A stretch of 64,000 nucleotides of DNA, from NCBI RefSeq assembly GCF_025751585.1, contig NZ_JAOWKX010000003.1, positions 138,323 through 202,322 of the forward strand, given 5' to 3'. The translations under genes and the position numbers were made by a program. The stretch is from Fluctibacter corallii (lineage in GTDB: Bacteria; Pseudomonadota; Gammaproteobacteria; Enterobacterales; Alteromonadaceae). This document shows, piece after piece, positions 1 to 64,000 of the stretch. A model generated the notes under the pieces. It made no database searches, was not told where the DNA came from, and was given only the letters and a program-made list of their open reading frames with translations. The stretch's first letter is position 1; each line of letters begins with the position of its first letter.

Positions 1-209
1 GGAATAGCTCAGTTGGTCGTGCACATCCTCGTTACGAAGTAATTGCCAAGGCTTGGCAAGGTCATAACGAAGCACGCTACAGGTTATAAGCGCAACAAAA
101 TACGCGGGAATAGCTCAGTTGGTCGTGCACATCCTCGTTACGAAGTAATTGCCAAGGCTTGGCAAGGTCATAACGAAGCACGCTACAGGTTATAAGCGCA
201 ACAAAATAC

Positions 210-212
<3 letters not shown>
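1..212 (+). repeat. Two tandem 106-bp units carrying a partial tRNA-Gly 5' end
   Basis: The same 106-bp unit starts at 1 and 107, and the intact tRNA-Gly starts at the same phase. Each unit keeps the tRNA 5' segment (GGGAATAGCTCAGTTGGT) but replaces the rest with a sequence that can form a hairpin: TTGCCAAG, one base, CTTGGCAA, with flanking TCGTTA and TAACGA that also pair. No canonical T arm or CCA end follows, so these units should not be functional tRNAs. The window begins inside the first unit, so more copies may lie upstream. They may be decayed tandem tRNA copies or a tRNA-associated hairpin element; the sequence does not decide between these. Confidence 0.8.
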
Positions 213-285
<73 letters not shown>

Positions 286-318
286 AATTTTATATCGAGC
301 AAATAATAAGTATAAAAT

Positions 319-340
319 AAAGTGCGTCATGCGCTTTTTT
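319..340 (+). terminator. Rho-independent terminator after tRNA-Gly
   Basis: The stem AAAGTGC / GCGCTTT (one G-U pair) with loop GTCAT runs directly into a T tract. It lies about 34 nt after the tRNA 3' end. Confidence 0.7.
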
Positions 341-501
341 GTCGTTTTCTGCTCTCAAGAACTTCATTGCCAGCCAGAGCATTGGTCTCTGGGCTAATTC
401 GTTTCTTCTGAAACGCGACGGATTGCTGTTCAACAAAAGATTGAAAAAATGTGTATTTGACTAGAAATGGTCAGGTAGCCTATTCCAGTTTGTGTGTGAT
501 G

Positions 502-545
502 GGCGGCTCGCGAAGTGACGAGGAATGTCATGAGCCGCCTTTTCC
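502..545 (+). terminator. Candidate plus-strand terminator
   Basis: GGCGGCTC (502-509) pairs with GAGCCGCC (532-539) across a 22-nt loop, followed by CTTTTCC and more Ts. It has T-tract polarity for the plus strand, yet no plus-strand gene is visible between the tRNA terminator and this point. It may end an unrecognised short transcript. I see nothing else in 341-500. Confidence 0.4.
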
Positions 546-564
546 TTTTTCACTAACCGTGGCG

Positions 565-1656
565 TTAAGCCACTTGATTTGTATAATTCGGTTGTCTTTT
601 TTTCAGTTTATTACTTACTTTTACGTAGAGAGTGTGCGTGGCAAACACTGTACCTGCAACAATAGGCATGGCCGCTAATGTGTGAGTCGGTGACAGTGTT
701 GAGAAACCAACGATTCCCATCCCCCAGCAAATGAGTACCCATTGGGTAACATACAAACTGGTAACGTGTTTACTACAGTATTGTATAAACCCGTAAATAC
801 GTGTGTTAAGCCAAAACCTTTCTAACTTTTTAATGCCCCACAGCGCGACAAAATTCAGACCAATTAAATAGAGTACGCCTCCGCTTTTCAAATGAAAAAA
901 GTTATTAAAGTGCATGGAAAAATCAGATAGCAATAGCGGTGCGCTAAGAGCCAGAAACCCTAGCCCTGAGACGAGGCAAGCGTTAAATAGCACGCTCTGG
1001 TCAAGTTGACTTTCAACAAAAATTTTGCCGAGAAACATGCCCGCAAAAATGGCTGAAATCCATGGAAATACAGCAAAGTAGATTTGATAATCCTGGGAAA
1101 AAAACAGCTTGGCGATATAGGGTTGCGAAGAAATTAAGGGGCCTACATAAGACAACGAAGCCGAGATACCAACTAACATCAAGTACATCCATGATGGCAA
1201 CGACAAAGAGATGATAGGCGCAATCAAAATAAGTGAGATCCCCGCAAGTTGTAAAATGTCACCGGTAGATATCAAATAAGTTAGCTGGTTAACCGTAAGT
1301 GGACTTTGCCAGCCATAGGCTTGAATGAAGGTTTCTGGCATGGTGCCAAACGCACTGATTGGCAGAATAAACTTAAGGATATTCATTCCATAGCCTAAGG
1401 CGAGCAATATAAACCCTCGTTTAACCAATAGTTTTGGGGTGTTATTGGGCGTTAAAAACAGCGCAATGCCCATTGCTACTAAAAAGGCTGCGGTGCCTTT
1501 TCCTAGTAAGTGGATGGTATGTCCGAGCATCGATTCGGATTGGGTTTCTTTACTTCCATACATCCACAGCGTGTGTACGGCGATCATGATTAGCACACTG
1601 ATTCCACGAGCAAAGTCGATGGTGTGCAATCGGTTTGTTTGTGTTTGCGAGGTCAT
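565..1656 (-). CDS. Polytopic membrane acyltransferase-like protein, last gene of siderophore operon
   Basis: 363 aa, largely hydrophobic, with about ten predicted membrane segments. The N-terminus, RLHTIDFARGISVLIMIAVH, has the D-x-x-RG...H pattern of the membrane acyltransferase-like families (heparan-alpha-glucosaminide N-acetyltransferase/DUF1624 and YeiB/DUF418). It starts 9 nt after the FhuF-like gene stops, so it is very probably co-transcribed with the siderophore genes. By inference it could acylate the siderophore or a precursor, or help move it across the membrane. The exact family and substrate are not established by the sequence. Confidence 0.6.
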   Translation of the reverse strand: MTSQTQTNRLHTIDFARGISVLIMIAVHTLWMYGSKETQSESMLGHTIHLLGKGTAAFLVAMGIALFLTPNNTPKLLVKRGFILLALGYGMNILKFILPISAFGTMPETFIQAYGWQSPLTVNQLTYLISTGDILQLAGISLILIAPIISLSLPSWMYLMLVGISASLSYVGPLISSQPYIAKLFFSQDYQIYFAVFPWISAIFAGMFLGKIFVESQLDQSVLFNACLVSGLGFLALSAPLLLSDFSMHFNNFFHLKSGGVLYLIGLNFVALWGIKKLERFWLNTRIYGFIQYCSKHVTSLYVTQWVLICWGMGIVGFSTLSPTHTLAAMPIVAGTVFATHTLYVKVSNKLKKRQPNYTNQVA

Positions 1657-1665
1657 GGTGTTTCT

Positions 1666-2379
1666 CTATACCAACTGTTTGGGGGTTTTGGGGCAATCAG
1701 CACAAAAACGTTGTTCCAACCGAAAATGCTCGCAGCATTGCAACCTCAAGTTGCATGCGTTCATTGTTGTAGACGTCATTTGTGCATAATGGATTTGCTT
1801 GATGTCTAGCGCTTGCTTGATTTCGGCCAGTAGTGAATTGGCTTGCGTCAAGTTTATCCTGCGATTGTGAAGCAGCGAGGAAACGGCACGTTTACATACA
1901 TCAGCATTCAGTTCATTTATGGTTTTATTGGGTAAGCGTAAAGCTGTCGCAATTGTTGAAAATACCGCACTACTTTGTGCACTAAATTGTGAAATCCACG
2001 ATGTGGAGTGCAGTACATTGATGATTGGCTGGTGCTTACTACTAGCCAATAGTACCGCTTTAACAGTACCGTCTTCGATACATAAAGGGATTGAATGACA
2101 GTCTATGGTTCTGTGTGCCATTGCACGATGACACAGCACTGCATAGATTGGCAACCAACACGCCTGCAAGTATGCGTTAATGCGAAAGTAGCGAGACGGA
2201 ATATATTTAGCGCTTTGTTGATTGTTTACTAACGACTGACGAACCCATTCAACAAAATCAGCATCAAGGTGCCTGTGCTCATTGCTGTGTTTGCTCCAAT
2301 ACGTTGCCGGAATAATAGACGTGAGTGCTTCTGATAGCCGACAAGTTGGTAGGTTGCATTCGTCAGTCGCGGGTAACAT
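1666..2379 (-). CDS. FhuF-like siderophore-iron reductase, [2Fe-2S]
   Basis: 237 aa. The C-terminus carries a CC...C-x2-C cluster (CCEHFRLEQRFCADC), the signature of FhuF-type ferric-siderophore reductases, which hold a [2Fe-2S] centre in the cytoplasm and release iron by reduction. It lies 5 nt downstream of the NIS synthetase gene and 9 nt upstream of the membrane acyltransferase gene. A reductase inside the biosynthetic operon fits a hydroxamate siderophore, because reduction is the usual way to release iron from hydroxamates. Overall similarity away from the Cys motif is modest to my eye. Confidence 0.75.
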   Translation of the reverse strand: MLPATDECNLPTCRLSEALTSIIPATYWSKHSNEHRHLDADFVEWVRQSLVNNQQSAKYIPSRYFRINAYLQACWLPIYAVLCHRAMAHRTIDCHSIPLCIEDGTVKAVLLASSKHQPIINVLHSTSWISQFSAQSSAVFSTIATALRLPNKTINELNADVCKRAVSSLLHNRRINLTQANSLLAEIKQALDIKQIHYAQMTSTTMNACNLRLQCCEHFRLEQRFCADCPKTPKQLV

Positions 2380-2384
2380 GAGTG

Positions 2385-4787
2385 CTAGCTCGCTTCTTTG
2401 AATTGCTGGCTTCGAATTAGGTGCAATGGGTTGTCTAATTCACCGGCAAACTTAAGGCTATTTGCAGGATCAGTTAAATCCACCATCTGTTTGTTATTTC
2501 CCAGTTGTAGACGGTTCAAGCAGGAATGTTTAAAGCTTGCCGTGAAAATATCGTATTGCTGGAATCGCTCAGACAGTTCAGGATGTGCTTGTTGATATTG
2601 CTCAATTATGTTGGATACTAATGTCCAGAATTGCACTTCGCTCATCAAGCCAGCGTTCACTAAATCCTCTACCATGAAGCGAAAGATACAATCGAAAATA
2701 TCGGTAAAGATACTCAGCAATTCAATGTCTTCGGGCATCGAAATACATATTCTGCTAATGTTATCTGGTAAGTCGATATCTGCATTGAGCAAGCATACTT
2801 CTTCGCCAATATCCTTCATGAATATTCCCACTGGCACGCTGTTATGCATACGTAAAATGAGGTTTTCACCGTGTGGCATAAAGACCAATTTGTATTTATA
2901 AAAACAATGCAAAATAGGCGTCAGATACACATTGAGATATCGTTGTATCCATTGTGCGGGCGATAAGGGCGAGCGTGTTATTAAGGCGGCAAGCAGGCTA
3001 TTACCCTTGTAATCTTTGTGCAGTAGTGCAGCCATTGTCATTAGTTGCTCGTCATTGCTAATCAATGAAGACGGCGAGGTACGCCAGAGTGCAGCCAGCA
3101 TTTTTTGATAGGGCGTATCGCCAACAGCAGAGTGAGAGAACGTATCCGTGGTGAATCCCGCTGTGCTATGTTCCTGCAACAGAGAGAATTGACACTCACT
3201 GAGCGTCGCATCTTTACTCAATAACGAATGCGCCCATGTATTAATGGCAGGTGTGACGCGCATGTACTTCGCTGATAAACCGCGCATAAAGCCCATGTTT
3301 AAAATAGACAGCGCCACTTTCACATAGTGTTTAGAGGGATGGCTGATATTGTAAAAGGTACGAATTGACTGTTGCGCCTGATAATAATCATCACTTTCGC
3401 CCAGCAAAACAATCTGCTTGTTGGCGATTTCACTACTAAATATTAAGCTGAGTTTGTGTTGCCATTGCCATGGATGCACAGGCATTAAAGTCACGTTGTC
3501 AGGGTGAATATTGTGTGTATTTAACACCTGATTAAAGGTGTCTCGAAGCGTAATATCTAACTCGTTAGCTAATAGGTCGGACTGTTGCTCAACGATGGAA
3601 GAAGTAAATTCTGCGACGGTATTTGATACGGCAATCCATAGTAAGCGAACAGGGCGGGCGCACTCAGGTGCAAATTGCTGGTATTCGTTGCTACTAAAAC
3701 CAATACGCCCATTATTGGCTATGAATACCGGGTGGCCTTCAGTCATTGCGGCTTCTAACGTTTGAAACTCTGCTTGTGCCAATTCGCTTGAAGATAATGT
3801 TTCATGCTGGCGTTTAAAACATGCACTGGCAAGGGTGCTAGCCACTTCTTCTAAATAGGTCGCCAGTTGGAGTCCATTAAGCCCGAGAATGTCGGCAAAC
3901 TCCAAGACAAAATGCTGTGCATTCAGCGGTATTTGAACTTGGCCATGTTCCTCTTTTACTATTTTAACAATTGACTGGCTGTCGATGTTCCAGTGCGCTA
4001 ACAGCATTTGAGATGCGTTAAACTGGTACTCACCGCCGTCAAAGGTCAATGCATATGTACTCTCAGACAAATGCATCGGAGACAGTAGACGTTCGTGGCA
4101 AAATTCACTGATCATTTTACGCACTAGGGCACGCGTTGCTGCGGCGTAGTGGGTATCGTTCAAGTGTTCAGCGGTGCTTAACATCGATTTATTAGATTGT
4201 GATTGATTGATTTTCGCTTCTATTGCTATGGCGCGCTCAAAGCTTTCTCGGGTGCAGAATCCTAAATATGCCTGTTTTTCTCCCATCTGAATGGTCTTAG
4301 TATGAATAAAGCCGACGCGTTTATTGAGCGTATGAATTTTATGATTTCTCACATCTGGCTCTACCACAACCCGTAAGTTTGCACGCTGGGAAAATAGGGC
4401 CTGCATCACAAATTGCATTACGTGAAAGCTAAAATTAGGCTCACGCGTTGTACTGGGCGCCAGCAATATGTGCATACCAATATCGCCGCTTTGCACATCG
4501 TAGGTTTTGCCCACTTGATCGGAGTCGGGTGAATATATTTCTGTTAGTGCGATAGGCTTGCCATCACGGTAAAGCAAATAGGCTTGACTGTGAGTAGACT
4601 GGTTTAATGTTAGGTAAAAATCGCGTACTTCGTCGAGAGAGTGTTGCTGCATACCCCAGAAATGGGCGTGTTCTGCACGCACCCACTGCCAAACACATTC
4701 GCTGTCATCGGGCGTGAAAGGTAAGAGTTCACAATTGCCGAAATACGGTAAAGTTGAAGAATAATTATCAGGGAATTGTGTATTCAT
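2385..4787 (-). CDS. Fused GNAT acyltransferase / IucA-IucC NIS siderophore synthetase (BibC-type)
   Basis: 800 aa. Residues about 10-185 look like the GNAT acyltransferase of hydroxamate pathways (RhbD/IucB/AlcB type). From about 210 onward it is an IucA/IucC-family NRPS-independent synthetase, with HPWQWQ and HGENLILRMH as landmarks and an FhuF-like C-terminal region. The same fusion is known for BibC of the bisucaberin pathway, where the N-terminal domain acylates N-hydroxycadaverine and the synthetase domain joins and cyclises two units. By analogy this enzyme should acylate (probably succinylate) an N-hydroxydiamine and then condense it with ATP. It sits 6 nt after the MFS gene and 5 nt before the FhuF gene. 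Diamine chain length and ring size cannot be read from sequence. Confidence 0.85.
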   Translation of the reverse strand: MNTQFPDNYSSTLPYFGNCELLPFTPDDSECVWQWVRAEHAHFWGMQQHSLDEVRDFYLTLNQSTHSQAYLLYRDGKPIALTEIYSPDSDQVGKTYDVQSGDIGMHILLAPSTTREPNFSFHVMQFVMQALFSQRANLRVVVEPDVRNHKIHTLNKRVGFIHTKTIQMGEKQAYLGFCTRESFERAIAIEAKINQSQSNKSMLSTAEHLNDTHYAAATRALVRKMISEFCHERLLSPMHLSESTYALTFDGGEYQFNASQMLLAHWNIDSQSIVKIVKEEHGQVQIPLNAQHFVLEFADILGLNGLQLATYLEEVASTLASACFKRQHETLSSSELAQAEFQTLEAAMTEGHPVFIANNGRIGFSSNEYQQFAPECARPVRLLWIAVSNTVAEFTSSIVEQQSDLLANELDITLRDTFNQVLNTHNIHPDNVTLMPVHPWQWQHKLSLIFSSEIANKQIVLLGESDDYYQAQQSIRTFYNISHPSKHYVKVALSILNMGFMRGLSAKYMRVTPAINTWAHSLLSKDATLSECQFSLLQEHSTAGFTTDTFSHSAVGDTPYQKMLAALWRTSPSSLISNDEQLMTMAALLHKDYKGNSLLAALITRSPLSPAQWIQRYLNVYLTPILHCFYKYKLVFMPHGENLILRMHNSVPVGIFMKDIGEEVCLLNADIDLPDNISRICISMPEDIELLSIFTDIFDCIFRFMVEDLVNAGLMSEVQFWTLVSNIIEQYQQAHPELSERFQQYDIFTASFKHSCLNRLQLGNNKQMVDLTDPANSLKFAGELDNPLHLIRSQQFKEAS

Positions 4788-4793
4788 TTTACG

Positions 4794-6011
4794 TTATTGT
4801 TCCGTGGTTGAATTCAAATGAGGAGGGGGCGCTGACTGTGGGTTGCTGACATATTTACATCGATGCACAACAAACACGACGACAAAGCAAAGAGCAAAGC
4901 CAGCTGATGCAGCGTAAAACGGCTGAGTAATTGCGTTGCCACTGACTAATACCCCGGCTGTTAGCGATGCCGCAATCACACCTAAATTTTGGAATATATG
5001 CACAAGAGAAAAGTCCTTGGCATAGTGTTTAGGCTCGCTCCGTTCGAACAGCATAACTTCCAGCAACACCGTAAGTTGGAACATAGCGATACCCAACAAA
5101 ATACGGCCTAACACAATGATTTCGAATTGCGTCGAGGTATGTAAAAAGAGCCCTGCTGATGCGACGGCCAGTGATAGCATGAAGGTGTGATGCTGATGCA
5201 ATCTTGGAACGCGAATCTTGCTTCGATAATGGTTAAAGCAAAGCATTGTCAATGCTGTCCAAGCAGGAAGGGCATAAACGAACCCTGCAAGGGTTTCGCT
5301 TGCGTCGCTGCTTAGCGATAACCAATGGGTTGCAAAAAATGGTCGGGCCAAAAATGCAAAGGCATACACCCCCAAAGTTGCAGCGCCTATCCACCATATG
5401 AAAGAAGGGGTAGAGGCGCGCTTCGTTTCATGTTTCACTGCCGATGCAGAGTATGTAGCCGCCAGCGACAGGCGCTGAATTAGCCAAAGGCAAATACCGA
5501 CTTGCAACAGATCGCCTGACAGGCTGACAAGAAAAACATCTCTTGGCGCAAACGTTTCGAAAATCCAGCCTCCAACTAGCGCGCCACCAATGCCTCCAAA
5601 GTGCATCAGTACACTGAATAGCCCAACTATGCCGAGGTGCTTGTGCTTTTCTTCCAATCGCAATACAAATGGGTAAATCAGCAGGTAACTGGCTTTAAAT
5701 ACCAACATTAACTGTGAAGCAATCCAAAATGTCACCAAATCCGTGGCGAAATAGCAGATTAGCCCTAGTGACGCGGCCGCCAGTTGTGTATATACCCATA
5801 TGTGTACTTCGTTAACGCGTTTTGCCAGCGCGGCCCAAAAGGGAAGGGCTAACATTACCGTTACGCAGTTCATTGCGATGTACGCACCGGTATGCACAGA
5901 AGACTCCATCGCAAATTCACGAGCGAAAAATTGTGGATAAAACGGTAGTAACATTGTGTCGCAGACAACTGAAATTACCGTTAACGCGATAAGGCATGTT
6001 CTGAGGATCAT
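4794..6011 (-). CDS. MFS transporter, probable siderophore exporter
   Basis: 405 aa with about 12 membrane segments and a basic loop after the second or third segment, typical of the major facilitator superfamily. Its start overlaps the monooxygenase stop (ATGA at 6008-6011), and the NIS synthetase begins 6 nt after it, so it is embedded in the siderophore operon. The likely role is export of the finished siderophore across the inner membrane. Uptake of ferric siderophore is less likely because a TonB receptor is present and no periplasmic binding protein is encoded here. Confidence 0.8.
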   Translation of the reverse strand: MILRTCLIALTVISVVCDTMLLPFYPQFFAREFAMESSVHTGAYIAMNCVTVMLALPFWAALAKRVNEVHIWVYTQLAAASLGLICYFATDLVTFWIASQLMLVFKASYLLIYPFVLRLEEKHKHLGIVGLFSVLMHFGGIGGALVGGWIFETFAPRDVFLVSLSGDLLQVGICLWLIQRLSLAATYSASAVKHETKRASTPSFIWWIGAATLGVYAFAFLARPFFATHWLSLSSDASETLAGFVYALPAWTALTMLCFNHYRSKIRVPRLHQHHTFMLSLAVASAGLFLHTSTQFEIIVLGRILLGIAMFQLTVLLEVMLFERSEPKHYAKDFSLVHIFQNLGVIAASLTAGVLVSGNAITQPFYAASAGFALCFVVVFVVHRCKYVSNPQSAPPPHLNSTTEQ

Positions 6012-7324
6012 GCATTTACCTCGTCTAGTGTTTCTACGTCATCTAACGAGAATGTTTGAAAGGCGATTTTCTCCTCCACTGTGTAATATTCTTTGCCAGT
6101 GATAGAGCGAAGTAAATGACTATTGCGATAGCAGGCCATACCCAAATCGGGCGTAACGAAACCATGGGTATGCTGCTCCGCATTTTGAACGAATATACGA
6201 GATTGTTGCCTATCAATGGCGTAGTTGCGGGCAACGGCATAACGGCCTTTACCGTCAAAAGCGATATGTTCGCTGATTCCTTCCAAAAAAGTTGGTAGCT
6301 GCGGGCGATACCCTGTTGCTAGCACCACATAATCAGAATTGAGGCGATATGGCGTGTTGAGCTCTTGATGAGTAAACGTCAATTGAAGTTCATCGGCTTG
6401 TGACGTCAGCGCATCTAAGGAGCTGAGGGTTTTGAAACAAATGTTCTGTTTTCCGTCTAACCGCTTTTGATACAACAAATCGTAAATGTCGTTGATCAAC
6501 GTGCCGTTGATGCCCTTGTATAAATTCGTTTGCTGACGGTTAAGTTTGTCGCGCATGGCTTCTGGTAAGTCGTAGAAATAATCAACATATTCTGGTGATG
6601 TCATTTCTAACGTCAGCTTGGTGTATTCAAGCGGAAAGTAACGCGGTGAACGTGTGACCCAATTCAACGCAGTCTCGTGTTGATGAAGTGGTTTGTTAGC
6701 GAGTAAGTCGTGTACGATTTCTGCTGCACTTTGCCCTCCGCCGACAACGGTGACACGATTGGCTTCGGTAAGTGATTCTCTGTGTTGCATGTATTGCGAA
6801 GAATGAATTATTCGCGAATCGTTGAGGTCACATGCATCAGGAATATAGGGGGCTGGCCCTGTGCCGATGACAATGTGCTTTGCGAAGTAGGTGTGCTGCT
6901 GGCCATTTGAGCTCGTGGAAAGCTCATACCAATCATGTGCCTTGTTATAGGTGATATTTGTCACTCGCGTGTCAAAGCGAATGTTAGATAGCTTTTGTGT
7001 TGCCCATTGGCAGTATTGGTTGTACTCCTTTCTGAATAAAAAGAAGCTTTCGCGAATGTAAAACGGATAAAGATTACCCGTTTGCTTGGCGTAGTTTAAA
7101 AAGCTATATGGGTTGGTTGGATCTGCCATGGTGACCAGATCTGACATAAATGGCGTTTGCAATGTTACGCCCTCAAGCATCATGCCTGGGTGCCAATTAA
7201 ATTCAGATTTTTGTTCAAGGAATAAGCTTTTCACCTCTTCAAGCGGCTCAGCTAGACAGGCTAGACTTAAATTGAATGGGCCTAGCCCAACGGCAATAAA
7301 ATCGTATACAGTTGCGTTATGCAT
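6008..7324 (-). CDS. N-hydroxylating flavin monooxygenase (IucD/PvdA/DesB family)
   Basis: 438 aa. It shows the FAD motif GLGPFN near the N-terminus, the NADPH motif GGGQSAAE in the middle and the ATGY motif near residue 335, in the order expected of SidA/IucD/PvdA N-monooxygenases. These enzymes add oxygen to the terminal amine of lysine, ornithine or their decarboxylated diamines. Because a PLP decarboxylase gene lies 9 nt upstream, the substrate is probably cadaverine or putrescine, as for DesB and PubA. It overlaps the next gene (MFS) by 4 nt. Confidence 0.9.
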   Translation of the reverse strand: MHNATVYDFIAVGLGPFNLSLACLAEPLEEVKSLFLEQKSEFNWHPGMMLEGVTLQTPFMSDLVTMADPTNPYSFLNYAKQTGNLYPFYIRESFFLFRKEYNQYCQWATQKLSNIRFDTRVTNITYNKAHDWYELSTSSNGQQHTYFAKHIVIGTGPAPYIPDACDLNDSRIIHSSQYMQHRESLTEANRVTVVGGGQSAAEIVHDLLANKPLHQHETALNWVTRSPRYFPLEYTKLTLEMTSPEYVDYFYDLPEAMRDKLNRQQTNLYKGINGTLINDIYDLLYQKRLDGKQNICFKTLSSLDALTSQADELQLTFTHQELNTPYRLNSDYVVLATGYRPQLPTFLEGISEHIAFDGKGRYAVARNYAIDRQQSRIFVQNAEQHTHGFVTPDLGMACYRNSHLLRSITGKEYYTVEEKIAFQTFSLDDVETLDEVNA

Positions 7325-7333
7325 GATGCGTCC

Positions 7334-8935
7334 TTACGTGTTTTGATCTGCTGCTGATAGCGCTGAGGGTAAATGGTTGTTTGTGGCTTGAACTCCTGCG
7401 AGCTTGATGGCCTGAATGATGTGGCGCATGTGCTCAAGTTCGGTTGCAGGGTTAAGCAGTGTGAACTTCAAATAGTAGTGACCGTTTACTTTGGTGCGGG
7501 CAATCATAATCTGCCCTTGACCTGTTAGCGTGTCACGAATTGATTGATTGATCTCATCCAGTTGTTGGTTGGTGAGATCGTATTCGCTAGGCACATATCT
7601 AAATACCAAGGTTGTGAGTTCTGGCGCGTGGAGCGTTTCGAAGTGCTCATCTTCGCTAAGTAGCATAAATGTTTGACGCGCAAGAATACGAGCGGCTTCA
7701 AACCCCTGGCCTATCTCTGTTTCTCCAATTGTGCGCAGGCTCATCCATAATTTCAGGGCATCAAATCGTCGAGTGGTTTGTAAACTTTTGTCGACCAAGT
7801 TTGGAATGCCTGCATCAGCGTCGCTCAATGGGTTGAGGTACTCTGCGTGATGGGAGATATGTGAGAAATGTGTACGGTCTTGTAATAAGAAAGCGCTACA
7901 ACTTACTGGCTGCATAAATGATTTGTGGTAATCAACGGTCACGGAATTAGCGTGCTCGATGCCTTGTAAACATGCTTCTTTGTGCGTACCAAGCAGTAAG
8001 CCGCAACCATAAGCGGCATCTACGTGAAACCATGCTTCATGACGAGATGCAATGTTTGCCATGTCGCTAAGTGGGTCAATGCTACCGAAGTCAGTCGTGC
8101 CTGCCGTTGCAACAATGGCGATTGGGATGTTGCCTTCATTCAATGTTGATGAAATCAATTGCTCTAGAGCCTGAGTGTCCATTTTGTAGTACTGATCTAC
8201 GGGGACAGGAATCACCGCGTTGTAGCCTAGTCCAAGCAGCGCTGCTGCTTTTTGTACGCTGAAGTGACTCTTTTCTGAGGTGAAAATTTTAAATCGAGCT
8301 GTTACCTCAGGTAGGCCATCGTGTTTGGCGTTCCAATTAGGTGCGACGCGTGAAATAGCGTGATCGCGTGCCACAAGCATCGCCATCAAATTTGACTGCG
8401 TGCCGCCACTGGTAAAAATGCCATCGGGTTGTGATGTGTGTGATGCTGTAAAACCTACTTTGTCGCAGGTCCAGTCAATCAACTTTTGCTCAATTAAGGT
8501 AGCACCACCGCTTTGATCCCAAGTATCAACCGATGTGTTCACTGCCGAAAGTACTTGCTCGGCAATAACGGATGGGTACACCACTGGGCAATTCAAGTGC
8601 GCCACGTAGTGAGGGTGATGAAAATAGACTGCGTGCTTAAGATAAATGTCGTTAACCTCACTCATGACGTCATTGAGACTTGAGAGTGGCGTTGACAAAT
8701 CTATTTGTGCAATTTGCTGTGAAAGGCTATCTACCGATGTGCCTGAAAAAGGTTTGTGTGCGCTGGCAATGGCACTTTGCACAGAAGAGAGAGCTTGTAG
8801 TGCGCCGATGCCGTATTGCATCAGGTTTTCAGGTGCAAAAATAAACTGGCGGATATCTTTTTTATCAGTGCCGGAGGCAGCTGATTCCCTCGCGTCGAAT
8901 GAGGTAGGCGAGAGCGGATGTAATAACGATGTCAT
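7334..8935 (-). CDS. PLP-dependent amino-acid decarboxylase (DesA-like group II)
   Basis: 533 aa group II PLP decarboxylase related to L-2,4-diaminobutyrate decarboxylase and DesA lysine decarboxylase. FHVDAAYGCGLL supplies the Asp that contacts the PLP ring nitrogen, and VDYHKSFMQP contains the Schiff-base lysine. As first gene of the siderophore operon it probably makes the diamine (cadaverine from lysine, or putrescine from ornithine). The ATG at 8935 has a strong AGGGGA ribosome site about 7 nt upstream. A Fur box lies 29-53 nt before the start, so the operon should be derepressed in iron starvation. Confidence 0.88.
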   Translation of the reverse strand: MTSLLHPLSPTSFDARESAASGTDKKDIRQFIFAPENLMQYGIGALQALSSVQSAIASAHKPFSGTSVDSLSQQIAQIDLSTPLSSLNDVMSEVNDIYLKHAVYFHHPHYVAHLNCPVVYPSVIAEQVLSAVNTSVDTWDQSGGATLIEQKLIDWTCDKVGFTASHTSQPDGIFTSGGTQSNLMAMLVARDHAISRVAPNWNAKHDGLPEVTARFKIFTSEKSHFSVQKAAALLGLGYNAVIPVPVDQYYKMDTQALEQLISSTLNEGNIPIAIVATAGTTDFGSIDPLSDMANIASRHEAWFHVDAAYGCGLLLGTHKEACLQGIEHANSVTVDYHKSFMQPVSCSAFLLQDRTHFSHISHHAEYLNPLSDADAGIPNLVDKSLQTTRRFDALKLWMSLRTIGETEIGQGFEAARILARQTFMLLSEDEHFETLHAPELTTLVFRYVPSEYDLTNQQLDEINQSIRDTLTGQGQIMIARTKVNGHYYLKFTLLNPATELEHMRHIIQAIKLAGVQATNNHLPSALSAADQNT

Positions 8936-8963
8936 GGTATGTTCCCCTTTGTTCTCATTAAAT

Positions 8964-8988
8964 GCTAATGATAATAATTATCAATAGC
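8964..8988 (-). promoter_or_regulatory. Fur box of the siderophore operon
   Basis: A 25-bp inverted repeat with one mismatch, centred on the perfect core TGATAATAATTATCA (8969-8983), closely matching the Fur consensus GATAATGATAATCATTATC. On the minus strand it lies between a TTGCTA-like -35 and a TAGCAT-like -10, upstream of the decarboxylase start. Iron-loaded Fur bound here would block RNA polymerase. It may also serve the divergent TonB receptor gene. Confidence 0.85.
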
Positions 8989-9086
8989 AATACAGTTTTG
9001 TGAATTTAGAGTGAAATATTTACCTTGAAATTAAATTACGTAGCTGCTATTTGAGAGCTGCATGGGAATGGTTTAATATGATGCAG

Positions 9087-9100
9087 TGAATAATTATTCA
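9087..9100 (+). promoter_or_regulatory. Second AT-rich palindrome in the divergent siderophore/receptor region
   Basis: TGAATAATTATTCA is a perfect 14-bp palindrome 219 bp before the TonB receptor start. It shares the AATAATTATT core with Fur-type sites but lacks the GATAAT hexamers, so it is at best a degenerate Fur half-site pair. The rest of 8989-9318 is AT-rich (including GATAATAATAT near 9200) and holds no gene; it should contain the receptor promoter. Confidence 0.35.
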
Positions 9101-9318
9101 TTTTTTATTCACTCAATTGCTTCGCAAAAATATTAAAAGCAAAATTTAATTAATAATGAGCATTTTGTAGTTGTCTATTGGTGGTATAGGTGAAGGCTAT
9201 AGATAATAATATAAAAAAAGTGAATAAATACTCTTTTTGGGCTTGACCTATTTACCGTATCTATGGATGATCCGCGGCTTGATTTATTTGTATAAGTTTT
9301 TTGAGAGATCCCATAAAA

Positions 9319-11724
9319 ATGAGTAAAACACGGTTGTTATTTAAGCATTCAGCGGTGGCCGCGGCAGTTGCGTCTGGATTACTTCCTATTTTGGAGGTGT
9401 TTGCCCAAGATACTTCAGGCATAGAAAAAATTGAGGTAACAGCAACCCGTAGAACGGGAACGGTGCAGGAAATTCCACTGAATATTTCAGCGTTAAATGA
9501 CGACGTGCTCGCCCAACAAAATATTGATGATCTCTCTGATATTGCGCGCTGGGTACCGGGCTTGACAATTCAGGATCAAGGCGGTCGCTCTGGCTCACCT
9601 ATCATTGTGCGCGGGCTTAACACTAACCCTTCTGGCCCTGACTCTGATTCGGGTACGGTAGCCACTTATTACGGTGAAATTCCGCTTGATGCTGATATTC
9701 GTTTGCTAGACGTTAAGCGCGTAGAAGTACTGATTGGCCCGCAAGGCACGCTATACGGTGCGGGCACACTAGGCGGCGCACTTCGCTACATTCCTCATGA
9801 AGCTGAGCTAGATGTGGTTTCAGGTAAAGTCTATGGCGAAGCGTTTGATATAGCTCAAAGTGATGATTTTGGCGGAGAAGCTGGCTTCGTATTTAATACG
9901 CCATTAATTGACGATAGTCTCGCATTAAGAGTGAACTTTAATTACTTCAATGATCCTGGCTTCATTGATTATAACTATATCGTGCAGAAGGCGGGTGTTT
10001 CACTTCCTGACCCTGACTGGAATGATGAGGCGACTACAGCACAAAACCTGCGTGCTGAAAAAGATCATAATGGAGAAACCACCAAAACCGCAAGGATTGC
10101 CTTGCGTTGGGCGCCAACAGATAACATTGATGCAACCTTATCGTATCTTTATCAAAAGCAAGAGACAGAAGGGCGCTCCATTGTGCATGGCGATACACTA
10201 TCGCCTAGTAACCCGCTGTCAGACCGTATTGGGCAATATGAATCGGCTTATCGATATGAAGAGCCGCGTGATAAAGAAGATGATTTACTAAGTTTGGAAG
10301 TCAGCGCAGACTTAGGTTTTGCTGAGCTTGTATCTGCGACAGGTTTGAGCCGTTTTGAAGCTGATGGTCAACGCGATCAGACTGACTTGCTTGTGCGTTT
10401 GGACTTCGGGTATGAGGAATTTCCTGCATTTTCTTCATTCACCAGAGAACTGGATGAAACCGATACGTTTACACAAGAAATTCGCTTAGTGTCACAATCG
10501 GATAGTGCATTATCGTGGATTACTGGGTTTTACTTTAGTAAACAAGAAGTTGAAGGCATGAGCCAAGAATTTACGCCAAACTTTGACAAGTTTGCGGTAG
10601 AGAACTGGGGAGGCATTCAAGCTCGCCCTGATGCACTAGAGTACTTATCGGTTGATTTTGTTGAATCATACGAGCGTGCACTATTTGGTGAGCTAACCTA
10701 CGAGATTAGCGACGACCTGAATATCACATTAGGCATGCGTGCGTATGAGTACGAAATTAGCGCAGAATCTGCGGTGGATTTACCTCTTTACTACACGGTG
10801 TTTGAAGGGCGTGCGCCTGACTCCGTAGAGTTGGAGTTACTTAGCACCAATGCTAAAGACAATGGCACGTTATTCAAATTTAACGTGAGCTATCAAGCCA
10901 CACCTGAGATCTTAACCTATTTCACCGCCAGTGAAGGACTGCGAATCGGTGGTGCAAATGCGGTAGCGGCATGTCCGTCGGATGTGTTTGACATTGATTT
11001 CCAGAACGTTTGTGCGCTGCCAGAAGAAACCCTTTACAAAGCAGACACAACGGAAAACTTCGAGCTTGGATTTAAGTCAAGTTGGATGCGCAACAAACTG
11101 CATTTTAATACCGCATTGTTTTACGTAGACTGGATCGACCCACAGGTGCAAGGCGCAACCCAATTCGGGCAGCAACCGATTATTATTAACGCAGACAGTG
11201 CCAGAGCTCGCGGTGTAGAAATGTCATCACGCGCGGTTATTTCTGATGAATTTACGATGTACGCCACGTTTGCCTACACTCAAGCAGAATTGACGTCATT
11301 TACTGAAGCTTTGCACGCAAATGGAGAGCATGGCTATTCTGGCGACAGATTGCCGGGATCGCCAGAGAGACAGTTCTCATTAGGTGCAAATTACTCTGTT
11401 CCTGTATTTGATGACAAAATGCTAGATATCAACTACGGCCTAACCTACCAAAGTGACATCATTACGAAAACGGGGCTAAGAGACGATGGCGAAACGCTAT
11501 CTGGCTATGCGCTTAGCAATATATCGGCGAGATTGTCTGGAGAAAGTTGGGGACTGACTTTCTACGTTGATAACTTATTCGACAAATACGCGGTGGTTTC
11601 TGCCCGCCGTGGAGCCGCTGATATTACAACAGCAAATGGCGCTGATATTCAACGTAACTATGGTTACTTTATTACCACGCCACGCACGATTGGTTTGAGA
11701 TTTGATTACGATTTTGAACTTTAA
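9319..11724 (+). CDS. TonB-dependent outer-membrane receptor, probable ferric-siderophore receptor
   Basis: About 801 aa from the ATG at 9319, preferred over the upstream in-frame TTG at 9301 because it begins a clean signal peptide ending near VFAQD. A TonB-box-like IEKIEVTATRR follows the signal peptide. Next come a plug domain (PLNISALNDDVL, VPGLTIQDQGGR, VEVLIGPQGTLYGAGTLGG) and a long beta-barrel ending in an aromatic-rich strand, GLRFDYDFEL. It lies divergent from the siderophore operon across the Fur box, so import of the matching ferric siderophore is the simplest inference. The plug and barrel also resemble the large Alteromonadales TonB receptor families for other substrates, so specificity is not proven. 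Confidence 0.85.
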   Translation: MSKTRLLFKHSAVAAAVASGLLPILEVFAQDTSGIEKIEVTATRRTGTVQEIPLNISALNDDVLAQQNIDDLSDIARWVPGLTIQDQGGRSGSPIIVRGLNTNPSGPDSDSGTVATYYGEIPLDADIRLLDVKRVEVLIGPQGTLYGAGTLGGALRYIPHEAELDVVSGKVYGEAFDIAQSDDFGGEAGFVFNTPLIDDSLALRVNFNYFNDPGFIDYNYIVQKAGVSLPDPDWNDEATTAQNLRAEKDHNGETTKTARIALRWAPTDNIDATLSYLYQKQETEGRSIVHGDTLSPSNPLSDRIGQYESAYRYEEPRDKEDDLLSLEVSADLGFAELVSATGLSRFEADGQRDQTDLLVRLDFGYEEFPAFSSFTRELDETDTFTQEIRLVSQSDSALSWITGFYFSKQEVEGMSQEFTPNFDKFAVENWGGIQARPDALEYLSVDFVESYERALFGELTYEISDDLNITLGMRAYEYEISAESAVDLPLYYTVFEGRAPDSVELELLSTNAKDNGTLFKFNVSYQATPEILTYFTASEGLRIGGANAVAACPSDVFDIDFQNVCALPEETLYKADTTENFELGFKSSWMRNKLHFNTALFYVDWIDPQVQGATQFGQQPIIINADSARARGVEMSSRAVISDEFTMYATFAYTQAELTSFTEALHANGEHGYSGDRLPGSPERQFSLGANYSVPVFDDKMLDINYGLTYQSDIITKTGLRDDGETLSGYALSNISARLSGESWGLTFYVDNLFDKYAVVSARRGAADITTANGADIQRNYGYFITTPRTIGLRFDYDFEL

Positions 11725-11752
11725 TCTCACATCAGATTAATCAAGATGGATT

Positions 11753-11776
11753 AGGGCAGCAACACTGCCCTTTTTT
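11753..11776 (+). terminator. Rho-independent terminator after the TonB receptor
   Basis: AGGGCAG pairs perfectly with CTGCCCT across the 5-nt loop CAACA and is followed by TTTTT. It ends the receptor transcript 29 nt after the stop codon. Confidence 0.9.
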
Positions 11777-11805
11777 ATATCTGCCGTTTTTGCGATGATG
11801 ATAAA

Positions 11806-13371
11806 ATGAATATTACTTCAAAACACCAGCGCGCTATTTCATTGATTAATAGCGGCAAGTTTATTGATGCCCATCCACTGCTTGTTGATATTGTTAAAGC
11901 ATCACCCACGCATGCGGACGCCTATTTTTTGCTGGGTATTGTGAATCTTGAAGTGGGTAACCCGAAAAAAGCCATAGCGTTGTTCGAAAAGGCTTTATCT
12001 TATCAACATCGTACTGAATATGGCGCATATTTGGCGAAAACCTACGGCTTGCTCGCTGAGACAAATAGCGTACTGTCTGTTACGGAGCGATTTCCGGCAT
12101 CATCGGCCATGTCAGCAACTCACTTAGATACCTTCGGTGTTGCACTCAGTCATGTCGGGCAACATGAGTTGGCGTTACGCTATTTTTCGTTGGCTAGGAT
12201 AGCCGCACCGGACGTCGCTAATATTCATTACAATTTTGGTGTGTCGGCAAAATTTTCAGGCGAGTTTGCACAAGCAATAAGTGCATTTGAAGACGCTATT
12301 CGCCTTCAACCGAATCATTATCCCTCACATTTTGCTTTATCAGATTTAGGTCATATCAACCCAGAGAATAATCATATTCCGCGGCTTGAAACCCTGTTTG
12401 AGGATCAAAATAATACCGTTGAAGCAACGTTGCATATCGGACATGCGCTGTGCAAAGAGTATGAAGCCTTGTCTCAGTACAAGCAGGCGTTTGACGCGTT
12501 GAGTCGCGCCAAGGCGGTTGCGCTTGCTGAATTTGACTATGAGTTTGAGCAGGATTTGTGTCTATTCAATGCAACAAAACAATTGATTCGCTCGCCTGCA
12601 TGGCTTTCGCAAAGCGAATGTACATCAGACCAGCCTATTTTTGTATTAGGCATGCCCAGAAGCGGAACAACATTGCTAGACAGGATGTTATCTAATCACA
12701 GAAATGTCGTGAGTGTGGGAGAAACGCAGGCATTTGGTTCTGCTTTAAAACGCCTTACTGGCACTGCCGGACACGGTGTGCTCGATGCAGACACACTCCT
12801 TGCGGCAAAACAGATAAATATGACCGAGCTTGCAACGCAATATTTGCATCAAACCCGTGTTGCCGCGCAAGGAGCAAAACGGTTTATTGAAAAGTTGCCG
12901 TTTAATTTTTTCTATTTGCCTCTGATACGCGCGGCGTTCCCACAGGCCAAAATCATCTGTATGCAGCGCAATCCAATGGATACGCTGATTGGTAATTATC
13001 GTCAATTATTTGCTATCCGAAATCCGTATTATCGCTACGCATATTCACTCGAAAGCATTGCGGCATTTTACCGAGAATTTGTCGAAGTCATTGATAATTT
13101 TTCTGATGCCGCTCCTGATAACTTTCTTATTGTAAACTATGAAGAGCTTGTGTCTGATCCTGAAACGCAATTGAATACGATAGTGTCTTTTTGCCAGCTC
13201 GATTGGGAAGACAATATGGTAGCGGTTGAGAATAATCAACAAGCGGTCGCGACAGCGAGTGCGGTGCAGGTAAGAGAAGCCATACATACCCGTTATGTAG
13301 CGCGCTGGAAACACTTTGATGCATATCTGCCAGACTGGGTACCAGCATTTGCTAAGGAATTGACGAGATAA
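11806..13371 (+). CDS. TPR-repeat sulfotransferase-family protein
   Basis: 521 aa. Residues about 1-260 are tetratricopeptide repeats (ADAYFLLGIVNLEVGNPKKA, NIHYNFGVSAKFSGEFAQAI). Residues about 278 onward form a sulfotransferase domain: FVLGMPRSGTTLLDRML is the 5'-phosphosulfate-binding loop for PAPS, and CMQRNPMDTLIGNYRQL fits the 3'-phosphate site. It presumably sulfonates a protein or small molecule that is docked by the TPRs. It follows the receptor terminator by 30 nt, so it is probably a separate transcript; nothing ties it to the siderophore. Confidence 0.85.
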   Translation: MNITSKHQRAISLINSGKFIDAHPLLVDIVKASPTHADAYFLLGIVNLEVGNPKKAIALFEKALSYQHRTEYGAYLAKTYGLLAETNSVLSVTERFPASSAMSATHLDTFGVALSHVGQHELALRYFSLARIAAPDVANIHYNFGVSAKFSGEFAQAISAFEDAIRLQPNHYPSHFALSDLGHINPENNHIPRLETLFEDQNNTVEATLHIGHALCKEYEALSQYKQAFDALSRAKAVALAEFDYEFEQDLCLFNATKQLIRSPAWLSQSECTSDQPIFVLGMPRSGTTLLDRMLSNHRNVVSVGETQAFGSALKRLTGTAGHGVLDADTLLAAKQINMTELATQYLHQTRVAAQGAKRFIEKLPFNFFYLPLIRAAFPQAKIICMQRNPMDTLIGNYRQLFAIRNPYYRYAYSLESIAAFYREFVEVIDNFSDAAPDNFLIVNYEELVSDPETQLNTIVSFCQLDWEDNMVAVENNQQAVATASAVQVREAIHTRYVARWKHFDAYLPDWVPAFAKELTR

Positions 13372-13470
13372 ATAGACAGGTATTATGCACTACGCTAATG
13401 TTTTAAAGTCTTGTTAACAAAGACGAATACTGGCAAACTGCGTGCTGGTCTAACCAGTTGGAGTTATCAT

Positions 13471-13965
13471 ATGGCGTCACCTAATCCGCTACGTAAATTT
13501 GTTGATCGAGTGAATCACGGTCCGGCATGGCTGAGTCGTCGCCTTATTACGTGGGCGTTTCGCTCTAAAGTCAAACTGGCTGGTACAGCAAAAGTCGATA
13601 TTTTAGAAACGGATGGCACCAGTGTTACCTTTCGCCAGCCTAATTACCGAAAAGTACAAAATCACATTGGCAGTGTGCATGCTGCGGGTATGGCACTATT
13701 GGCAGAATCTGCCACGGGGTTTATTGTTGGCTTGAATTTACCTGGTGATAAACTTCCATTGCTTAAAAACATGAACCTTAACTACGTAAAACGCTCAACA
13801 GGCGAGCTTCACGTTAAAGCCTGGCTAACCCCTGAGCAGTTGCAAAAACTGAATACAGAAGAGAAAGGGGATATATCCGTTGCCTTTGAGCTGGTAGATG
13901 AGCTCGGCGTTGTACCGATGGTCGGTGAAATGATTTGGGCATGGGTGCCGAAAAAGCGCGGCTGA
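13471..13965 (+). CDS. DUF4442 hot-dog-fold protein (PaaI thioesterase-like)
   Basis: About 164 aa from the ATG at 13471, which has GGAG about 7 nt upstream. A TTG at 13411 would extend it by 20 residues but has no ribosome site. The central segment NHIGSVHAAGMALLAESATG is typical of DUF4442/PaaI-like hot-dog proteins, related to acyl-CoA thioesterases. The substrate is unknown. It marks the last ordinary chromosomal gene before the cassette array. Confidence 0.75.
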   Translation: MASPNPLRKFVDRVNHGPAWLSRRLITWAFRSKVKLAGTAKVDILETDGTSVTFRQPNYRKVQNHIGSVHAAGMALLAESATGFIVGLNLPGDKLPLLKNMNLNYVKRSTGELHVKAWLTPEQLQKLNTEEKGDISVAFELVDELGVVPMVGEMIWAWVPKKRG

Positions 13966-14006
13966 TACCAATTCCTTCTCAAATAAAGGCCGCTGGCGCA
14001 GTTATT

Positions 14007-14259
14007 GTGTATTCTGAGACATGGGTAAGAATTGCTTCATTCATCATTGTTATTCTGGGTGTTTTTATATTTGCCACTCAGAAGTACATCGCAAGTAAAG
14101 AGGTCTCGGAATTTAGCTATGGACCTAGCCATAAAAGTACTAGCTTTGCCAATAATGGGTGACATATTTAATATCAGTGGGCAAAGAACAGGTGGAAGAA
14201 CAGATAACAGTTGGTCTAATGCTTCGTCAGGTAGTGACGGCGGAGGTGGTGGTGACTAA
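14007..14259 (+). pseudogene. Frameshifted small membrane-protein cassette gene
   Basis: One frame, readable from a GTG at 14007, gives a hydrophobic segment (VRIASFIIVILGVFIFATQ) followed by a polar stretch and stops at 14162 (TGA). The +1 frame then continues sensibly with GDIFNISGQRTGGRTDN and ends in a glycine-rich GGGGGD at 14259. A single extra base near GGGTGAC (14157-14163) would explain the break. The intact protein would be about 83 aa with one N-terminal membrane anchor and a Gly-rich tail. The break could be real decay or a sequence error. Confidence 0.5.
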
Positions 14260-14338
14260 GCCCTCTAACAAACCAATAAACACACTCGCTTCGCTCGCTC
14301 GGACGCTATGTTTCAATAAGACATATTAGTATCAAGGA

Positions 14339-14614
14339 ATGAACAGAAAAATAGTAACTAACTTTGTGTTAATCGCGCTTGGAATAGGCACTTGTTTTTG
14401 GGCATGGTATTTATTTACTTCGGGCTATACAGATTACCGTAGGCACCCTCTATACCTGTTCGGCGTTGGTTTGTTTTTAGTGTTGTTGTGCATCAAAGAT
14501 CTTGTATTATTTTTTCTGAACCCAGTGATAAAGAGAAAGTGCCCTCATCTTTATGAAAGACTAAACGGTGATTTTTGGACATTTTTATTAGGTCCAGTTA
14601 AAGACGAAAAATGA
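14339..14614 (+). CDS. Small two-helix membrane protein (cassette gene)
   Basis: 91 aa with two hydrophobic segments (about 8-27 and 38-58) and a basic, Cys-containing tail. I do not recognise a family. An attC-like site starts 2 nt after the stop codon, the usual spacing of an integron cassette. The ATG sits just 3' of AAGG, so initiation may be weak or the transcript nearly leaderless. Confidence 0.6.
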   Translation: MNRKIVTNFVLIALGIGTCFWAWYLFTSGYTDYRRHPLYLFGVGLFLVLLCIKDLVLFFLNPVIKRKCPHLYERLNGDFWTFLLGPVKDEK

Positions 14615-14615
14615 A

Positions 14616-14719
14616 ACATAACAAACAAATTAAGTCGTGCGCCTAAGGGGGGCTGGGAGACAAACAAGCAATTGGCTTCGCAGTATAGCGTGTTTGTGCC
14701 CCTTAATTTTGTGTTAAGT
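14616..14719 (+). repeat. attC-like recombination site
   Basis: The left end ACATAACAAACAAATTAAG and the right end CTTAATTTTGTGTTAAGT are nearly complementary, as in the folded bottom strand of attC. The right end closes with GTTAAGT, which fits the R' core GTTRRRY. The middle contains a further imperfect palindrome around GGGGGGCTGGG / GTGCCCC. It directly follows a cassette-like gene. Confidence 0.65.
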
Positions 14720-14732
14720 GTCAGAGCGTCAA

Positions 14733-14992
14733 ATGGAAGAAATAAGTTTTGAGTATCCATGGGACGTCACCATGATTAACGTATCACTTTTGGAGACGAA
14801 AAAGAGTATTTTAATGCATCAGTTATTAAGAATAGAGATAAAGGCTTGAAGTTTGGTCTATTTACATTGTGCGTTACCAAAGAAGGATATGTGGAATTTG
14901 AATTTGATTTTTTGAAAATAAGCATGCCACCTAATAAGCCAATTGCTCAGATCAAAACTCACTGGTTGGGGGGCGCTTCGCTCCCTGTATAG
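14733..14992 (+). pseudogene. Frameshifted cassette ORF, about 86 codons
   Basis: An ATG at 14733, 14 nt after an attC-like site, starts a frame reading MEEISFEYPWDVTMINVSLL that ends early. A second frame takes over at the run of T in CACTTTTGG and reads GDEKEYFNASVIKNRDKGLK onward to TAG at 14990-14992. The span is one base short of 87 codons, so one missing T in that homopolymer restores a single gene. No family is recognised. The stop codon lies inside the next attC-like segment, as is common for cassettes. Confidence 0.55.
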
Positions 14993-15043
14993 TCGGCAAA
15001 TGTGGGCCGTTTAACAAAGGCGTTATACGTCAAGGAGAATGAC

Positions 15044-15418
15044 TTGGTCGCTACCTTAGCCATTATTTTCTTATTGCTATTTTCTGCTGCTGAATTAATT
15101 TTTAGGCTACGAATCAAATTGGGAGTAGTTCCAATTTCTATCATAGTATTAATCGCTGTTGCTCTACTTGGTGCATATGGTTATTTCTTCGAAAAGTCGG
15201 CATACAGTATAGAAAGCTCTCAAATTAAAAATGCAATGAGCTACACCATAATGTTTGGTAGTCCACTAATAATTACACTCGTTACGGCAAGCATCTTTAA
15301 AAAATCTTCATCACTTTTTATTCACTGGTTCGCTGGCATTCTTTCAGTAATTTATACTGGGCTCTTTCCTCTAATTGCTATATACACGGTATGTTATTTG
15401 GGCATTGATTGTATTTGA
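15044..15418 (+). CDS. Small multi-pass membrane protein (cassette gene)
   Basis: About 124 aa with four hydrophobic segments and no recognised family. I start it at TTG 15044 because AAGGAG lies 7 nt upstream. The longer GTG frame from 15002 would begin inside the preceding attC-like site (GTTATAC at 15022-15028). It is followed 12 nt later by another TAACAA-type segment with the repeat ACTCGCTGCGCTCGCT. Confidence 0.6.
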   Translation: MVATLAIIFLLLFSAAELIFRLRIKLGVVPISIIVLIAVALLGAYGYFFEKSAYSIESSQIKNAMSYTIMFGSPLIITLVTASIFKKSSSLFIHWFAGILSVIYTGLFPLIAIYTVCYLGIDCI

Positions 15419-15527
15419 AAGTGACATATAACAAACGCATTAACACTCGCTGCGCTCGCTGAGGACAAAAATACGTAGGCTCCCTCGCTGCGCTCGTTAT
15501 TATAGCCTTGATGCTACGAGTCTTCTT

Positions 15528-15710
15528 TTGGGCACTGATGATGTTGATTGGAATTTTCAAAAGTACCTACTAACTCAAGGCTTCCTTAGTGTTCCTGACG
15601 AGAAATTTCAGCAGCTTTGTAGTGAGGCACGTTTTCTTGGATACGCCACTTATATTTCGGGTTTCTGCATATTAGTAACGGTGATAATTGGAAGTGCTGT
15701 TGGCAGTTAA
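15528..15710 (+). CDS. Possible small or partial cassette gene
   Basis: 60 codons in an open frame that also extends upstream of the TTG used here, without an obvious ATG or ribosome site. The C-terminal third is hydrophobic (YATYISGFCILVTVIIG). The stop codon TAA (15708-15710) falls in GTTAACAAGG, the start of an attC-like segment, which is what supports it as a cassette gene. It may be a truncated 3' part of a longer gene. Confidence 0.35.
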   Translation: MGTDDVDWNFQKYLLTQGFLSVPDEKFQQLCSEARFLGYATYISGFCILVTVIIGSAVGS

Positions 15711-15812
15711 CAAGGCCATGATGGCAGGGACGCAAAACGCTTGGTTTGCGCTCCTTCGTAGCTAATTTTAGCTAAGCATTTATGTGCGCCATATGGCGGT
15801 GGTATAGCCTAA
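15706..15812 (+). repeat. attC-like site, moderate support
   Basis: It begins GTTAACAAGGCCATGATGGC and ends with GCGCCATATGGCGGTGGTATAG. The GCCAT/ATGGC blocks near each end can pair. It separates two cassette-like genes, and a ribosome site (GAGGAAAA) for the next gene follows immediately. The right core is degenerate. Confidence 0.4.
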
Positions 15813-15821
15813 TGAGGAAAA

Positions 15822-16310
15822 ATGGAACTTACTGCATTTGAAGAGTCCGATTATCAGCAGTTGATCAACTGGATTGACTCAAAGGAACTGAACTATTTGT
15901 GGGGTGGCCCCGCTTATACGTTTCCTCTTTCATATCAGCAAATCAAGCATCATTGCGCTCAGGAAGCCGCGTTCCCGTTCCTCGTAAAGCATGAAGGCAA
16001 GAATGTTGGTTTCATCGAACTATTTCAAGTTTCTTTGTCGGAATTTCGCGTGTGTAGAGTATTCATTGCAAACGAGTTTCGTGGACAAGGTTTGGCTCAA
16101 GAAATGATGCGATTGATTACACAGAAAGCACAACTGGATTTCAATGCTAATTTGCTGACTCTAAATGTTTTTAGCCATAATGAATCGGCAATAAGGTGCT
16201 ATGAAAAACTTGGGTTTCAAATTACTTCAACTCAAGCGGGGAATAGAGAGTTTGAAGGTAAGGTCTGGGAACTAAGCGCAATGGAAAAACGGCTAGAACG
16301 AATCGCTTAA
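15822..16310 (+). CDS. GNAT-family N-acetyltransferase (cassette gene)
   Basis: 162 aa. The acetyl-CoA-binding segment RVFIANEFRGQGLAQEMMRL has the Q/R-x-x-G-x-G/A pattern, and VFSHNESAIRCYEKLGFQ is the usual C-terminal GNAT strand and helix. It is similar to RimJ/RimL-type small acetyltransferases. GNAT enzymes are frequent integron cargo. GAGGAAAA lies just upstream of the ATG, and the stop codon is inside the left core of the following attC-like site. The substrate cannot be predicted. Confidence 0.8.
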   Translation: MELTAFEESDYQQLINWIDSKELNYLWGGPAYTFPLSYQQIKHHCAQEAAFPFLVKHEGKNVGFIELFQVSLSEFRVCRVFIANEFRGQGLAQEMMRLITQKAQLDFNANLLTLNVFSHNESAIRCYEKLGFQITSTQAGNREFEGKVWELSAMEKRLERIA

Positions 16311-16408
16311 CAGGGACTGCTAACGCTTGGTCATTTTCATACAAATCGGCTTCGGTGTTTAGGGTACAAAATATAAGTTGGGTGGTATAGCGTTATCGCC
16401 CGTTAGCA
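16305..16408 (+). repeat. attC-like recombination site
   Basis: The left end GCTTAACAGGGACTGCTAACGC starts with GCTTAAC, which fits the RYYYAAC core. The right end GCGTTATCGCCCGTTAGC is its approximate complement (TAAC-GGG-C-TAACGC on the other strand). The preceding gene ends within the left core. The unpaired middle is variable, as expected for attC. Confidence 0.6.
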
Positions 16409-16527
16409 AGACCTTATGCACTTGTTAAAAGTTCTCCCCACTCCGTAACTCAAATTTTAAAATTTGAGTTTTAAATGTTTTTACCTCACTATATAAAAGG
16501 TCTAAGTCAATTTTTCAAGGGTGAGTT

Positions 16528-17874
16528 ATGGCCAAGTCAAGAGTTGAAACTCCTCCAACAATAAACCTCCCTGATGATTTTAGGGAAATAGCACCACTAT
16601 TGGAACAGTGCGACATAACTGATGCAAAAGGGCGCTATCTTCATTGGAGCCAGTTTAAGTGGAGGGTAGAGAAGAAAAATGCTGAAAGTTTATGGAAAGC
16701 AGTAAAATTTAAAAGAATGTCTCAATATAAGCGAATAGGACTAAATGACGAAAATGGCAAGCCATTCGTTTATTGCACCCCTCATTCTATGGAAGCTATC
16801 CTATATCAACTAGTAAAAGTGACTGGCGGAAATGTTGGGGCAGTTGCAGATTCAACCGCTAGCGACAGCTTACAGAGCAGATTTTTAGTATCTTCCTTGA
16901 TTATGGAAGAAGCGATCACTAGTGCGCAACTCGAGGGAGCTTCTACTACTAGAGAAGTAGCAAAGAAAATGTTGGAGGAAGAAAGAGAGCCTATTGATGA
17001 AGATGAGAGAATGATTCTCAATAATTACCTTCTTCTCAAATATGCTGAGCAAAAAAACAAAGATGAGCTGACTTTAGATATGATTTTGGAATTCCACAGG
17101 ATTGCTACCCAAGGTACAACGGAGAACAATGTTGTGCCTGGAGAGTTTAGAGTGGATAACGATATTTATATAGAGGACGGTGATGGAAATGTAGCACACC
17201 AACCGCCGGACTTTCAGCTAATTGAAAGGCGGTTAAAGCTGTTGTGTGATTTTGCAAATGAGGATCACTCTGGACAAGGTGGGGGTGATTTTGTTCATCC
17301 ACTTATAAAAGCAATCGTGCTTCATTTTATGATTGGTTATGAGCACCCGTTTAGGGATGGGAATGGCAGAACTGCCAGAGCATTATTTTATTGGTTTATG
17401 CTTAAAAGTGAATATACGCTATTTAAATATATCTCTATTAGTAAACTACTGAAAGAAAAGCCTAAAGATTACGGTTTATCGTATATGTATACTGAAAAAG
17501 ATAATAATGACTTAACTTATTTTATTTATTTTCAATTAGATACAATATCTAAAGCATTCGAAGAGCTAAAAAACTATCTCAATCATAAGGTTTCGGAATT
17601 CAAAAAAATATCTGAATCTTTAGAAAAAACGGTTTGGGGAAATACCTTGAACTTTATTCAAAAAGATCTAATAAAGAAAGCTGTCAAAGAACCGGGAAGA
17701 ATATTTTCGATAAAAGAAGTCTCAAAGTCTTATTCGATAACGGACAACACATCTAGAGCATACCTCAATAAGCTCACTGACCTTAAGCTGTTTTTGTCTA
17801 CTAAAGATGGTAGGAAAACAATTTACATTGCACCATCAGACCTTTTGAAAAAACTCAATACATCAAAGGTATAA
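16528..17874 (+). CDS. Fic-domain protein (probable AMPylator) with N-terminal inhibitory motif
   Basis: 448 aa. The Fic motif HPFRDGNGRTAR begins near residue 273. The inhibitory-helix motif S-x3-E-G (TSAQLEGAST) is near residues 131-137, upstream of the Fic core, so it belongs to the self-inhibited class. The C-terminus, from about 370, contains a winged-helix-like segment (FSIKEVSKSYSITDNTSRAY), as in Fic/DUF4172-type regulators. Such proteins transfer AMP, or another phosphate-linked group, to protein hydroxyls. It sits in the cassette array between an attC-like site and a half-site, and is more A+T-rich than its chromosomal neighbours, consistent with acquisition. Confidence 0.85.
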   Translation: MAKSRVETPPTINLPDDFREIAPLLEQCDITDAKGRYLHWSQFKWRVEKKNAESLWKAVKFKRMSQYKRIGLNDENGKPFVYCTPHSMEAILYQLVKVTGGNVGAVADSTASDSLQSRFLVSSLIMEEAITSAQLEGASTTREVAKKMLEEEREPIDEDERMILNNYLLLKYAEQKNKDELTLDMILEFHRIATQGTTENNVVPGEFRVDNDIYIEDGDGNVAHQPPDFQLIERRLKLLCDFANEDHSGQGGGDFVHPLIKAIVLHFMIGYEHPFRDGNGRTARALFYWFMLKSEYTLFKYISISKLLKEKPKDYGLSYMYTEKDNNDLTYFIYFQLDTISKAFEELKNYLNHKVSEFKKISESLEKTVWGNTLNFIQKDLIKKAVKEPGRIFSIKEVSKSYSITDNTSRAYLNKLTDLKLFLSTKDGRKTIYIAPSDLLKKLNTSKV

Positions 17875-17923
17875 TTGCATAACAAACACATTAAGTTGGT
17901 TGCAAGCTCCCGGGGAGAGAGCG

Positions 17924-18010
17924 TTCAGAATTCTGTGTCAGCTAATCGGGCTTAAATATCTAGAACGTCATCCAGTCGCCCTTCGAAGTGGATAGCCAAT
18001 TGAGACAATG
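17924..18010 (-). pseudogene. IS256-family transposase C-terminal relic
   Basis: Read on the minus strand, 18005-17952 encodes SQLAIHFEGRLDDVLDI and a stop, the typical C-terminal end of IS256-type (Transposase_mut) transposases. An in-frame TGA lies just upstream, so only a decayed tail remains. About 75% of this 90-bp block matches the reverse complement of 55700-55795. It interrupts the half attC site at 17877-17900. The remaining 18011-18131 holds nothing I recognise. Confidence 0.6.
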
Positions 18011-18131
18011 CTCATCCGGGATTGGAAAGCGGCTATGAGCCAGTTTATAATTATGTACAGTGACCGCGCATCACTATGATAAACAGACACTTACACAGAG
18101 AATCTTACAGTCTCACTGCTGGTTTAGTTTG

Positions 18132-18662
18132 TTAGATTTTTACTCGAATGTATATTACTAATGCAAAGACTATCTCCACTAAGCCACCGACTAAACCGCC
18201 AACAAAAATCGGGGGGGTTATGATTGAAAGCAGCAAACCTGCGAGTACGAGTGATACGCTAAATAAATAAAATATCTGGTTACCGTAAAGTGTTGCAAAC
18301 GTTAAGTAGCGACCAGCTATAATAAAAAGCATTGCGGGGAAAAACAAACTCATATTGAATGTTGCTAGAACAATAGCGATGACTATAGAAAGCAACATCC
18401 AAATAGTACCTTCAATTGCTAAAGGAGCTAGCGGATTCCCTTTGGCGTGTTTACCGCTATAACCAAAAACTCTGCATAAAACTATGGAAGCTGGAAATAT
18501 CACCATACCGCCAAATATTAGCGTAATAACTCCATGAAGAGGCTCTGAGAGTAAAGCCGCTAAGCCAGCGACTAACCATACTGATCCTGAAGCTATTATT
18601 CCTGGTATCCCGAAGCAATATGCCGCTCTCATATCTTTTTGTGCTGACGTTACTGAATCCAA
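18132..18662 (-). CDS. DUF7010-like integral membrane protein
   Basis: About 176 aa with roughly six membrane segments. The segment AQKDMRAAYCFGIPGI near the N-terminus matches the start pattern of the DUF7010 membrane family as I remember it. I begin it at TTG 18662, with AGGGAAG just upstream, rather than at TTG 18755, which would add a non-conserved 31-residue leader. The function is unknown. It lies between IS256 and IS66 relics, so it may have been carried in. Confidence 0.6.
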   Translation of the reverse strand: MDSVTSAQKDMRAAYCFGIPGIIASGSVWLVAGLAALLSEPLHGVITLIFGGMVIFPASIVLCRVFGYSGKHAKGNPLAPLAIEGTIWMLLSIVIAIVLATFNMSLFFPAMLFIIAGRYLTFATLYGNQIFYLFSVSLVLAGLLLSIITPPIFVGGLVGGLVEIVFALVIYIRVKI

Positions 18663-18920
18663 CTCAACTTCCCTGTAGACATCTAATGAATGATATGGAT
18701 TCCACACCAACTTGGCACCGATGTGCGAAAATTCAAAAATGAGTGGAGAGCCCAAATGAGTATAAAAATTTTTGGCGTTGTTCTAACCAAATGTAGCATC
18801 ATTATCCATAGTGTGAATGAGCATGGCAAGGTTGCGTTTAAGAAAGCTATCAATAGGCGGGCGTTACTAAATGACTAGTTGCATATTCCTTTTTATCATC
18901 GCTATTTGGGGTAATTCCAC

Positions 18921-19193
18921 CTAACGCTTAGCAAACTGCCATGATAGCAGTTGCTTAATATTGATTTTGGGTTGATTGGGTTGTTCGAGGCAATTCATTA
19001 CATACTCGAACACATTGAGGTCGTTAGCCTTAGCGGCTTCTAAGATGCTGTAAAGACCAGCGCTAGCGTTTGCGCCTCTGGCGGTTTGGCTAAACAGCCA
19101 GTTGTTTCTGCCAATCACGAACGGTTTAATCGCGCGCTCAGTGCGATTATTATCGATATTCAGTCGCCCATTGAATGTATAGCGCGTGTACTT
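18921..19193 (-). pseudogene. IS66-family transposase (TnpC) C-terminal relic
   Basis: The minus-strand frame reads FNGRLNIDNNRTERAIKPFV then IGRNNWLFSQTARGANASAG, a close match to the end of IS66 TnpC transposases. It ends normally at 18921, but the frame is interrupted by a TAG just upstream of 19193 and the catalytic N-terminal regions are absent. It is a dead fragment marking past IS activity at the edge of the cassette region. Confidence 0.85.
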
Positions 19194-19316
19194 TAGCTAC
19201 GACGAACACACTTCCACAATGTAGTCTGCCGCGCCTTCTGCGTTACTGAGTTGATGTCGTTAAAGGTTGCCGAATACAGCTCGGTTTAGTGTCACAAAAA
19301 GTTCCATGAAATTTTA

Positions 19317-19345
19317 TTGACACCCTCTAAGATTGAATCTATTAA
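19317..19345 (+). promoter_or_regulatory. Probable sigma-70 promoter of maoP
   Basis: A perfect TTGACA at 19317-19322, a 17-bp spacer and TATTAA at 19340-19345. It lies 44 nt before the maoP start and just outside the IS66 debris. Confidence 0.65.
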
Positions 19346-19388
19346 TTTGTGAGTTTTTATTAGTTTTAATTTTTGTTGAGATCCTTTT

Positions 19389-19763
19389 ATGGCAGAAATT
19401 ACGCGCGACACCTTGCTCCAAAAAAACTATTCAGATCCTAAAAATTATCCTTACGGATTTGCTCGCTCGGGAGATTTTTCAATCTCGGAGAGTAAGGCGT
19501 TAAGTCAGTATGGTCATCTTATTGCGTCACTGGTCGACGGAAAGCTCGCTCCTTCTACCGATGAAGATCATGGTTTCTTGCAGGCGGCTTTCGGAAAAAA
19601 GGAGCCTGAATCTGTGGCTGAACGCGCTTGGGTAAAGTATCAGAAGCGCATCAATCGACCGAAGTTAGGCAGTATTTATGGCACTAAAGCTGCCGATATT
19701 GGTGATGATGACGATACCATTGATGATGACGCTCCGATTGAGTTGGATGTTGATGATGAATAA
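19389..19763 (+). CDS. maoP: Macrodomain Ori organisation protein MaoP (DUF413)
   Basis: 124 aa. NYPYGFARSGDFSISESKAL and ERAWVKYQKRINRPK match the DUF413/MaoP (YifE) family, which with the maoS site shapes the Ori macrodomain in Escherichia coli. The acidic tail (DDDDTIDDDAP) is common in the family. It is monocistronic with its own promoter. Divergence or presence of a maoS site was not assessed. Confidence 0.88.
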   Translation: MAEITRDTLLQKNYSDPKNYPYGFARSGDFSISESKALSQYGHLIASLVDGKLAPSTDEDHGFLQAAFGKKEPESVAERAWVKYQKRINRPKLGSIYGTKAADIGDDDDTIDDDAPIELDVDDE

Positions 19764-20020
19764 TTTGTTAATGCGCTGTTAACAATATCCTAATTTAGCC
19801 ATTCATTTCTTACTTAAGTGAGATATTTATCCTAAAAAATTCTTATATTGGGATATATGTCTCACTTTTATCTATTTTTTTGTTTTTTCTTCCTACCATC
19901 TAACGTATAGTTTTTGTCCATGCAACGTGTAAATCTAGCGTGAGATTTATCATGCGCAGAGGAACCTAAATACGTTAGATATTTTTACCTAATACCAAAT
20001 GATTAAAAGGAGAAACGCTG

Positions 20021-21739
20021 GTGGAAATGATGTCAGGCGCAGCCATGGTCGTGCGTGCGCTCAAAGATGTAGGAGTGAAACATGTGTTCGGTTACCCAGG
20101 TGGTGCCGTCCTCGATATTTATGATGCATTGTATGCACAAAATGATGTCGAGCATATCCTCGTCAGACATGAACAAGCCGCCGCGCACATGGCAGATGGG
20201 TATGCTCGCTCAACCGGTCAAACGGGAACTGTTCTGGTAACGTCTGGTCCTGGTGCAACGAATACGATTACGGGTATTGCAACCGCTTATATGGACTCGA
20301 TTCCCATGGTTGTATTATCTGGTCAGGTTCCTTCAATGCATATTGGCGAAGATGCGTTTCAAGAAACGGATATGGTCGGGTGTTCAAGACCCATCGTGAA
20401 ACATAGCTTTTTGGTTAAGCGGGCTGAAGACATTCCTAAAGCCATTGCGAAAGCCTACTACATTGCTAACACTGGGCGTCCTGGGCCAGTGGTTGTTGAT
20501 TTACCTAAAGACATAGTAAATGTGCAAGAGTCGCATCCGTATGTGTTTCCAGATGATGTCACTATGCGTTCTTACAACCCGACGTTGAAGGGGCATACTA
20601 AACAAATCAAAAAAGTTGTCAGTGAACTGTTAGAAGCAAAACGCCCTGTAATTTATGTTGGCGGCGGGGCAATTGCGTCTAATGCATCAGAGTTAGTGAC
20701 GGAGCTTGCTGAAACGTTACATGCACCTGTTACAACCACATTGATGGGATTAGGGGCGTTTCCGGCTACCCATAAACAAGCGTTAGGCATGCTGGGAATG
20801 CACGGTACACTTGAGGCTAATAAAGCGATGCACAACGCTGATTGCATTCTAGCTCTTGGCGCGCGCTTCGATGATCGCGTGACGAATAACGTTGATAAGT
20901 TCTGTCCACATGCGTCAATTATTCATGTAGATATTGATCCGGCCTCAATTTCAAAGACCGTAAAAGCACATATTCCTGTGGTTGGTTCAGTAGAGAAGGT
21001 GACTAAGCAAATTTTAACGGTTTTGTCTGACCAATCTTTGCAAGAACAAGAGGCGAAAGTTGCAGATTGGTGGGAGCAAATTTCCCAGTGGAAATCACGC
21101 GACTGCCTTAAATTTAAAACTGACGAAAATGTGCTTAAGCCGCAACAAGTCGTTGAGGCACTATATCGCCATACTAATGGTGAGGCGTACGTGAGTTCTG
21201 ATGTGGGTCAGCATCAAATGTTCGCAGCGTTATATTATCCATTTGATAAGCCGCGCCGTTGGATCAATTCAGGCGGTTTGGGCACGATGGGATTTGGATT
21301 ACCCGCAGCGATGGGGGTTCAGGTTGCCATGCCTGATGCATTATCAGTAGTGGTAACGGGTGATGGCAGTATTCAGATGAATATTCAAGAGCTGTCTACC
21401 TGTTTACAATACGGTTTGCCGATCAAAATAATCTCGTTGAATAACCGTGCATTGGGTATGGTGCGTCAGTGGCAAGACATGATTTATAAGGGACGTCATT
21501 CTCATTCTTACATGGACTCGTTACCTGATTTTGTCAAACTCACCGAGGCGTATGGTCATATTGGTATTCGTGTCGATCACCCTTCTCAGCTAGAGGACGC
21601 AATGGCCCGATGCTTTGCCGAAAAAGACCGCCTTGTGTTTTTAGATATCGCAATTGATCAGAATGAACACGTTTACCCAATGCAAATTAAATACGGTGCA
21701 ATGGATGATATGAGACTAAGTAAAACGGAGCGTACCTGA
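20021..21739 (+). CDS. ilvI: Acetolactate synthase III large subunit
   Basis: 572 aa, colinear with E. coli IlvI from [11 protein letters not shown] to the C-terminal LSKTERT. It is a ThDP/FAD enzyme that condenses pyruvate with pyruvate or 2-ketobutyrate for valine, leucine and isoleucine synthesis. The catalytic Glu is in [15 protein letters not shown], and the ThDP motif [12 protein letters not shown] is present. The start is GTG at 20021, with AGGAG 9 nt upstream. The stop overlaps ilvH by one base (TGATG), giving translational coupling. The 257-bp leader is AT-rich and may hold Lrp-type control, but I see no clear operator. Confidence 0.97.
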
Positions 21740-22236
21740 TGAGACGTATTATATCGGTACTAATGGAAAATGAACCAGGTTCACTATCACGCATTGTGGG
21801 GGTGTTTTCTCAACGTGGCTATAACGTAGACTCGCTTTGCGTTGCACCGACTGATGACCCAAGTTTATCTCGTCTGACAATTGTCACTCATGGTGATGAT
21901 AAAGTCATTGAACAAATCACTAAGCAAGTGAACAAGTTAATTGACGTGTTACGCGTCACCGACTTAACTGACGGCTCTCACGTAGAGCGTGAACTGATGT
22001 TGGTAAAAGTTGCAACAAAAACTGAACTGGTGCGCTCTGAGGTTACCAGAAATGTGGAAATTTTCCGTGCACAGATTGTTGATGTTGATAAATACAACTA
22101 TACGATTCAAATAACGGGAACGAGCGATAAGTTAGACGCATTTTATGATGTAATGAAGCATTGTACTGAAATTATCGAGTCTGCAAGAACTGGTGTGTGT
22201 GGCTTGGCGCGCGGGGAAAAAGCCCTGAGAGTCTAA
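21739..22236 (+). CDS. ilvH: Acetolactate synthase III small regulatory subunit
   Basis: 165 aa. The N-terminal ACT domain (ISVLMENEPGSLSRIVGVFS, then NVDSL) binds valine for feedback control, and a C-terminal domain activates the large subunit. The length matches E. coli IlvH (163 aa). It is translationally coupled to ilvI. Confidence 0.97.
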   Translation: MRRIISVLMENEPGSLSRIVGVFSQRGYNVDSLCVAPTDDPSLSRLTIVTHGDDKVIEQITKQVNKLIDVLRVTDLTDGSHVERELMLVKVATKTELVRSEVTRNVEIFRAQIVDVDKYNYTIQITGTSDKLDAFYDVMKHCTEIIESARTGVCGLARGEKALRV

Positions 22237-22276
22237 ACGCTCACGTCTCTCATTTAGTTGCTCATTGCTGATCTCA

Positions 22277-22299
22277 CGCCTAAGTCTACGATTTAGGCG
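22277..22299 (+). terminator. Hairpin after ilvIH
   Basis: CGCCTAA pairs with TTAGGCG across a 9-nt loop, 41 nt after the ilvH stop. No long T tract follows, so it may be a weak or processing hairpin. The remaining 22300-22570 holds no gene that I can see. Confidence 0.4.
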
Positions 22300-22570
22300 C
22301 TGGTTGATGGTCAGTTTTGAGCAACAACTATGTCTACTGTCTAATCCAACTTTTTAGCAATGATCAAGTGAATCTAGGTATTGCGTCTGAATGCCTATGA
22401 ATCACACCATTTAGGGGGCAACTTTATTGCTGAGAAGCATGAATATACATCGCAATTGACGTATACGCTGCGCCTCATTATAACTCCTCAGATGAAGCTA
22501 TAATGAGTAAACGCACGATTAAATACATGTTCTAATGCACTTGGTGTGAATGATTACACGAGTGGGTGTT

Positions 22571-23746
22571 TTAAGACTGGAATTGGTTTAGATAGCTTTC
22601 AACTTTTTTGTTGGAGCTCATGAGTTCCTGACAGTTCTCTTTAATGTTTTCGCTAATCAGATCAATATTGTCCTTTGAGTCTTTAATTTCCAACATTGAC
22701 GCTTTTATTTCATTGAGTTGGCTTGAAAGAATATCTAAGCTAACCTCATCTCCGTTACCTTCTTTAATGACTTCTACGATTTGATCTATTGAAGACTTCG
22801 TTTTTTTAACGATGACATTAGATGTCTTGCTTGTTTCAATAAATGTTTCGAGTTGTTTTTGCTGTTGATCAAGTTGGTTGTTAATACTCACTATCGACTG
22901 GCTTATCATTTGAACCATCGACGTGATATCACTTAGACTATCCTGTGTAGAAAATGCGAGTTTACGAACCTCGTCAGCCACAACCGCAAATCCTCGTCCT
23001 TGTTCGCCCGCTCGCGCTGCCTCGATGGCGGCATTGAGTGAAAGGAGATTGGTTTGTTCTGATATGTTTTTAATAATTTCGACAAACCCCTCAATAGATT
23101 CAGCTTGTTCTTTTAAACTCTTGAATGACAATCTCATGTCAGAGACCGAGCTCTCATAGTTCTCTAATTCTCTTAATGAATCTTTGTTGCTTTTTTCTAA
23201 TGAATCCAATTCTGTTTTAACGTGTTCTGTAGACTTGGCAGTGTCTTGAAGTGTCATAAATAAATTGCTAGATGAGGTTTCGAATGCCCTCAAAATATCG
23301 ACGGATTTTTCATAGTTTTTGCTGTGCTCAAATAGATTTGAATCAATGCATTGGCTATTTTCATTTAAAGCAATGGCGGTAGATTTCGACTGTTCATAGC
23401 TGCTTTTTACACTATTAATGGTTGAGCTTATTTTTATTCTGAAATCTTCAATGACACCTAAAAACTCTGACATTTCACTGTTTAATCGTGTATTGGTAGT
23501 GTTTGAAACATTTAGTCTGTTTTCTTCAAAGTTTCTTAGGTAGTCTTTCGTGCTAGAAAGAGAGTCTACGCCCCATTTTTTCTCATCCAAATCATGAATA
23601 AGAATAACGACGGCTAGTATTGCTTGTATGGCGATCGAGTAAGGATTATCAGTTAGAAAGGCGGCGTTAAATGTGAGTAAAATAATACCTATCCAATGGG
23701 TGATTCTCATTCTAGTAAATAGAGAGTTGATTTTTATCCTTACCAT
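22571..23746 (-). CDS. Methyl-accepting chemotaxis-type signalling protein
   Basis: 391 aa. Two N-terminal hydrophobic segments (about 16-32 and 36-52) are followed directly by a long coiled coil and the MCP hairpin tip [20 protein letters not shown] and [14 protein letters not shown], which binds CheA and CheW. There is no periplasmic sensor domain and no clear HAMP, so the signal is probably sensed in the membrane or cytoplasm. It is monocistronic. The ligand is unknown. Confidence 0.88.
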
Positions 23747-24072
23747 AAATCTATGCCTGTTAAAGTTAAAAGGTCACGATAATACACATATAATGGACAA
23801 TTGCCTACAATTTCGACGTATTGGCTTGGACTCGCAATTGTGTCACATGAACAAAATGTCGCTGCGGTAGCCGTGATGGCAACTAGAAACTAAGATATAC
23901 CTCTCTTTATGTAATAAAATTACGTTTTTTATGAGATCTTTTAGCTATGTATATATTGCGTATAGTTATTTGCATTCTATCTATATCATTGATTTAAAAC
24001 GAAAAATAAAGCTTACTTCTCTGGGTTAACATTTTTGCAACGAACTCTTTTCAGTAATAAAACAACATTAAT

Positions 24073-24089
24073 TTGTAATTTAGTTACAA
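24073..24089 (+). promoter_or_regulatory. Inverted repeat upstream of the DUF3718 gene
   Basis: TTGTAA and TTACAA separated by 5 bp, centred about 48 bp before the start codon. This is a good position for an operator of a dimeric regulator, but no known regulator is matched with confidence. The rest of 23747-24072 is AT-rich and non-coding. Confidence 0.3.
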
Positions 24090-24128
24090 TTTAAGTCGTC
24101 TTCTCTACTAACAACGATTGAGGTAACT

Positions 24129-24452
24129 ATGAAAAACGTCATGCTATCTATTGCTCTTGCTACTCTTTTTTCAGCATCTGCACAGGCAGACATTCAATCA
24201 CCTAAGAAAGTTAGGTTCGTTGGTGATGTTGCTTACGCTGGGTTTTGTAAAGCTGTAGTCAATGATAATGTTGATTTGTTCAAGCGCTCTGTTCGTCGAT
24301 TTGTCGGCCCTTTAGGTGGCACGAAAGAAGAAGTGCTAGCACGTGTTTTGCGTAATGATAATGTCACTTGCTCTGGTGAAGGTATCAAAGACTTCGCGAA
24401 TCAGCGCAATGCGACAGATGTGGTAGCGTATATTGAAGGAACCTCTGCGTAA
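24129..24452 (+). CDS. DUF3718 periplasmic protein
   Basis: 107 aa with a signal peptide cleaved after AQA (near residue 20). The mature part has two Cys (in AGFCKAVV and VTCSGEG) that could form a disulfide. This pattern matches DUF3718, a small exported family of Alteromonadales and Shewanella; the function is unknown. GAGGTAACT gives a ribosome site before the ATG. It converges on an HD-GYP gene. Confidence 0.75.
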   Translation: MKNVMLSIALATLFSASAQADIQSPKKVRFVGDVAYAGFCKAVVNDNVDLFKRSVRRFVGPLGGTKEEVLARVLRNDNVTCSGEGIKDFANQRNATDVVAYIEGTSA

Positions 24453-24530
24453 ATACTGTGTAATTTAATGCAGGTCAAACACGTTTTTCAGCTCGGTTAC
24501 AACTAAGCGAGACTGCTTAGCCGTAATCTA

Positions 24531-24553
24531 CAGCGAGCCTTGGCGGCTCGCTG
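24531..24553 (+). terminator. Hairpin between convergent genes
   Basis: CAGCGAGCC and GGCTCGCTG form a perfect 9-bp stem with loop TTGGC, placed between a plus-strand stop (24452) and a minus-strand stop (24569). The flanks are A/T-rich but have no long T tract, so it is probably a bidirectional, moderate terminator. Confidence 0.55.
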
Positions 24554-24568
24554 AGCTTGAAAAATATA

Positions 24569-25720
24569 TTACTGCTTATTCGTGAGTAGGGTTGCCATTG
24601 CTCTATTAAAGTGTCCCATCCAATTAGGACAAAACTGTCCTTCAGCAATTTTGTTAATTTCAATCACGGCTTTCTTTTTTGAGCGTTGAACATGGCCCGT
24701 ATGGGCACGTTCATGTGTCATCGCATCGAAGGTATCTAAAATCGCTAATAGTTTTGCCCCCTCGCACATGTCTTTACCTTCTAATCCTAGTGGATATCCG
24801 GAACCATCAATACGTTCGTGGTGCTGCATAACCATTTTTCGCGCATCATTCCACTGATCAAGATGCTCTAGTAATCGAGAGCTCTTGTAGACGTGAGAGC
24901 GCATAAGATTAAATTCGTTTTCATCTAATTTGGTTTTTTTGTGAAGAATTTTCAGAGGCATAAATGCCATGCCAAAATCGTGAACATAACAAGCCACGGC
25001 TAATTGGTCTTCTGCTACGGGCGACCCTGCTACTTTATTCACAAAAAAGGCCAATTTAGCAATTCTGTCTCCGCGCCCTTCCCAATACATAGAGCGCCGC
25101 TCAATGGGCTTCATGATTTCTCTGAAGAATAAAATGTCAATCTGCTTTTCTGCGCTGATGCCTTTTGGGATCCCCGTATTGGCGAGCGTGGTGGAGCGTG
25201 ATGGTGGTGTAACGACTTCTGCATTTTCGATTTCTTCTGGCGTTCTGACATCAAGTCGTGGATCAAGCAACAATACGGCATCGGCAAGCAGCTTTTCATG
25301 ATTGTCTGCGTTATCAGGTTTGATCTTTGAAATGTGGTTAACCAAATGCCCAAATAGCTCATCGTCGTATTCGGCAGAGCCATTTTGAATACAGGCTTCG
25401 ACAAAGGTTTTGACTCTGTCCATGGTGAGAAGCACCAAGTCACTCATGGTGCTGGTGTAATTCAATTGGCCTTTGCGTAAATAATCTAACAGGTCTTCCA
25501 CATGCTGTAATAATGGGATCATTGGCGTAAAGCTAACTAAGCCCAAGTCACCTTTTATGGTGTGAACTGAGCGGAACAATGCGCGCTGAAGTTCATTGTC
25601 TTGTGGGCGTAATTCTAGCTCGATAAGTGTTTGTTCACTTGCCTCGTACAACTCGTTTATTTCTTCAAGGAGATCATTGAGAATATCTTCATCGAGGTCT
25701 TCGTGCTTAAATGTTTGCAT
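24569..25720 (-). CDS. Hpt domain plus HD-GYP phosphodiesterase
   Basis: About 383 aa starting at the ATG for MQTFKHEDLD; the frame extends upstream only through an ATT codon. Residues about 10-110 form an Hpt phosphotransfer domain with the phosphoaccepting His in SVHTIKGDLGLV. The C-terminal half is an HD-GYP domain, with YVHDFGM (HD) and HHERIDGSGYP (GYP), which hydrolyses cyclic di-GMP. The two domains link a phosphorelay to c-di-GMP turnover. No partner histidine kinase or receiver is adjacent, so it probably works in trans. Confidence 0.85.
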   Translation of the reverse strand: MQTFKHEDLDEDILNDLLEEINELYEASEQTLIELELRPQDNELQRALFRSVHTIKGDLGLVSFTPMIPLLQHVEDLLDYLRKGQLNYTSTMSDLVLLTMDRVKTFVEACIQNGSAEYDDELFGHLVNHISKIKPDNADNHEKLLADAVLLLDPRLDVRTPEEIENAEVVTPPSRSTTLANTGIPKGISAEKQIDILFFREIMKPIERRSMYWEGRGDRIAKLAFFVNKVAGSPVAEDQLAVACYVHDFGMAFMPLKILHKKTKLDENEFNLMRSHVYKSSRLLEHLDQWNDARKMVMQHHERIDGSGYPLGLEGKDMCEGAKLLAILDTFDAMTHERAHTGHVQRSKKKAVIEINKIAEGQFCPNWMGHFNRAMATLLTNKQ

Positions 25721-26053
25721 TGGGTAGAGGCGCCTTAAATTATTACGTATTTCAATTCGGTATATCGGCCCATTTTGCAGCCGCTTCAATGGTTATTCTA
25801 AGCGTAGTCAATCTGACATGATTTCCCTACTAATGATAATTTTTATATCACCGACTGCTGTGCTAACTCAATACGTGGTGAGGGAATTTATTCGCGGTTC
25901 AACGTATTTAGCTTATGTTTGTAAGCTAAACTCCTAATATCGGCTATTCGTTTTGTGAGTTTATGGCATTTTTTATAAAAAATATCTCAGGTATGACAAG
26001 CTTTTGTTGAAAAGTATGTATACTTGCCGCCTCCAAAAAAATTGAGAGTACAT

Positions 26054-26779
26054 GTGTTAGCTATTTTAAGGATTGTTATCCTCTTTTTCTATTTTATCGG
26101 CATTAATATCGCACTGATTGCAATGTGTCTGGTACGCCCTTTTCATCGCAATAACGTGTATGCCGCCGCAATGGTTTATGGCTCTATGTCACGCATCATG
26201 GGATTAAAGGTGAAGCTTGAAGTTCCCGAGTCAGTGAAAAAGGGGGGCCCTTATGTGCTGATTTGTAATCATCAAAATAGCTTTGATTTGGTGACAGTGT
26301 GTTTAGCCTCACAAAAAGGCATGGTAACTGTTGGAAAGAAAAGCCTTAAATGGATCCCTATTTTTGGTTGGCTTTATTGGTTAACAGGTAATATTCTGAT
26401 TGATCGTCAGAATAAAGGAAAAGCGCACGACACATTAAAAGCAACGGTCGAAAAAATTAAGCAACGGCGTTTATCTGTTTGGTTCTTTCCAGAGGGTACG
26501 CGTAGCTACGGAAGAGGGTTACTCCCCTTTAAAACGGGCGCATTCAGAATTGCCCAAGCGACCAACGAACCTGTCGTGACGGTATGTGCAAGTAATCTGC
26601 ATAACAAAGTGAATCTGAATCGCTGGGACAATGGTACGTTACTAATTAAAGTGTGTGAGCCTGAAAGTATGGATGACTCGAAAGACATCAAAGGCTGGGC
26701 TGAGTATTTCCGTGACAAAATGAAAAAGGAAATTCAGGTGCTTGATGCACGAGTCGAAGAATTAGAAAATCCAAGGTAA
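26054..26779 (+). CDS. plsC: 1-acyl-sn-glycerol-3-phosphate acyltransferase
   Basis: About 241 aa, colinear with E. coli PlsC (245 aa). It acylates lysophosphatidic acid to phosphatidic acid at the inner membrane. Catalytic NHQNSFD and the acceptor motif FPEGTRSYGRG are present, with VGKKSLKWIPIFGWLYWLTG between. I start at GTG 26054 because TTGAGAG lies 6 nt upstream; a TTG at 26024 would add 10 residues. rraB follows after a 33-bp gap, so the two may be co-transcribed. Confidence 0.93.
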   Translation: MLAILRIVILFFYFIGINIALIAMCLVRPFHRNNVYAAAMVYGSMSRIMGLKVKLEVPESVKKGGPYVLICNHQNSFDLVTVCLASQKGMVTVGKKSLKWIPIFGWLYWLTGNILIDRQNKGKAHDTLKATVEKIKQRRLSVWFFPEGTRSYGRGLLPFKTGAFRIAQATNEPVVTVCASNLHNKVNLNRWDNGTLLIKVCEPESMDDSKDIKGWAEYFRDKMKKEIQVLDARVEELENPR

Positions 26780-26812
26780 ACTGTATCTAACTTAATTAAT
26801 CTGTAGAGTCAC

Positions 26813-27178
26813 ATGAGTCAATTAGAAGAAAAGCAAGAGTGGTATGAGTTCAATCAAGAAACCGTTGATGCACTAAAAGAAGATGGCAGCGACGAAAGTC
26901 AGCCTCACACTATTGAATATCACTTAGCGGGCGAAGATTTCGATAAATTGGAGAAAGCTGCGGTTGATGCTTTTAAAGCAGGGTTTGAAGTTGGGGATGC
27001 GGAAGAACTGATTTTGGATGACGGCGGTACTATTTTCTGTTTTGATGCCGTGGTTGAACGTATGCTCGATCTTGACAAGATTAATGAAGACACAGACACC
27101 TTACTAAAAATCGCGGATAAACATCAGGTACATTTTGATGGTTGGGGAACGTATTTTATAGAAAAACCCGTTAACTAA
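26813..27178 (+). CDS. rraB: Ribonuclease E inhibitor RraB
   Basis: 121 aa, strongly acidic. The LKEDGSDESQPHTIEYHL and VHFDGWGTYF segments match RraB (YjgD), which binds the C-terminal scaffold of RNase E and alters degradosome composition. It lacks the long acidic tail of the E. coli protein. A strong terminator follows 24 nt after the stop. Confidence 0.92.
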   Translation: MSQLEEKQEWYEFNQETVDALKEDGSDESQPHTIEYHLAGEDFDKLEKAAVDAFKAGFEVGDAEELILDDGGTIFCFDAVVERMLDLDKINEDTDTLLKIADKHQVHFDGWGTYFIEKPVN

Positions 27179-27201
27179 GTGTCAAAGCGATGAACAAACA
27201 A

Positions 27202-27224
27202 ACCCCAGCATGGCTGGGGTTTTG
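27202..27224 (+). terminator. Rho-independent terminator after rraB
   Basis: ACCCCAGC / GCTGGGGT, an 8-bp perfect stem with loop ATG, followed by TTTG. Confidence 0.85.
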
Positions 27225-27299
27225 TGTTTTTGGAACACCCTTTTTCAAAGATAATGGGAATATTCTATACGCATAATATTAATAGGACCTGCGTTATCG

Positions 27300-30041
27300 T
27301 TACAGCTGATACTGGCGTTTTAGCGCTTCAATGCGTTGTTTAGACGCCTCTTGCTGTAGCTCACGCTGCGCTAACTTACGCTTCGCCAATGCTGTTTTGT
27401 CAGCGGCGAGTAACGCCTCGATGTAATTGAGATAAATTTCTTCGTTTTGCATGTCATCGTTGATTGCGCGCTCATAGTATTTCAGCGCGTCATCGAAACG
27501 GGACTCAGCAACATATATTTGTGCAAGTGTATCCAGAGCTGCGGCATTTTCGGGCTGTAACTCAACCGCACGTAACGCAAATTCTTCTGCTTTGTCATTA
27601 TCTCCTTCTTGAGAGTAAAGGTAGGCGATATTGTTTAACACCACGAAATTATCACTTCGCAAGGCAAGTGTTTTTTCATAAGTGGCTGCGGCCTTTTTAG
27701 GATCGCTATTGATTTGGCGCTCAGCGAGCAACATTAAAGCGGCAATATCTGTTGGGTTTGATGCAATATGTTTTTCTAAAAGTTGAATCCCATCTTGCTG
27801 GCGATCTAGCAATTCTAATATCGCTAAATTTAATACAACGTTACGAGTATTTGAAACAGCTTCATATGCTGCCTTGGCCAGTGGAAGTGCATCTTGCGGT
27901 TGCTGTTCTGCTACGAGAATACGGGCAAGTGTACTCTTCATAATGGGCAAGGCTTGAATGTTGTCAGGTAGCGCGTTAAACATCTCTCTGGCTTGTACGA
28001 ATTGACCTGACATCACTGTAAAGTGCGTATTCAGCATGGCAATTTGAGAGTCATTACGATTTTCTAAAAAGCCTGAGGCAAGCTCTACGCCTTGCGTATA
28101 GTTTTGTCTGGCATCGAGAATCAGCAATTTCCCTAAAATGGCATCTTTATTAAGAGGCTGCAATGCTAGCCATTTATCATAATGCGACAAGGCTTTGTCA
28201 GTTTGATTCAAGCGTAACAGCAATTGACCGTATAAAGACCAAAGATTTGAAGCGGTTTGATTGTCGAAGGTGGTGTCTTCAAGCAGTGCCATCGACGCAT
28301 CATAATTTGCTTCAGAAAAGTGCATGCGTGCAACTAGCTCTTTCAGGGCCTTATTTTCTGGGGAGGTATTAAGTGCGTTTAGAGCGGGCGTCATTGCACC
28401 GTCAGATTGTTCTGAGGCTTTTTTGACTTGATAGTACGCGGCAATAGCAGGGATAAAATCTGCTTTTTGTGCGAGGATTTGGTTGATTTTATTCAGTGCC
28501 TGCTCATTTTGGCCTTGAGCTACATCAATGCGTGCTTCTGCCAATTGCACTATGCCGTTACCGGGTTCGATTTCGAGGGCTTTTGTTACTGCATTTCTGG
28601 CGTCAGTAAAGGCTTTCTGCTGAATATAAACCTCAGTTTTAAGAATATAAGGGTCAACGGAATTCGGCTCGGATGAGATCCAGTTTTCTGCTAGCGCTAA
28701 CGCTTTATCAAATTGTTGTGTGGCGAGGTAAGCGGTGCCTAATGTGGTTTTCGCGCTCTCTAATGCGGGTGATTTGTCGACGGCCTTTTCTAAGTCGAGA
28801 ATCCCTTCAACATTATTTAGTGATAATTTCAATACGCCAAGACGGGTAAGGTCTTCAGCAGATTGGCTGATGGTCTCACTTTTTTGTACCAAGGCTTTAG
28901 CTTCTTCCACATTGCCTGAACGAATGAGTTCATATCCTGTGCGAGAAAATAACGACGCATCGGATTCGGATACATTTTCGATTTTATTCAGTATTGTGCT
29001 GGCTTGCGACGTTAAACCTAGCTGCAATTGGCTGGCTGCCAACATTTTTAGTGCTGGATGCGCAGGGGGAAGGTCGCTAGCGATAAAGGCTAAATGGCGA
29101 TTCGTTCCTTCAAAATCTTGTCGTTGATACGCAGCGTAGCCTGCAACGAGACGAAGAGTTGGGTCTGTGTTGCCTTGATAAATCGCTTTCTCAGCGTATT
29201 CTTGGGCAACTTCGAATTCACCCTCTGCCGCGCTGGTTGTGGCTTTTAATTGGTTGAGTAATGGATTTTCTTTGCTGAGTTTGAGCAGTTCGTCAATATA
29301 GCCTGCCGCTTCTTTGGTATTTTGATTATTGACTAGCAGCCTAGCAAGAATGAATTTACTTTCTGTGTCTGCGCTGTCGTTTTTAACAAAGTCACGGTAT
29401 ACCGCAATCGCATCTTCTATGCGATTTAACTGCAAATACAGTCGCCCTTGCAGTTGCATAATGTCGGCATTCATCGGTGCTTGTTCTCTGAGCGATGCCA
29501 GTGATGTGAGTGCTTCGTCGTAGCCTTCATTCAAAATCAGGCCGACAACCTCAACCAAGCCTTTGTAGACAGAACGCGTATCTAGCGCTGATAGCTCTTC
29601 TACTAATGCGGCTGCCTCGCCTTGTTTATCTAGTGCCAGCAAGGATTGTAATTTTGCGAAGCCGACTTTTAGTTTTTCTACGTCAGACAGCCCCGTATTT
29701 TTTATGTCCATTTCACTTAATGCAGCGTGCGCATTGGTTTGCTTGTACGCTTGTGAAAGCAATGGCACGACTTCATTCACTGGGTAGCCTAAATCCATCG
29801 CGCGGCTCAGTTCTTTTTCAGCATTGGCGTATTCTTTACGTTGCATATACGCTTCACCGAGCAGAAAGCGTGCTTCTGCTGATTTTGGATCAAGTTGCAC
29901 TGCGTTTTTCAGTTCAACGATGGCTGCGGGGACGTTATCTTGTTCTAAAAAGGCCTTAGCAGAGGTGAGATGTTCATCACTTGTTTGCTGACCACAGCTG
30001 ATTAAAAAACCTAAACTTAATGCAATAAGTGACTTTTTCAT
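27300..30041 (-). CDS. prsT: PrsT-type TPR lipoprotein of PEP-CTERM/exosortase systems
   Basis: About 913 aa from the ATG at 30041, which has AAAGGAA 9 nt upstream. The in-frame extension to 30086 is rejected because the lipoprotein signal MKKSLIALSLGFLISCGQQT starts here, with lipidation at the Cys. The rest is an almost continuous array of TPR units (AAIVELKNAVQLDPKSAEAR near the start, then many similar). Length and architecture match PrsT proteins of exosortase/PEP-CTERM exopolysaccharide loci. No exosortase or glycan genes are in this window, so the pathway partners must be elsewhere. Confidence 0.8.
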   Translation of the reverse strand: MKKSLIALSLGFLISCGQQTSDEHLTSAKAFLEQDNVPAAIVELKNAVQLDPKSAEARFLLGEAYMQRKEYANAEKELSRAMDLGYPVNEVVPLLSQAYKQTNAHAALSEMDIKNTGLSDVEKLKVGFAKLQSLLALDKQGEAAALVEELSALDTRSVYKGLVEVVGLILNEGYDEALTSLASLREQAPMNADIMQLQGRLYLQLNRIEDAIAVYRDFVKNDSADTESKFILARLLVNNQNTKEAAGYIDELLKLSKENPLLNQLKATTSAAEGEFEVAQEYAEKAIYQGNTDPTLRLVAGYAAYQRQDFEGTNRHLAFIASDLPPAHPALKMLAASQLQLGLTSQASTILNKIENVSESDASLFSRTGYELIRSGNVEEAKALVQKSETISQSAEDLTRLGVLKLSLNNVEGILDLEKAVDKSPALESAKTTLGTAYLATQQFDKALALAENWISSEPNSVDPYILKTEVYIQQKAFTDARNAVTKALEIEPGNGIVQLAEARIDVAQGQNEQALNKINQILAQKADFIPAIAAYYQVKKASEQSDGAMTPALNALNTSPENKALKELVARMHFSEANYDASMALLEDTTFDNQTASNLWSLYGQLLLRLNQTDKALSHYDKWLALQPLNKDAILGKLLILDARQNYTQGVELASGFLENRNDSQIAMLNTHFTVMSGQFVQAREMFNALPDNIQALPIMKSTLARILVAEQQPQDALPLAKAAYEAVSNTRNVVLNLAILELLDRQQDGIQLLEKHIASNPTDIAALMLLAERQINSDPKKAAATYEKTLALRSDNFVVLNNIAYLYSQEGDNDKAEEFALRAVELQPENAAALDTLAQIYVAESRFDDALKYYERAINDDMQNEEIYLNYIEALLAADKTALAKRKLAQRELQQEASKQRIEALKRQYQL

Positions 30042-30175
30042 GAATACTGTTCCTTTCTTGCTTCGCTGCAATTGGTTAATGATCACACAGCGTTAACACT
30101 TTTTCCTGATTGCAGTTAACACGATTCGCTATTTTTTAATATTTCCGCACGGATTTTGTTCGAATCGCAGATATT

Positions 30176-30205
30176 TTGGTATATGCCCCAGAGATCTAAT
30201 ATAAT
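30176..30205 (+). promoter_or_regulatory. Probable promoter of the DEAD-box helicase gene
   Basis: TTGGTA (30176-30181), an 18-bp spacer and a perfect TATAAT (30200-30205), leaving a 5' leader of about 90 nt. Long leaders are usual for cold-inducible helicase mRNAs; no specific structure was recognised. Confidence 0.6.
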
Positions 30206-30303
30206 TGCGTTGTTGTACTTTGTCGGCGCAACACCATACGCATGACTATGATTTTCTCATCATTCCTTTCAGATTGTAATAAGCCGACCACCAGGGATAC
30301 TTA

Positions 30304-32022
30304 ATGACCAACACTGCAGAACTCAGTTTTAAAGACCTAAATCTACCTGAACCTATTTTAAAGGCCCTTGATAAGGTTGGCTATGAAAAGCCTTCACCTA
30401 TTCAGGCCGAGAGCATTCCATTGATTTTGGAAGGCCATGACTTGCTTGGACAAGCACAAACGGGTACGGGTAAAACGGCTGCATTTGCGTTGCCTATGCT
30501 GGCACAGGTTGACGCCGATGACAATTACCCACAACTACTTGTACTTGCTCCAACACGCGAACTTGCGATTCAGGTGGCAGAGGCTTTCCAGGTATATGCG
30601 AGTTTCTCTAAGAAAATTCGCGTATTGCCGATCTACGGTGGACAGGCCTATGATAATCAGATTCGTCAATTGAAGCGCGGTGTGCAGGTGGTAGTTGGTA
30701 CGCCTGGCCGTGTAATTGACCACATTAAAAAAGGCACGCTCAAGCTAGATAAGCTTAAGTTTCTTGTGCTGGACGAAGCGGACGAAATGTTACGCATGGG
30801 CTTTATTGACGATGTTGAATGGATTCTTAGTCATGCTCCTGAAGACCGTCAGACTGCGCTGTTTTCGGCGACGATGCCGGAACCAATTCGTAAGATAACC
30901 AAGCGTTACCTGAACGAACCCAAGCATGTAAAAATTGCGTCTAAAGTGAGCACCGCAAGCACAATCCGTCAGCGTTATTGCCAAGTAGCGGGACATCACA
31001 AGCTTGAAGCGTTAACTCGTATCATGGAAGTCGAAGAGTTTGACGGCATGATTATCTTCGTGCGAACCAAAACCGCCACGATGGAGCTATCTGAAAAATT
31101 ATCAGCACGAGGGTATGACGTAGAACCTCTTAACGGTGATATTCCACAGAAATCCCGTGAACGTACAGTTGATCGCCTTAAGCAAGGACAGGTTGATATT
31201 CTGGTTGCAACCGATGTTGTAGCACGAGGCCTAGATGTAGAGCGCGTGAGCCACGTTATTAACTTTGATATTCCTTACGACACCGAGTCATATGTACACC
31301 GTATTGGTCGTACTGGCCGTGCTGGTCGTCAGGGTGACGCGATATTGTTTATTTCTCACCGCGAGAAGCGTTTGTTGTTTGCTATCGAGAAAACGACGAA
31401 GCAGCGCATCGAATCGATGCCGATCCCAAGCATTTCAGAATTGAACGAAACGCGTCTGAGCCGCTTCAAAGCGAGTGTATTCGAAGCGATGAAAGATGAT
31501 TCTATCGAAGCGTTAATGCCTGTGATTGAAAGCATTCAAACAGAAAGTGAAGCTGAACCAGAAGTGATCATGGCTGCATTAGCTAAGATTGCACAAGGTG
31601 ATGAGCCGCTTATTTTAAGTGAAAGTGATCGACCTGACCTGAATGCACGTGCACCTCGCGAAAGACGCGACGATCGCCGTGGTGAGCGCGGTGAGCGTGG
31701 CGGTAGAGATGATCGTCGTGGCGGTCGTAATCGCACGCGTAGCAAGCCCGAAGAAGGCATGCGTCGTTATCGTATAGAGGTTGGCCATGCTCACGGTGCT
31801 AAGCCGGGCAATATCGTAGGCGCTATTGCTAACGAAGCAAACATAAATAGTAAGCATATTGGTGCTATCGAGATTTATGACAACTTCAGTACGGTAGATT
31901 TACCAGACGGTATGCCAAAAGAAACGCAAGCAATCTTGCAAAAAGCACGCGTTGCAGGGCAAAGAATGTCAATCCGTGAATGGAGCGACGAGCCACCTAA
32001 GCGTCGTCAGAAAAAACAATAA
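30304..32022 (+). CDS. deaD: ATP-dependent RNA helicase DeaD/CsdA
   Basis: 572 aa. The helicase motifs appear in order: AQTGTGKTAAF (I), PTRELAIQ (Ia), LDEADEML (II), FSATMP (III) and HRIGRTGRAGR (VI). A Gly/Arg-rich linker (RRDDRRGERGERGG) leads to a DbpA-like RNA-binding domain (RYRIEVGHAHGAKPGNIVGA). It remodels ribosome and mRNA structure, especially in the cold. It is shorter than E. coli DeaD mainly at the C-terminal tail. Confidence 0.95.
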   Translation: MTNTAELSFKDLNLPEPILKALDKVGYEKPSPIQAESIPLILEGHDLLGQAQTGTGKTAAFALPMLAQVDADDNYPQLLVLAPTRELAIQVAEAFQVYASFSKKIRVLPIYGGQAYDNQIRQLKRGVQVVVGTPGRVIDHIKKGTLKLDKLKFLVLDEADEMLRMGFIDDVEWILSHAPEDRQTALFSATMPEPIRKITKRYLNEPKHVKIASKVSTASTIRQRYCQVAGHHKLEALTRIMEVEEFDGMIIFVRTKTATMELSEKLSARGYDVEPLNGDIPQKSRERTVDRLKQGQVDILVATDVVARGLDVERVSHVINFDIPYDTESYVHRIGRTGRAGRQGDAILFISHREKRLLFAIEKTTKQRIESMPIPSISELNETRLSRFKASVFEAMKDDSIEALMPVIESIQTESEAEPEVIMAALAKIAQGDEPLILSESDRPDLNARAPRERRDDRRGERGERGGRDDRRGGRNRTRSKPEEGMRRYRIEVGHAHGAKPGNIVGAIANEANINSKHIGAIEIYDNFSTVDLPDGMPKETQAILQKARVAGQRMSIREWSDEPPKRRQKKQ

Positions 32023-32030
32023 TTTACACC

Positions 32031-32063
32031 AAATAAGCCCATCCTAGTGATGGGCTTATTTTT
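32031..32063 (+). terminator. Rho-independent terminator after deaD
   Basis: AAATAAGCCCATC pairs with GATGGGCTTATTT across loop CTAGT and runs into Ts. The long perfect stem directly follows the deaD stop. Confidence 0.92.
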
Positions 32064-32175
32064 ATGTGGAATATAAATGAATTTTTGATGCTTTGTGGGA
32101 ATATAAAAACAAGGCAAAATAGACGCCTATTTGCGCTTATGCGTGTTGTCGATTTTTCGTGTGAGTAAATAAACC

Positions 32176-33555
32176 ATGCAATACTTTCCAGTGTTCTTAG
32201 ATGCAAAACAAATGCAGTGCCTTGTTGTTGGTGCTGGCGAGGTTGCTGCGCGAAAAATAGAGCTACTCCTTAAATCGCCTGCAAATATTACCGTTGTTGC
32301 GCCTTGGGTATGCGACACAGTTGAACAGTTTGCTAAAGAAAAAAAGGTCTCACTGGTTCGTTCCGTTTTTCTACCCGAGCACCTCGAAGGTAAAAACATT
32401 GTTTTTGTTGCGACAGATAGCAGTGACGTTAACGCACATGTACATCAACTTGCTCAGCAACAACATATCATGGTCAACGTGGTCGACAACACACCACTGT
32501 GTTCGTTTATTACGCCCTCTATTGTAGACCGTGCACCTATTACCATTGCAATGAGTAGTGGTGGCGTTGCACCTGTCCTTTTGCGCTACTTACGCCAAAA
32601 ACTGGAAGGGTATATTCCTCAGAACATACGTTTGCTCGGACAATTTGCTGAGGGCTTTCGAGATAGAGTTAAAGGTGCGTTTACCACGGTCACTCAGCGT
32701 CGTTATTTCTGGGAGTCGGTATTTGATGGCGATATCGCAGAACATGTGCTTAAAGGTGACAATGAAACCGCTGAAGCATTGATGGAAAAAGCGCTAGCGT
32801 CGCCACAAGACTATCAGGAAAAAGGCGAAGTGTATTTAATTGGTGCTGGCCCAGGCGATCCTGAATTACTGACATTTCGGGCGTTAAGACTGATGCAAAA
32901 AGCGGATGTTGTTGTGTATGACCGACTGGTATCGAAAGAGATTCTGGAGTTAGTGCGTCGCGATGCGGAAAAGATTTATGTGGGTAAAGCGAAAAGCAAT
33001 CATACCGTTCCACAAGAAGAGATAAACCAGATTCTTGTACGCGAAGCGCAAAAAGGTAATCGCGTGGTGCGACTAAAAGGAGGCGATCCGTTTATATTCG
33101 GACGTGGCGGTGAAGAAATCGACACTTTGGTTGATGCGGGCATTGGCTTTCAGGTGGTTCCAGGCATTACCGCAGCAAGTGGCGCATCCAGTTATGCAGG
33201 TATTCCGCTTACTCATAGAGATCATGCTCAGTCTGTGGTATTTGCAACAGGCCATTTGCGAGACAATACTATCGAGCTCGATTGGCCCGCCTTGGTACAG
33301 AAAAATCAAACCATGGTATTTTATATGGGGCTGACAGGATTACCTGTTATCTGCGAAAAGCTCATTGCGCATGGTGTCGCTGAGTCAATGCCGATTGCGT
33401 TGATCGAGAACGCCACCCTTCCACACCAGCGGGTGATCACAGGTACGTTATCGACCATTGTCGAAGAGGCTGAAAAGCAGAATATCAAACCGCCAGCGCT
33501 AATTATTGCGGGTTCAGTAGTTACCCTCAGAGAAAAGCTAAATTGGTTTAATTAG
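32176..33555 (+). CDS. cysG: Siroheme synthase, trifunctional
   Basis: 459 aa, standard CysG length. The N-terminal NAD-dependent precorrin-2 dehydrogenase/ferrochelatase half carries VVGAGEVAARKIELLL. The C-terminal uroporphyrinogen-III methyltransferase half carries VYLIGAGPGDPELLTFRALR and VVRLKGGDPFIFGRGGEE. It makes siroheme for sulfite and nitrite reductases. No cys or nir genes flank it here. Confidence 0.97.
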   Translation: MQYFPVFLDAKQMQCLVVGAGEVAARKIELLLKSPANITVVAPWVCDTVEQFAKEKKVSLVRSVFLPEHLEGKNIVFVATDSSDVNAHVHQLAQQQHIMVNVVDNTPLCSFITPSIVDRAPITIAMSSGGVAPVLLRYLRQKLEGYIPQNIRLLGQFAEGFRDRVKGAFTTVTQRRYFWESVFDGDIAEHVLKGDNETAEALMEKALASPQDYQEKGEVYLIGAGPGDPELLTFRALRLMQKADVVVYDRLVSKEILELVRRDAEKIYVGKAKSNHTVPQEEINQILVREAQKGNRVVRLKGGDPFIFGRGGEEIDTLVDAGIGFQVVPGITAASGASSYAGIPLTHRDHAQSVVFATGHLRDNTIELDWPALVQKNQTMVFYMGLTGLPVICEKLIAHGVAESMPIALIENATLPHQRVITGTLSTIVEEAEKQNIKPPALIIAGSVVTLREKLNWFN

Positions 33556-33634
33556 TTTGTCGCGACAAGATTTTTTAGCTAAAAGTGATAGTGATAGGAT
33601 ATAGTCAACGTCGCTTTTTAGATTGGAGATACGT

Positions 33635-34576
33635 TTGTCTCGCGTCGCATGTCTGATTTTCGTCTTAACAAGCTTTGCTGTTTGCGGACAGCAAACACGG
33701 TTTTCTCGCAGCGCCGAAGAGGGCGGCGTTACCTTGCATTATGCATGGCTAGATCATCAAAATGACAAGCAAACACTGTCGTTAACGTATCCGTTATCCC
33801 TTGCCAATACGCCCTACCAAAAAGTAAAAAATTATCGTCCTGATGTTGCACAGCGCCATGTATTTGTTGAGCTGATGCGATTGGCACAAAAGATTGACCC
33901 ACGGGAAGCGTCGGTGTCTGTAAAGCAGCAAAACGGACGGATTGCCATTAATGTAAGAAGCCGTGAGCAAGCTATGGTAGACAAATGGATGGCTGAGATG
34001 AAACAAAAAGAGCAAACCATTTATCAAGACTATTTGGCTGCAAACTACTACACGCGGTTTACAAATTTTGCTGGGCAAACCGCCATTAAGCCCGATCATA
34101 TTCGCTATATCAAAGACAGCGAGGCATTTTTACAGCCGATTGTGCAGCAGGTGTTTGAGGCTGTTGGCAGTGCCAGAGATACCCGCGCGTATATTGATTA
34201 TGTGTTGTCGCTAATTCAAGCGATTCCATACGATGAATTACAAGATAAGTCGATTTCTCGTGGTTCAGGCTATATGCCTCCGATGGATGTCCTGAATAAT
34301 AATTTAGGGGATTGTGATAGCAAAAGCGCTTTAATGGCAGGGCTACTGCGCGCGTTAATTCCGGGGTTGAGTATGGCAATTGTTTATCTCCCTGATCATG
34401 CTTTGTTGGCAGTAAATGTGCCTAAAAAAGATAATGAGGCAATCGTAGAGATTGATGGAATGCGTTTTTTACTTATGGAGCCAACAGGCCCTGCGATGTT
34501 ACCAGCGGGAGAAATTGCAGACACTAGCCAACTAAAAATTGATATGGGGATGTTTTCTTACGAACGCGTACCCTAA
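33635..34576 (+). CDS. Exported transglutaminase-like cysteine peptidase family protein
   Basis: About 313 aa with a signal peptide (MSRVACLIFVLTSFAVCGQQ). I use TTG 33635 because GGAGAT is about 6 nt upstream; TTG 33623 would add four residues and overlap that site. The segment NNLGDCDSKSALMAGLLRAL resembles the nucleophile helix of transglutaminase-like proteases (Cys in GDCDSK), with YLPDHALLAV giving a possible catalytic His and LMEPTGP a later acidic site. The function is unknown; it may process periplasmic peptides or proteins. Confidence 0.55.
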   Translation: MSRVACLIFVLTSFAVCGQQTRFSRSAEEGGVTLHYAWLDHQNDKQTLSLTYPLSLANTPYQKVKNYRPDVAQRHVFVELMRLAQKIDPREASVSVKQQNGRIAINVRSREQAMVDKWMAEMKQKEQTIYQDYLAANYYTRFTNFAGQTAIKPDHIRYIKDSEAFLQPIVQQVFEAVGSARDTRAYIDYVLSLIQAIPYDELQDKSISRGSGYMPPMDVLNNNLGDCDSKSALMAGLLRALIPGLSMAIVYLPDHALLAVNVPKKDNEAIVEIDGMRFLLMEPTGPAMLPAGEIADTSQLKIDMGMFSYERVP

Positions 34577-34647
34577 TTTGCGCCGTTAATAAGAAATGGT
34601 GCTTCTCGTCATAAAAATGTCATAAATTTCCTGTTAGCTATTTAAAT

Positions 34648-34666
34648 GAAAATAGTTATCATTTAT
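34648..34666 (+). promoter_or_regulatory. Possible Fur box
   Basis: GAAAATAGTTATCATTTAT matches the 19-bp Fur consensus at about 12 of 19 positions by hand, 32 bp upstream of the next gene. It is weaker than the site at 8964-8988. Confidence 0.35.
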
Positions 34667-34698
34667 ATTATTGCCATTCATCGTCCCAAGGATTAATT

Positions 34699-35190
34699 AT
34701 GACAAAGCTTCTTAGCCTTACGGCAGTAATGACTCTAGTTTCTTCCGCTGTATTCGCGCACCCCTCAAACCACTGGGATGCTTACGAAAAACAATCTCAA
34801 TTACTGGTTAATGATATCGAAAATGCACCGATAAACGTGATTGCCAGTGATGCAAAAATTTTGGTTAGAATGGCAAAAGAAGATATTCTTCCCGCATTTT
34901 CCAAAGCCAACCCTGTTTGCGAAGAGTATGTTCAGGCCATTATTGATGCCAGTGATCACATGCAAACCCTGTCTTTAGATCAAATTGAAAAAGACTATCA
35001 CGCAGACGGCAAACTTCCGGCAATGAAAGATCCGGTGTGCTATCACGCCAAAGACATGTTGGTTCACCCAGCTACCGTCGTGGTAATGGCAAAAACTGAA
35101 AAAGACAGCACGGCGATGCGCGAAAGCATGAAGCATGAAATTGATGAAGTGATTGAACACTTCCATCAAGCGCGTCCCAAGCAGCACTAA
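34699..35190 (+). CDS. Small exported His-rich protein of unknown function
   Basis: 163 aa. A signal peptide is cleaved after VFA (near residue 21). The mature protein has several His (about ten, including the tail EHFHQARPKQH) and two Cys (in NPVCEEY and DPVCYHAK) that could pair. I do not recognise a family. A possible Fur box upstream and the metal-binding residues suggest, as inference only, a role in metal homeostasis. It lies just outside the left direct repeat of the island. Confidence 0.65.
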   Translation: MTKLLSLTAVMTLVSSAVFAHPSNHWDAYEKQSQLLVNDIENAPINVIASDAKILVRMAKEDILPAFSKANPVCEEYVQAIIDASDHMQTLSLDQIEKDYHADGKLPAMKDPVCYHAKDMLVHPATVVVMAKTEKDSTAMRESMKHEIDEVIEHFHQARPKQH

Positions 35191-35201
35191 TCACCCATGT
35201 T

Positions 35202-35341
35202 ACAGGCGTAAATCACGCCTGTGACTTCTCTCCCGTTTTCGCCGAGTTGGCGACAGAACAGAATATGGCTGGAGTAGGGTTAATCAGATTCCCAAAACAG
35301 CATCGCAGCACATAACACAATCATTTCTGGAACAAACACGG
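35202..35341 (+). repeat. Left 140-bp direct repeat bounding the ATP-grasp island
   Basis: Aligns without gaps to 55801-55940, with about 16 mismatches by hand (about 89% identity). It begins with the inverted repeat ACAGGCGT / ACGCCTGT, continues through TTCTCTCCCGTTTTCGCCGA and ends inside a 3' fragment of the gene that is intact at the right repeat. Direct orientation plus a duplicated gene end is the arrangement left by site-specific insertion at a gene 3' end, or by recombination between copies. The following 35342-35467 holds nothing I recognise. Confidence 0.75.
35280..35341 (-). pseudogene. 3'-end fragment of a paralogue of the 55879-56235 gene
   Basis: The minus strand encodes VFVPEMIVLCAAMLFWESD and a stop, matching the last residues (FAPEVIVLCIAMLFWESD) of the small membrane protein at 55879-56235. 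Similarity ends abruptly at 35341, so only the C-terminal 20 or so codons are present. Confidence 0.75.
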
Positions 35342-35467
35342 CGTAATTGAGCGAACGTCATTGATTTATCCGTGTCGCTATTCACGCTTTTTATACCGAA
35401 ATAAATGCACGCTTTTACACATTAAATATCTATCAACTACGCGAGCTATGTAAATCCCATTTGGAAT

Positions 35468-36226
35468 TTAATGCGATACGTACCTAATCAACATTGCTGT
35501 ACACATTATTACCACCAAAATCCGCAAGTATATGATTGATATTCTGAAGAGGCAGTGTGATGCTATCCAGGCTCCTACTGATTGGCCGACCATCATTATG
35601 ATCCCAATAGACCAGAGAATTTGTCCAAAAAATAGAAAGACAAAAAGGGAGCCTATGTTGGTTGCGCAATTCAGTATCTTAGCGGTTGCTGTAGCTTGAA
35701 GAAATGTTTGAGCTCGGCAAACACGTCCAGCTAAAGTAAAAAAAGAGCCTGTTCCAGGTCCAAGTATCCCATCATACACACCAATCGCTGGCACTATGTA
35801 TTTTTGATAGCTTACCGACGACAATTTTGGCTGCTTGTTTTCTTCATTTTTCGTGGGAGTGAGTAGAAAATAGATGCCGGTAATACAAAGCGCGACGGGA
35901 ATAATAACTTCCAACATGTCTGTATTAATAATTTGTACAAGTAAGGCACCAACTACCGCTCCAATGAAAGCAACGATGATAAGACAATTAACCACTTTCC
36001 ACTTCACACGACCATGGCGTAACATCATCAATGCAGATGTCGCGGTTCCCATACTCGCTTGCAGCTTGTTAGTCGCTAACGCACCCATTGGTGGTACTCC
36101 AGCCATCATCAAAGCCGGCAGAGTAATTAGGCCACCACCTCCTGCCAGTGTGTCCAAAAAGCCTGCGAAAAGAGCAGCTACGAATAGAAAAGTAGCCAGC
36201 TCACTGCTTATATTAAGAATTTCCAA
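35468..36226 (-). CDS. TauE/SafE (TSUP) family membrane permease
   Basis: 252 aa with about eight membrane segments. The glycine-rich LAGGGGLITLPALMMAG near residues 28-44 and the repeat-like YDGILGPGTGSFFTL near 150-164 are the two half-motifs of the TSUP family. Members export or import sulfite, sulfonates or other small organic anions. It is divergent from a LysR gene, the usual regulator arrangement. Being next to a cluster with cysteine dioxygenase, it could export sulfite or a sulfonate, but that link is inference. Confidence 0.85.
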   Translation of the reverse strand: MEILNISSELATFLFVAALFAGFLDTLAGGGGLITLPALMMAGVPPMGALATNKLQASMGTATSALMMLRHGRVKWKVVNCLIIVAFIGAVVGALLVQIINTDMLEVIIPVALCITGIYFLLTPTKNEENKQPKLSSVSYQKYIVPAIGVYDGILGPGTGSFFTLAGRVCRAQTFLQATATAKILNCATNIGSLFVFLFFGQILWSIGIIMMVGQSVGAWIASHCLFRISIIYLRILVVIMCTAMLIRYVSH

Positions 36227-36373
36227 CCTACCCTCTCTTGCCTCTACGGTCTGAAAAGCGCCTGCCTGCTATAAGGAGCGCGCTTTAATGAACGATATCG
36301 TAGCGTGATAGTATCAGTCGATCATGAAGTGTGATATTAATGTTATTTAACTATATAGTTAAGATTGAATCTA

Positions 36374-37285
36374 ATGATAAACAGTGATGACTTAGCCTTT
36401 TTCCAAATGATTGCAAGCAACCCTTCGCTCGCAGAGACCGCTCGAACCTTGAATGTTACCCCTCCAACAGTTACGCAGCGACTGCAAACCCTAGAGCAAA
36501 AGCTTCAATTGAAACTGGTTGAACGACACGCACGCCGAATTAGCCTCACTGAAGAAGGAGCGCTTTTAGCGCAGAAAGGTAAGCTAATTCTTACTGATTT
36601 GGCTGATCTAATTGATGACCTAGATCGCCAAAAAAAGGACATATCTGGATGTTTACGCGTGCTCTCACCGTTTAGTTTTGGGCAACAATACATTGCACCA
36701 TTATTGGCAGAGTTTCAGAGCTTGTATCCGAATCTGACAATTGAACTCGAGCTTTCTGATATTCCAAATTGGTCAGTCGGAAAATCATGGGATGTTATCA
36801 TTTACATTGGGGAGCTAAGAGATTCTTCGTTGACACTACATCACATTGCACCCAATGGCCGATTCCTTTGTGCTTCACCTAGTTACCTTGAAAAGCATGG
36901 ATTTCCTTCCCATCCAGATGACTTGCGTGACCATCAGTGTATTGCTCTTAGAGAAAATGCGGAAGATGTGACCATGTGGCGTTTTTCAAATTCAAGAACC
37001 AATGAGCAATCTGCTATTCGAATTACGCCTAAGCTCGCTAGTAACGATAGTCGGGTGGCGAAACAATGGGCTCTGCAAGGGTTGGGGATAATTCATCGTT
37101 CGGAGTGGGATTTGACTAAAGAAATTAAGGAGGGGCGGTTAGTAAGACTGTTACCTGATTATAGATTACCTTCTGCTAATATTGTCGCATTAACTGGCAC
37201 CAATCATCGTGCACAGACTCTGCGGACAGCTAAATTTTTAGAAATGTTAAAACATGAATTAGGCGCAAAGCCGTGGTATGACTAA
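36374..37285 (+). CDS. LysR-family transcriptional regulator
   Basis: About 303 aa from the ATG at 36374. An N-terminal winged helix-turn-helix (SLAETARTLNVTPPTVTQRL) is followed by a periplasmic-binding-like effector domain (SPFSFGQQYIAPLLAEFQSL). It is divergent from the TSUP permease across about 150 bp, so it most likely controls that gene. It also lies next to the end of the minus arm of the ATP-grasp cluster, but convergently. Confidence 0.9.
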   Translation: MINSDDLAFFQMIASNPSLAETARTLNVTPPTVTQRLQTLEQKLQLKLVERHARRISLTEEGALLAQKGKLILTDLADLIDDLDRQKKDISGCLRVLSPFSFGQQYIAPLLAEFQSLYPNLTIELELSDIPNWSVGKSWDVIIYIGELRDSSLTLHHIAPNGRFLCASPSYLEKHGFPSHPDDLRDHQCIALRENAEDVTMWRFSNSRTNEQSAIRITPKLASNDSRVAKQWALQGLGIIHRSEWDLTKEIKEGRLVRLLPDYRLPSANIVALTGTNHRAQTLRTAKFLEMLKHELGAKPWYD

Positions 37286-37359
37286 TTAACCTTCTCTATG
37301 ACTAGAAAGGGCGACCATTATCACTTTAATCGAATCGCCCATTTATTAAATTAACAGTA

Positions 37360-38616
37360 TTAGTGACTTTCTAGATAGGGCCCTAGTAAACTCGGTAGAG
37401 CAGAGCGTCTGCGACTGCTCGCATACTGTCTGCAATGCATACGTCTTGAATATCTACCCTTTCCAACTGGAATCTTGTATTCACCGTCATCAAGCTCTCC
37501 TCTACCATGAGTTGCGTTAGGTTGATTCTGGTAACATGAATTTGGAATAAACAGTAAATCGCCAGGCTTCAAGAAAAACTCAATGACCTCCATTTTTCTC
37601 AATGTCGCCAGAAATTTTTCAAATAGTTCAGCATCCTGTACATCACTTCCGACATATTTCATTCTGCCTTCAGATGCGTTTGTACAGGTACCTATGATAT
37701 TTGAATCTGAATCAAGATAGATAGGATAATTAATCTCTCCAACGAATCCAGATATCTCGCCGTCAGCAGGACCCGCAATGTGTGCTATTGGCATGTTTGA
37801 CAAACGTTTAAGCTCTTCATTACTGAAGCCGTCTTTGACAAGAGAGCGCTGTAAGAGCGTAGGCGTAGAAATGTACGTCTTCGTTTTTAAATTCAAGATT
37901 CCTTTCAATATTGTTGCATCTACTCGGGTGTATTTTCCAGATAGTACCTCTGAAACGACGTCTTCAGGCGACTTTGAAAGTCGGTTTGCTACGGTGTCAA
38001 TGTCGGTATTTAATTCGTCTAACTTGGCTTTTAAGGCATCTTCTGAATCTAGTTCAGTATACACCGTCCCATCACTGTGTTGAAAAAACCGTCCACCACC
38101 CGTGCTCGCTCCGACCTTTCTCAGCTTCTCTTCTTTAGGTGATATCAAATGGAAACGATTACCACCCCCATGTTCAGATGGGTGGACTACATCATCATGA
38201 TTCAAAAGGGTGGATATAAGCCAGCTTGTCCATTCAGATAAAAATGACTCTTTTAATCTGTCATACTTGTTTAGTGCATAGTTAAATCCGCGCTCTTCGT
38301 TAAAGTCGAGGATTTTGTCCCTAGGCTCTTCTGGCGTGTTAGTAAAATATATAACAGGCAAATCACCATTAGTGTGTGACTCACTTATTAGCCTAAGTAA
38401 TGTATTTACGGGATCTGAACTAGATTTATCCTTTCTTATCTTTTTCAGAAAATTTAATGCGTGGAGTGCGAATCCGACAATCACTTCGTTACCGCATAAA
38501 TAAGGATTTTCGTCACTCAATGTTTGATCAATATATTGACTAATAAAGTCTCTAAATTCATCTGGCATTTCAACTTCTATATAATTTTCGAGATATTTAT
38601 ATTTTGTTAATTCCAT
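37360..38616 (-). CDS. Fe(II)/2-oxoglutarate-dependent oxygenase (clavaminate synthase/TauD-like)
   Basis: 418 aa. H180-x-D182 in FFQHSDGTVYTEL and H370 in NATHGRGEL form a complete iron-binding facial triad. LKPGDLLFIPN precedes the distal His, and Arg at about 391-392 (YSRRMHCRQ) fits the 2-oxoglutarate-binding position. This matches TauD/clavaminate-synthase-like oxygenases that hydroxylate free amino acids or peptide products. GAGGATG lies just before the ATG. As last gene of the minus arm, separated by 244 bp from the DUF1611 gene, it probably tailors a building block or the product. The gap 38617-38860 contains a short TCCGC/GCGGA stem only. Confidence 0.75.
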   Translation of the reverse strand: MELTKYKYLENYIEVEMPDEFRDFISQYIDQTLSDENPYLCGNEVIVGFALHALNFLKKIRKDKSSSDPVNTLLRLISESHTNGDLPVIYFTNTPEEPRDKILDFNEERGFNYALNKYDRLKESFLSEWTSWLISTLLNHDDVVHPSEHGGGNRFHLISPKEEKLRKVGASTGGGRFFQHSDGTVYTELDSEDALKAKLDELNTDIDTVANRLSKSPEDVVSEVLSGKYTRVDATILKGILNLKTKTYISTPTLLQRSLVKDGFSNEELKRLSNMPIAHIAGPADGEISGFVGEINYPIYLDSDSNIIGTCTNASEGRMKYVGSDVQDAELFEKFLATLRKMEVIEFFLKPGDLLFIPNSCYQNQPNATHGRGELDDGEYKIPVGKGRYSRRMHCRQYASSRRRSALPSLLGPYLESH

Positions 38617-38860
38617 CGCTTCATCCTCACACCAAAACCAACGCCAACACCTGGGTCATAAGGTAGTTGCTTTGCCTAGTTGTTTCTGGTCAGTACTTTC
38701 CATTCTGGTTTAGATAATCTTTCCTTAGGTAAATAGAATCGTCGATTACTCTTAAATTAGTTTATGACTCGCACTAAAGGTCTCATCCGCGGGGCAGCGG
38801 ACAAGACGAATGATTCTGAAAAACCTTTTTAGGATTGATTGTTATTAATGTAATTTACGA

Positions 38861-39937
38861 TTATTTGTTCTTGAACCTTGGAAGTTCGCACTGATATGCC
38901 TGCAGCGCGTCGACCAATTTGCCTACACCAAATTTATAAGGATCAGTAGTAGGTAACCCTAATTCTCGCTCGACTTTAGCGACTTCTAGGGCTGCTTCTT
39001 CCGCATTCATTGGGTGCGTATTCAAGCTGATTCCTACCACTTTCGCCGGTTTCGTATATTTAGTAATATATTCGACCCGTTCGATGACTTCTTGGAGGCT
39101 AGGGATGGGGGTTTGCGTCCCATAAATGAACTCTCTGTTTACATGGTGACATAGAATCATTGCATCAGGCACTGCACTTTGAATTACTTGGCAAGTGACG
39201 CCGCCAAATCCTGGGTGTGTGAGTGCTCCCTGTCCTTCAATGATTGCCCAGTCTGCACCTTTAGCCGTTTCGAGTACGACTTGCTCCATCGCACCACCGA
39301 GAAAATCCACGACAACCGAATCAATACAAAGACCACTTCCAGTGAGCATAATACCGGTTTGGCCTGTTGCACCAAAGTTTGCTGCAATATTTCGGCGTTT
39401 TGCTTCTAAAGCAATCTCTATCGCTGTGCTCTTTTTGCCAACGCGGCAATCAGATCCAACAGTGTGAACAACAAATGCTTCAACTTCATCGGCGATGCCT
39501 CTGCCTACCGGTACATTGCTAGGAACTGTTTTGGTGTCAGTTAGCGTTACATTGAACTTCTTCGCCAGCTCAGCAAATTCCTCATCTTCGTTCAGCTTGT
39601 ATACTAATCCAGCAATAATATCTAACTCAGCACTAATGGCATCTTTGATAATAGGTCGCCACTCTGCTGGAAATTTTTTTCCTTGAATTGTGACACCAAT
39701 AAGCATCGTATCTGGGTGAAATGCTCGCGCCTCTTCAAAGGTACCAACAATCGGTATGCCTTCGCCCCATCCTAGAATCTCAGATACATCTTTACCTGCG
39801 TATTCACTATTAATTACTGCGACACATTGTGGTTCGTTGTATTTGATGAATGCGGATGCAATTTTGCTCTGCACTACCCCAAAATTACCTTCACACATGA
39901 TTACAATGCGTTTGTTTTTGTATTGTTCTGAAAGCAT
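38861..39937 (-). CDS. DUF1611 P-loop protein (DgcN-like)
   Basis: 358 aa from the ATG with AGGAGG 6 nt upstream; the in-frame TTG two codons earlier overlaps the ribosome site. The P-loop GSDCRVGKKST (residues 161-171) and DWAIIEGQGALTHPGFGGVT are hallmarks of DUF1611. The characterised relative DgcN is a D-glutamate N-acetyltransferase that works with the racemase-like DgcA. No DgcA neighbour exists here. In this operon it may acylate or otherwise activate an acidic amino acid for the ATP-grasp ligases; that role is inferred. Confidence 0.85.
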   Translation of the reverse strand: MLSEQYKNKRIVIMCEGNFGVVQSKIASAFIKYNEPQCVAVINSEYAGKDVSEILGWGEGIPIVGTFEEARAFHPDTMLIGVTIQGKKFPAEWRPIIKDAISAELDIIAGLVYKLNEDEEFAELAKKFNVTLTDTKTVPSNVPVGRGIADEVEAFVVHTVGSDCRVGKKSTAIEIALEAKRRNIAANFGATGQTGIMLTGSGLCIDSVVVDFLGGAMEQVVLETAKGADWAIIEGQGALTHPGFGGVTCQVIQSAVPDAMILCHHVNREFIYGTQTPIPSLQEVIERVEYITKYTKPAKVVGISLNTHPMNAEEAALEVAKVERELGLPTTDPYKFGVGKLVDALQAYQCELPRFKNK

Positions 39938-39998
39938 TTTCAACCTCCTAAAAAAGAAAATAACAATATTTACCTGTAGACATCCAAACTAAAGCTAA

Positions 39999-40520
39999 TC
40001 AATATTCAGTGCTTTTTTCTAAGCTTGGGCTATCTTCTTCGGTGAAATCGGGAATGGCTAACCTTTCAAAGGTGCAAATTGGGGGGCTGTAGATATGAAT
40101 ACTCGCAGCCGTTTGAGTGCCTCTATTCTCAATAAGGTGAAATATGGCTTCATCATCAATAAAATCGAAATCACCAGTTTCCCGTGTTTTCAACTTCATT
40201 TCACCCTGACCGTCACCATTGAGGCGTAACTGTTGTTCTGTTAACTCGCCGTCAATTACAATGAAACTACAGAAACTGTCACCATGATTATGTAAATGAT
40301 TAGCGATATTTTTAGCCCACACAGCAAGTACAATCTCAACATTTTCGTTTGAATATAAAATGTTTCTTGAATAACTGTTTGCTTCAACCGTGTAGGTATC
40401 TTTAATGTCTAAATAGATTGAGTTTCGATCGAGATCGAGTTGTGGGCAGTTCTCAAACAACTTAGAGAGTTGCTTTTTTATTTTGTCTTTACATGTCAGG
40501 TAATCAGTGACATTGTGCAT
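39999..40520 (-). CDS. Cysteine dioxygenase-type cupin
   Basis: 173 aa. H77-x-H79 in HLHNHGDSFCSF and H128 in FHLIENRG form the 3-His iron site of thiol dioxygenases. C84 and Y144 (IHIYSPP) are spaced like the Cys-Tyr cofactor pair of cysteine dioxygenase, and HIYSPP is a family signature. The expected reaction is cysteine plus O2 to cysteine sulfinate, though other thiol amino acids are possible. GGGAGG precedes the ATG. It is embedded between the MFS and DUF1611 genes, which points to a biosynthetic role rather than cysteine catabolism. Confidence 0.85.
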   Translation of the reverse strand: MHNVTDYLTCKDKIKKQLSKLFENCPQLDLDRNSIYLDIKDTYTVEANSYSRNILYSNENVEIVLAVWAKNIANHLHNHGDSFCSFIVIDGELTEQQLRLNGDGQGEMKLKTRETGDFDFIDDEAIFHLIENRGTQTAASIHIYSPPICTFERLAIPDFTEEDSPSLEKSTEY

Positions 40521-40545
40521 TTTATTTTCCTCCCTGAATCTGTCA

Positions 40546-41742
40546 TTAAGTAATTGAGTTGAGTTTGTTTAAGTAAGATTTTCTAAATTGCACCACGGCG
40601 ACAGTGATTGCCATCATGAGCATAAGGGCAAACGCGACCAATGCGGCTTGTTTAAAATTAATGTCGTTTGCGTAGGAAACGAGCATGCAGCCAAGTGCAG
40701 CAACGCAGGCATTGCTGATATATCTTGTAGAGGCTAGCCTGCCTCTTATCTCGCTAGGAAAAGAGGCTTGTTGGACTGACATCCAACTCACTGTTGAGGC
40801 GGTAGTAAAAAAGCCGAAGAGAATAGTAGAAACTACGACTGCGACACCGTGTCCGTCGTACACATACAGTAGATATAGTGATGCTGCTGACAACATTGAG
40901 GCCAGCGTTGCGGGTAACCTCAAATTTGCTGGGGACACTGCTTTGGCAATAAAAATTCCCCCTGCTATTGCTCCCACGGCAAAGGCGATATCTATAATAC
41001 TTAGCCACCTTGCGAGGTTATCGAAGTTATGTTTAACGGCTGGTGCTAACAATAGATTGAAGAGGGCGATTGCAAGATAATCAAATGTCGCTATGCCAAT
41101 AACAACTATCATCTCTTTGCTGTTCATAATGAACTTGAACACTTTAATCCAACTGCCTGATTGACTATTGTCGCTTGGCTCCGTGGTGGCATTAGGTGCA
41201 AAAAGGCAAACAAACGAGTAGCAAATAAATGCAGCAGTGAACCCCCAAAAGACGCCGAATAATACGGTAGTTGAAGAGTAGCGCTCCAACATCACGCCAG
41301 CTAAGGCCATTCCCAGCAATTGACCGCACTGCAAAGATATAGACATGTAACCATTGAACTTCTCAAGTTTGTCTTTTTCGCTTAAGTCGGCGATCAATAC
41401 AAACACAGAGTTGCGAATAAATGGTTTTGAGATATACAACCCCATTGCAATAAGTAACAGTAGGTTGGGTTGATTTATCAATTCAGGGTTTGCAAAAAGT
41501 ATTGTCCCAATAATGGCACTATTGCTCAATGTAGCAAAAGGCAGAACCCACCGAGCACCGAACTTATCAACGATCGTACCGGCCATACCTTGGATCAAAA
41601 TTGAGACGCCAAACTCTCCCAGAATTGCAAAAGTAAACGCCCATAAGCTGTCAGTGGCTTCATAGAGAAGCATGCCTAGTGCAAGGGTAAAAATCCCCCT
41701 TGCAATATTTATCGAGAACTCTCCGAGCCAGAACAAAGGCAT
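40546..41742 (-). CDS. MFS transporter of the minus arm
   Basis: About 398 aa with 12 likely membrane segments (MFS_3-like). I use the ATG at 41742, which overlaps the ATP-grasp stop (TAATG), the same coupling seen at 51796; an ATG at 41757 would add five residues. Its position between the ligases and the thiol dioxygenase suggests export of the pathway product or intermediate, or self-protection. Confidence 0.8.
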   Translation of the reverse strand: MPLFWLGEFSINIARGIFTLALGMLLYEATDSLWAFTFAILGEFGVSILIQGMAGTIVDKFGARWVLPFATLSNSAIIGTILFANPELINQPNLLLLIAMGLYISKPFIRNSVFVLIADLSEKDKLEKFNGYMSISLQCGQLLGMALAGVMLERYSSTTVLFGVFWGFTAAFICYSFVCLFAPNATTEPSDNSQSGSWIKVFKFIMNSKEMIVVIGIATFDYLAIALFNLLLAPAVKHNFDNLARWLSIIDIAFAVGAIAGGIFIAKAVSPANLRLPATLASMLSAASLYLLYVYDGHGVAVVVSTILFGFFTTASTVSWMSVQQASFPSEIRGRLASTRYISNACVAALGCMLVSYANDINFKQAALVAFALMLMMAITVAVVQFRKSYLNKLNSIT

Positions 41743-42968
41743 TATTGCATTTCCCAATTAAGATTGATTTTGAGGGTTTGCAATGACTTATCTGCCTGCT
41801 CAAGCGCGCGCTCAGGGCTGTCTGCTTTAGCAACCGCCCACACAGTTCTGGCGAAACTATCGGTTACAACGCCCATTGTGGAGCCAGCCTCTTTCATCGG
41901 CATAACTTCAACAACACCTTCAACAGCTTGAGCTGCTTCGATATTATCTATAGAAACTAGTTTGGTATTCGTATCAAATCCCAAGGACAGGAAGCGGATT
42001 GCGGCAGCTTTACCTTCAATTGCATTTACTGCATCTTGCACTTCTGTAAGGACTTTTTCTCCCAATGTCTGGCGTATCTGTATTTCAAATACATCTATAC
42101 CTGTTACGAGTTCGATAAGTTTAAATATGCGATCACCACCTGCTCGAGAATGTGACTCGATTAGTTTGGGTCCTTTTTCGGTTAGCATAACTTCTGTATG
42201 GCTCAAACCGTTTTTGATCCCAACGACACTCAGCATATCGCGCACAAAGCTCTCTATGTTTTCTTTGTCACGTAAAGAAATAGACGCGGGGAAGGCATGA
42301 CCATTCTCGATGAAAGTTTCTTTATCTTTTAACTTTTCAGTAATACCCAAAATAACGTGTTCACCATTCTCAGAAAATGCTTCAACGCTATACTCCTTGC
42401 CTTGTAAAAATTCTTCAGCAATGGCCGGAAATGTATGCTTTGCATCAAAGAAACGTTGCATTTCCTGATTAATATCTGCGGCACTCTTAATTCTGATGAT
42501 GCCGCTACTACCCGTTGAGTCAAAGGGCTTCACGATGATGGGAGCATTAACTTCACGAAAGAAGTCTGTAATATCATCTACCGATGTCACTTCCCTGAAT
42601 TGGGTATCGTCTAATCCTTTGGCGTGCAGTAGTGCGCGTGTTTTTTGTTTGTTGTAAAGTACATCAAGCGTGGCCAAATCTATCGAAAAGGGAAGTTTCA
42701 GTTTTTCCGCGACAGCTATCGCGTGCTCTTGTGCGGTATCGTTAAAACAACAAATGGCATCAACAGGACTATGTTGATGTATAGCATCAGCTACCGCTTG
42801 ATACTCTTGAATAGAAGCATCAGCCTCCATCATCATGATTTTGCGATAAGAAACGTTAACATCTGAGGGGCGGACATTTTTCTTGTCGATAATCAACGAA
42901 ATCTCATGTCCCATTTCTAATGCCTTCTGGTGAGCAGGGCGCACTGTTCCGATAATCAATATATGCAT
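41742..42968 (-). CDS. ATP-grasp ligase A (amino-acid ligase-like)
   Basis: 408 aa. An N-terminal Rossmann-like preATP domain (MHILIIGTVRPAHQKALEMG) is followed by the ATP-grasp fold: IVKPFDSTGSSGI glycine loop, EEFLQGKEYSVEAF, and the metal-binding HTEVMLTEKGPKLIESHSRA. A C-terminal domain follows, as in L-amino acid ligases and related carboxylate-amine ligases. Such enzymes form an acyl phosphate and then an amide bond. The ribosome site AAGGAA is 7 nt upstream. It is closely similar in layout to ligase B just upstream (12-nt gap), suggesting duplication. Confidence 0.88.
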   Translation of the reverse strand: MHILIIGTVRPAHQKALEMGHEISLIIDKKNVRPSDVNVSYRKIMMMEADASIQEYQAVADAIHQHSPVDAICCFNDTAQEHAIAVAEKLKLPFSIDLATLDVLYNKQKTRALLHAKGLDDTQFREVTSVDDITDFFREVNAPIIVKPFDSTGSSGIIRIKSAADINQEMQRFFDAKHTFPAIAEEFLQGKEYSVEAFSENGEHVILGITEKLKDKETFIENGHAFPASISLRDKENIESFVRDMLSVVGIKNGLSHTEVMLTEKGPKLIESHSRAGGDRIFKLIELVTGIDVFEIQIRQTLGEKVLTEVQDAVNAIEGKAAAIRFLSLGFDTNTKLVSIDNIEAAQAVEGVVEVMPMKEAGSTMGVVTDSFARTVWAVAKADSPERALEQADKSLQTLKINLNWEMQ

Positions 42969-42979
42969 TTGATAGTTCC

Positions 42980-44164
42980 TTATTCAAAAATCACTGTGTT
43001 TCTGGCCTGCTCAGCGCTTTCAACTGCTTCCGCCACGGTGTTTCCACTGGTAATCACGTAACCACATCTCGCCAACGAACTGTTCATTTCTGCTATCTTG
43101 TCTCCAACTTTTACAGATAGATTGACTCGAATAACATTGGGTAAATTAATTGCGTCTTCTAAATGCAAAATATTGCTCACCCTACTAACTTTTGGCATGA
43201 CATATCTGACAGCTGCGGCATGATGAAGCGAATTACGGGAAGGCTGCTCAATACCAAGAAGATGTGTTACCGTTCTCTCGAAAACATTGATGCCAGTGGT
43301 TATATGGGTCAACTCCCATATATTGTCACCACCATTTCGAGTGTGAGTCTCGATAATGTGAACCTGAGAATTATTGACTTTAACTTCTGTATGGCAAGGC
43401 CCTGTTTTATGACCTAGCAAGTCCAGTAATAAACAAACTTTTGACTCGATCTTTTGTTGAATTTTTTCGTCAAGTTGAGCGGGCTGATGATGCCCAATTT
43501 CTACAAAATGGGGAGCACCAGTCGTGAGTTTTTCCGTAATTGCCAGTATTTGGTGCTGTCCGCTAAGGGAAATTGACTCTACGCTGAATTCATTGCCTTC
43601 GATAAACTCCTCGATTAACAGATCGCAGTCTTCGGCTGCTTGTGAATAGCCGAGCGCTTCATCAACATTGTCTGTGCTAATTTTTGTGACACCAATACTG
43701 CCCGCACCGTCGTATGGCTTAAGAATGGCGTTTTTATGTTGAGCCAAAAAATTTTTTATTTGCTCAACTGAATTCACTCTTTCAAATGCGACATTGTCTA
43801 ATTCAGTGCCTTTGAGCAATCCACGCATTTTTAACTTGTCACGACTAAATTCGACAGCATGTTCATCACAGTTTGACGGAATACCTAGCGACTTCGCGAT
43901 GATCGCACATGGTTTTAGAGCGAGTTCTTTATATCCTATAACTGCATTATATTGCCTTAAATTATGGAATGACTTTGCAAGACTTATAACGGAATCAACG
44001 TTTTTATAATCAGTAATGAGTAATTCATTAGCTATCTTTTGTTGATATTCGGTAACTTCTTCGCGGACCTGAAATAGGGTGTAATCTATCCCAAGCTCTT
44101 CTAAGCACTGAATATGAAAGTCCTGGGCACCGATCACTAAAACTCTAAAGTCTGATAAAAACAT
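42980..44164 (-). CDS. ATP-grasp ligase B (amino-acid ligase-like), first gene of minus arm
   Basis: 394 aa. ILKPYDGAGSIGV, IEEFIEGNEFSVESI and HTEVKVNNSQVHIIETHTRN align with ligase A motif for motif, so A and B are probable paralogues with different substrates. The ribosome site AAAGG lies about 9 nt before the ATG, inside a 22-bp sequence that is tandemly duplicated. It heads the six-gene minus-strand operon. Confidence 0.88.
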   Translation of the reverse strand: MFLSDFRVLVIGAQDFHIQCLEELGIDYTLFQVREEVTEYQQKIANELLITDYKNVDSVISLAKSFHNLRQYNAVIGYKELALKPCAIIAKSLGIPSNCDEHAVEFSRDKLKMRGLLKGTELDNVAFERVNSVEQIKNFLAQHKNAILKPYDGAGSIGVTKISTDNVDEALGYSQAAEDCDLLIEEFIEGNEFSVESISLSGQHQILAITEKLTTGAPHFVEIGHHQPAQLDEKIQQKIESKVCLLLDLLGHKTGPCHTEVKVNNSQVHIIETHTRNGGDNIWELTHITTGINVFERTVTHLLGIEQPSRNSLHHAAAVRYVMPKVSRVSNILHLEDAINLPNVIRVNLSVKVGDKIAEMNSSLARCGYVITSGNTVAEAVESAEQARNTVIFE

Positions 44165-44168
44165 TTAA

Positions 44169-44212
44169 TTAACCTTTAAGATATGGCTATTTAACCTTTA
44201 AGATATGGCTAT
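44169..44212 (-). repeat. Perfect 22-bp tandem duplication at the minus-arm leader
   Basis: TTAACCTTTAAGATATGGCTAT is present twice, back to back (44169-44190, 44191-44212), 5 bp from the ligase B start. On the minus strand each copy contains AAAGG, so the ribosome site is duplicated in the leader. It may be a recent slippage event or a regulatory element. Confidence 0.85.
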
Positions 44213-45565
44213 ATTTAATCCTTGATTTTGGTAGGAGTGACCCTGCCGCTAAAGCATTAAAAATCAATTTATGAGACAAATACACCGCTTACAAATTTCC
44301 CAAAAGGAAGAAAGCCGAACTTAACAAGAGCGTGATTAACTGCGAAATATAAGACTAAAGATTAACAATATGGATTAGTACATAAAACACACAAAAAATA
44401 TTTCCATTCCCTTTAAAATACGATCATGTAAACCTCAGATCGCTTGGTAGCGAAGCTGATAAAAAATATAAGTCTTTAAAATCAATATCATAAAGGGTGG
44501 TGCGTGGAAAAATACCGCGCATAACTCTTATTATTATTCTAACAATTTATTAACACTCGTAGAGGTGTGCCAAATAATTTGCACAAAAGATACTCGCTTG
44601 GAAAATGTTTTTCAATACCTCAAGGTTAATTTAATGATCTTTTAATATGTTCGATGTTATTAAAAATGTTTATATAATATACCAAATGCTACCGTGGATA
44701 GTTTGGTTACATTTTTAAGTCTAATTGGTTAAAGTTTTGAAAAATAGGCGGCTTTATTAACCTCCTGCCAGCAAGGTGCCCTAACTCTTATTTTTAGTAC
44801 GTTATCAACGAAAATCTGTTTAGGGGTGGCACCCCTATATAGCCTCTCTTGACGCTAAAGTAATATCCATTCGCTTTCGGTTGGGCCGATACTGCAGCGC
44901 ACATTTCAGCCAGCTTAGCTAGTTCGGTTAACGCCATGGTTTCGAATTTTTCAACTCAGTCATTCTCTGAAATCCAACTCCAGTGCCGTAGTACCATGCC
45001 TTATGGCAACATCAGTAAGCAAGCAGCATCCGTAAGAGCTAATGGCGTTAAATGCCTCGGTGTAGATGGTGTTTAGTTCGGTGTTTAGTCGCCGTCAGCA
45101 TGAACCATTTTCGCTTGTCGATGCCTTCACTTCTTGGGCCAATGCGTATGCATAGATACAGAACGGTGAGCTGTAAAGGATAGGTGAGCGATTGAAATTA
45201 AGAGGTCTCGCAATCTGAACTCGAAGGTGTCTCGCTTTAAGATAGTCCATTGAAGTACGCAATGAATAACACAATGTTGCCTCTTCGAGTTAAATTTGCG
45301 GCTTCTTGAGTGGCGCGCTGATTGCCTCAATAAAGCCGAATAAATATGTAAGTGAATAATCTATATGTAAAGAATTTTTCATTTGTATATTGACTTTGTG
45401 TTTTATTTTTAATAATTTTTTGCGCGGCGATTTAAGTGACCTTTTATTTCCAATGTTCACTCTTTCAGGTTTTCTTTTTGTCATTTAAAACGTTCTGTTA
45501 ATTTTATGCTTGATTAACCTGAAATAGGTAAACGGAAGTAATATTTAAATTTATAAGGAGTTAAC
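44213..45565. other. 1.35-kb AT-rich divergent spacer between the two arms
   Basis: No convincing intact gene. It should hold the divergent promoters (for example the very AT-rich 44640-44760). On the minus strand, 45090-44960 has an open frame reading RRLNTELNTIYTEAFNAISS and ending with TGA at 44960. Another, 44937-44794 (47 codons), begins MALTELAKLAEMCAAVSAQP. Frames shift between them (a stop after MVHADGD upstream), so they look like decayed coding sequence of unknown origin. 45130-45560 shows nothing I recognise apart from the AAGGAG site of the next gene. Confidence 0.5.
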
Positions 45566-46315
45566 GTGAATAGAGTACAAGATATAGGTTTTGCGCACCC
45601 TAAGAGCTGTTTAGATTCAAACGAAAGTGCAGAGGTTAAACGTCGTATCGATTTGTACATTGATGGCAAAATGGAAGAGTGGGACAAAGAAGTAGTGTAT
45701 GCCAAACACTTGTTTGAACCTGGCGTTGATAAGAATTATTACAAGCGTCACATGATTGAGCATGTCTGGCGTATACGTATGAGCCGAACAGTTCAAGCTA
45801 AAGTACTTCATCAAATTGCAAAAATTTCACCTGAGGCAGCGCAGTTATATGCACGTTATCAAGATGAAGAAATGCTGCATGATATTTTGTTTAAAAACGA
45901 TGCAATGGCCAGTGGCGTTACCGAAGACGAGATTAACAATACAGAACCAATGTTTGCCACGCGTTTGTTGACAGGCTTTAAATACTTTGTAACCGAGCAT
46001 GAAAATCCACTTGGTGCGGTCGCATATAGCTACTTGGTTGAATATGTGACGGCAAAAACAACCCCAGCTCAAGTTAGCAACCTAAAGTCTGAGTTAGGTT
46101 CTGAAAATGTTAAAGGGCAGGTTGCGCACATTAATACCGACTTGAGTCACGATCATTCTGGCGACATGTGGGAAATCGTTCGAGCGCTTATTTTTAGCGA
46201 GAATGATATAGACGTATTTCTCAAATATATTGATGAAATTCAATCTCTTCTTGCCATGTATTACAAAGAACTTTATGACACTACGATAGGTACAGATACT
46301 ATCAAAGCGGCTTAA
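45566..46315 (+). CDS. Haem-oxygenase-like diiron oxidase (HDO superfamily)
   Basis: 249 aa, predicted all-helical. H188-x3-D192-x2-H195 (HINTDLSH) is the characteristic metal motif of haem-oxygenase-like diiron oxidases, and D100-E-E-M-L-H105 plus earlier Glu/His (MIEH) can supply the remaining ligands. Characterised relatives (UndA, BesC, SznF) use O2 for oxidative C-C cleavage or amine N-oxygenation. The start is GTG with AAGGAG 5 nt upstream. It opens the plus arm, and a ferredoxin two genes later could supply electrons. Confidence 0.75.
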   Translation: MNRVQDIGFAHPKSCLDSNESAEVKRRIDLYIDGKMEEWDKEVVYAKHLFEPGVDKNYYKRHMIEHVWRIRMSRTVQAKVLHQIAKISPEAAQLYARYQDEEMLHDILFKNDAMASGVTEDEINNTEPMFATRLLTGFKYFVTEHENPLGAVAYSYLVEYVTAKTTPAQVSNLKSELGSENVKGQVAHINTDLSHDHSGDMWEIVRALIFSENDIDVFLKYIDEIQSLLAMYYKELYDTTIGTDTIKAA

Positions 46316-46365
46316 CAAATTAGGCCAGTCAACTACGGTTGGCTGGCTAAGGTGCTGTTTATACT

Positions 46366-47592
46366 ATGTTAGCTCTTCTGCTAGGGAATGCTGCATTCTG
46401 CCGTTTTTTGATGGGTAGATTTTTGGCGTTAATATGTGATCAGATTCTACTTTTCGCAGTCCCCTTAATTATTTACCGAAATACAGGTAGCATCACGCAA
46501 ACTGGCTTAGTTTTTTTCTTAGAATGGCTTCCTCGCGTCGTTTCTCTTCCTTTAGCAGGCGCATTGGCAGATAAAATTGGTGGTCGAGTACTGTTCCTTA
46601 TTTCTGATTTTGTTCGGGGGACCACATGTTTACTCGCTATATTTTTGTTGCTTCATTATGACCAATACAGCATTTACATTCTGGGCTTCTTAGTAATGGT
46701 AAATGCATTTTTTCAGGCTCAATCATTGATTGCTGTTGAAACAGTCGTGCCACGTCTATTTGACCAATCTCGCCTTACCGAAGTGCAATCCGTATTACAA
46801 ACATTGATGCAGCTATCTATGATTCTGGGGCCAATTCTTTGTGGCTTATTAATACTGGTAATGGAAAAGTACTATCTCATATTGGTTACGTCAGTTGTTT
46901 ACCTCGCCTGTGCATTAAACACCATGACCCTGTCATTTGGCCTTGATGCAAAGGTAAAGCAAGCAGAGCAAAAGGTAAGCTTTTTTGAACAGTTGTATAA
47001 GGCATCTTCTCTGATATACCGTCAATCAAGGCTCAAACGCCTCACTTGTGAGTCCATCGCCGTCAATTTGTTATTGGGTTTAATGTTAGGGCAAGCGTCA
47101 ATAATTGCTATTTCTAGGTTCAATGTAACCGATCATACTTTTAGTTTACTCCAACTGGCACTGGGGGTTGCATCCGTTCTGACGTTGATTTGCAGTAGTC
47201 AGATCTTTCGTCGTTTTGACGGAATTACCGTTTTTATTTGTTCCGTTTGGTCAATTTTTATTGGAAGCCTGATTGCAGCAATAGCAACTGAATTCTGGAT
47301 GTTTACTTTGGGCTACGCTTTGATGATTTCATCGTTGGCACTATTCAACGTTTATATGCGCGCTGAGAGGGTAAAACTCATTCCAAAAGATGACTTGGGA
47401 AAGGTGATTGGCATTATGGTGATGTTTAATCAACTGCCACTACCATTGGCTGGCGTATTGATTGCGGCTTTTTCTGAATCTGTTGGGCCGCAAAATTTAC
47501 TGTTATTGGTCATCCTAGGTAACAGCCTAATTTATCTTTCATTTTATCTGTTACCGAAATTTAAGGCGGCTCGAAAAGTCAGTACTTCATAA
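46366..47592 (+). CDS. MFS transporter of the plus arm
   Basis: 408 aa with 12 likely membrane segments, MFS_3/enterobactin-exporter-like, including ALADKIGGRVLFLISDFVRG as the loop 2-3 motif. It is clearly different from the minus-arm MFS. It sits between the diiron oxidase and ferredoxin genes and probably exports the product or an intermediate. Confidence 0.8.
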   Translation: MLALLLGNAAFCRFLMGRFLALICDQILLFAVPLIIYRNTGSITQTGLVFFLEWLPRVVSLPLAGALADKIGGRVLFLISDFVRGTTCLLAIFLLLHYDQYSIYILGFLVMVNAFFQAQSLIAVETVVPRLFDQSRLTEVQSVLQTLMQLSMILGPILCGLLILVMEKYYLILVTSVVYLACALNTMTLSFGLDAKVKQAEQKVSFFEQLYKASSLIYRQSRLKRLTCESIAVNLLLGLMLGQASIIAISRFNVTDHTFSLLQLALGVASVLTLICSSQIFRRFDGITVFICSVWSIFIGSLIAAIATEFWMFTLGYALMISSLALFNVYMRAERVKLIPKDDLGKVIGIMVMFNQLPLPLAGVLIAAFSESVGPQNLLLLVILGNSLIYLSFYLLPKFKAARKVSTS

Positions 47593-47614
47593 CCTCAACA
47601 CGATAGGGAAATAA

Positions 47615-47902
47615 ATGCCAACAGTAAAATTACTTAAAAGTGGGATAGATGTCTCACTAGCCGAGAACAGTTCACTATGTGAATTGGACTATGTCGTTCA
47701 ACCGGATCTGATGTTTGGTTGTCGTTCTGCTGCGTGTGGGACTTGTGCCATTAGAGTTGTGGAAGGACTAGATAACCTTTCCCCTAAGAATGAGGCTGAA
47801 GAGCACTTATTAGATACGCTTTGTATCAACGATGAGACACACAGATTGGCCTGTCAGTGCAAGCTTTCTGGTGACGTTGCCATTGAGGCATTGGAAGACT
47901 AG
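47615..47902 (+). CDS. Plant-type [2Fe-2S] ferredoxin
   Basis: 95 aa. C36-x4-C41-x2-C44 (CRSAACGTC) and C80 (RLACQ) give a full [2Fe-2S] ligand set with the spacing of plant-type ferredoxins. It is a small, stand-alone electron carrier. Located in an operon with a diiron oxidase and no reductase, it most likely delivers electrons to that oxidase, with a reductase encoded elsewhere. Confidence 0.9.
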   Translation: MPTVKLLKSGIDVSLAENSSLCELDYVVQPDLMFGCRSAACGTCAIRVVEGLDNLSPKNEAEEHLLDTLCINDETHRLACQCKLSGDVAIEALED

Positions 47903-47918
47903 AGATAAAAGGACTTAT

Positions 47919-49211
47919 ATGATGAAGGGTATTGTGGCATTAGTCCGAGGTGGGAAAACCTTTGTAGATCAGATCTATGCAAGTTGTCAGGCGTTGCAAA
48001 TTGAACTCTATGTTATTTCATCAAAAACCGTTGATGACACGTTAATTAGTAATATGTCAGCGAAAGCGTCTGTGATGAAAGTGATAGAACAGTCAGAGCT
48101 CGACGAAGACAGCATTTTGGGGTTTGTCGAGACACTGAAAAAACAGAATAAACAGGTGCTAGGTTGTATTAGTGTTTGGGAAAACTATAGAACGCTCATG
48201 TCGTCAGTGAATAAGGCGTTGAGTGTACAAGACATGGAGCTAGAACAAGTTGAGTTATTAAGAGACAAGTTTCAGCTGCGCCAAGCGTTGCGTCAACATA
48301 ATCTTAGTCATGTTAACTCCAGGGTTCTCACCGAAACGCTGTTCACTCAACTAGTAGAAGAAGAGGCGGACGCATTTATTAAGCCAAGATGCGGAATTGC
48401 TTCTTATGGTGCCTTCAAATTGAAGCCTGAAACCAAGTGGCAGCAAATCACAGCGATAGCGGAGCAAATACAGACTGATGTTGTCTTCAGTACAAGTTTT
48501 GCGCAGAAGGTCGAATTTGTTGTTGAAGACTATATCCCAGGAATTGAATTTTGTTTTGAAATTATACAGCATCAAGGTCGATGTCATGTCATTGCTATCC
48601 ACGAAAAAATTGAAGTGGGTGAGCAAGCACTAACGACATTAGAGAATGTCAGTGCTTCTCCACCAATTTCTTTACAGAGAAGCGAAATCGAATCAGCTAA
48701 TGCTTGGGTGGTATCAATATTTGACCGATTGCAGCTTGGTAATGGCTGTTATCACCTTGAGGCAAAGTTTGATGGAAAGCAGTGGGAAGTTATAGAAATT
48801 AACCCACGTATTGGTGGTTCTTACATAAACGAGAGCGTTGAACATGTGTCTGGCTATTCATTGCTTGAACTTTGGATTCGTTCATTGTTATCCGAAGATA
48901 GCAATGACTATCTTTCGTTACTAAAACAATTATCTCCGCAATCTGAACACTTCTTTGATCGTGAGCGCGGTGCTTATTTTAGAGCATTTTTCGCAGAGCC
49001 CAATAAAACTATCCGTAAACTCCAGTTTAATTCCGATATACCCACCGTTCATCAAAAGTTGCTGATGGCGGCAGGGCAAATCACACCAGATGCCAACCGT
49101 GAACTTTTCGTGGCGCAAGCTTTATGGTCGTGGCCGGTATCTCAATCGCGTGAGCAAATTCAAAAGCAAATTCGACGTTCCGAGTCTGCACTGGAGGTAG
49201 AATATGAATGA
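47919..49211 (+). CDS. ATP-grasp ligase C
   Basis: About 430 aa from the ATG at 47919, which has AAAAGGA 7 nt upstream; the frame is open to 47832 but that would overlap the ferredoxin gene. ATP-grasp motifs: IKPRCGIASYGAFKL glycine loop, VEDYIPGIEFCFEI, and HLEAKFDGKQWEVIEINPRI with the metal-binding E-x-N. The last motif is more canonical than in ligases A and B. Its 3' end overlaps ligase D by 8 nt. Confidence 0.88.
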   Translation: MMKGIVALVRGGKTFVDQIYASCQALQIELYVISSKTVDDTLISNMSAKASVMKVIEQSELDEDSILGFVETLKKQNKQVLGCISVWENYRTLMSSVNKALSVQDMELEQVELLRDKFQLRQALRQHNLSHVNSRVLTETLFTQLVEEEADAFIKPRCGIASYGAFKLKPETKWQQITAIAEQIQTDVVFSTSFAQKVEFVVEDYIPGIEFCFEIIQHQGRCHVIAIHEKIEVGEQALTTLENVSASPPISLQRSEIESANAWVVSIFDRLQLGNGCYHLEAKFDGKQWEVIEINPRIGGSYINESVEHVSGYSLLELWIRSLLSEDSNDYLSLLKQLSPQSEHFFDRERGAYFRAFFAEPNKTIRKLQFNSDIPTVHQKLLMAAGQITPDANRELFVAQALWSWPVSQSREQIQKQIRRSESALEVEYE

Positions 49212-50481
49212 GGTGTTTTTGGTTCTGGATTGCCCTAAAAGCAGACGAAAAGATTTAGCAACGATTAGTGCCTACACAAACGCTAAATATGGCTTGAAAA
49301 CGCTGTTGTTGGTTGAGCAGGCACTGAGTATCTTTGAGTCTGTTTGTGACGAGGTGATTGAAGTCAACTTGAGTGACCCGAATCTTGATACCTTGGCTGC
49401 TGAGCTTTTAAAGGAGTACAGGGTTTGTGGAGGGATCATATTCGCTGATAAAGCGCTGCAATATGGCACGGTGCTTTTTGAACGTTTAGGTATTATTTGC
49501 GATAGTACTGAGTTGGCGCTGAATGCTTTTAATAAAGCGACACTCAGGTCAACAGAACTCGAACACTTCTCTTCACATCGTAATGAGCACCATTTTATAC
49601 CAGCGTTTGCGCAAATTTATTCGCTTCAAGATTTGCAAGCTTTTGCAACTCGCTTTCCTGATGGGTTTATATTAAAGCCAACATGCGGTTCTGCGAGCCG
49701 AGGTGTACTAAAACTCGATAGTCAATCAGATTTATCTGCTGCATATCGTCAGGTTGAGTGTTACTTGGAGAGCGGGCTTATGTGTGAAGAGCGTATTCCC
49801 ACATTTAGCGAGTTCTCCTTTGACGGCGTGGGAGATGTTTCATTTATCACGGAAAAGATAGTAGCGAAGGGCACATACCCCGTTGAAATTGGACAAGTTT
49901 TGCCAGCTGGAATCGATATTTCTACGACAAAGAAGATCGAAGCTCATGGGCGCTTAATGAATGGATGGGTCGGGCAAAATGTTGGCGCATTTCACAACGA
50001 AATAGCTTATCTGGACCATCAGGGGTTAACGGCGACAGTGGAGGCGAATCGTCGTTCTGCTGGGATGGGTATTTGGAATCTTGCAAACAAGGTTTTCGGT
50101 GTTAACTTCTTCCATTTATGGGTGGACTTAGCATTAGGGAATACGGTTACTCATACCCCATTGTCTCCAAAAGGGAAAGCAATGTCGTGCATGTTAGGGG
50201 CAACAGAAGCACTACTTGACGATATAAGTGATTTTACTATGCAAATAGAAGCCACGCTACGGGAGGAACTGGGTCATAAGATTGAGCTCTTTTCGTTAGA
50301 TTGGCTAAATACTCGGCCATTGTCTGTTCCCATAGTTCCTCGTTCTAATGATGAGTTTATTGCACAGGCAAACGTTTACTGTAGCAATTCAGAATTATCG
50401 ACTGAAAGCATGTTTGAGCAGGTGCAGTTGGCCTGGGAACGCAGTCTCTATAGTGTTAAAAAAGGAAGAAAATGCTCATGA
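49204..50481 (+). CDS. ATP-grasp ligase D (divergent)
   Basis: 425 aa. Glycine loop ILKPTCGSASRGVLKL is clear, and ATVEANRRSAGMGIW occupies the E-x-N metal site, followed by a longer C-terminal region. CEERIPTFSEFSFDG corresponds to the central E-E-x-x motif. It is the most divergent of the five ligases. GGAGGTAGAAT lies just before the ATG within the end of ligase C, so translation is coupled. Confidence 0.82.
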   Translation: MNEVFLVLDCPKSRRKDLATISAYTNAKYGLKTLLLVEQALSIFESVCDEVIEVNLSDPNLDTLAAELLKEYRVCGGIIFADKALQYGTVLFERLGIICDSTELALNAFNKATLRSTELEHFSSHRNEHHFIPAFAQIYSLQDLQAFATRFPDGFILKPTCGSASRGVLKLDSQSDLSAAYRQVECYLESGLMCEERIPTFSEFSFDGVGDVSFITEKIVAKGTYPVEIGQVLPAGIDISTTKKIEAHGRLMNGWVGQNVGAFHNEIAYLDHQGLTATVEANRRSAGMGIWNLANKVFGVNFFHLWVDLALGNTVTHTPLSPKGKAMSCMLGATEALLDDISDFTMQIEATLREELGHKIELFSLDWLNTRPLSVPIVPRSNDEFIAQANVYCSNSELSTESMFEQVQLAWERSLYSVKKGRKCS

Positions 50482-51701
50482 CGTCGTCTCTCTCAATTCT
50501 TATTTTACACCGTGTGCCATTTGAGAATGTGGGCTATGAAAAAGTTATTGACCATACGGTGCACAATGTGACCTATTTGGGGTTGCCTGGTCCGATGAGG
50601 AATATTCCTGAGTCATTACCTTGCCGCAAAGTTGTTATTGAGAATTTGGATAATCTCGTTGATACAGCGGTGAAGCAAACAAAGCAGCATGGGATACATT
50701 TTGATTATGTAATTGGAGTGTCTGAATATCAGCTAATTGCTGCTGCTGAGATAAGAGAACAATTGAATATTAAAGGGGCAAAACCAAAAGAAGTTGAGAG
50801 CGTACGAGACAAGATGGTAATGAAGAGGTTAGTGCAGGCCGCTGGACTGGAAGTACCTCGTTTTTATTCTTTGGCTGATGTGTTGAATCGGGATGTCACC
50901 GAATTGGAGCAGGTGATTTTAAAGCCCAGAGATGGCGCATCTAGCGAAAATGTTATCAAGTTCACTAGTATGAACATGTTGAAGGAAGCGATTTCCGAAG
51001 GGACAACAAATATTCCGGTTCTCGATGTTGAACGATGTTATGACAATTTTGAAGTTGAAGAGTTTGTTGTCGGGGCGATTCTGCACTTAGATGGCATCGT
51101 TGAGCAGGGACGGATCAGTAAACTTGTCACTAGCTGTTATGAAGGTACATGTTTGTCTTTTGCTGAAGGGCATGCACTTGGCTCTTTTCAGATTGAAACC
51201 GACTTGGAATTAATGGCCTTTGCTCAAGACGTTATTACCGCCTTGACTATAGAGTCTGGGGCGTTTCATCTTGAAGTGATTAAGTCAGATAACCGTTTGG
51301 TATTTTTGGAAATTGGTCACCGAGTAGGTGGTGCCAATGTCGCTAGAACCTTTGAGTTAGCAACAGGAATCAATCTCCATCATGCGAATTTGGCAACGCA
51401 GCTTCATTTGCCTATGCAAAATAAGCCTGCGCCATCGCATAAAAGCTATGGTTGGTTCGTTTTTCCCGGACATCATTATGGGTGGGATAAATGCCAACTT
51501 GAAGGGCATGAGGATATAGCGGTACATCAACAAATGTTGGAATGGAACCAACTTTCTAACGATCAAAGTTTACCTAAACATATAACGTATCAGAAGAAAG
51601 AAGTCCCTGCGGCAGGCATTATTCAAGGCGATAACCCGGATCAAGTTGTTCGGTTTATGCAACAAGTATTGAAAGACGTGACAGTGAAAGAGGCAATCTA
51701 G
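50472..51701 (+). CDS. ATP-grasp ligase E
   Basis: 409 aa. VILKPRDGASSENVIKF, VEEFVVGAILHLDG and FHLEVIKSDNRLVFLEIGHR are the ATP-grasp landmarks; H replaces the usual N in the E-x-N metal site (EIGHR). The N-terminus reads LHRVPFENVGYEK. It overlaps ligase D by 10 nt and is followed 2 nt later by a 30-codon ORF. Confidence 0.85.
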   Translation: MLMTSSLSILILHRVPFENVGYEKVIDHTVHNVTYLGLPGPMRNIPESLPCRKVVIENLDNLVDTAVKQTKQHGIHFDYVIGVSEYQLIAAAEIREQLNIKGAKPKEVESVRDKMVMKRLVQAAGLEVPRFYSLADVLNRDVTELEQVILKPRDGASSENVIKFTSMNMLKEAISEGTTNIPVLDVERCYDNFEVEEFVVGAILHLDGIVEQGRISKLVTSCYEGTCLSFAEGHALGSFQIETDLELMAFAQDVITALTIESGAFHLEVIKSDNRLVFLEIGHRVGGANVARTFELATGINLHHANLATQLHLPMQNKPAPSHKSYGWFVFPGHHYGWDKCQLEGHEDIAVHQQMLEWNQLSNDQSLPKHITYQKKEVPAAGIIQGDNPDQVVRFMQQVLKDVTVKEAI

Positions 51702-51703
51702 CA

Positions 51704-51796
51704 ATGCACAGTATACATACAAACTCAGGCTTTAGAGATGGGGGCCAAACGTCATTTAACTCGGTGCCAGATTTTGAAAATGTAGGAGAGGGGTAA
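51704..51796 (+). CDS. Candidate 30-aa peptide gene between ligase E and the RND adaptor
   Basis: An ATG 2 nt after the ligase E stop opens 30 codons. The peptide starts MHSIHTNSGFRDGG, is rich in Ser, Asn, Gly and Asp, and ends VPDFENVGEG. Its TAA overlaps the adaptor ATG (TAATG), so it fits tightly into the operon, and AAAGAGG lies 10 nt upstream. It could be a ribosomal substrate or scaffold for ATP-grasp ligases, as in pheganomycin (PGM1) or microviridins (MdnB/MdnC). Alternatively it is a coupling leader or a decayed duplicate of ligase E, because VPDFENVG resembles VPFENVG near that protein N-terminus. Confidence 0.45.
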   Translation: MHSIHTNSGFRDGGQTSFNSVPDFENVGEG

Positions 51797-52437
51797 TGAG
51801 CTTCAATTGTGTTATTCGAAGCCTCGTTGGCGCCTTGCTGTGTATTTTTGCTTTGAGTTCTCTGGCACAAGAGCAGATAGAAAGTATCTCGTTTTATGGC
51901 GTTGTGAGCTATCAAAAGCAGAAACCGATTTATTCTCAATTTGATGGCATCCTTGAAGAGGTGTATGTCAAAGGCGGAGATAGATTAAAAACTAATCAAC
52001 CTTTGGTGCGAATTACAAGAGAAGAAGTGGGATATAGCGAGATCTTAATTCGCAATACTATTGAAAATGCGGTGGTGTCGAGACTCGATCTGCAAGAAGG
52101 CCACAAAGTCGATCGCTTTAGTCAAATTATGATGGTTGCAGATCTTAGCCAGTACGTTGTGAAAATAGACGTTTCTCAGCGAGACCTACTTAGGCTGGGA
52201 GAGATCGGTGATGCAAGTGTGATTTTCTCACCTAACTCGACGCAACCAAAAGAAATGCAGGGCGAAGTATATGCCATAAATGAACCTCAACAGGGCGATT
52301 TTGGCCTGTTTAGAATTGAGGTGGTCGTAGATTGCACGAAGAAGTGTGGACATCAAGTTCGCTCGGGCAGTATTGCCAAAGTGATGTTGAACTCTGCGAT
52401 AAGTCATCAAAGCACAGCGTCATTAGGCTCTCATTAG
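51796..52437 (+). CDS. Short periplasmic adaptor (MFP) for the RND pump
   Basis: 213 aa with a signal peptide ending near SSLAQ. YSQFDGILEEVYVKGGDRLK is a lipoyl/barrel-sandwich half-motif, and SRLDLQEGHKVDRFSQIMMV is the returning half. Only a few residues separate the two halves, so the alpha-helical hairpin that normally contacts TolC is missing. The beta-barrel domain follows. A normal MFP is about 350-400 aa. It is coupled to the upstream small ORF and ends 1 nt before the RND gene. Confidence 0.72.
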   Translation: MSFNCVIRSLVGALLCIFALSSLAQEQIESISFYGVVSYQKQKPIYSQFDGILEEVYVKGGDRLKTNQPLVRITREEVGYSEILIRNTIENAVVSRLDLQEGHKVDRFSQIMMVADLSQYVVKIDVSQRDLLRLGEIGDASVIFSPNSTQPKEMQGEVYAINEPQQGDFGLFRIEVVVDCTKKCGHQVRSGSIAKVMLNSAISHQSTASLGSH

Positions 52438-52438
52438 T

Positions 52439-55400
52439 ATGTTTAGATTATTCGCGAACAATCGTAGTTCATTTATCTCGCTTGCTTTGTTTTTGGTATG
52501 TTTTGGATTTTACCAATTTTTGCACCTGCCCATTTCTCTCTACCCCAATACCAGTAAGCCTGTCATCAAACTGCAAATGTTTTACAAGCAGGATATCGCT
52601 CAGTTTATGCAGTTTTGGGGTGAAAAAATTGAAACCTCGCTGAAGAATATTAAGGATGTAGAGTTAGTAGAAGGGGAATATCGTCAGGGTAAAGCCGTTT
52701 ACTACATTCATTTTGACTGGAACAAAGATAATGATGAGGCCATTAGAGATGTCGGCTCTATTGCTGCATCTTATCAAGCCCAATTATCACGCGAGCTTCC
52801 TCCTTTCAAAGTCGGATTTTATAATCCGGGCAGTGAGTGTTATCTAGTGGTTGACTCTGACAAACTTGACGCCGATGAATTAAGCCACATATTGGCGAAT
52901 AAGTTGCAACCCGCATTAGATGAAATACCCGGTGTCTCTAAGTCAATGGTTACCCTTTTCGGTGAACAACACGTAACCGTCAAGATTGATCCGCTAAAAG
53001 TTGCAGAATACAAACTCTCCATACAAGATGTGATGGATATCATTCAGATCCACGAGTTTGATTATGCACTAGGTAATTTGAGTACACAGCGTAATGGTCA
53101 AATAGCCATGAGAGTTGAACGTGGTATCGAGGATATGCAACAGATTGAGCAGATTACGGTTGGTAAGATCGCTGGCCGCGAAATCAAGCTTAACGAAATT
53201 GCTGAGGTTGTTTTTACACGCTCTAAAATGTCTCGCATGCTACAGCTTGATGGTAGAAATGCGGTAGCTGTTGCGGTTTGGCCTAAACCTGACGCGAACC
53301 TATACCAACTTGCTCGCGCGTTTTTTACAACAAGTGAAGACTTTGTAAAAGATATTGGCAATATTACCGTCTTAAACGATCCGTCTATTTTCATCGGTAA
53401 GGCGATGAAGGCTGTGATGTTTGCAATATTTACGGGTATGGCAATCGCATCTTTGTCAGTGCTATTGTTTTTTCGTTCATTTAGTAAGACGTTGGTTGTT
53501 TCTCTTGCAATGCCGCTATCTCTAATGGGGGCTGGTGCAATTATGCATTTTAGCGGTGTAGGAATTAATTTGTTGTCATTGGGTGCAATGAGTGTGTCGA
53601 TTGGTATGGTTATCGATGGCGCAGTTGTGGTCGTTGATAATATCTATTATCACCAGAAACGACAAACAGGGTTAACTACGTTTGATGCTGTACGTGAGGT
53701 AGCACCCTCTATTGTGGCATCAGTAATTACAACAATTATTGTATTCATGCCAATGGCATTTACTGCCCCTATAGCCTCAGCATTACTTAGCGACATTGCC
53801 TTAGTCGTTATTTCAATCATGTTGTTTAGCCTGTTTATTAATCTCATTTTCTTGCCTGTTATTTTGTCTTATATGCCGCAAAAGCAAGCGAACTATGGTT
53901 TGCTCGGCAGGTTGATTGAGGCGCTACTTAATGCATGGGCAAATAGCTATCTATGGTGCTTGCGGCATGTTCTACAGAGAAAATTGCTACAGCTGGTTAT
54001 TATTATTTGCACCGTTGGAATGGGAGTCTATTCAGCGCAACTATTACCAACGATTAAGCAAGAACTTATCGCCAAACCCAAAGCAGAAATTATAGATGTT
54101 ATCGTTGGATTCAAAAAAGATGGGCTTGAAATGCGAGAACGTGCCCAGTTAGCTGAAACAGTAAGGCAAGAAATTAACAGCCAGTTTGGTGACAAGATTA
54201 AATTTGCCTATACAGATATACGTGCAAATGCTGCTTATATTTCAATACATCTGACCAGCCACGAGGTGTTTGAGCAAACTTTCGCAGATATTCAGGCCAT
54301 GTTGAAAAGCGATGAAGAATTAGATTTAGAGGCGATGCCTTGGATAACATCTGCACTCGCGGTGCCTGATTTCCCCGCGTTGCGATTATTAGTCACCGAA
54401 GAAACCGAGCAACAGAGACGTCAGCAGTTAATTAATATACAGGCACATTTTAAGGCGCACGAAGCGGTTTCTCGAGTCAAAATCACACCTAAACCTCAAA
54501 AAAGCACTAAGTTTGCCTTAAGTATTCAGCATGATGTACTCACCAATTTCTTTCCTTTAGCTGAACATAAGCAAATTCAAGAGGATTTAGCTGATTACGT
54601 TGGTTTGGTTATTGAAGAGAAATACCTAGCACAAATTGAGATAGAGGGTGAAAAGTTGATGCTCTATTCTCAGGTGGGGAGTGAGTTAATTGACCAAGTT
54701 GAAAGAATTGGAGCGTTGCCTTTCTTCTACAAAGATAAGATTTTCCACCTAAGGGATTTGCTAGATATTCAGGAAACTAAAGAGTGGAAATTGTATTACA
54801 GTCGGAATACGCAGCCAATTTACATGGCGGAAATCTGGCTGAAAGACAGCGCTATAGAATCGCCGCAACAAGTACTAGAAACATTCTATCAAACCTTGCC
54901 TAAAGGCCAAGCCATTCCTTTCATCGTTGATCAACCTGATATTGTCGTAAAAGAAGGCATTGATTCGCTATTGAAAGCGTTGGCGCTGGCATTTGCATTG
55001 GTGTTTTTATGTGTGCACTTTATGTTCAAGCGCGTATTAGTTGGCATTTTGATTTGTGCAGTCATTCCATTTGGAATCATGGGGGCAATTATTGCACTGG
55101 CCTATTTTGAGAGCACTTTGTCATTAAATTCGATGCTTGGCATTATTATGTTATGCGGGATTTCTGTAAACAATTCAATTATTTTTGTTGACGTTTATCA
55201 GCGAATTGCAAGCAGGTTTGAGCATAAAATTGATGCGGTAGTGGAAGCTGCAAAGATGCGATTTCGTGCCATTATGGTCACCAATATGACCACTATCGCG
55301 GGTCTAGCACCATTGGCGTTTGGTTTAGGAAGTAGCGGCAAAATACTCCAACCTTTGGGGATTTCAGTCACCTTTGGCATAGCCATCGGTACGTTCTTCA

Positions 55401-55495
55401 CTATGTATTTGATTCCCATTTTGCTTCTCTATGTTATGCCTATACAGCATGGCAACCAGCAACAGGAGTGGCAAGGTAAGGCGTTAACAAGCTAG
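52439..55495 (+). CDS. RND-family efflux transporter
   Basis: 1018 aa, the usual RND size, with two repeats of one plus five membrane helices around two large periplasmic loops. GMVIDGAVVVVDNIYYH is the TM4 proton-relay motif, with a single Asp followed by Gly rather than the D-D of AcrB. LCGISVNNSIIFVDVYQR is the matching TM10-11 segment, and EIPGVSKSMVTLFGEQHVTV belongs to the porter domain. It probably exports the cluster product from the periplasm, using an outer-membrane channel encoded elsewhere. 55496-55683 holds nothing I recognise. Confidence 0.88.
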   Translation: MFRLFANNRSSFISLALFLVCFGFYQFLHLPISLYPNTSKPVIKLQMFYKQDIAQFMQFWGEKIETSLKNIKDVELVEGEYRQGKAVYYIHFDWNKDNDEAIRDVGSIAASYQAQLSRELPPFKVGFYNPGSECYLVVDSDKLDADELSHILANKLQPALDEIPGVSKSMVTLFGEQHVTVKIDPLKVAEYKLSIQDVMDIIQIHEFDYALGNLSTQRNGQIAMRVERGIEDMQQIEQITVGKIAGREIKLNEIAEVVFTRSKMSRMLQLDGRNAVAVAVWPKPDANLYQLARAFFTTSEDFVKDIGNITVLNDPSIFIGKAMKAVMFAIFTGMAIASLSVLLFFRSFSKTLVVSLAMPLSLMGAGAIMHFSGVGINLLSLGAMSVSIGMVIDGAVVVVDNIYYHQKRQTGLTTFDAVREVAPSIVASVITTIIVFMPMAFTAPIASALLSDIALVVISIMLFSLFINLIFLPVILSYMPQKQANYGLLGRLIEALLNAWANSYLWCLRHVLQRKLLQLVIIICTVGMGVYSAQLLPTIKQELIAKPKAEIIDVIVGFKKDGLEMRERAQLAETVRQEINSQFGDKIKFAYTDIRANAAYISIHLTSHEVFEQTFADIQAMLKSDEELDLEAMPWITSALAVPDFPALRLLVTEETEQQRRQQLINIQAHFKAHEAVSRVKITPKPQKSTKFALSIQHDVLTNFFPLAEHKQIQEDLADYVGLVIEEKYLAQIEIEGEKLMLYSQVGSELIDQVERIGALPFFYKDKIFHLRDLLDIQETKEWKLYYSRNTQPIYMAEIWLKDSAIESPQQVLETFYQTLPKGQAIPFIVDQPDIVVKEGIDSLLKALALAFALVFLCVHFMFKRVLVGILICAVIPFGIMGAIIALAYFESTLSLNSMLGIIMLCGISVNNSIIFVDVYQRIASRFEHKIDAVVEAAKMRFRAIMVTNMTTIAGLAPLAFGLGSSGKILQPLGISVTFGIAIGTFFTMYLIPILLLYVMPIQHGNQQQEWQGKALTS

Positions 55496-55683
55496 TCTGG
55501 GTGAACGAAGGAAAGAACATGGGGCAAATACCTAGTCTGATCGGTAAGTATACGTGATGTATTGAAGCAGTTAAGCACGTTTAAAAAATTAGTAAGATCC
55601 TGAATATTTCTTAAATCAGACATATATAGGCGAAGTAACAAGTAGGCTGAAAGTAAATGGTAAGCTATCTAACGTAATTTAGA

Positions 55684-55782
55684 ACAGTGCGTCAGCCCAT
55701 GGCTATGTCTCAACCGCCTATCCATTTCGAAGGGCGACTGGATGGTGTTTCAGACGTATACGCTCGGTTCACTGATACATAA
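55684..55782 (+). pseudogene. IS256-family transposase C-terminal relic
   Basis: The frame RTVRQPMAMSQPPIHFEGRL ends at TAA 55780-55782 and matches the C-terminus of IS256-type transposases. It is an inverted copy of the relic at 17924-18010 (about 75% identical over about 90 bp). It lies 18 bp before the right direct repeat of the putative island. Confidence 0.6.
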
Positions 55783-55800
55783 TTCTGAATGTCCTTTGTC

Positions 55801-55940
55801 ACAGGCGTGAATCACGCCTGTGACTTCTCTCCCGTTTTCGCCGAGTTGGCGACAGTACAGAAAATGGTTGGGACAGAGTTAATCAGATTCCCAAAACAAC
55901 ATCGCTATGCATAACACAATCACTTCTGGAGCAAACACAG
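55801..55940 (+). repeat. Right 140-bp direct repeat bounding the ATP-grasp island
   Basis: Matches 35202-35341 in the same orientation. It begins with ACAGGCGTGAATCACGCCTG, which with flanking bases forms a 13-bp inverted repeat (GTCACAGGCGTGA / TCACGCCTGTGAC), and ends within the C-terminal codons of the intact gene at 55879-56235. The hairpin probably also acts as the terminator of that gene. Confidence 0.75.
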
Positions 55941-56235
55941 CCAAGTAAAATAGTCCTTCCAACTGTTCATGCCAATTGAATAGCACTCGAATAAATACTG
56001 CAACATGCGCCAAGATGAGCAAGATAGCCGAAATCAGTACGCCACGTCTGACCCACGATATGCTTATGTTATCTAATACTGAGAGAGTGACGTAAATCAA
56101 TAAGGCGTGCAGTAACGACGTCAGTATTACCCATCCACTCATGCCGATATCGTCTGTATTCAGACCTTGGCTATACAGTGAAAATGTAAACAGGCAAAAA
56201 GCACTCAGCGAACGCAATTGAAAAATTTTTTCCAT
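55879..56235 (-). CDS. Small four-helix membrane protein, 3' end duplicated at 35280
   Basis: 118 aa with four hydrophobic segments, ending FAPEVIVLCIAMLFWESD. No family is recognised. Its last 20 or so codons recur at the far end of the ATP-grasp island, which makes its 3' end the likely insertion target. The start has only a weak ribosome site (AAAAGA). Confidence 0.65.
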   Translation of the reverse strand: MEKIFQLRSLSAFCLFTFSLYSQGLNTDDIGMSGWVILTSLLHALLIYVTLSVLDNISISWVRRGVLISAILLILAHVAVFIRVLFNWHEQLEGLFYLAVFAPEVIVLCIAMLFWESD

Positions 56236-56330
56236 GATTCTTTTATTTAGCGCCTCCTTTGCGCGTGATTAAGTAGGATGTGCTATCTACACCTTATACT
56301 GAGTGAGCATCCTCGACTGTACTCTAATTG

Positions 56331-56594
56331 TTATCTTTGTTTTTCCATACCGACATAAAAGCATGCTATGTAGCAGATAGATAAGGGTGCAGCTAAGGTC
56401 ACATATAGTACGATGACAAAAGGTGAGCCGCCTTGCGGGCCAGAAAAATGCAGCTCATAAATATGTATTACGGTGACACAAATAAATGGAACTGCTGCAA
56501 TAAGTAAGCACTTTTTCTTCCCTCGCTTACCGAGAGTAAACCCGATACATGACATAATTAAGCACAAAAGCAGGACGATTAGCATACCCAGCAT
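56331..56594 (-). CDS. Small three-helix membrane protein
   Basis: 87 aa with hydrophobic segments near 1-20, 28-46 and 60-80 and a basic loop (GKRGKKK). AAGGA lies 7 nt before the ATG. No family is recognised. It may be co-transcribed with the membrane-protein gene at 55879-56235, 95 bp downstream. Confidence 0.6.
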   Translation of the reverse strand: MLGMLIVLLLCLIMSCIGFTLGKRGKKKCLLIAAVPFICVTVIHIYELHFSGPQGGSPFVIVLYVTLAAPLSICYIACFYVGMEKQR

Positions 56595-56667
56595 GAGTGA
56601 TCCTTAACATATGTAGCATGTTGTTATCCGATTAACCATACAGCCCGCATTGATTCAGACATCCCCT

Positions 56668-56850
56668 TCATACGTAGCCTACTTTAACGTTTTCTTTGCG
56701 AAGACGTAAGTCTAGTTCTTTGTAAAGATGTAAAGCCTCGATGTGAGAGGCGAATGTAAGGTAAAAATCAGCGCTTCTTATTCTTGAGTAGCCTAATAAT
56801 GCCGGTATACAGATAATGCGCATAATACTGAACCCACTTAATATGAACAT
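56668..56850 (-). CDS. Possible 60-aa protein
   Basis: An ATG preceded by AGGA at suitable spacing, a hydrophobic N-terminus and a charged tail (LYKELDLRLRKENVK). No family is recognised; short length makes it uncertain. Confidence 0.35.
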   Translation of the reverse strand: MFILSGFSIMRIICIPALLGYSRIRSADFYLTFASHIEALHLYKELDLRLRKENVKVGYV

Positions 56851-56932
56851 TGTTCCTGTGAGATATGCGACAACTTATCAAAACTAAGGCAGTGCCGCGA
56901 GGCGCGGCACGATAGCTTATTGCAAGTGGGCG

Positions 56933-58330
56933 TTACAAGTGACGCTCAGCAAAGTCGGCCAGTCGGCTTCTTACCACGCCGTCTAAATTCAGGGTTGCGC
57001 TGCCTGAAAAGTTTTTAAACTTTTCAACTAAATAGGTGAGTCCAGACGTGACGGCACTTAGATAGTTGCTGTCTATTTGAGCCAAATTGCCGCTACAAAT
57101 CAGCTTGGTACCTTCCCCGCATCGGGTGATAATGGTTTTTAGCTGAGAGGCCGTTAAATTTTGCGACTCATCGAGGATAACGATTGCGTTTTGAATGCTT
57201 CTGCCTCGCATAAAGTTTACTGATTTAAACTGGATATTGGCTTTTTCCATGATGTAATTCATCGAGCCTTTCACATTTTCATCATTTTTATGCAGCACTT
57301 CTAAGGAGTCTGTAATCGCTGCCAGCCAAGGGGCCATTTTCTCTTCTTCTGTGCCGGGCAAGAAACCGATAGATTCTGCAATTTCTGGCGTGCTACGGGT
57401 CACAATGATTTTGTCGTACATGTTTTTCTCTACCACCATTTCTAGTGCGGCGGCCAGTGCCAACAGCGTTTTCCCGCTGCCCGCCGGCCCCGTTAAAATC
57501 ACTAGGTCTATATGGGGATCAAGTAAGGCATGCAGTGCCATCGCTTGCGGGACGTTTTTCGGATTGATACCCCACGCATGGCGCGACATTAAGCGCTCAA
57601 CGCCTAAATCGAGTATTTCGAGGCTGTCTTCATTGATAGATTCCACTAAACCTGCAAACTCGCCACTCTCATCGAGGATAAACTCGTTGATGTAAGCTTC
57701 AGGCAAAATGTTTTTGGCAATGGTGTGCACGGTGTCGCGCCCTTCAGCGCGGCTTTCTACGCTTTTGACCCTTTCCCAAAAGCGCCCCTCGAAAGTGTGG
57801 TATCCCTTTGATAAATACTTAATATCGCTAATGAGCTGGTCGGTTCGGTAGTCTTCAACATGGGCAAGGCCCGCGCCTTTTGCTTTTAGGCGCATATTGA
57901 TGTCTTTAGTGACAAGTACTACTTGCCCAGGCGACTTTTGCTCTTGCAGGTACAGCGCCGCATTAATAATGCGATTGTCATTTTCGTTGCTAGTAAATAC
58001 GTGATGATCTTCGGGTAATTCTAAATCAGAAAAAATGGAAAATTTTCCCGAAGGGGCGGTGATACCCGAGCCCCGGCCTGCCAACGTCACGCCCTCGGTC
58101 ATTTGTTCGGGTGTCGCATCATGCAGCACATCTTCCATGGAACGTATGGAAATTCTGGCATCTCTCGCCACATCTTTTTTACTGTCTTTGATGTAATCTA
58201 ATTCTTCAAGGACGGTCATGGGAACGACAACATCATGTTCTTGGAAAGAGAGAAAGGCGAGGGGTTCGTGGAGAAGAATATTCGTATCTAAAACGTAGGT
58301 TTTCGTTTCGTTGGCTTTTTTTCTTGGCAT
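56933..58330 (-). CDS. PIN-PhoH fusion protein (PhoH2 family)
   Basis: 465 aa. The N-terminal PIN nuclease domain has KTYVLDTNILLHEPLAF and conserved acidic residues (VLEELDYIK, DARISIRS). The C-terminal PhoH ATPase carries Walker A LTGPAGSGKTLLALAAAL and Walker B IVILDESQNL. PhoH2 proteins are ATP-driven RNA helicase-ribonucleases. It is monocistronic, divergent from rapA across about 245 bp. Confidence 0.92.
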   Translation of the reverse strand: MPRKKANETKTYVLDTNILLHEPLAFLSFQEHDVVVPMTVLEELDYIKDSKKDVARDARISIRSMEDVLHDATPEQMTEGVTLAGRGSGITAPSGKFSIFSDLELPEDHHVFTSNENDNRIINAALYLQEQKSPGQVVLVTKDINMRLKAKGAGLAHVEDYRTDQLISDIKYLSKGYHTFEGRFWERVKSVESRAEGRDTVHTIAKNILPEAYINEFILDESGEFAGLVESINEDSLEILDLGVERLMSRHAWGINPKNVPQAMALHALLDPHIDLVILTGPAGSGKTLLALAAALEMVVEKNMYDKIIVTRSTPEIAESIGFLPGTEEEKMAPWLAAITDSLEVLHKNDENVKGSMNYIMEKANIQFKSVNFMRGRSIQNAIVILDESQNLTASQLKTIITRCGEGTKLICSGNLAQIDSNYLSAVTSGLTYLVEKFKNFSGSATLNLDGVVRSRLADFAERHL

Positions 58331-58575
58331 CCGTTACTCCGGCATTCGTTGCACGATTTCGTTCGGCCCACATTGGCACACTGAAAGCGTGGCCGCTGGC
58401 CCGACATCCAAGTTCGTACTGACACTATATTGAACAATTTGTACAGTACTTAGTCTCACAATAAACCACTTTTCCCAGTTTATCATCTACTTTTATTCAA
58501 AGTAGTCACGAATAGTATACAATTGCGCGCCCCGCAGCGGTCTCGCGGGAAAGTCAATTGAGCTACGGAGAACAC

Positions 58576-61404
58576 ATGTCAGGTAATCACGAAATTGCGT
58601 TGGGTCAGCGATGGTTAAGTACGACTGAAACTGAACTCGGTTTAGGTACCATAGTCGGAGTAGATGAAAGAAGTGTGAACATTCTTTTTCCTGCTACCGG
58701 AGAAAGTCGAAATTATGCACGTCGTTCGGCGCCTTTATCGCGAATTACCTTTGATATTGGTGAATCAGTAAAGTGTCATGAAGGCTGGAGCTTGGTAGTA
58801 GACTCCGTATCAGAAGAGAAAGGGCTGTTATCCTACACAGGCTCGCGTTTAGACACAAAAGACGTTGTCACCCTAAAAGAAACGTTTATTGATCATAATT
58901 TTCAGCTTGCTCAACCAGAGAAACGCTTGCTAGCAGGGCAAATTGACCACCCTAAATGGTTTGGTTTGCGTGAGGCGTGTTTTACCCATCAGTATGCACA
59001 TGCGACGTCGTCAATGCTGGGATTTGTGGGTGCGCGCGTCGATTTGATTCCTCATCAGCTGCACATTGCTGCGGAAGTAGGACGTAGATATGCGCCACGG
59101 GTATTGCTGGCCGATGAAGTCGGTTTAGGTAAAACCATTGAAGCCGCCCTGATCATCCATCAGCAGCTATTAACTGGGCGCGCTCAGCGTGTGCTGATTG
59201 TGGTGCCATCTAGTTTGGTGCATCAGTGGTTGGTGGAAATGCTTAGACGTGTCAATTTAGCTTTTTCTATCTTTGATGAAGCGCGTTGCCAGGCCATGGC
59301 TGGCGAGGCCGGGAATCCGTTTGAAGATGAGCAATTGGTGTTATGTAGTCTCGATTTTCTTACTCACAATAGTCAATACTACCAGCAGGCAATGGATGCC
59401 AGCTGGGATTTAATGGTGGTGGACGAAGCCCACCACCTTACATGGTCAGAAGGTCAGCCATCACAAGAATATACCGTGGTTGAAGGGTTGGCGAATGCCA
59501 CTAAAGGGGTGTTACTGCTTACTGCTACGCCTGACCAATTAGGTCATGAAAGCCATTTTGCGCGTTTGCGCTTGCTCGATCCTGCTCGTTTTCATGACTA
59601 TCAAGCCTTTGTTGCTGAAGAAAAACACTATAGTGAGCTTGCGAGTGCGATTGAACCCTTGCTCGCGGGTGACACTTTGAGCGATACCCACATTCAGGCT
59701 ATTTCCCATTTTGCTGGTGATGAGATGCCTGAAGACATTAATAGCTTGGCAGATGAAGCAAAAGATGCCCTGATTCACACGTTGTTAGATCGTCATGGTA
59801 CAGGGCGGGTGCTATTTCGTAATAGTCGAGCTGGTATTGAAGGGTTTCCTACGCGGCATTTACATACCTATCCGTTACCAATGCCATCAACTTTCAGTGA
59901 CGAGATATATGAAGAGACACCGCTGGAATTACGCTTAGCACCGGAGCGTATGCCTGAGTTTGTAGAAAATTGGACGCAATTTGATCCTCGTGTAGATTGG
60001 TTGATTGAAAAACTCGATATGCTCAAAGGCGAGAAGGTCTTAATGATTTGCTCAAAAGCACACACGGCGTTGCAGTTATCAGAGGCACTGCGGGTGAAAT
60101 CAGGCATTCGAGCCAGCGTTTTCCATGAGGGAATGTCGATTGTTGAGCGGGATAAAGCTGCAAACTACTTCGCGCAATCAGAAGACGGTGCACAGGTTCT
60201 GATATGCAGTGAAATTGGCAGTGAAGGACGTAACTTCCAATTTGCTCATCATCTTATTTTCTTCGATTTGCCCATGGTGCCAGATTTGTTAGAGCAACGC
60301 ATTGGCCGACTAGATCGCATCGGACAAACCGAAAACATTCAAATCCACGTGCCGTTTTTCCATGACACGGCGCAAGAAGTATTGCTGAATTGGTATCACC
60401 GCGGGTTGAATGCCTTTGAACAAACGTGTCCAACAGGGTTGACGGTGTTTGAAGAAACGTGTGAAGAGCTGTTTATGGCGCTTCTGGCACCGAAACACCA
60501 TGAAGCCGTCGAAGCGCTGATTCAAAAAACGGCTGGTTTACACGCTGAGTTAAAAGCGCAACTGGAGTCAGGTCGAGACAAGTTACTTGAGCTAAATAGT
60601 TCAGGTAAAGGGCGTGTTGAGGGCTTTTTGTCTGAGATTCTGGATGCTGAGCAGTCACCCACGCTAGAACGCTTTATGACGCGATTATTCGATGTGGTAG
60701 GCGTTCTGCAAGAAGAAAAAGATGACAGTTGCTATTTGCTTCGTCCTACCGAGTCTATGCATACCCAACTGCCGGGGCTTGATGAAGAAGGCATGACTAT
60801 TACCTATGAGCGCAGTACGGCTACAGCGATGGAGCATGTTCATTTCTTTAGTTGGGATCATCCAATGGTACATCATGCCATGGATATGATTCTAACCGAC
60901 GTTGTGGGTAAAAGTGCTATCGGGCTGGTGTCTGACAAAACATTACCTGCCGGTATATTCTGGGTAGAGTGTTTGTTCACGGTGTCTGGAAAAGGGCAAA
61001 AGCAGCTACAACTTCCACGCTTTTTGCCCGCTACGCCTGTGCGTGTCTGCATTGATGCAAAAGGTCAGGAAACCGACAGAACATTTGAATATCTGAAGAA
61101 GGTCAATAATAAGATTGCTCAGCAATTAACGGGCGCTTTGCGCGGGCAAATTGAACAGGCCTTAACAGTGGCTGACAGTATGGCCAAAACTAAAGCGGAT
61201 AGCATCAAAGAAGCGGCCAGAGAGCGCATGCAGGCCTCGCTTGGCGCTGAATTAACACGTTTACAAGAATTGAAAAAGGTGAACCCATCGGTACGTGAAG
61301 AAGAAATCACCTTCTTAACCAACCAGATTGACGGCCTACAGAGCTGTATTAATGATGCCACGGTTGTGCTTGAAGCCGTTAGATTAGTTGTGAACAATCC
61401 ATAG
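58576..61404 (+). CDS. rapA: RNA polymerase-associated ATPase RapA (HepA)
   Basis: About 942 aa from the ATG at 58576, which has ACGGAG 5 nt upstream; the TTG at 58558 would add 6 residues. N-terminal Tudor-like domains (GQRWLSTTETELGLGTIVGV) precede SWI2/SNF2 helicase motifs LLADEVGLGKTIEAAL (I), VVDEAHHL (II), LLTATP (III) and QRIGRLDRIGQ (VI). RapA recycles stalled RNA polymerase. The length is close to the E. coli protein (968 aa). rluA follows after 8 nt, the same order as in E. coli. Confidence 0.96.
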   Translation: MSGNHEIALGQRWLSTTETELGLGTIVGVDERSVNILFPATGESRNYARRSAPLSRITFDIGESVKCHEGWSLVVDSVSEEKGLLSYTGSRLDTKDVVTLKETFIDHNFQLAQPEKRLLAGQIDHPKWFGLREACFTHQYAHATSSMLGFVGARVDLIPHQLHIAAEVGRRYAPRVLLADEVGLGKTIEAALIIHQQLLTGRAQRVLIVVPSSLVHQWLVEMLRRVNLAFSIFDEARCQAMAGEAGNPFEDEQLVLCSLDFLTHNSQYYQQAMDASWDLMVVDEAHHLTWSEGQPSQEYTVVEGLANATKGVLLLTATPDQLGHESHFARLRLLDPARFHDYQAFVAEEKHYSELASAIEPLLAGDTLSDTHIQAISHFAGDEMPEDINSLADEAKDALIHTLLDRHGTGRVLFRNSRAGIEGFPTRHLHTYPLPMPSTFSDEIYEETPLELRLAPERMPEFVENWTQFDPRVDWLIEKLDMLKGEKVLMICSKAHTALQLSEALRVKSGIRASVFHEGMSIVERDKAANYFAQSEDGAQVLICSEIGSEGRNFQFAHHLIFFDLPMVPDLLEQRIGRLDRIGQTENIQIHVPFFHDTAQEVLLNWYHRGLNAFEQTCPTGLTVFEETCEELFMALLAPKHHEAVEALIQKTAGLHAELKAQLESGRDKLLELNSSGKGRVEGFLSEILDAEQSPTLERFMTRLFDVVGVLQEEKDDSCYLLRPTESMHTQLPGLDEEGMTITYERSTATAMEHVHFFSWDHPMVHHAMDMILTDVVGKSAIGLVSDKTLPAGIFWVECLFTVSGKGQKQLQLPRFLPATPVRVCIDAKGQETDRTFEYLKKVNNKIAQQLTGALRGQIEQALTVADSMAKTKADSIKEAARERMQASLGAELTRLQELKKVNPSVREEEITFLTNQIDGLQSCINDATVVLEAVRLVVNNP

Positions 61405-61412
61405 GAGAGGGT

Positions 61413-62075
61413 GTGGCGTTACTACATTATGCGCCGCCGATGTCGCCTTATCTGACGATTCTCTATCAAGATGACGACATTGTGGTGTTAGACAAACCGA
61501 GTGGGCTATTGAGTGTGCCTGGAAAAGCCCTTGAGCATAAAGACAGTCTGCAAGGACGAGTGCAACGGGTATTGCCCACCGCAACCGTTGTTCATCGACT
61601 TGATATGGCGACATCAGGGGTGATGGTGATGGCGTTGAATAAAGACGCACATCGCCATATATCACGGCAGTTTGAGCTTAGACAAACCGCGAAACGTTAT
61701 CGTGCGCGGGTGTTTGGCGAGGTGGCTGAAAATAGCGGCGAAATCGACTTGCCGCTTATTTGTGACTGGCCGAACCGCCCAAAACAAATGGTAGACTTTG
61801 AGCGGGGAAAACCGGCTAAAACCCGGTGGTGGAAAGTTCATGCAACAGCGCGTGAAACACTGGTGGATTTGGAGCCTGTAACAGGACGTTCTCATCAATT
61901 GCGGGTACACATGCTTAGCTTAGGGCATCCAATCTTAGGGGACAGGTTATACGCCCACGAAGACGCACTTGCAATGGCACCACGACTACAACTGCACGCG
62001 TGTATGTTGTCGTTTAGTCATCCTCGTTCTGGTGATACGTTAACCTTCGAGTCTGACTGCCCGTTTTCACTTTAG
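61413..62075 (+). CDS. rluA: Dual-specificity 23S rRNA U746 / tRNA U32 pseudouridine synthase
   Basis: 220 aa, colinear with E. coli RluA, including LYQDDDIVVLDKPSGLLSVP, the catalytic HRLDMATSG and LPLICDWPNRPKQ. It starts at GTG with GGAGAGG just upstream. The rapA-rluA pairing is conserved in gammaproteobacteria. Confidence 0.95.
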   Translation: MALLHYAPPMSPYLTILYQDDDIVVLDKPSGLLSVPGKALEHKDSLQGRVQRVLPTATVVHRLDMATSGVMVMALNKDAHRHISRQFELRQTAKRYRARVFGEVAENSGEIDLPLICDWPNRPKQMVDFERGKPAKTRWWKVHATARETLVDLEPVTGRSHQLRVHMLSLGHPILGDRLYAHEDALAMAPRLQLHACMLSFSHPRSGDTLTFESDCPFSL

Positions 62076-62145
62076 TTAGTGATAAATTGACCGATAAACT
62101 GGTAAGCAAAGCCGCGTGAATCAGCATTAACAAGAGGAGGCAGAT

Positions 62146-63117
62146 GTGTTTTTAAAACGTATGCTACTGCTAATTTGCCTTTTTTGGATGTCTTGCCTGC
62201 CCTCTCAGTCGCAAACTGTAGGTCATGAGAGCGCAATGAACTTTGATGTTGAGCGCGCGTTATTTCAAGGTGAGTATAAAACGCTGCTTGCGGGTGAGCG
62301 GGAATTTATTGCTGTGATCCGTGAGGGGTATAAACCGATCAACCAAGGCATTGCCATTTTACTTGGAGACATTGGCGAGAATCCGCTTAACGGCAACAGT
62401 TTGGCACGCATGTCGCCCAATCTGAACCGCTATGGTTATACGACAGTGTCTGCGTCATCGCCGTTTTGGGATATGTATGGCATACCTAAAGGGTTTGGCC
62501 AAAACCAACAGGAAAATACTGATTCTCAAGCTGCGGCTGCGCCCGCGCCCGCATCAGACGAAGAACAAACCGCCGTAACAGAACAAACCGAAAGTGCTAA
62601 AACAGACAACACCAATGCTCCATCTGAATCTAGTAATCCTGAGCCTGAACACCCTCGCGCGGTGGGCTCGTTGTTAGACATCGCTCAATCAGATGCCCAT
62701 AAACAGGCGTTGAGTTTACAGGTTCAAGCCATTTTGAATGCCACAGAAGAATATACGGGGTTTCGCTTAATCATTGCTCGTGGCACAACTGCTGCGGTGA
62801 TGCTGTCATTATTGAATGAAGAGGCGATACCTTTGCCTGATGCTTTTGTGGCAGTTAGCCCGTTCTGGCCAGAGCGTGAAGGCAGCTTAGCGCTAGTTGA
62901 GGATATGGCACAAACATCGGTACCCGTGCTGGATGTATATTCGCAATGGGACAACCCATGGAGCTTAGCATTTGCCGAACACCGAAATATTGCTGCCAAT
63001 AAGGCACTAAAACTTCATTACCGTCAACGAGAACTGCCCGGTCAGCGAATCGATCATGAACAATTTGAACTTTTGAGCAAAGCGATCTATGGTTGGTTAA
63101 CGAGTATGGGATGGTAA
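62146..63117 (+). CDS. DUF3530 exported protein
   Basis: 323 aa with a signal peptide (MFLKRMLLLICLFWMSCLPS). An alpha/beta-hydrolase-like core is interrupted at about 125-170 by a low-complexity Ala/Glu/Pro/Ser stretch. Segments such as GIAILLGDIGENP, IIARGTTAAVMLSLL and ISPFWP-like VAVSPFWPER follow the DUF3530 pattern. The function is unknown. It starts at GTG with GAGGAGG upstream. Confidence 0.75.
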   Translation: MFLKRMLLLICLFWMSCLPSQSQTVGHESAMNFDVERALFQGEYKTLLAGEREFIAVIREGYKPINQGIAILLGDIGENPLNGNSLARMSPNLNRYGYTTVSASSPFWDMYGIPKGFGQNQQENTDSQAAAAPAPASDEEQTAVTEQTESAKTDNTNAPSESSNPEPEHPRAVGSLLDIAQSDAHKQALSLQVQAILNATEEYTGFRLIIARGTTAAVMLSLLNEEAIPLPDAFVAVSPFWPEREGSLALVEDMAQTSVPVLDVYSQWDNPWSLAFAEHRNIAANKALKLHYRQRELPGQRIDHEQFELLSKAIYGWLTSMGW

Positions 63118-63242
63118 ATGAGAAGGATCCGCATTTGCACTAATCCTTTTCCAATTCAATCGTTTATTACTCCCAAGCCTTAACGCAAGGCGTTTTCAGC
63201 GAATCGAGACTATACTTGAGCCATTAAGTTTGGTCTTTTTAT

Positions 63243-63578
63243 GTGGTAGTAAAGTTGAACGTACAGAGTTTTATAAAGCGAAAATCGAAGCAACTCCCTT
63301 TTTATGTTCGTGGATTTTGGGAACAGCGAATTCCCTACACGGAAGTCGATCTGTATTTCTGGGACACCATGGAGGAATGGGCTCAAGTGATCGACAAAGA
63401 ACATGAACCCTATAGCCAAAAAGAGCGTGTGTTCTGGCACTTACTTCATCAACTGCACTATTGGCCTGAACAAAAACTACTGAACGACCCGTATCTCAAA
63501 GACGAATTAACCACCTGTATTGACTATTTAGAAGGTGAAGGAGAATATCCTTTAGATTGTATTGGCATTCGCCCTTAA
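63243..63578 (+). CDS. Conserved-looking hypothetical protein
   Basis: 111 aa, aromatic-rich and acidic (FWEQRIPYTEVDLYFWD, FWHLLHQLHYWPEQ). No family is recognised and no membrane segments are seen. The start is uncertain: GTG 63243 or the nearby TTG 63255, neither with a clear ribosome site. Confidence 0.6.
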   Translation: MVVKLNVQSFIKRKSKQLPFYVRGFWEQRIPYTEVDLYFWDTMEEWAQVIDKEHEPYSQKERVFWHLLHQLHYWPEQKLLNDPYLKDELTTCIDYLEGEGEYPLDCIGIRP

Positions 63579-63657
63579 ATTATCTCTCTGATTTTATTGA
63601 TTAACATCGCCATACATGATCCAATTGCTTTATGTGTAACTGGCAGTAGATTTTCTT

Positions 63658-64000
63658 TTGCAACATCAATTTTCTCACATTCTTCGCGTTTATCGTGATC
63701 GCCGTTTACTTAATGTATTTTTATTTGGCATTGCCAGTGGTTTTCCATGGGTCATGATTGGATCTGCCATGACCGCTTGGTTAAAAGAAGATGGCCTCTC
63801 TCGTTCGGCAATCGGTTTTTTTGGCTCTATTTTTATTGCATATTCTATTAATTTTTTGTGGTCGCCTCTCTTAGATAGAATCAAGTTGCCTTACCTTGGG
63901 CTTCGGCGAGGCTGGATATTTACTACGCAAATTGGCATTGTGGTGAGCTGCTGCATTCTGGCAACCATGGATATATCAAACAGTTTGTACATGATTGCCA
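63658..64000 (+). CDS. AmpG-like MFS permease, 5' part only
   Basis: An open frame runs off the window end. It reads FLFGIASGFPWVMIGSAMTA, then WLKEDGLSRSAIGFFG and SINFLWSPLLDRIKLPYLG, the N-terminal pattern of AmpG muropeptide permeases (DUF/MFS_1). The start is taken as TTG 63658, after an in-frame stop at 63637-63639; no ATG is available nearby. Whether it is true AmpG (anhydromuropeptide import for peptidoglycan recycling) cannot be settled from the fragment. Confidence 0.7.
   Translation, partial: MQHQFSHILRVYRDRRLLNVFLFGIASGFPWVMIGSAMTAWLKEDGLSRSAIGFFGSIFIAYSINFLWSPLLDRIKLPYLGLRRGWIFTTQIGIVVSCCILATMDISNSLYMIA

Follow-up and report, generated by a model that had tools for sequence, protein, structure and literature searches.

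A repeat-bordered gene island of Fluctibacter corallii with five ATP-grasp ligases and an MboA-like diiron oxidase, a candidate pathway to an oxidised peptide

A repeat-bordered island in the 4.12-Mb draft genome (19 contigs) of Fluctibacter corallii may make and export a short oxidised peptide, with stand-alone ATP-grasp ligases in place of an NRPS to assemble it, a reading to which we give about even weight. The window, meaning the whole 64,000-nucleotide stretch of DNA that was analysed, had initially been annotated as encoding an NRPS-independent pathway to an oxidised, exported, oligopeptide-like product. That proposal is still the best reading and, as the initial annotation had stated, no NRPS or PKS was detected among the 21 window proteins scanned for domains, but the full gene set was found in no other genome examined.

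We infer all steps of the pathway in this reading from family and residue evidence. The cysteine dioxygenase (CDO) g3 would convert cysteine to a cysteine sulfinate building block, g1 would hydroxylate or desaturate a free amino acid to give an unusual building block, and the DgcN-like g2 would acylate or otherwise prepare an amino acid, perhaps an acidic one. The ligases g5, g6, g10, g11 and g12 would form ATP-driven amide bonds between the residues. The haem-oxygenase-like diiron oxidase (HDO) g7, receiving electrons via the ferredoxin g9, would then desaturate the side chain of a residue other than arginine in the assembled peptide, by analogy with MboA and MboB, and export would be by the two MFS transporters and the RND pump formed by g13 and g14.

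Gene content and borders of the island

As first annotated, the 14 genes at positions 37360-55495 form two divergent operons, a minus-strand one of g1-g6 and a plus-strand one of g7-g14 (Table 1). Pfam and NCBIfam searches also agreed with the families assigned at that time, namely five ATP-grasp enzymes, a diiron oxidase with a ferredoxin, a CDO, a DgcN-like DUF1611 protein, two MFS proteins and an RND pump with its adaptor. The reading of g1 as an Fe/2OG oxygenase was upheld by its predicted fold, neither Pfam nor NCBIfam giving a match; together with g3 and g7 it makes three predicted iron oxygenases. Many genes had been described as overlapping or coupled, and this holds for g10/g11 (8 bases), g11/g12 (10 bases) and g4/g5, where the most likely g4 start, at 41742, gives a TAATG overlap; but an overlap of g9 with g10 is not required, the most likely g10 start being 47919, and g1 and g2 are 244 bases apart. 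The two arms are separated by 1.4 kb, in which promoter-like and terminator-like sites were not above shuffles, and positions 34500-57500 gave no Rfam match at the gathering score. Among the first eight small ORFs in each of five gaps, none was compelling as a precursor peptide gene for a graspetide or other ribosomal peptide.

Table 1. Features of the island and its borders (positions in the window)
Feature	Position	Strand	Evidence and remarks
Left ~145-bp direct repeat copy	35198..35342		88% identical to right copy
TauE/SafE-type permease	35468..36226	-	PF01925, 160 bits; within island, candidate only for a pathway role
LysR-type regulator	36365..37285	+	LysR_substrate and HTH_1; within island
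g1, clavaminate-synthase-fold Fe/2OG oxygenase	37360..38616	-	Predicted fold
g2, DgcN-like DUF1611 protein	38861..39943, likely start 39937	-	PF07755, 219 bits
g3, cysteine dioxygenase	39999..40520	-	PF05995 (CDO_I), 53.3 bits, cut-off 23
g4, MFS transporter	40546..41757, likely start 41742	-	PF07690 (MFS_1), 73 bits
g5, ATP-grasp ligase, L-amino-acid-ligase type	41742..42968	-	ATP-grasp_4 72.8, LAL_C2 44 bits
g6, ATP-grasp ligase, L-amino-acid-ligase type	42980..44164	-	ATP-grasp_4 70.4, LAL_C2 57.7 bits
Divergent intergenic region between operons	44165..45565		No ORF of note
g7, MboA-like HDO	45566..46315	+	GTG start; PF14518 (Haem_oxygenas_2), 32.7 bits, cut-off 28.9
g8, MFS transporter	46366..47592	+	PF07690 (MFS_1), 97 bits
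g9, stand-alone 2Fe-2S ferredoxin	47615..47902	+	PF00111 (Fer2)
g10, ATP-grasp ligase	47919..49211	+	ATP-grasp_4, 59 bits (scored on longer ORF from 47832)
g11, divergent ATP-grasp ligase	49204..50481	+	PF13535, 26.4 bits, cut-off 27
g12, divergent ATP-grasp ligase	50472..51701	+	PF13535, 27.1 bits, cut-off 27
g13, short RND periplasmic adaptor (HlyD-type)	51796..52437	+	HlyD_D23 33.9, HlyD_3 33.7 bits
g14, RND permease	52439..55495	+	ACR_tran, 398 bits
Right ~145-bp direct repeat copy	55797..55941		Overlaps 3' end of small ORF 55879-56235

The cluster is bordered by a direct repeat, also aligned as 154 nt at 86% identity, and a search of the whole genome found just the two copies. Between them lie the TauE-type permease, the LysR-type regulator, which may be the regulator of the cluster, and g1-g14. 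This 20-kilobase stretch was missing at the matching site in three related bacteria (G272, G351 and G353), where the gene corresponding to 33623-34576 is about 0.9, 1.1 and 1.4 kb, respectively, from the PhoH gene (56933-58330 in the window); other ORFs were present between these flanking genes, with no match to any cluster gene. A fourth genome (G292) had a 5.6-kb gap containing no cluster genes; in the part of G090 that was examined, no left neighbour was found. The repeat borders and the absence of the cluster from the matching sites support acquisition of the island as one unit.

Predicted functions of the enzymes

When a profile of 30 g7 homologs (from 139 HDO matches, of which 120 were listed, and picked for spread) was compared with solved chains, two matches were found, MboA (9YPI, E 1.6e-28) and the uncharacterised 3dde (E 2.2e-11). 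MboA is the peptide acetylenase of mangotoxin biosynthesis in Pseudomonas syringae, acting on a tripeptide made by ATP-grasp ligases and served by a dedicated reductase, MboB (PMC13185094). Its reported metal ligands are E86, H89, E143, H172, D176 and H181, with Tyr82 as the likely base and a flexible Asp90 (PMC13185094). Read by eye from the profile alignment, the g7 equivalents are found at a constant offset of +16, namely the ligands E102, H105, E159, H188, D192 and H197, together with Y98 and D106, and each of the eight is present in 30/30 homologs. The structure model of g7 (pLDDT 93) matched HDO folds, so that g7 has both the fold and the six ligands (three His and three carboxylates) of this family. 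The top matches in the fold search were 3dde, CADD and UndA. MboA was not among the 50 matches listed, perhaps because the copy of the structure database ends in April 2026, and the kinship of g7 with MboA, which includes the active-site Tyr82 and Asp90, rests on sequence.

The residues reported to hold the guanidinium of the C-terminal arginine in the MboA substrate, N57, D61 and D139 (PMC13185094), are replaced in g7 by S73, Q77 and S155, and the N, D and D of MboA were found in 0/30 homologs at each of the three sites. Arg74, which lies beside the replaced sites, is invariant in the alignment. Because the arginine-holding residues are replaced, the substrate of g7, and even its reaction, may differ from those of MboA. 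A peptide might thus be made as proposed with g7 performing another HDO reaction, such as N-oxygenation, C-C cleavage or ring closure, to give a differently oxidised product. The many reactions that HDOs are described as catalysing (PMC13108848), the replaced recognition residues next to an invariant arginine, and a fold search headed by enzymes other than MboA make this quite possible, but we consider it less than probable: in sequence, MboA outscores the only other solved match by a wide margin, its proposed base and flexible aspartate are kept throughout the alignment, and a redox partner adjoins the HDO, as MboB does MboA. The ferredoxin in question, g9, has cysteines at positions 36, 41, 44 and 80. 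In the desaturation reading that we prefer, g7 is built like MboA but should have a residue other than arginine as its target; that this residue is acidic or polar would be a guess.

Searching the whole genome for PF13535 (ATP-grasp_4) gave seven matches, and the five over the cut-off were exactly g5, g6, g10, g11 and g12, so the cluster of five ligases is more than chance. All five keep Lys148, Glu184, Glu259, Glu271 and Arg275 (g6 numbering) in an alignment, presumably the sites for ATP and metal in the ATP-grasp fold. Although g11 and g12 are divergent in their PF13535 scores, they keep the same invariant Lys, Glu and Arg positions as g5, g6 and g10, and ligases of both types recur as genes near HDOs in other genomes. 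The nearest solved chain to g6 was 3vot, the L-amino acid ligase BL00235 (E 4.5e-18). Both g5 and g6 score over the LAL_C2 cut-off of 29.4 bits, and a Pfam scan did not find this domain in g10, g11 or g12. Between them, the ligases could account for as many as five bonds.

The predicted fold of g1 is that of clavaminate synthase and the free-amino-acid hydroxylases, and the His-x-Asp...His motif of this Fe/2OG group is present as H180, D182 and H370 in 18/18 homologs, picked for spread from 40 g1 matches. A DUF6421 protein of the Pseudoalteromonas xiamenensis cluster was considered as a relative of g1 and rejected, as no similarity was found. Homologs of g1 occur in Bacillus cereus and Paenibacillus. 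No match to g1 or g3 was obtained among plasmids.

The DgcN-like g2 scored 245.6 bits against the N-acetyltransferase equivalog model NF041892, for which the cut-off is 480 bits, and so only a related role in acyl transfer or preparation of an amino acid is claimed here. In PMC12363236, dgcN is named as the key gene in a route of racemisation that concerns acidic D-amino acids and the corresponding amides.

Compared with mammalian CDO, g3 keeps Y58, R60, H86, H88, C93, H140 and Y157, presumably the iron and substrate residues of the enzyme. Alignment to solved CDOs likewise showed that the Tyr, Arg, His-x-His, Cys, His and Tyr are kept and that the Cys-Tyr pair is present. Since these residues are kept, cysteine sulfinate is the likely product of g3, and it may in turn form part of the final product. 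Alternatively, g3 might not feed the peptide, serving instead to lower cysteine or to supply a sulfite or sulfonamide-type unit, with the TauE-type permease exporting oxidised sulfur. The permease does lie within the repeat borders, the cupin SbzM is reported to turn cysteine into a sulfonamide precursor (PMC6331615), and some SbzM homologs are described as adjoining ATP-grasp genes (PMC9113183). We regard this as somewhat unlikely, given that g3 stands within the left operon, flanked by g2 and g4, that it retains the Cys-Tyr pair and the arginine of a CDO, and that no SbzJ-like aldehyde dehydrogenase was found among the scanned island proteins. If cysteine sulfinate is incorporated as we propose, the most specific form of the reading would be a peptide carrying it together with an alkene or alkyne on a non-arginine residue, made by five ligases and a ferredoxin-driven MboA-type enzyme and spread with the repeat-bordered element. 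This full combination is a long shot; if true, it would be a new kind of sulfinyl oligopeptide with an unsaturated warhead.

Distribution and linkage of the two arms

A collection of species genomes was scanned with g7 and the best 80 of 131 relatives were kept as loci, each ATP-grasp region in them being assigned to the best-matching ligase of the window. Relatives of g7 were found in Pseudomonas, Burkholderia, Streptomyces, Aeromonas and a cyanobacterium. A g10-type ligase was present in 79/80 loci, a g12-type in 75/80 and a g11-type in 49/80, while a g9 homolog was found in 60/80, DgcN in 26/80 and a g8-type MFS protein in 21/80. The number of ligase regions per locus was three in 49 loci, two in 26, one in 4 and none in a single locus, some of the low counts reflecting contig ends, and never exceeded three. 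An HDO with two or three ligases thus occurred in 75 of the 80 loci, from Pseudomonas to Streptomyces. The core of the right arm is therefore widespread, and the window is the most ligase-rich form among the 80 loci compared. In the order, 15 of 345 genomes gave an HDO match, one of them the window's own; among the others, identity was about 50% in three and about 30% in two, and nine matched only at E 6e-6 or weaker. The nearest HDOs, those of Shewanella denitrificans and Photobacterium sp. SP02, were 82% identical to g7. In searches of 196 family genomes and 369 class genomes, the sole genome with a g1 match was the window's own.

These distributions bear on whether two pathways share the island, the right arm making an HDO-modified peptide and the left arm a separate, cysteine-derived short peptide. 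Matches to g1, g3 and g4 were found in 0/80 HDO loci, and neither g5 nor g6 was the best match of any ligase region there. The owners of the two nearest HDOs were not named among the 40 g1 matches or the listed 120 of 173 g6 matches, a comparison limited to matches that bear an organism name and by the word filter applied, and one genome of the same family (G979) has the g6-g5-g4 set without an HDO match. Even so, we think a pair of separate pathways unlikely, because the left arm has no RND-type pump of its own, its g2 belongs to an HDO-linked DgcN lineage, and homologs of its ligases and MFS protein are joined in G373 and G979 with g13-g14-type pumps and g12/g10-type ligases.

The DgcN lineage was examined using two trees. 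In an HDO tree of 89 rows (the 80 loci, eight further proteins and the window), built by a quick method, DgcN was present in 26/27 loci of the clade containing g7 and in 0/53 loci outside it; the sole exception in the clade, L006, has just 4.1 kb before its HDO. By contrast, g11-type ligases at more than 70% coverage were found in 0/27 loci of this clade and 46/53 outside it, and the window has both DgcN and g11. The placement of g7 in the DgcN clade has moderate support (SH-aLRT 87 and 82), and its neighbours there (P0004 and P0005) are long branches. A second tree, built by a more careful method, included the DgcN proteins of the 26 HDO loci, those of 12 generic DUF1611 loci and the window, all 38 comparison proteins having passed 70% coverage. 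The generic loci came from 30 of 41 listed places, in a search of 229 class genomes of which 22 had a match over the cut-off. Here g2 grouped with the 26 HDO-linked proteins (support 97/88), apart from the 12 generic ones, though on a long branch (0.89).

A search of 375 family genomes with g6 found four besides the window's own with a match at E 1e-30. Two of these, G373 and G979, have left-arm ligases together with right-arm-type pumps. In G979, homologs of g6, g5 and g4 (44, 40 and 37% identity) occur in that order, followed by another ligase, a 2OG-Fe_Oxy_2 enzyme, two metabolic enzymes and a g13-g14-type pump (28 and 36%). In G373, homologs of g4 and g5 (47 and 40%) and a TIM-barrel gene are divergent from a second arm encoding DgcN, an aminotransferase, g12- and g10-type ligases, a luciferase-like monooxygenase and a g13-g14-type pump. 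A search for an HDO in these two genomes, run without a positive control, gave no match. The third, G1004, has a cluster like that of Pseudoalteromonas xiamenensis (L102), and in the fourth, G403, other ligases are present with no match to the pump. The initial annotation had made its reading depend on conserved co-occurrence of the two arms. In the genomes compared this was only partly so, as the whole set does not recur but parts of both arms recur together. The oxygenases are exchanged among these loci, and the two arms look linked through the DgcN lineage and through G373 and G979.

Comparison with known systems

No paper assigning this gene set to a product was found in searches of an open-access library, and to that extent the initial statement that no characterised pathway has the set stands. 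However, HDOs with ATP-grasp enzymes are a published class. Genome mining had already revealed the general kind, with 1447 HDOs encoded close to an ATP-grasp gene and at least 25 types of cluster (PMC13185094), and the window appears to be a variant of these NRPS-independent peptide pathways with HDO tailoring. The Pbo cluster, described as NRPS/PKS-like (PMC8473136), was also considered, and no link was found.

The mangotoxin mbo cluster (MboA-MboF) of P. syringae, as described in PMC13185094, shares with the window the HDO ligand pattern, stand-alone ATP-grasp ligases and a dedicated redox partner with an Fe2S2 cluster. It has two ligases, the flavin reductase MboB and an arginine deiminase. 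The window instead encodes five ligases and a free-standing ferredoxin, no deiminase was found among the proteins scanned, and it is not an mbo cluster. The window further differs in its CDO, clavaminate-fold enzyme, DgcN-like protein and RND pump, and in the replaced arginine-binding residues.

Loci with an HDO, a ferredoxin and three ligases, such as those in Pseudomonas tremae (L060), Streptomyces orinoci (L055), Amazonocrinis (L075) and on a Burkholderia stagnalis plasmid (L082), have g10-, g11- and g12-type ligases like the window, often in the same order, but are without DgcN, g1, g3, g4 and g5/g6-type ligases. Loci combining an HDO and DgcN with an EPSP-synthase-like and a PhyH protein, such as those in Caballeronia (L002) and Pseudoalteromonas B95 (L003), form the closest HDO clade after the 82% matches. 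They have the same DgcN lineage and g10- and g12-type ligases, and L003 also has an RND pump and a ferredoxin; unlike the window, they include an EPSP synthase, an aminotransferase and a PhyH-type Fe/2OG enzyme, and lack g11, g5/g6 and CDO. Within the family, G373 (L169/L173) and G979 (L167/L172) share with the window g4 and g5 or g6, g5 and g4 homologs, further ligases and the g13-g14-type pump, and G373 also DgcN and divergent arms, but both are without an HDO match or a CDO; in their place G373 has a luciferase-like monooxygenase and G979 a 2OG-Fe_Oxy_2 enzyme. The clusters with SbzM-type cupins described in PMC9113183 resemble the window in having a cysteine-oxidising cupin near ATP-grasp genes. 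There, SbzM and SbzJ lead to a sulfonamide precursor, whereas the window has a CDO with the classic residues and no SbzJ was found.

Work on HDOs that modify peptides is still recent: a 2026 review counted roughly a dozen validated HDOs across all kinds (PMC13108848). The window is a member of an MboA-like group that is without the arginine clamp and mostly has a stand-alone ferredoxin, with a DgcN-like partner in one subclade. This group points to largely unexplored small peptide metabolites, for which the substrate scope, the redox coupling and the role of the DgcN-like partner are all testable.

Borders and interior of the island

The island, which comprises the cluster g1–g14 together with a TauE/SafE permease gene and a divergent LysR regulator gene, is bordered by a direct repeat of approximately 145 bp. 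A genome-wide search found only these two copies. The right copy runs into a small ORF at its 3′ end, as if the end of this gene had been duplicated upon insertion. The permease and regulator genes both lie within the repeat borders and may be tied to oxidised sulfur produced by the cysteine dioxygenase (g3). The 1.4-kb gap separating the divergent arms includes a tandem pair of a 22-base unit (95% identical), immediately upstream of the ATP-grasp ligase gene g6.

Coordinates of the island features and of related loci
Feature	Sequence	Position	Remarks
Repeat, left copy	Window	35198–35342	Long hairpin; island border
TauE/SafE and LysR genes	Window	35468–37285	
22-base tandem pair	Window	44165–44209	
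Repeat, right copy	Window	55797–55941	Long hairpin; island border
Small ORF	Window	55879–56235	
Stretch with second HDO-like ORF and nearby RND permease gene	L128 (contig C14)	9490–15563	
HDO relative, two ATP-grasp genes	L103 (pBPHY02)	5974–9224	
P. xiamenensis-type cluster	L102	1355–16070	Also in L175

Relatives of the diiron oxidase

A second, distant ORF resembling the haem-oxygenase-like diiron oxidase (HDO, g7) was found in the same genome (24% identity, E 2.9e-7). In Paraburkholderia phymatum, the symbiosis plasmid pBPHY02 has a pair of ATP-grasp genes and an HDO relative between nifA/nifE/nifN and nodB/nodC, and other Paraburkholderia plasmids also carry related HDO matches.

Related cluster types

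The Pseudoalteromonas xiamenensis-type cluster contains three ATP-grasp genes, MFS and RND genes, and genes for a branched-chain transaminase, a DUF6421 protein and a flavin monooxygenase, with a DAHP synthase/chorismate mutase in the L102 version. No HDO was found among its annotated genes. A sister type of the window's cluster, found in L002 (Caballeronia), L003 (Pseudoalteromonas B95) and L005 and also in Streptomyces, for example in L028, combines an HDO, a DgcN (DUF1611-family) protein and two ligases with three further enzymes: one EPSP-synthase-like, one a HisC-like aminotransferase and one an Fe/2OG enzyme of PhyH type. L003 additionally includes PhzF and an RND pump.
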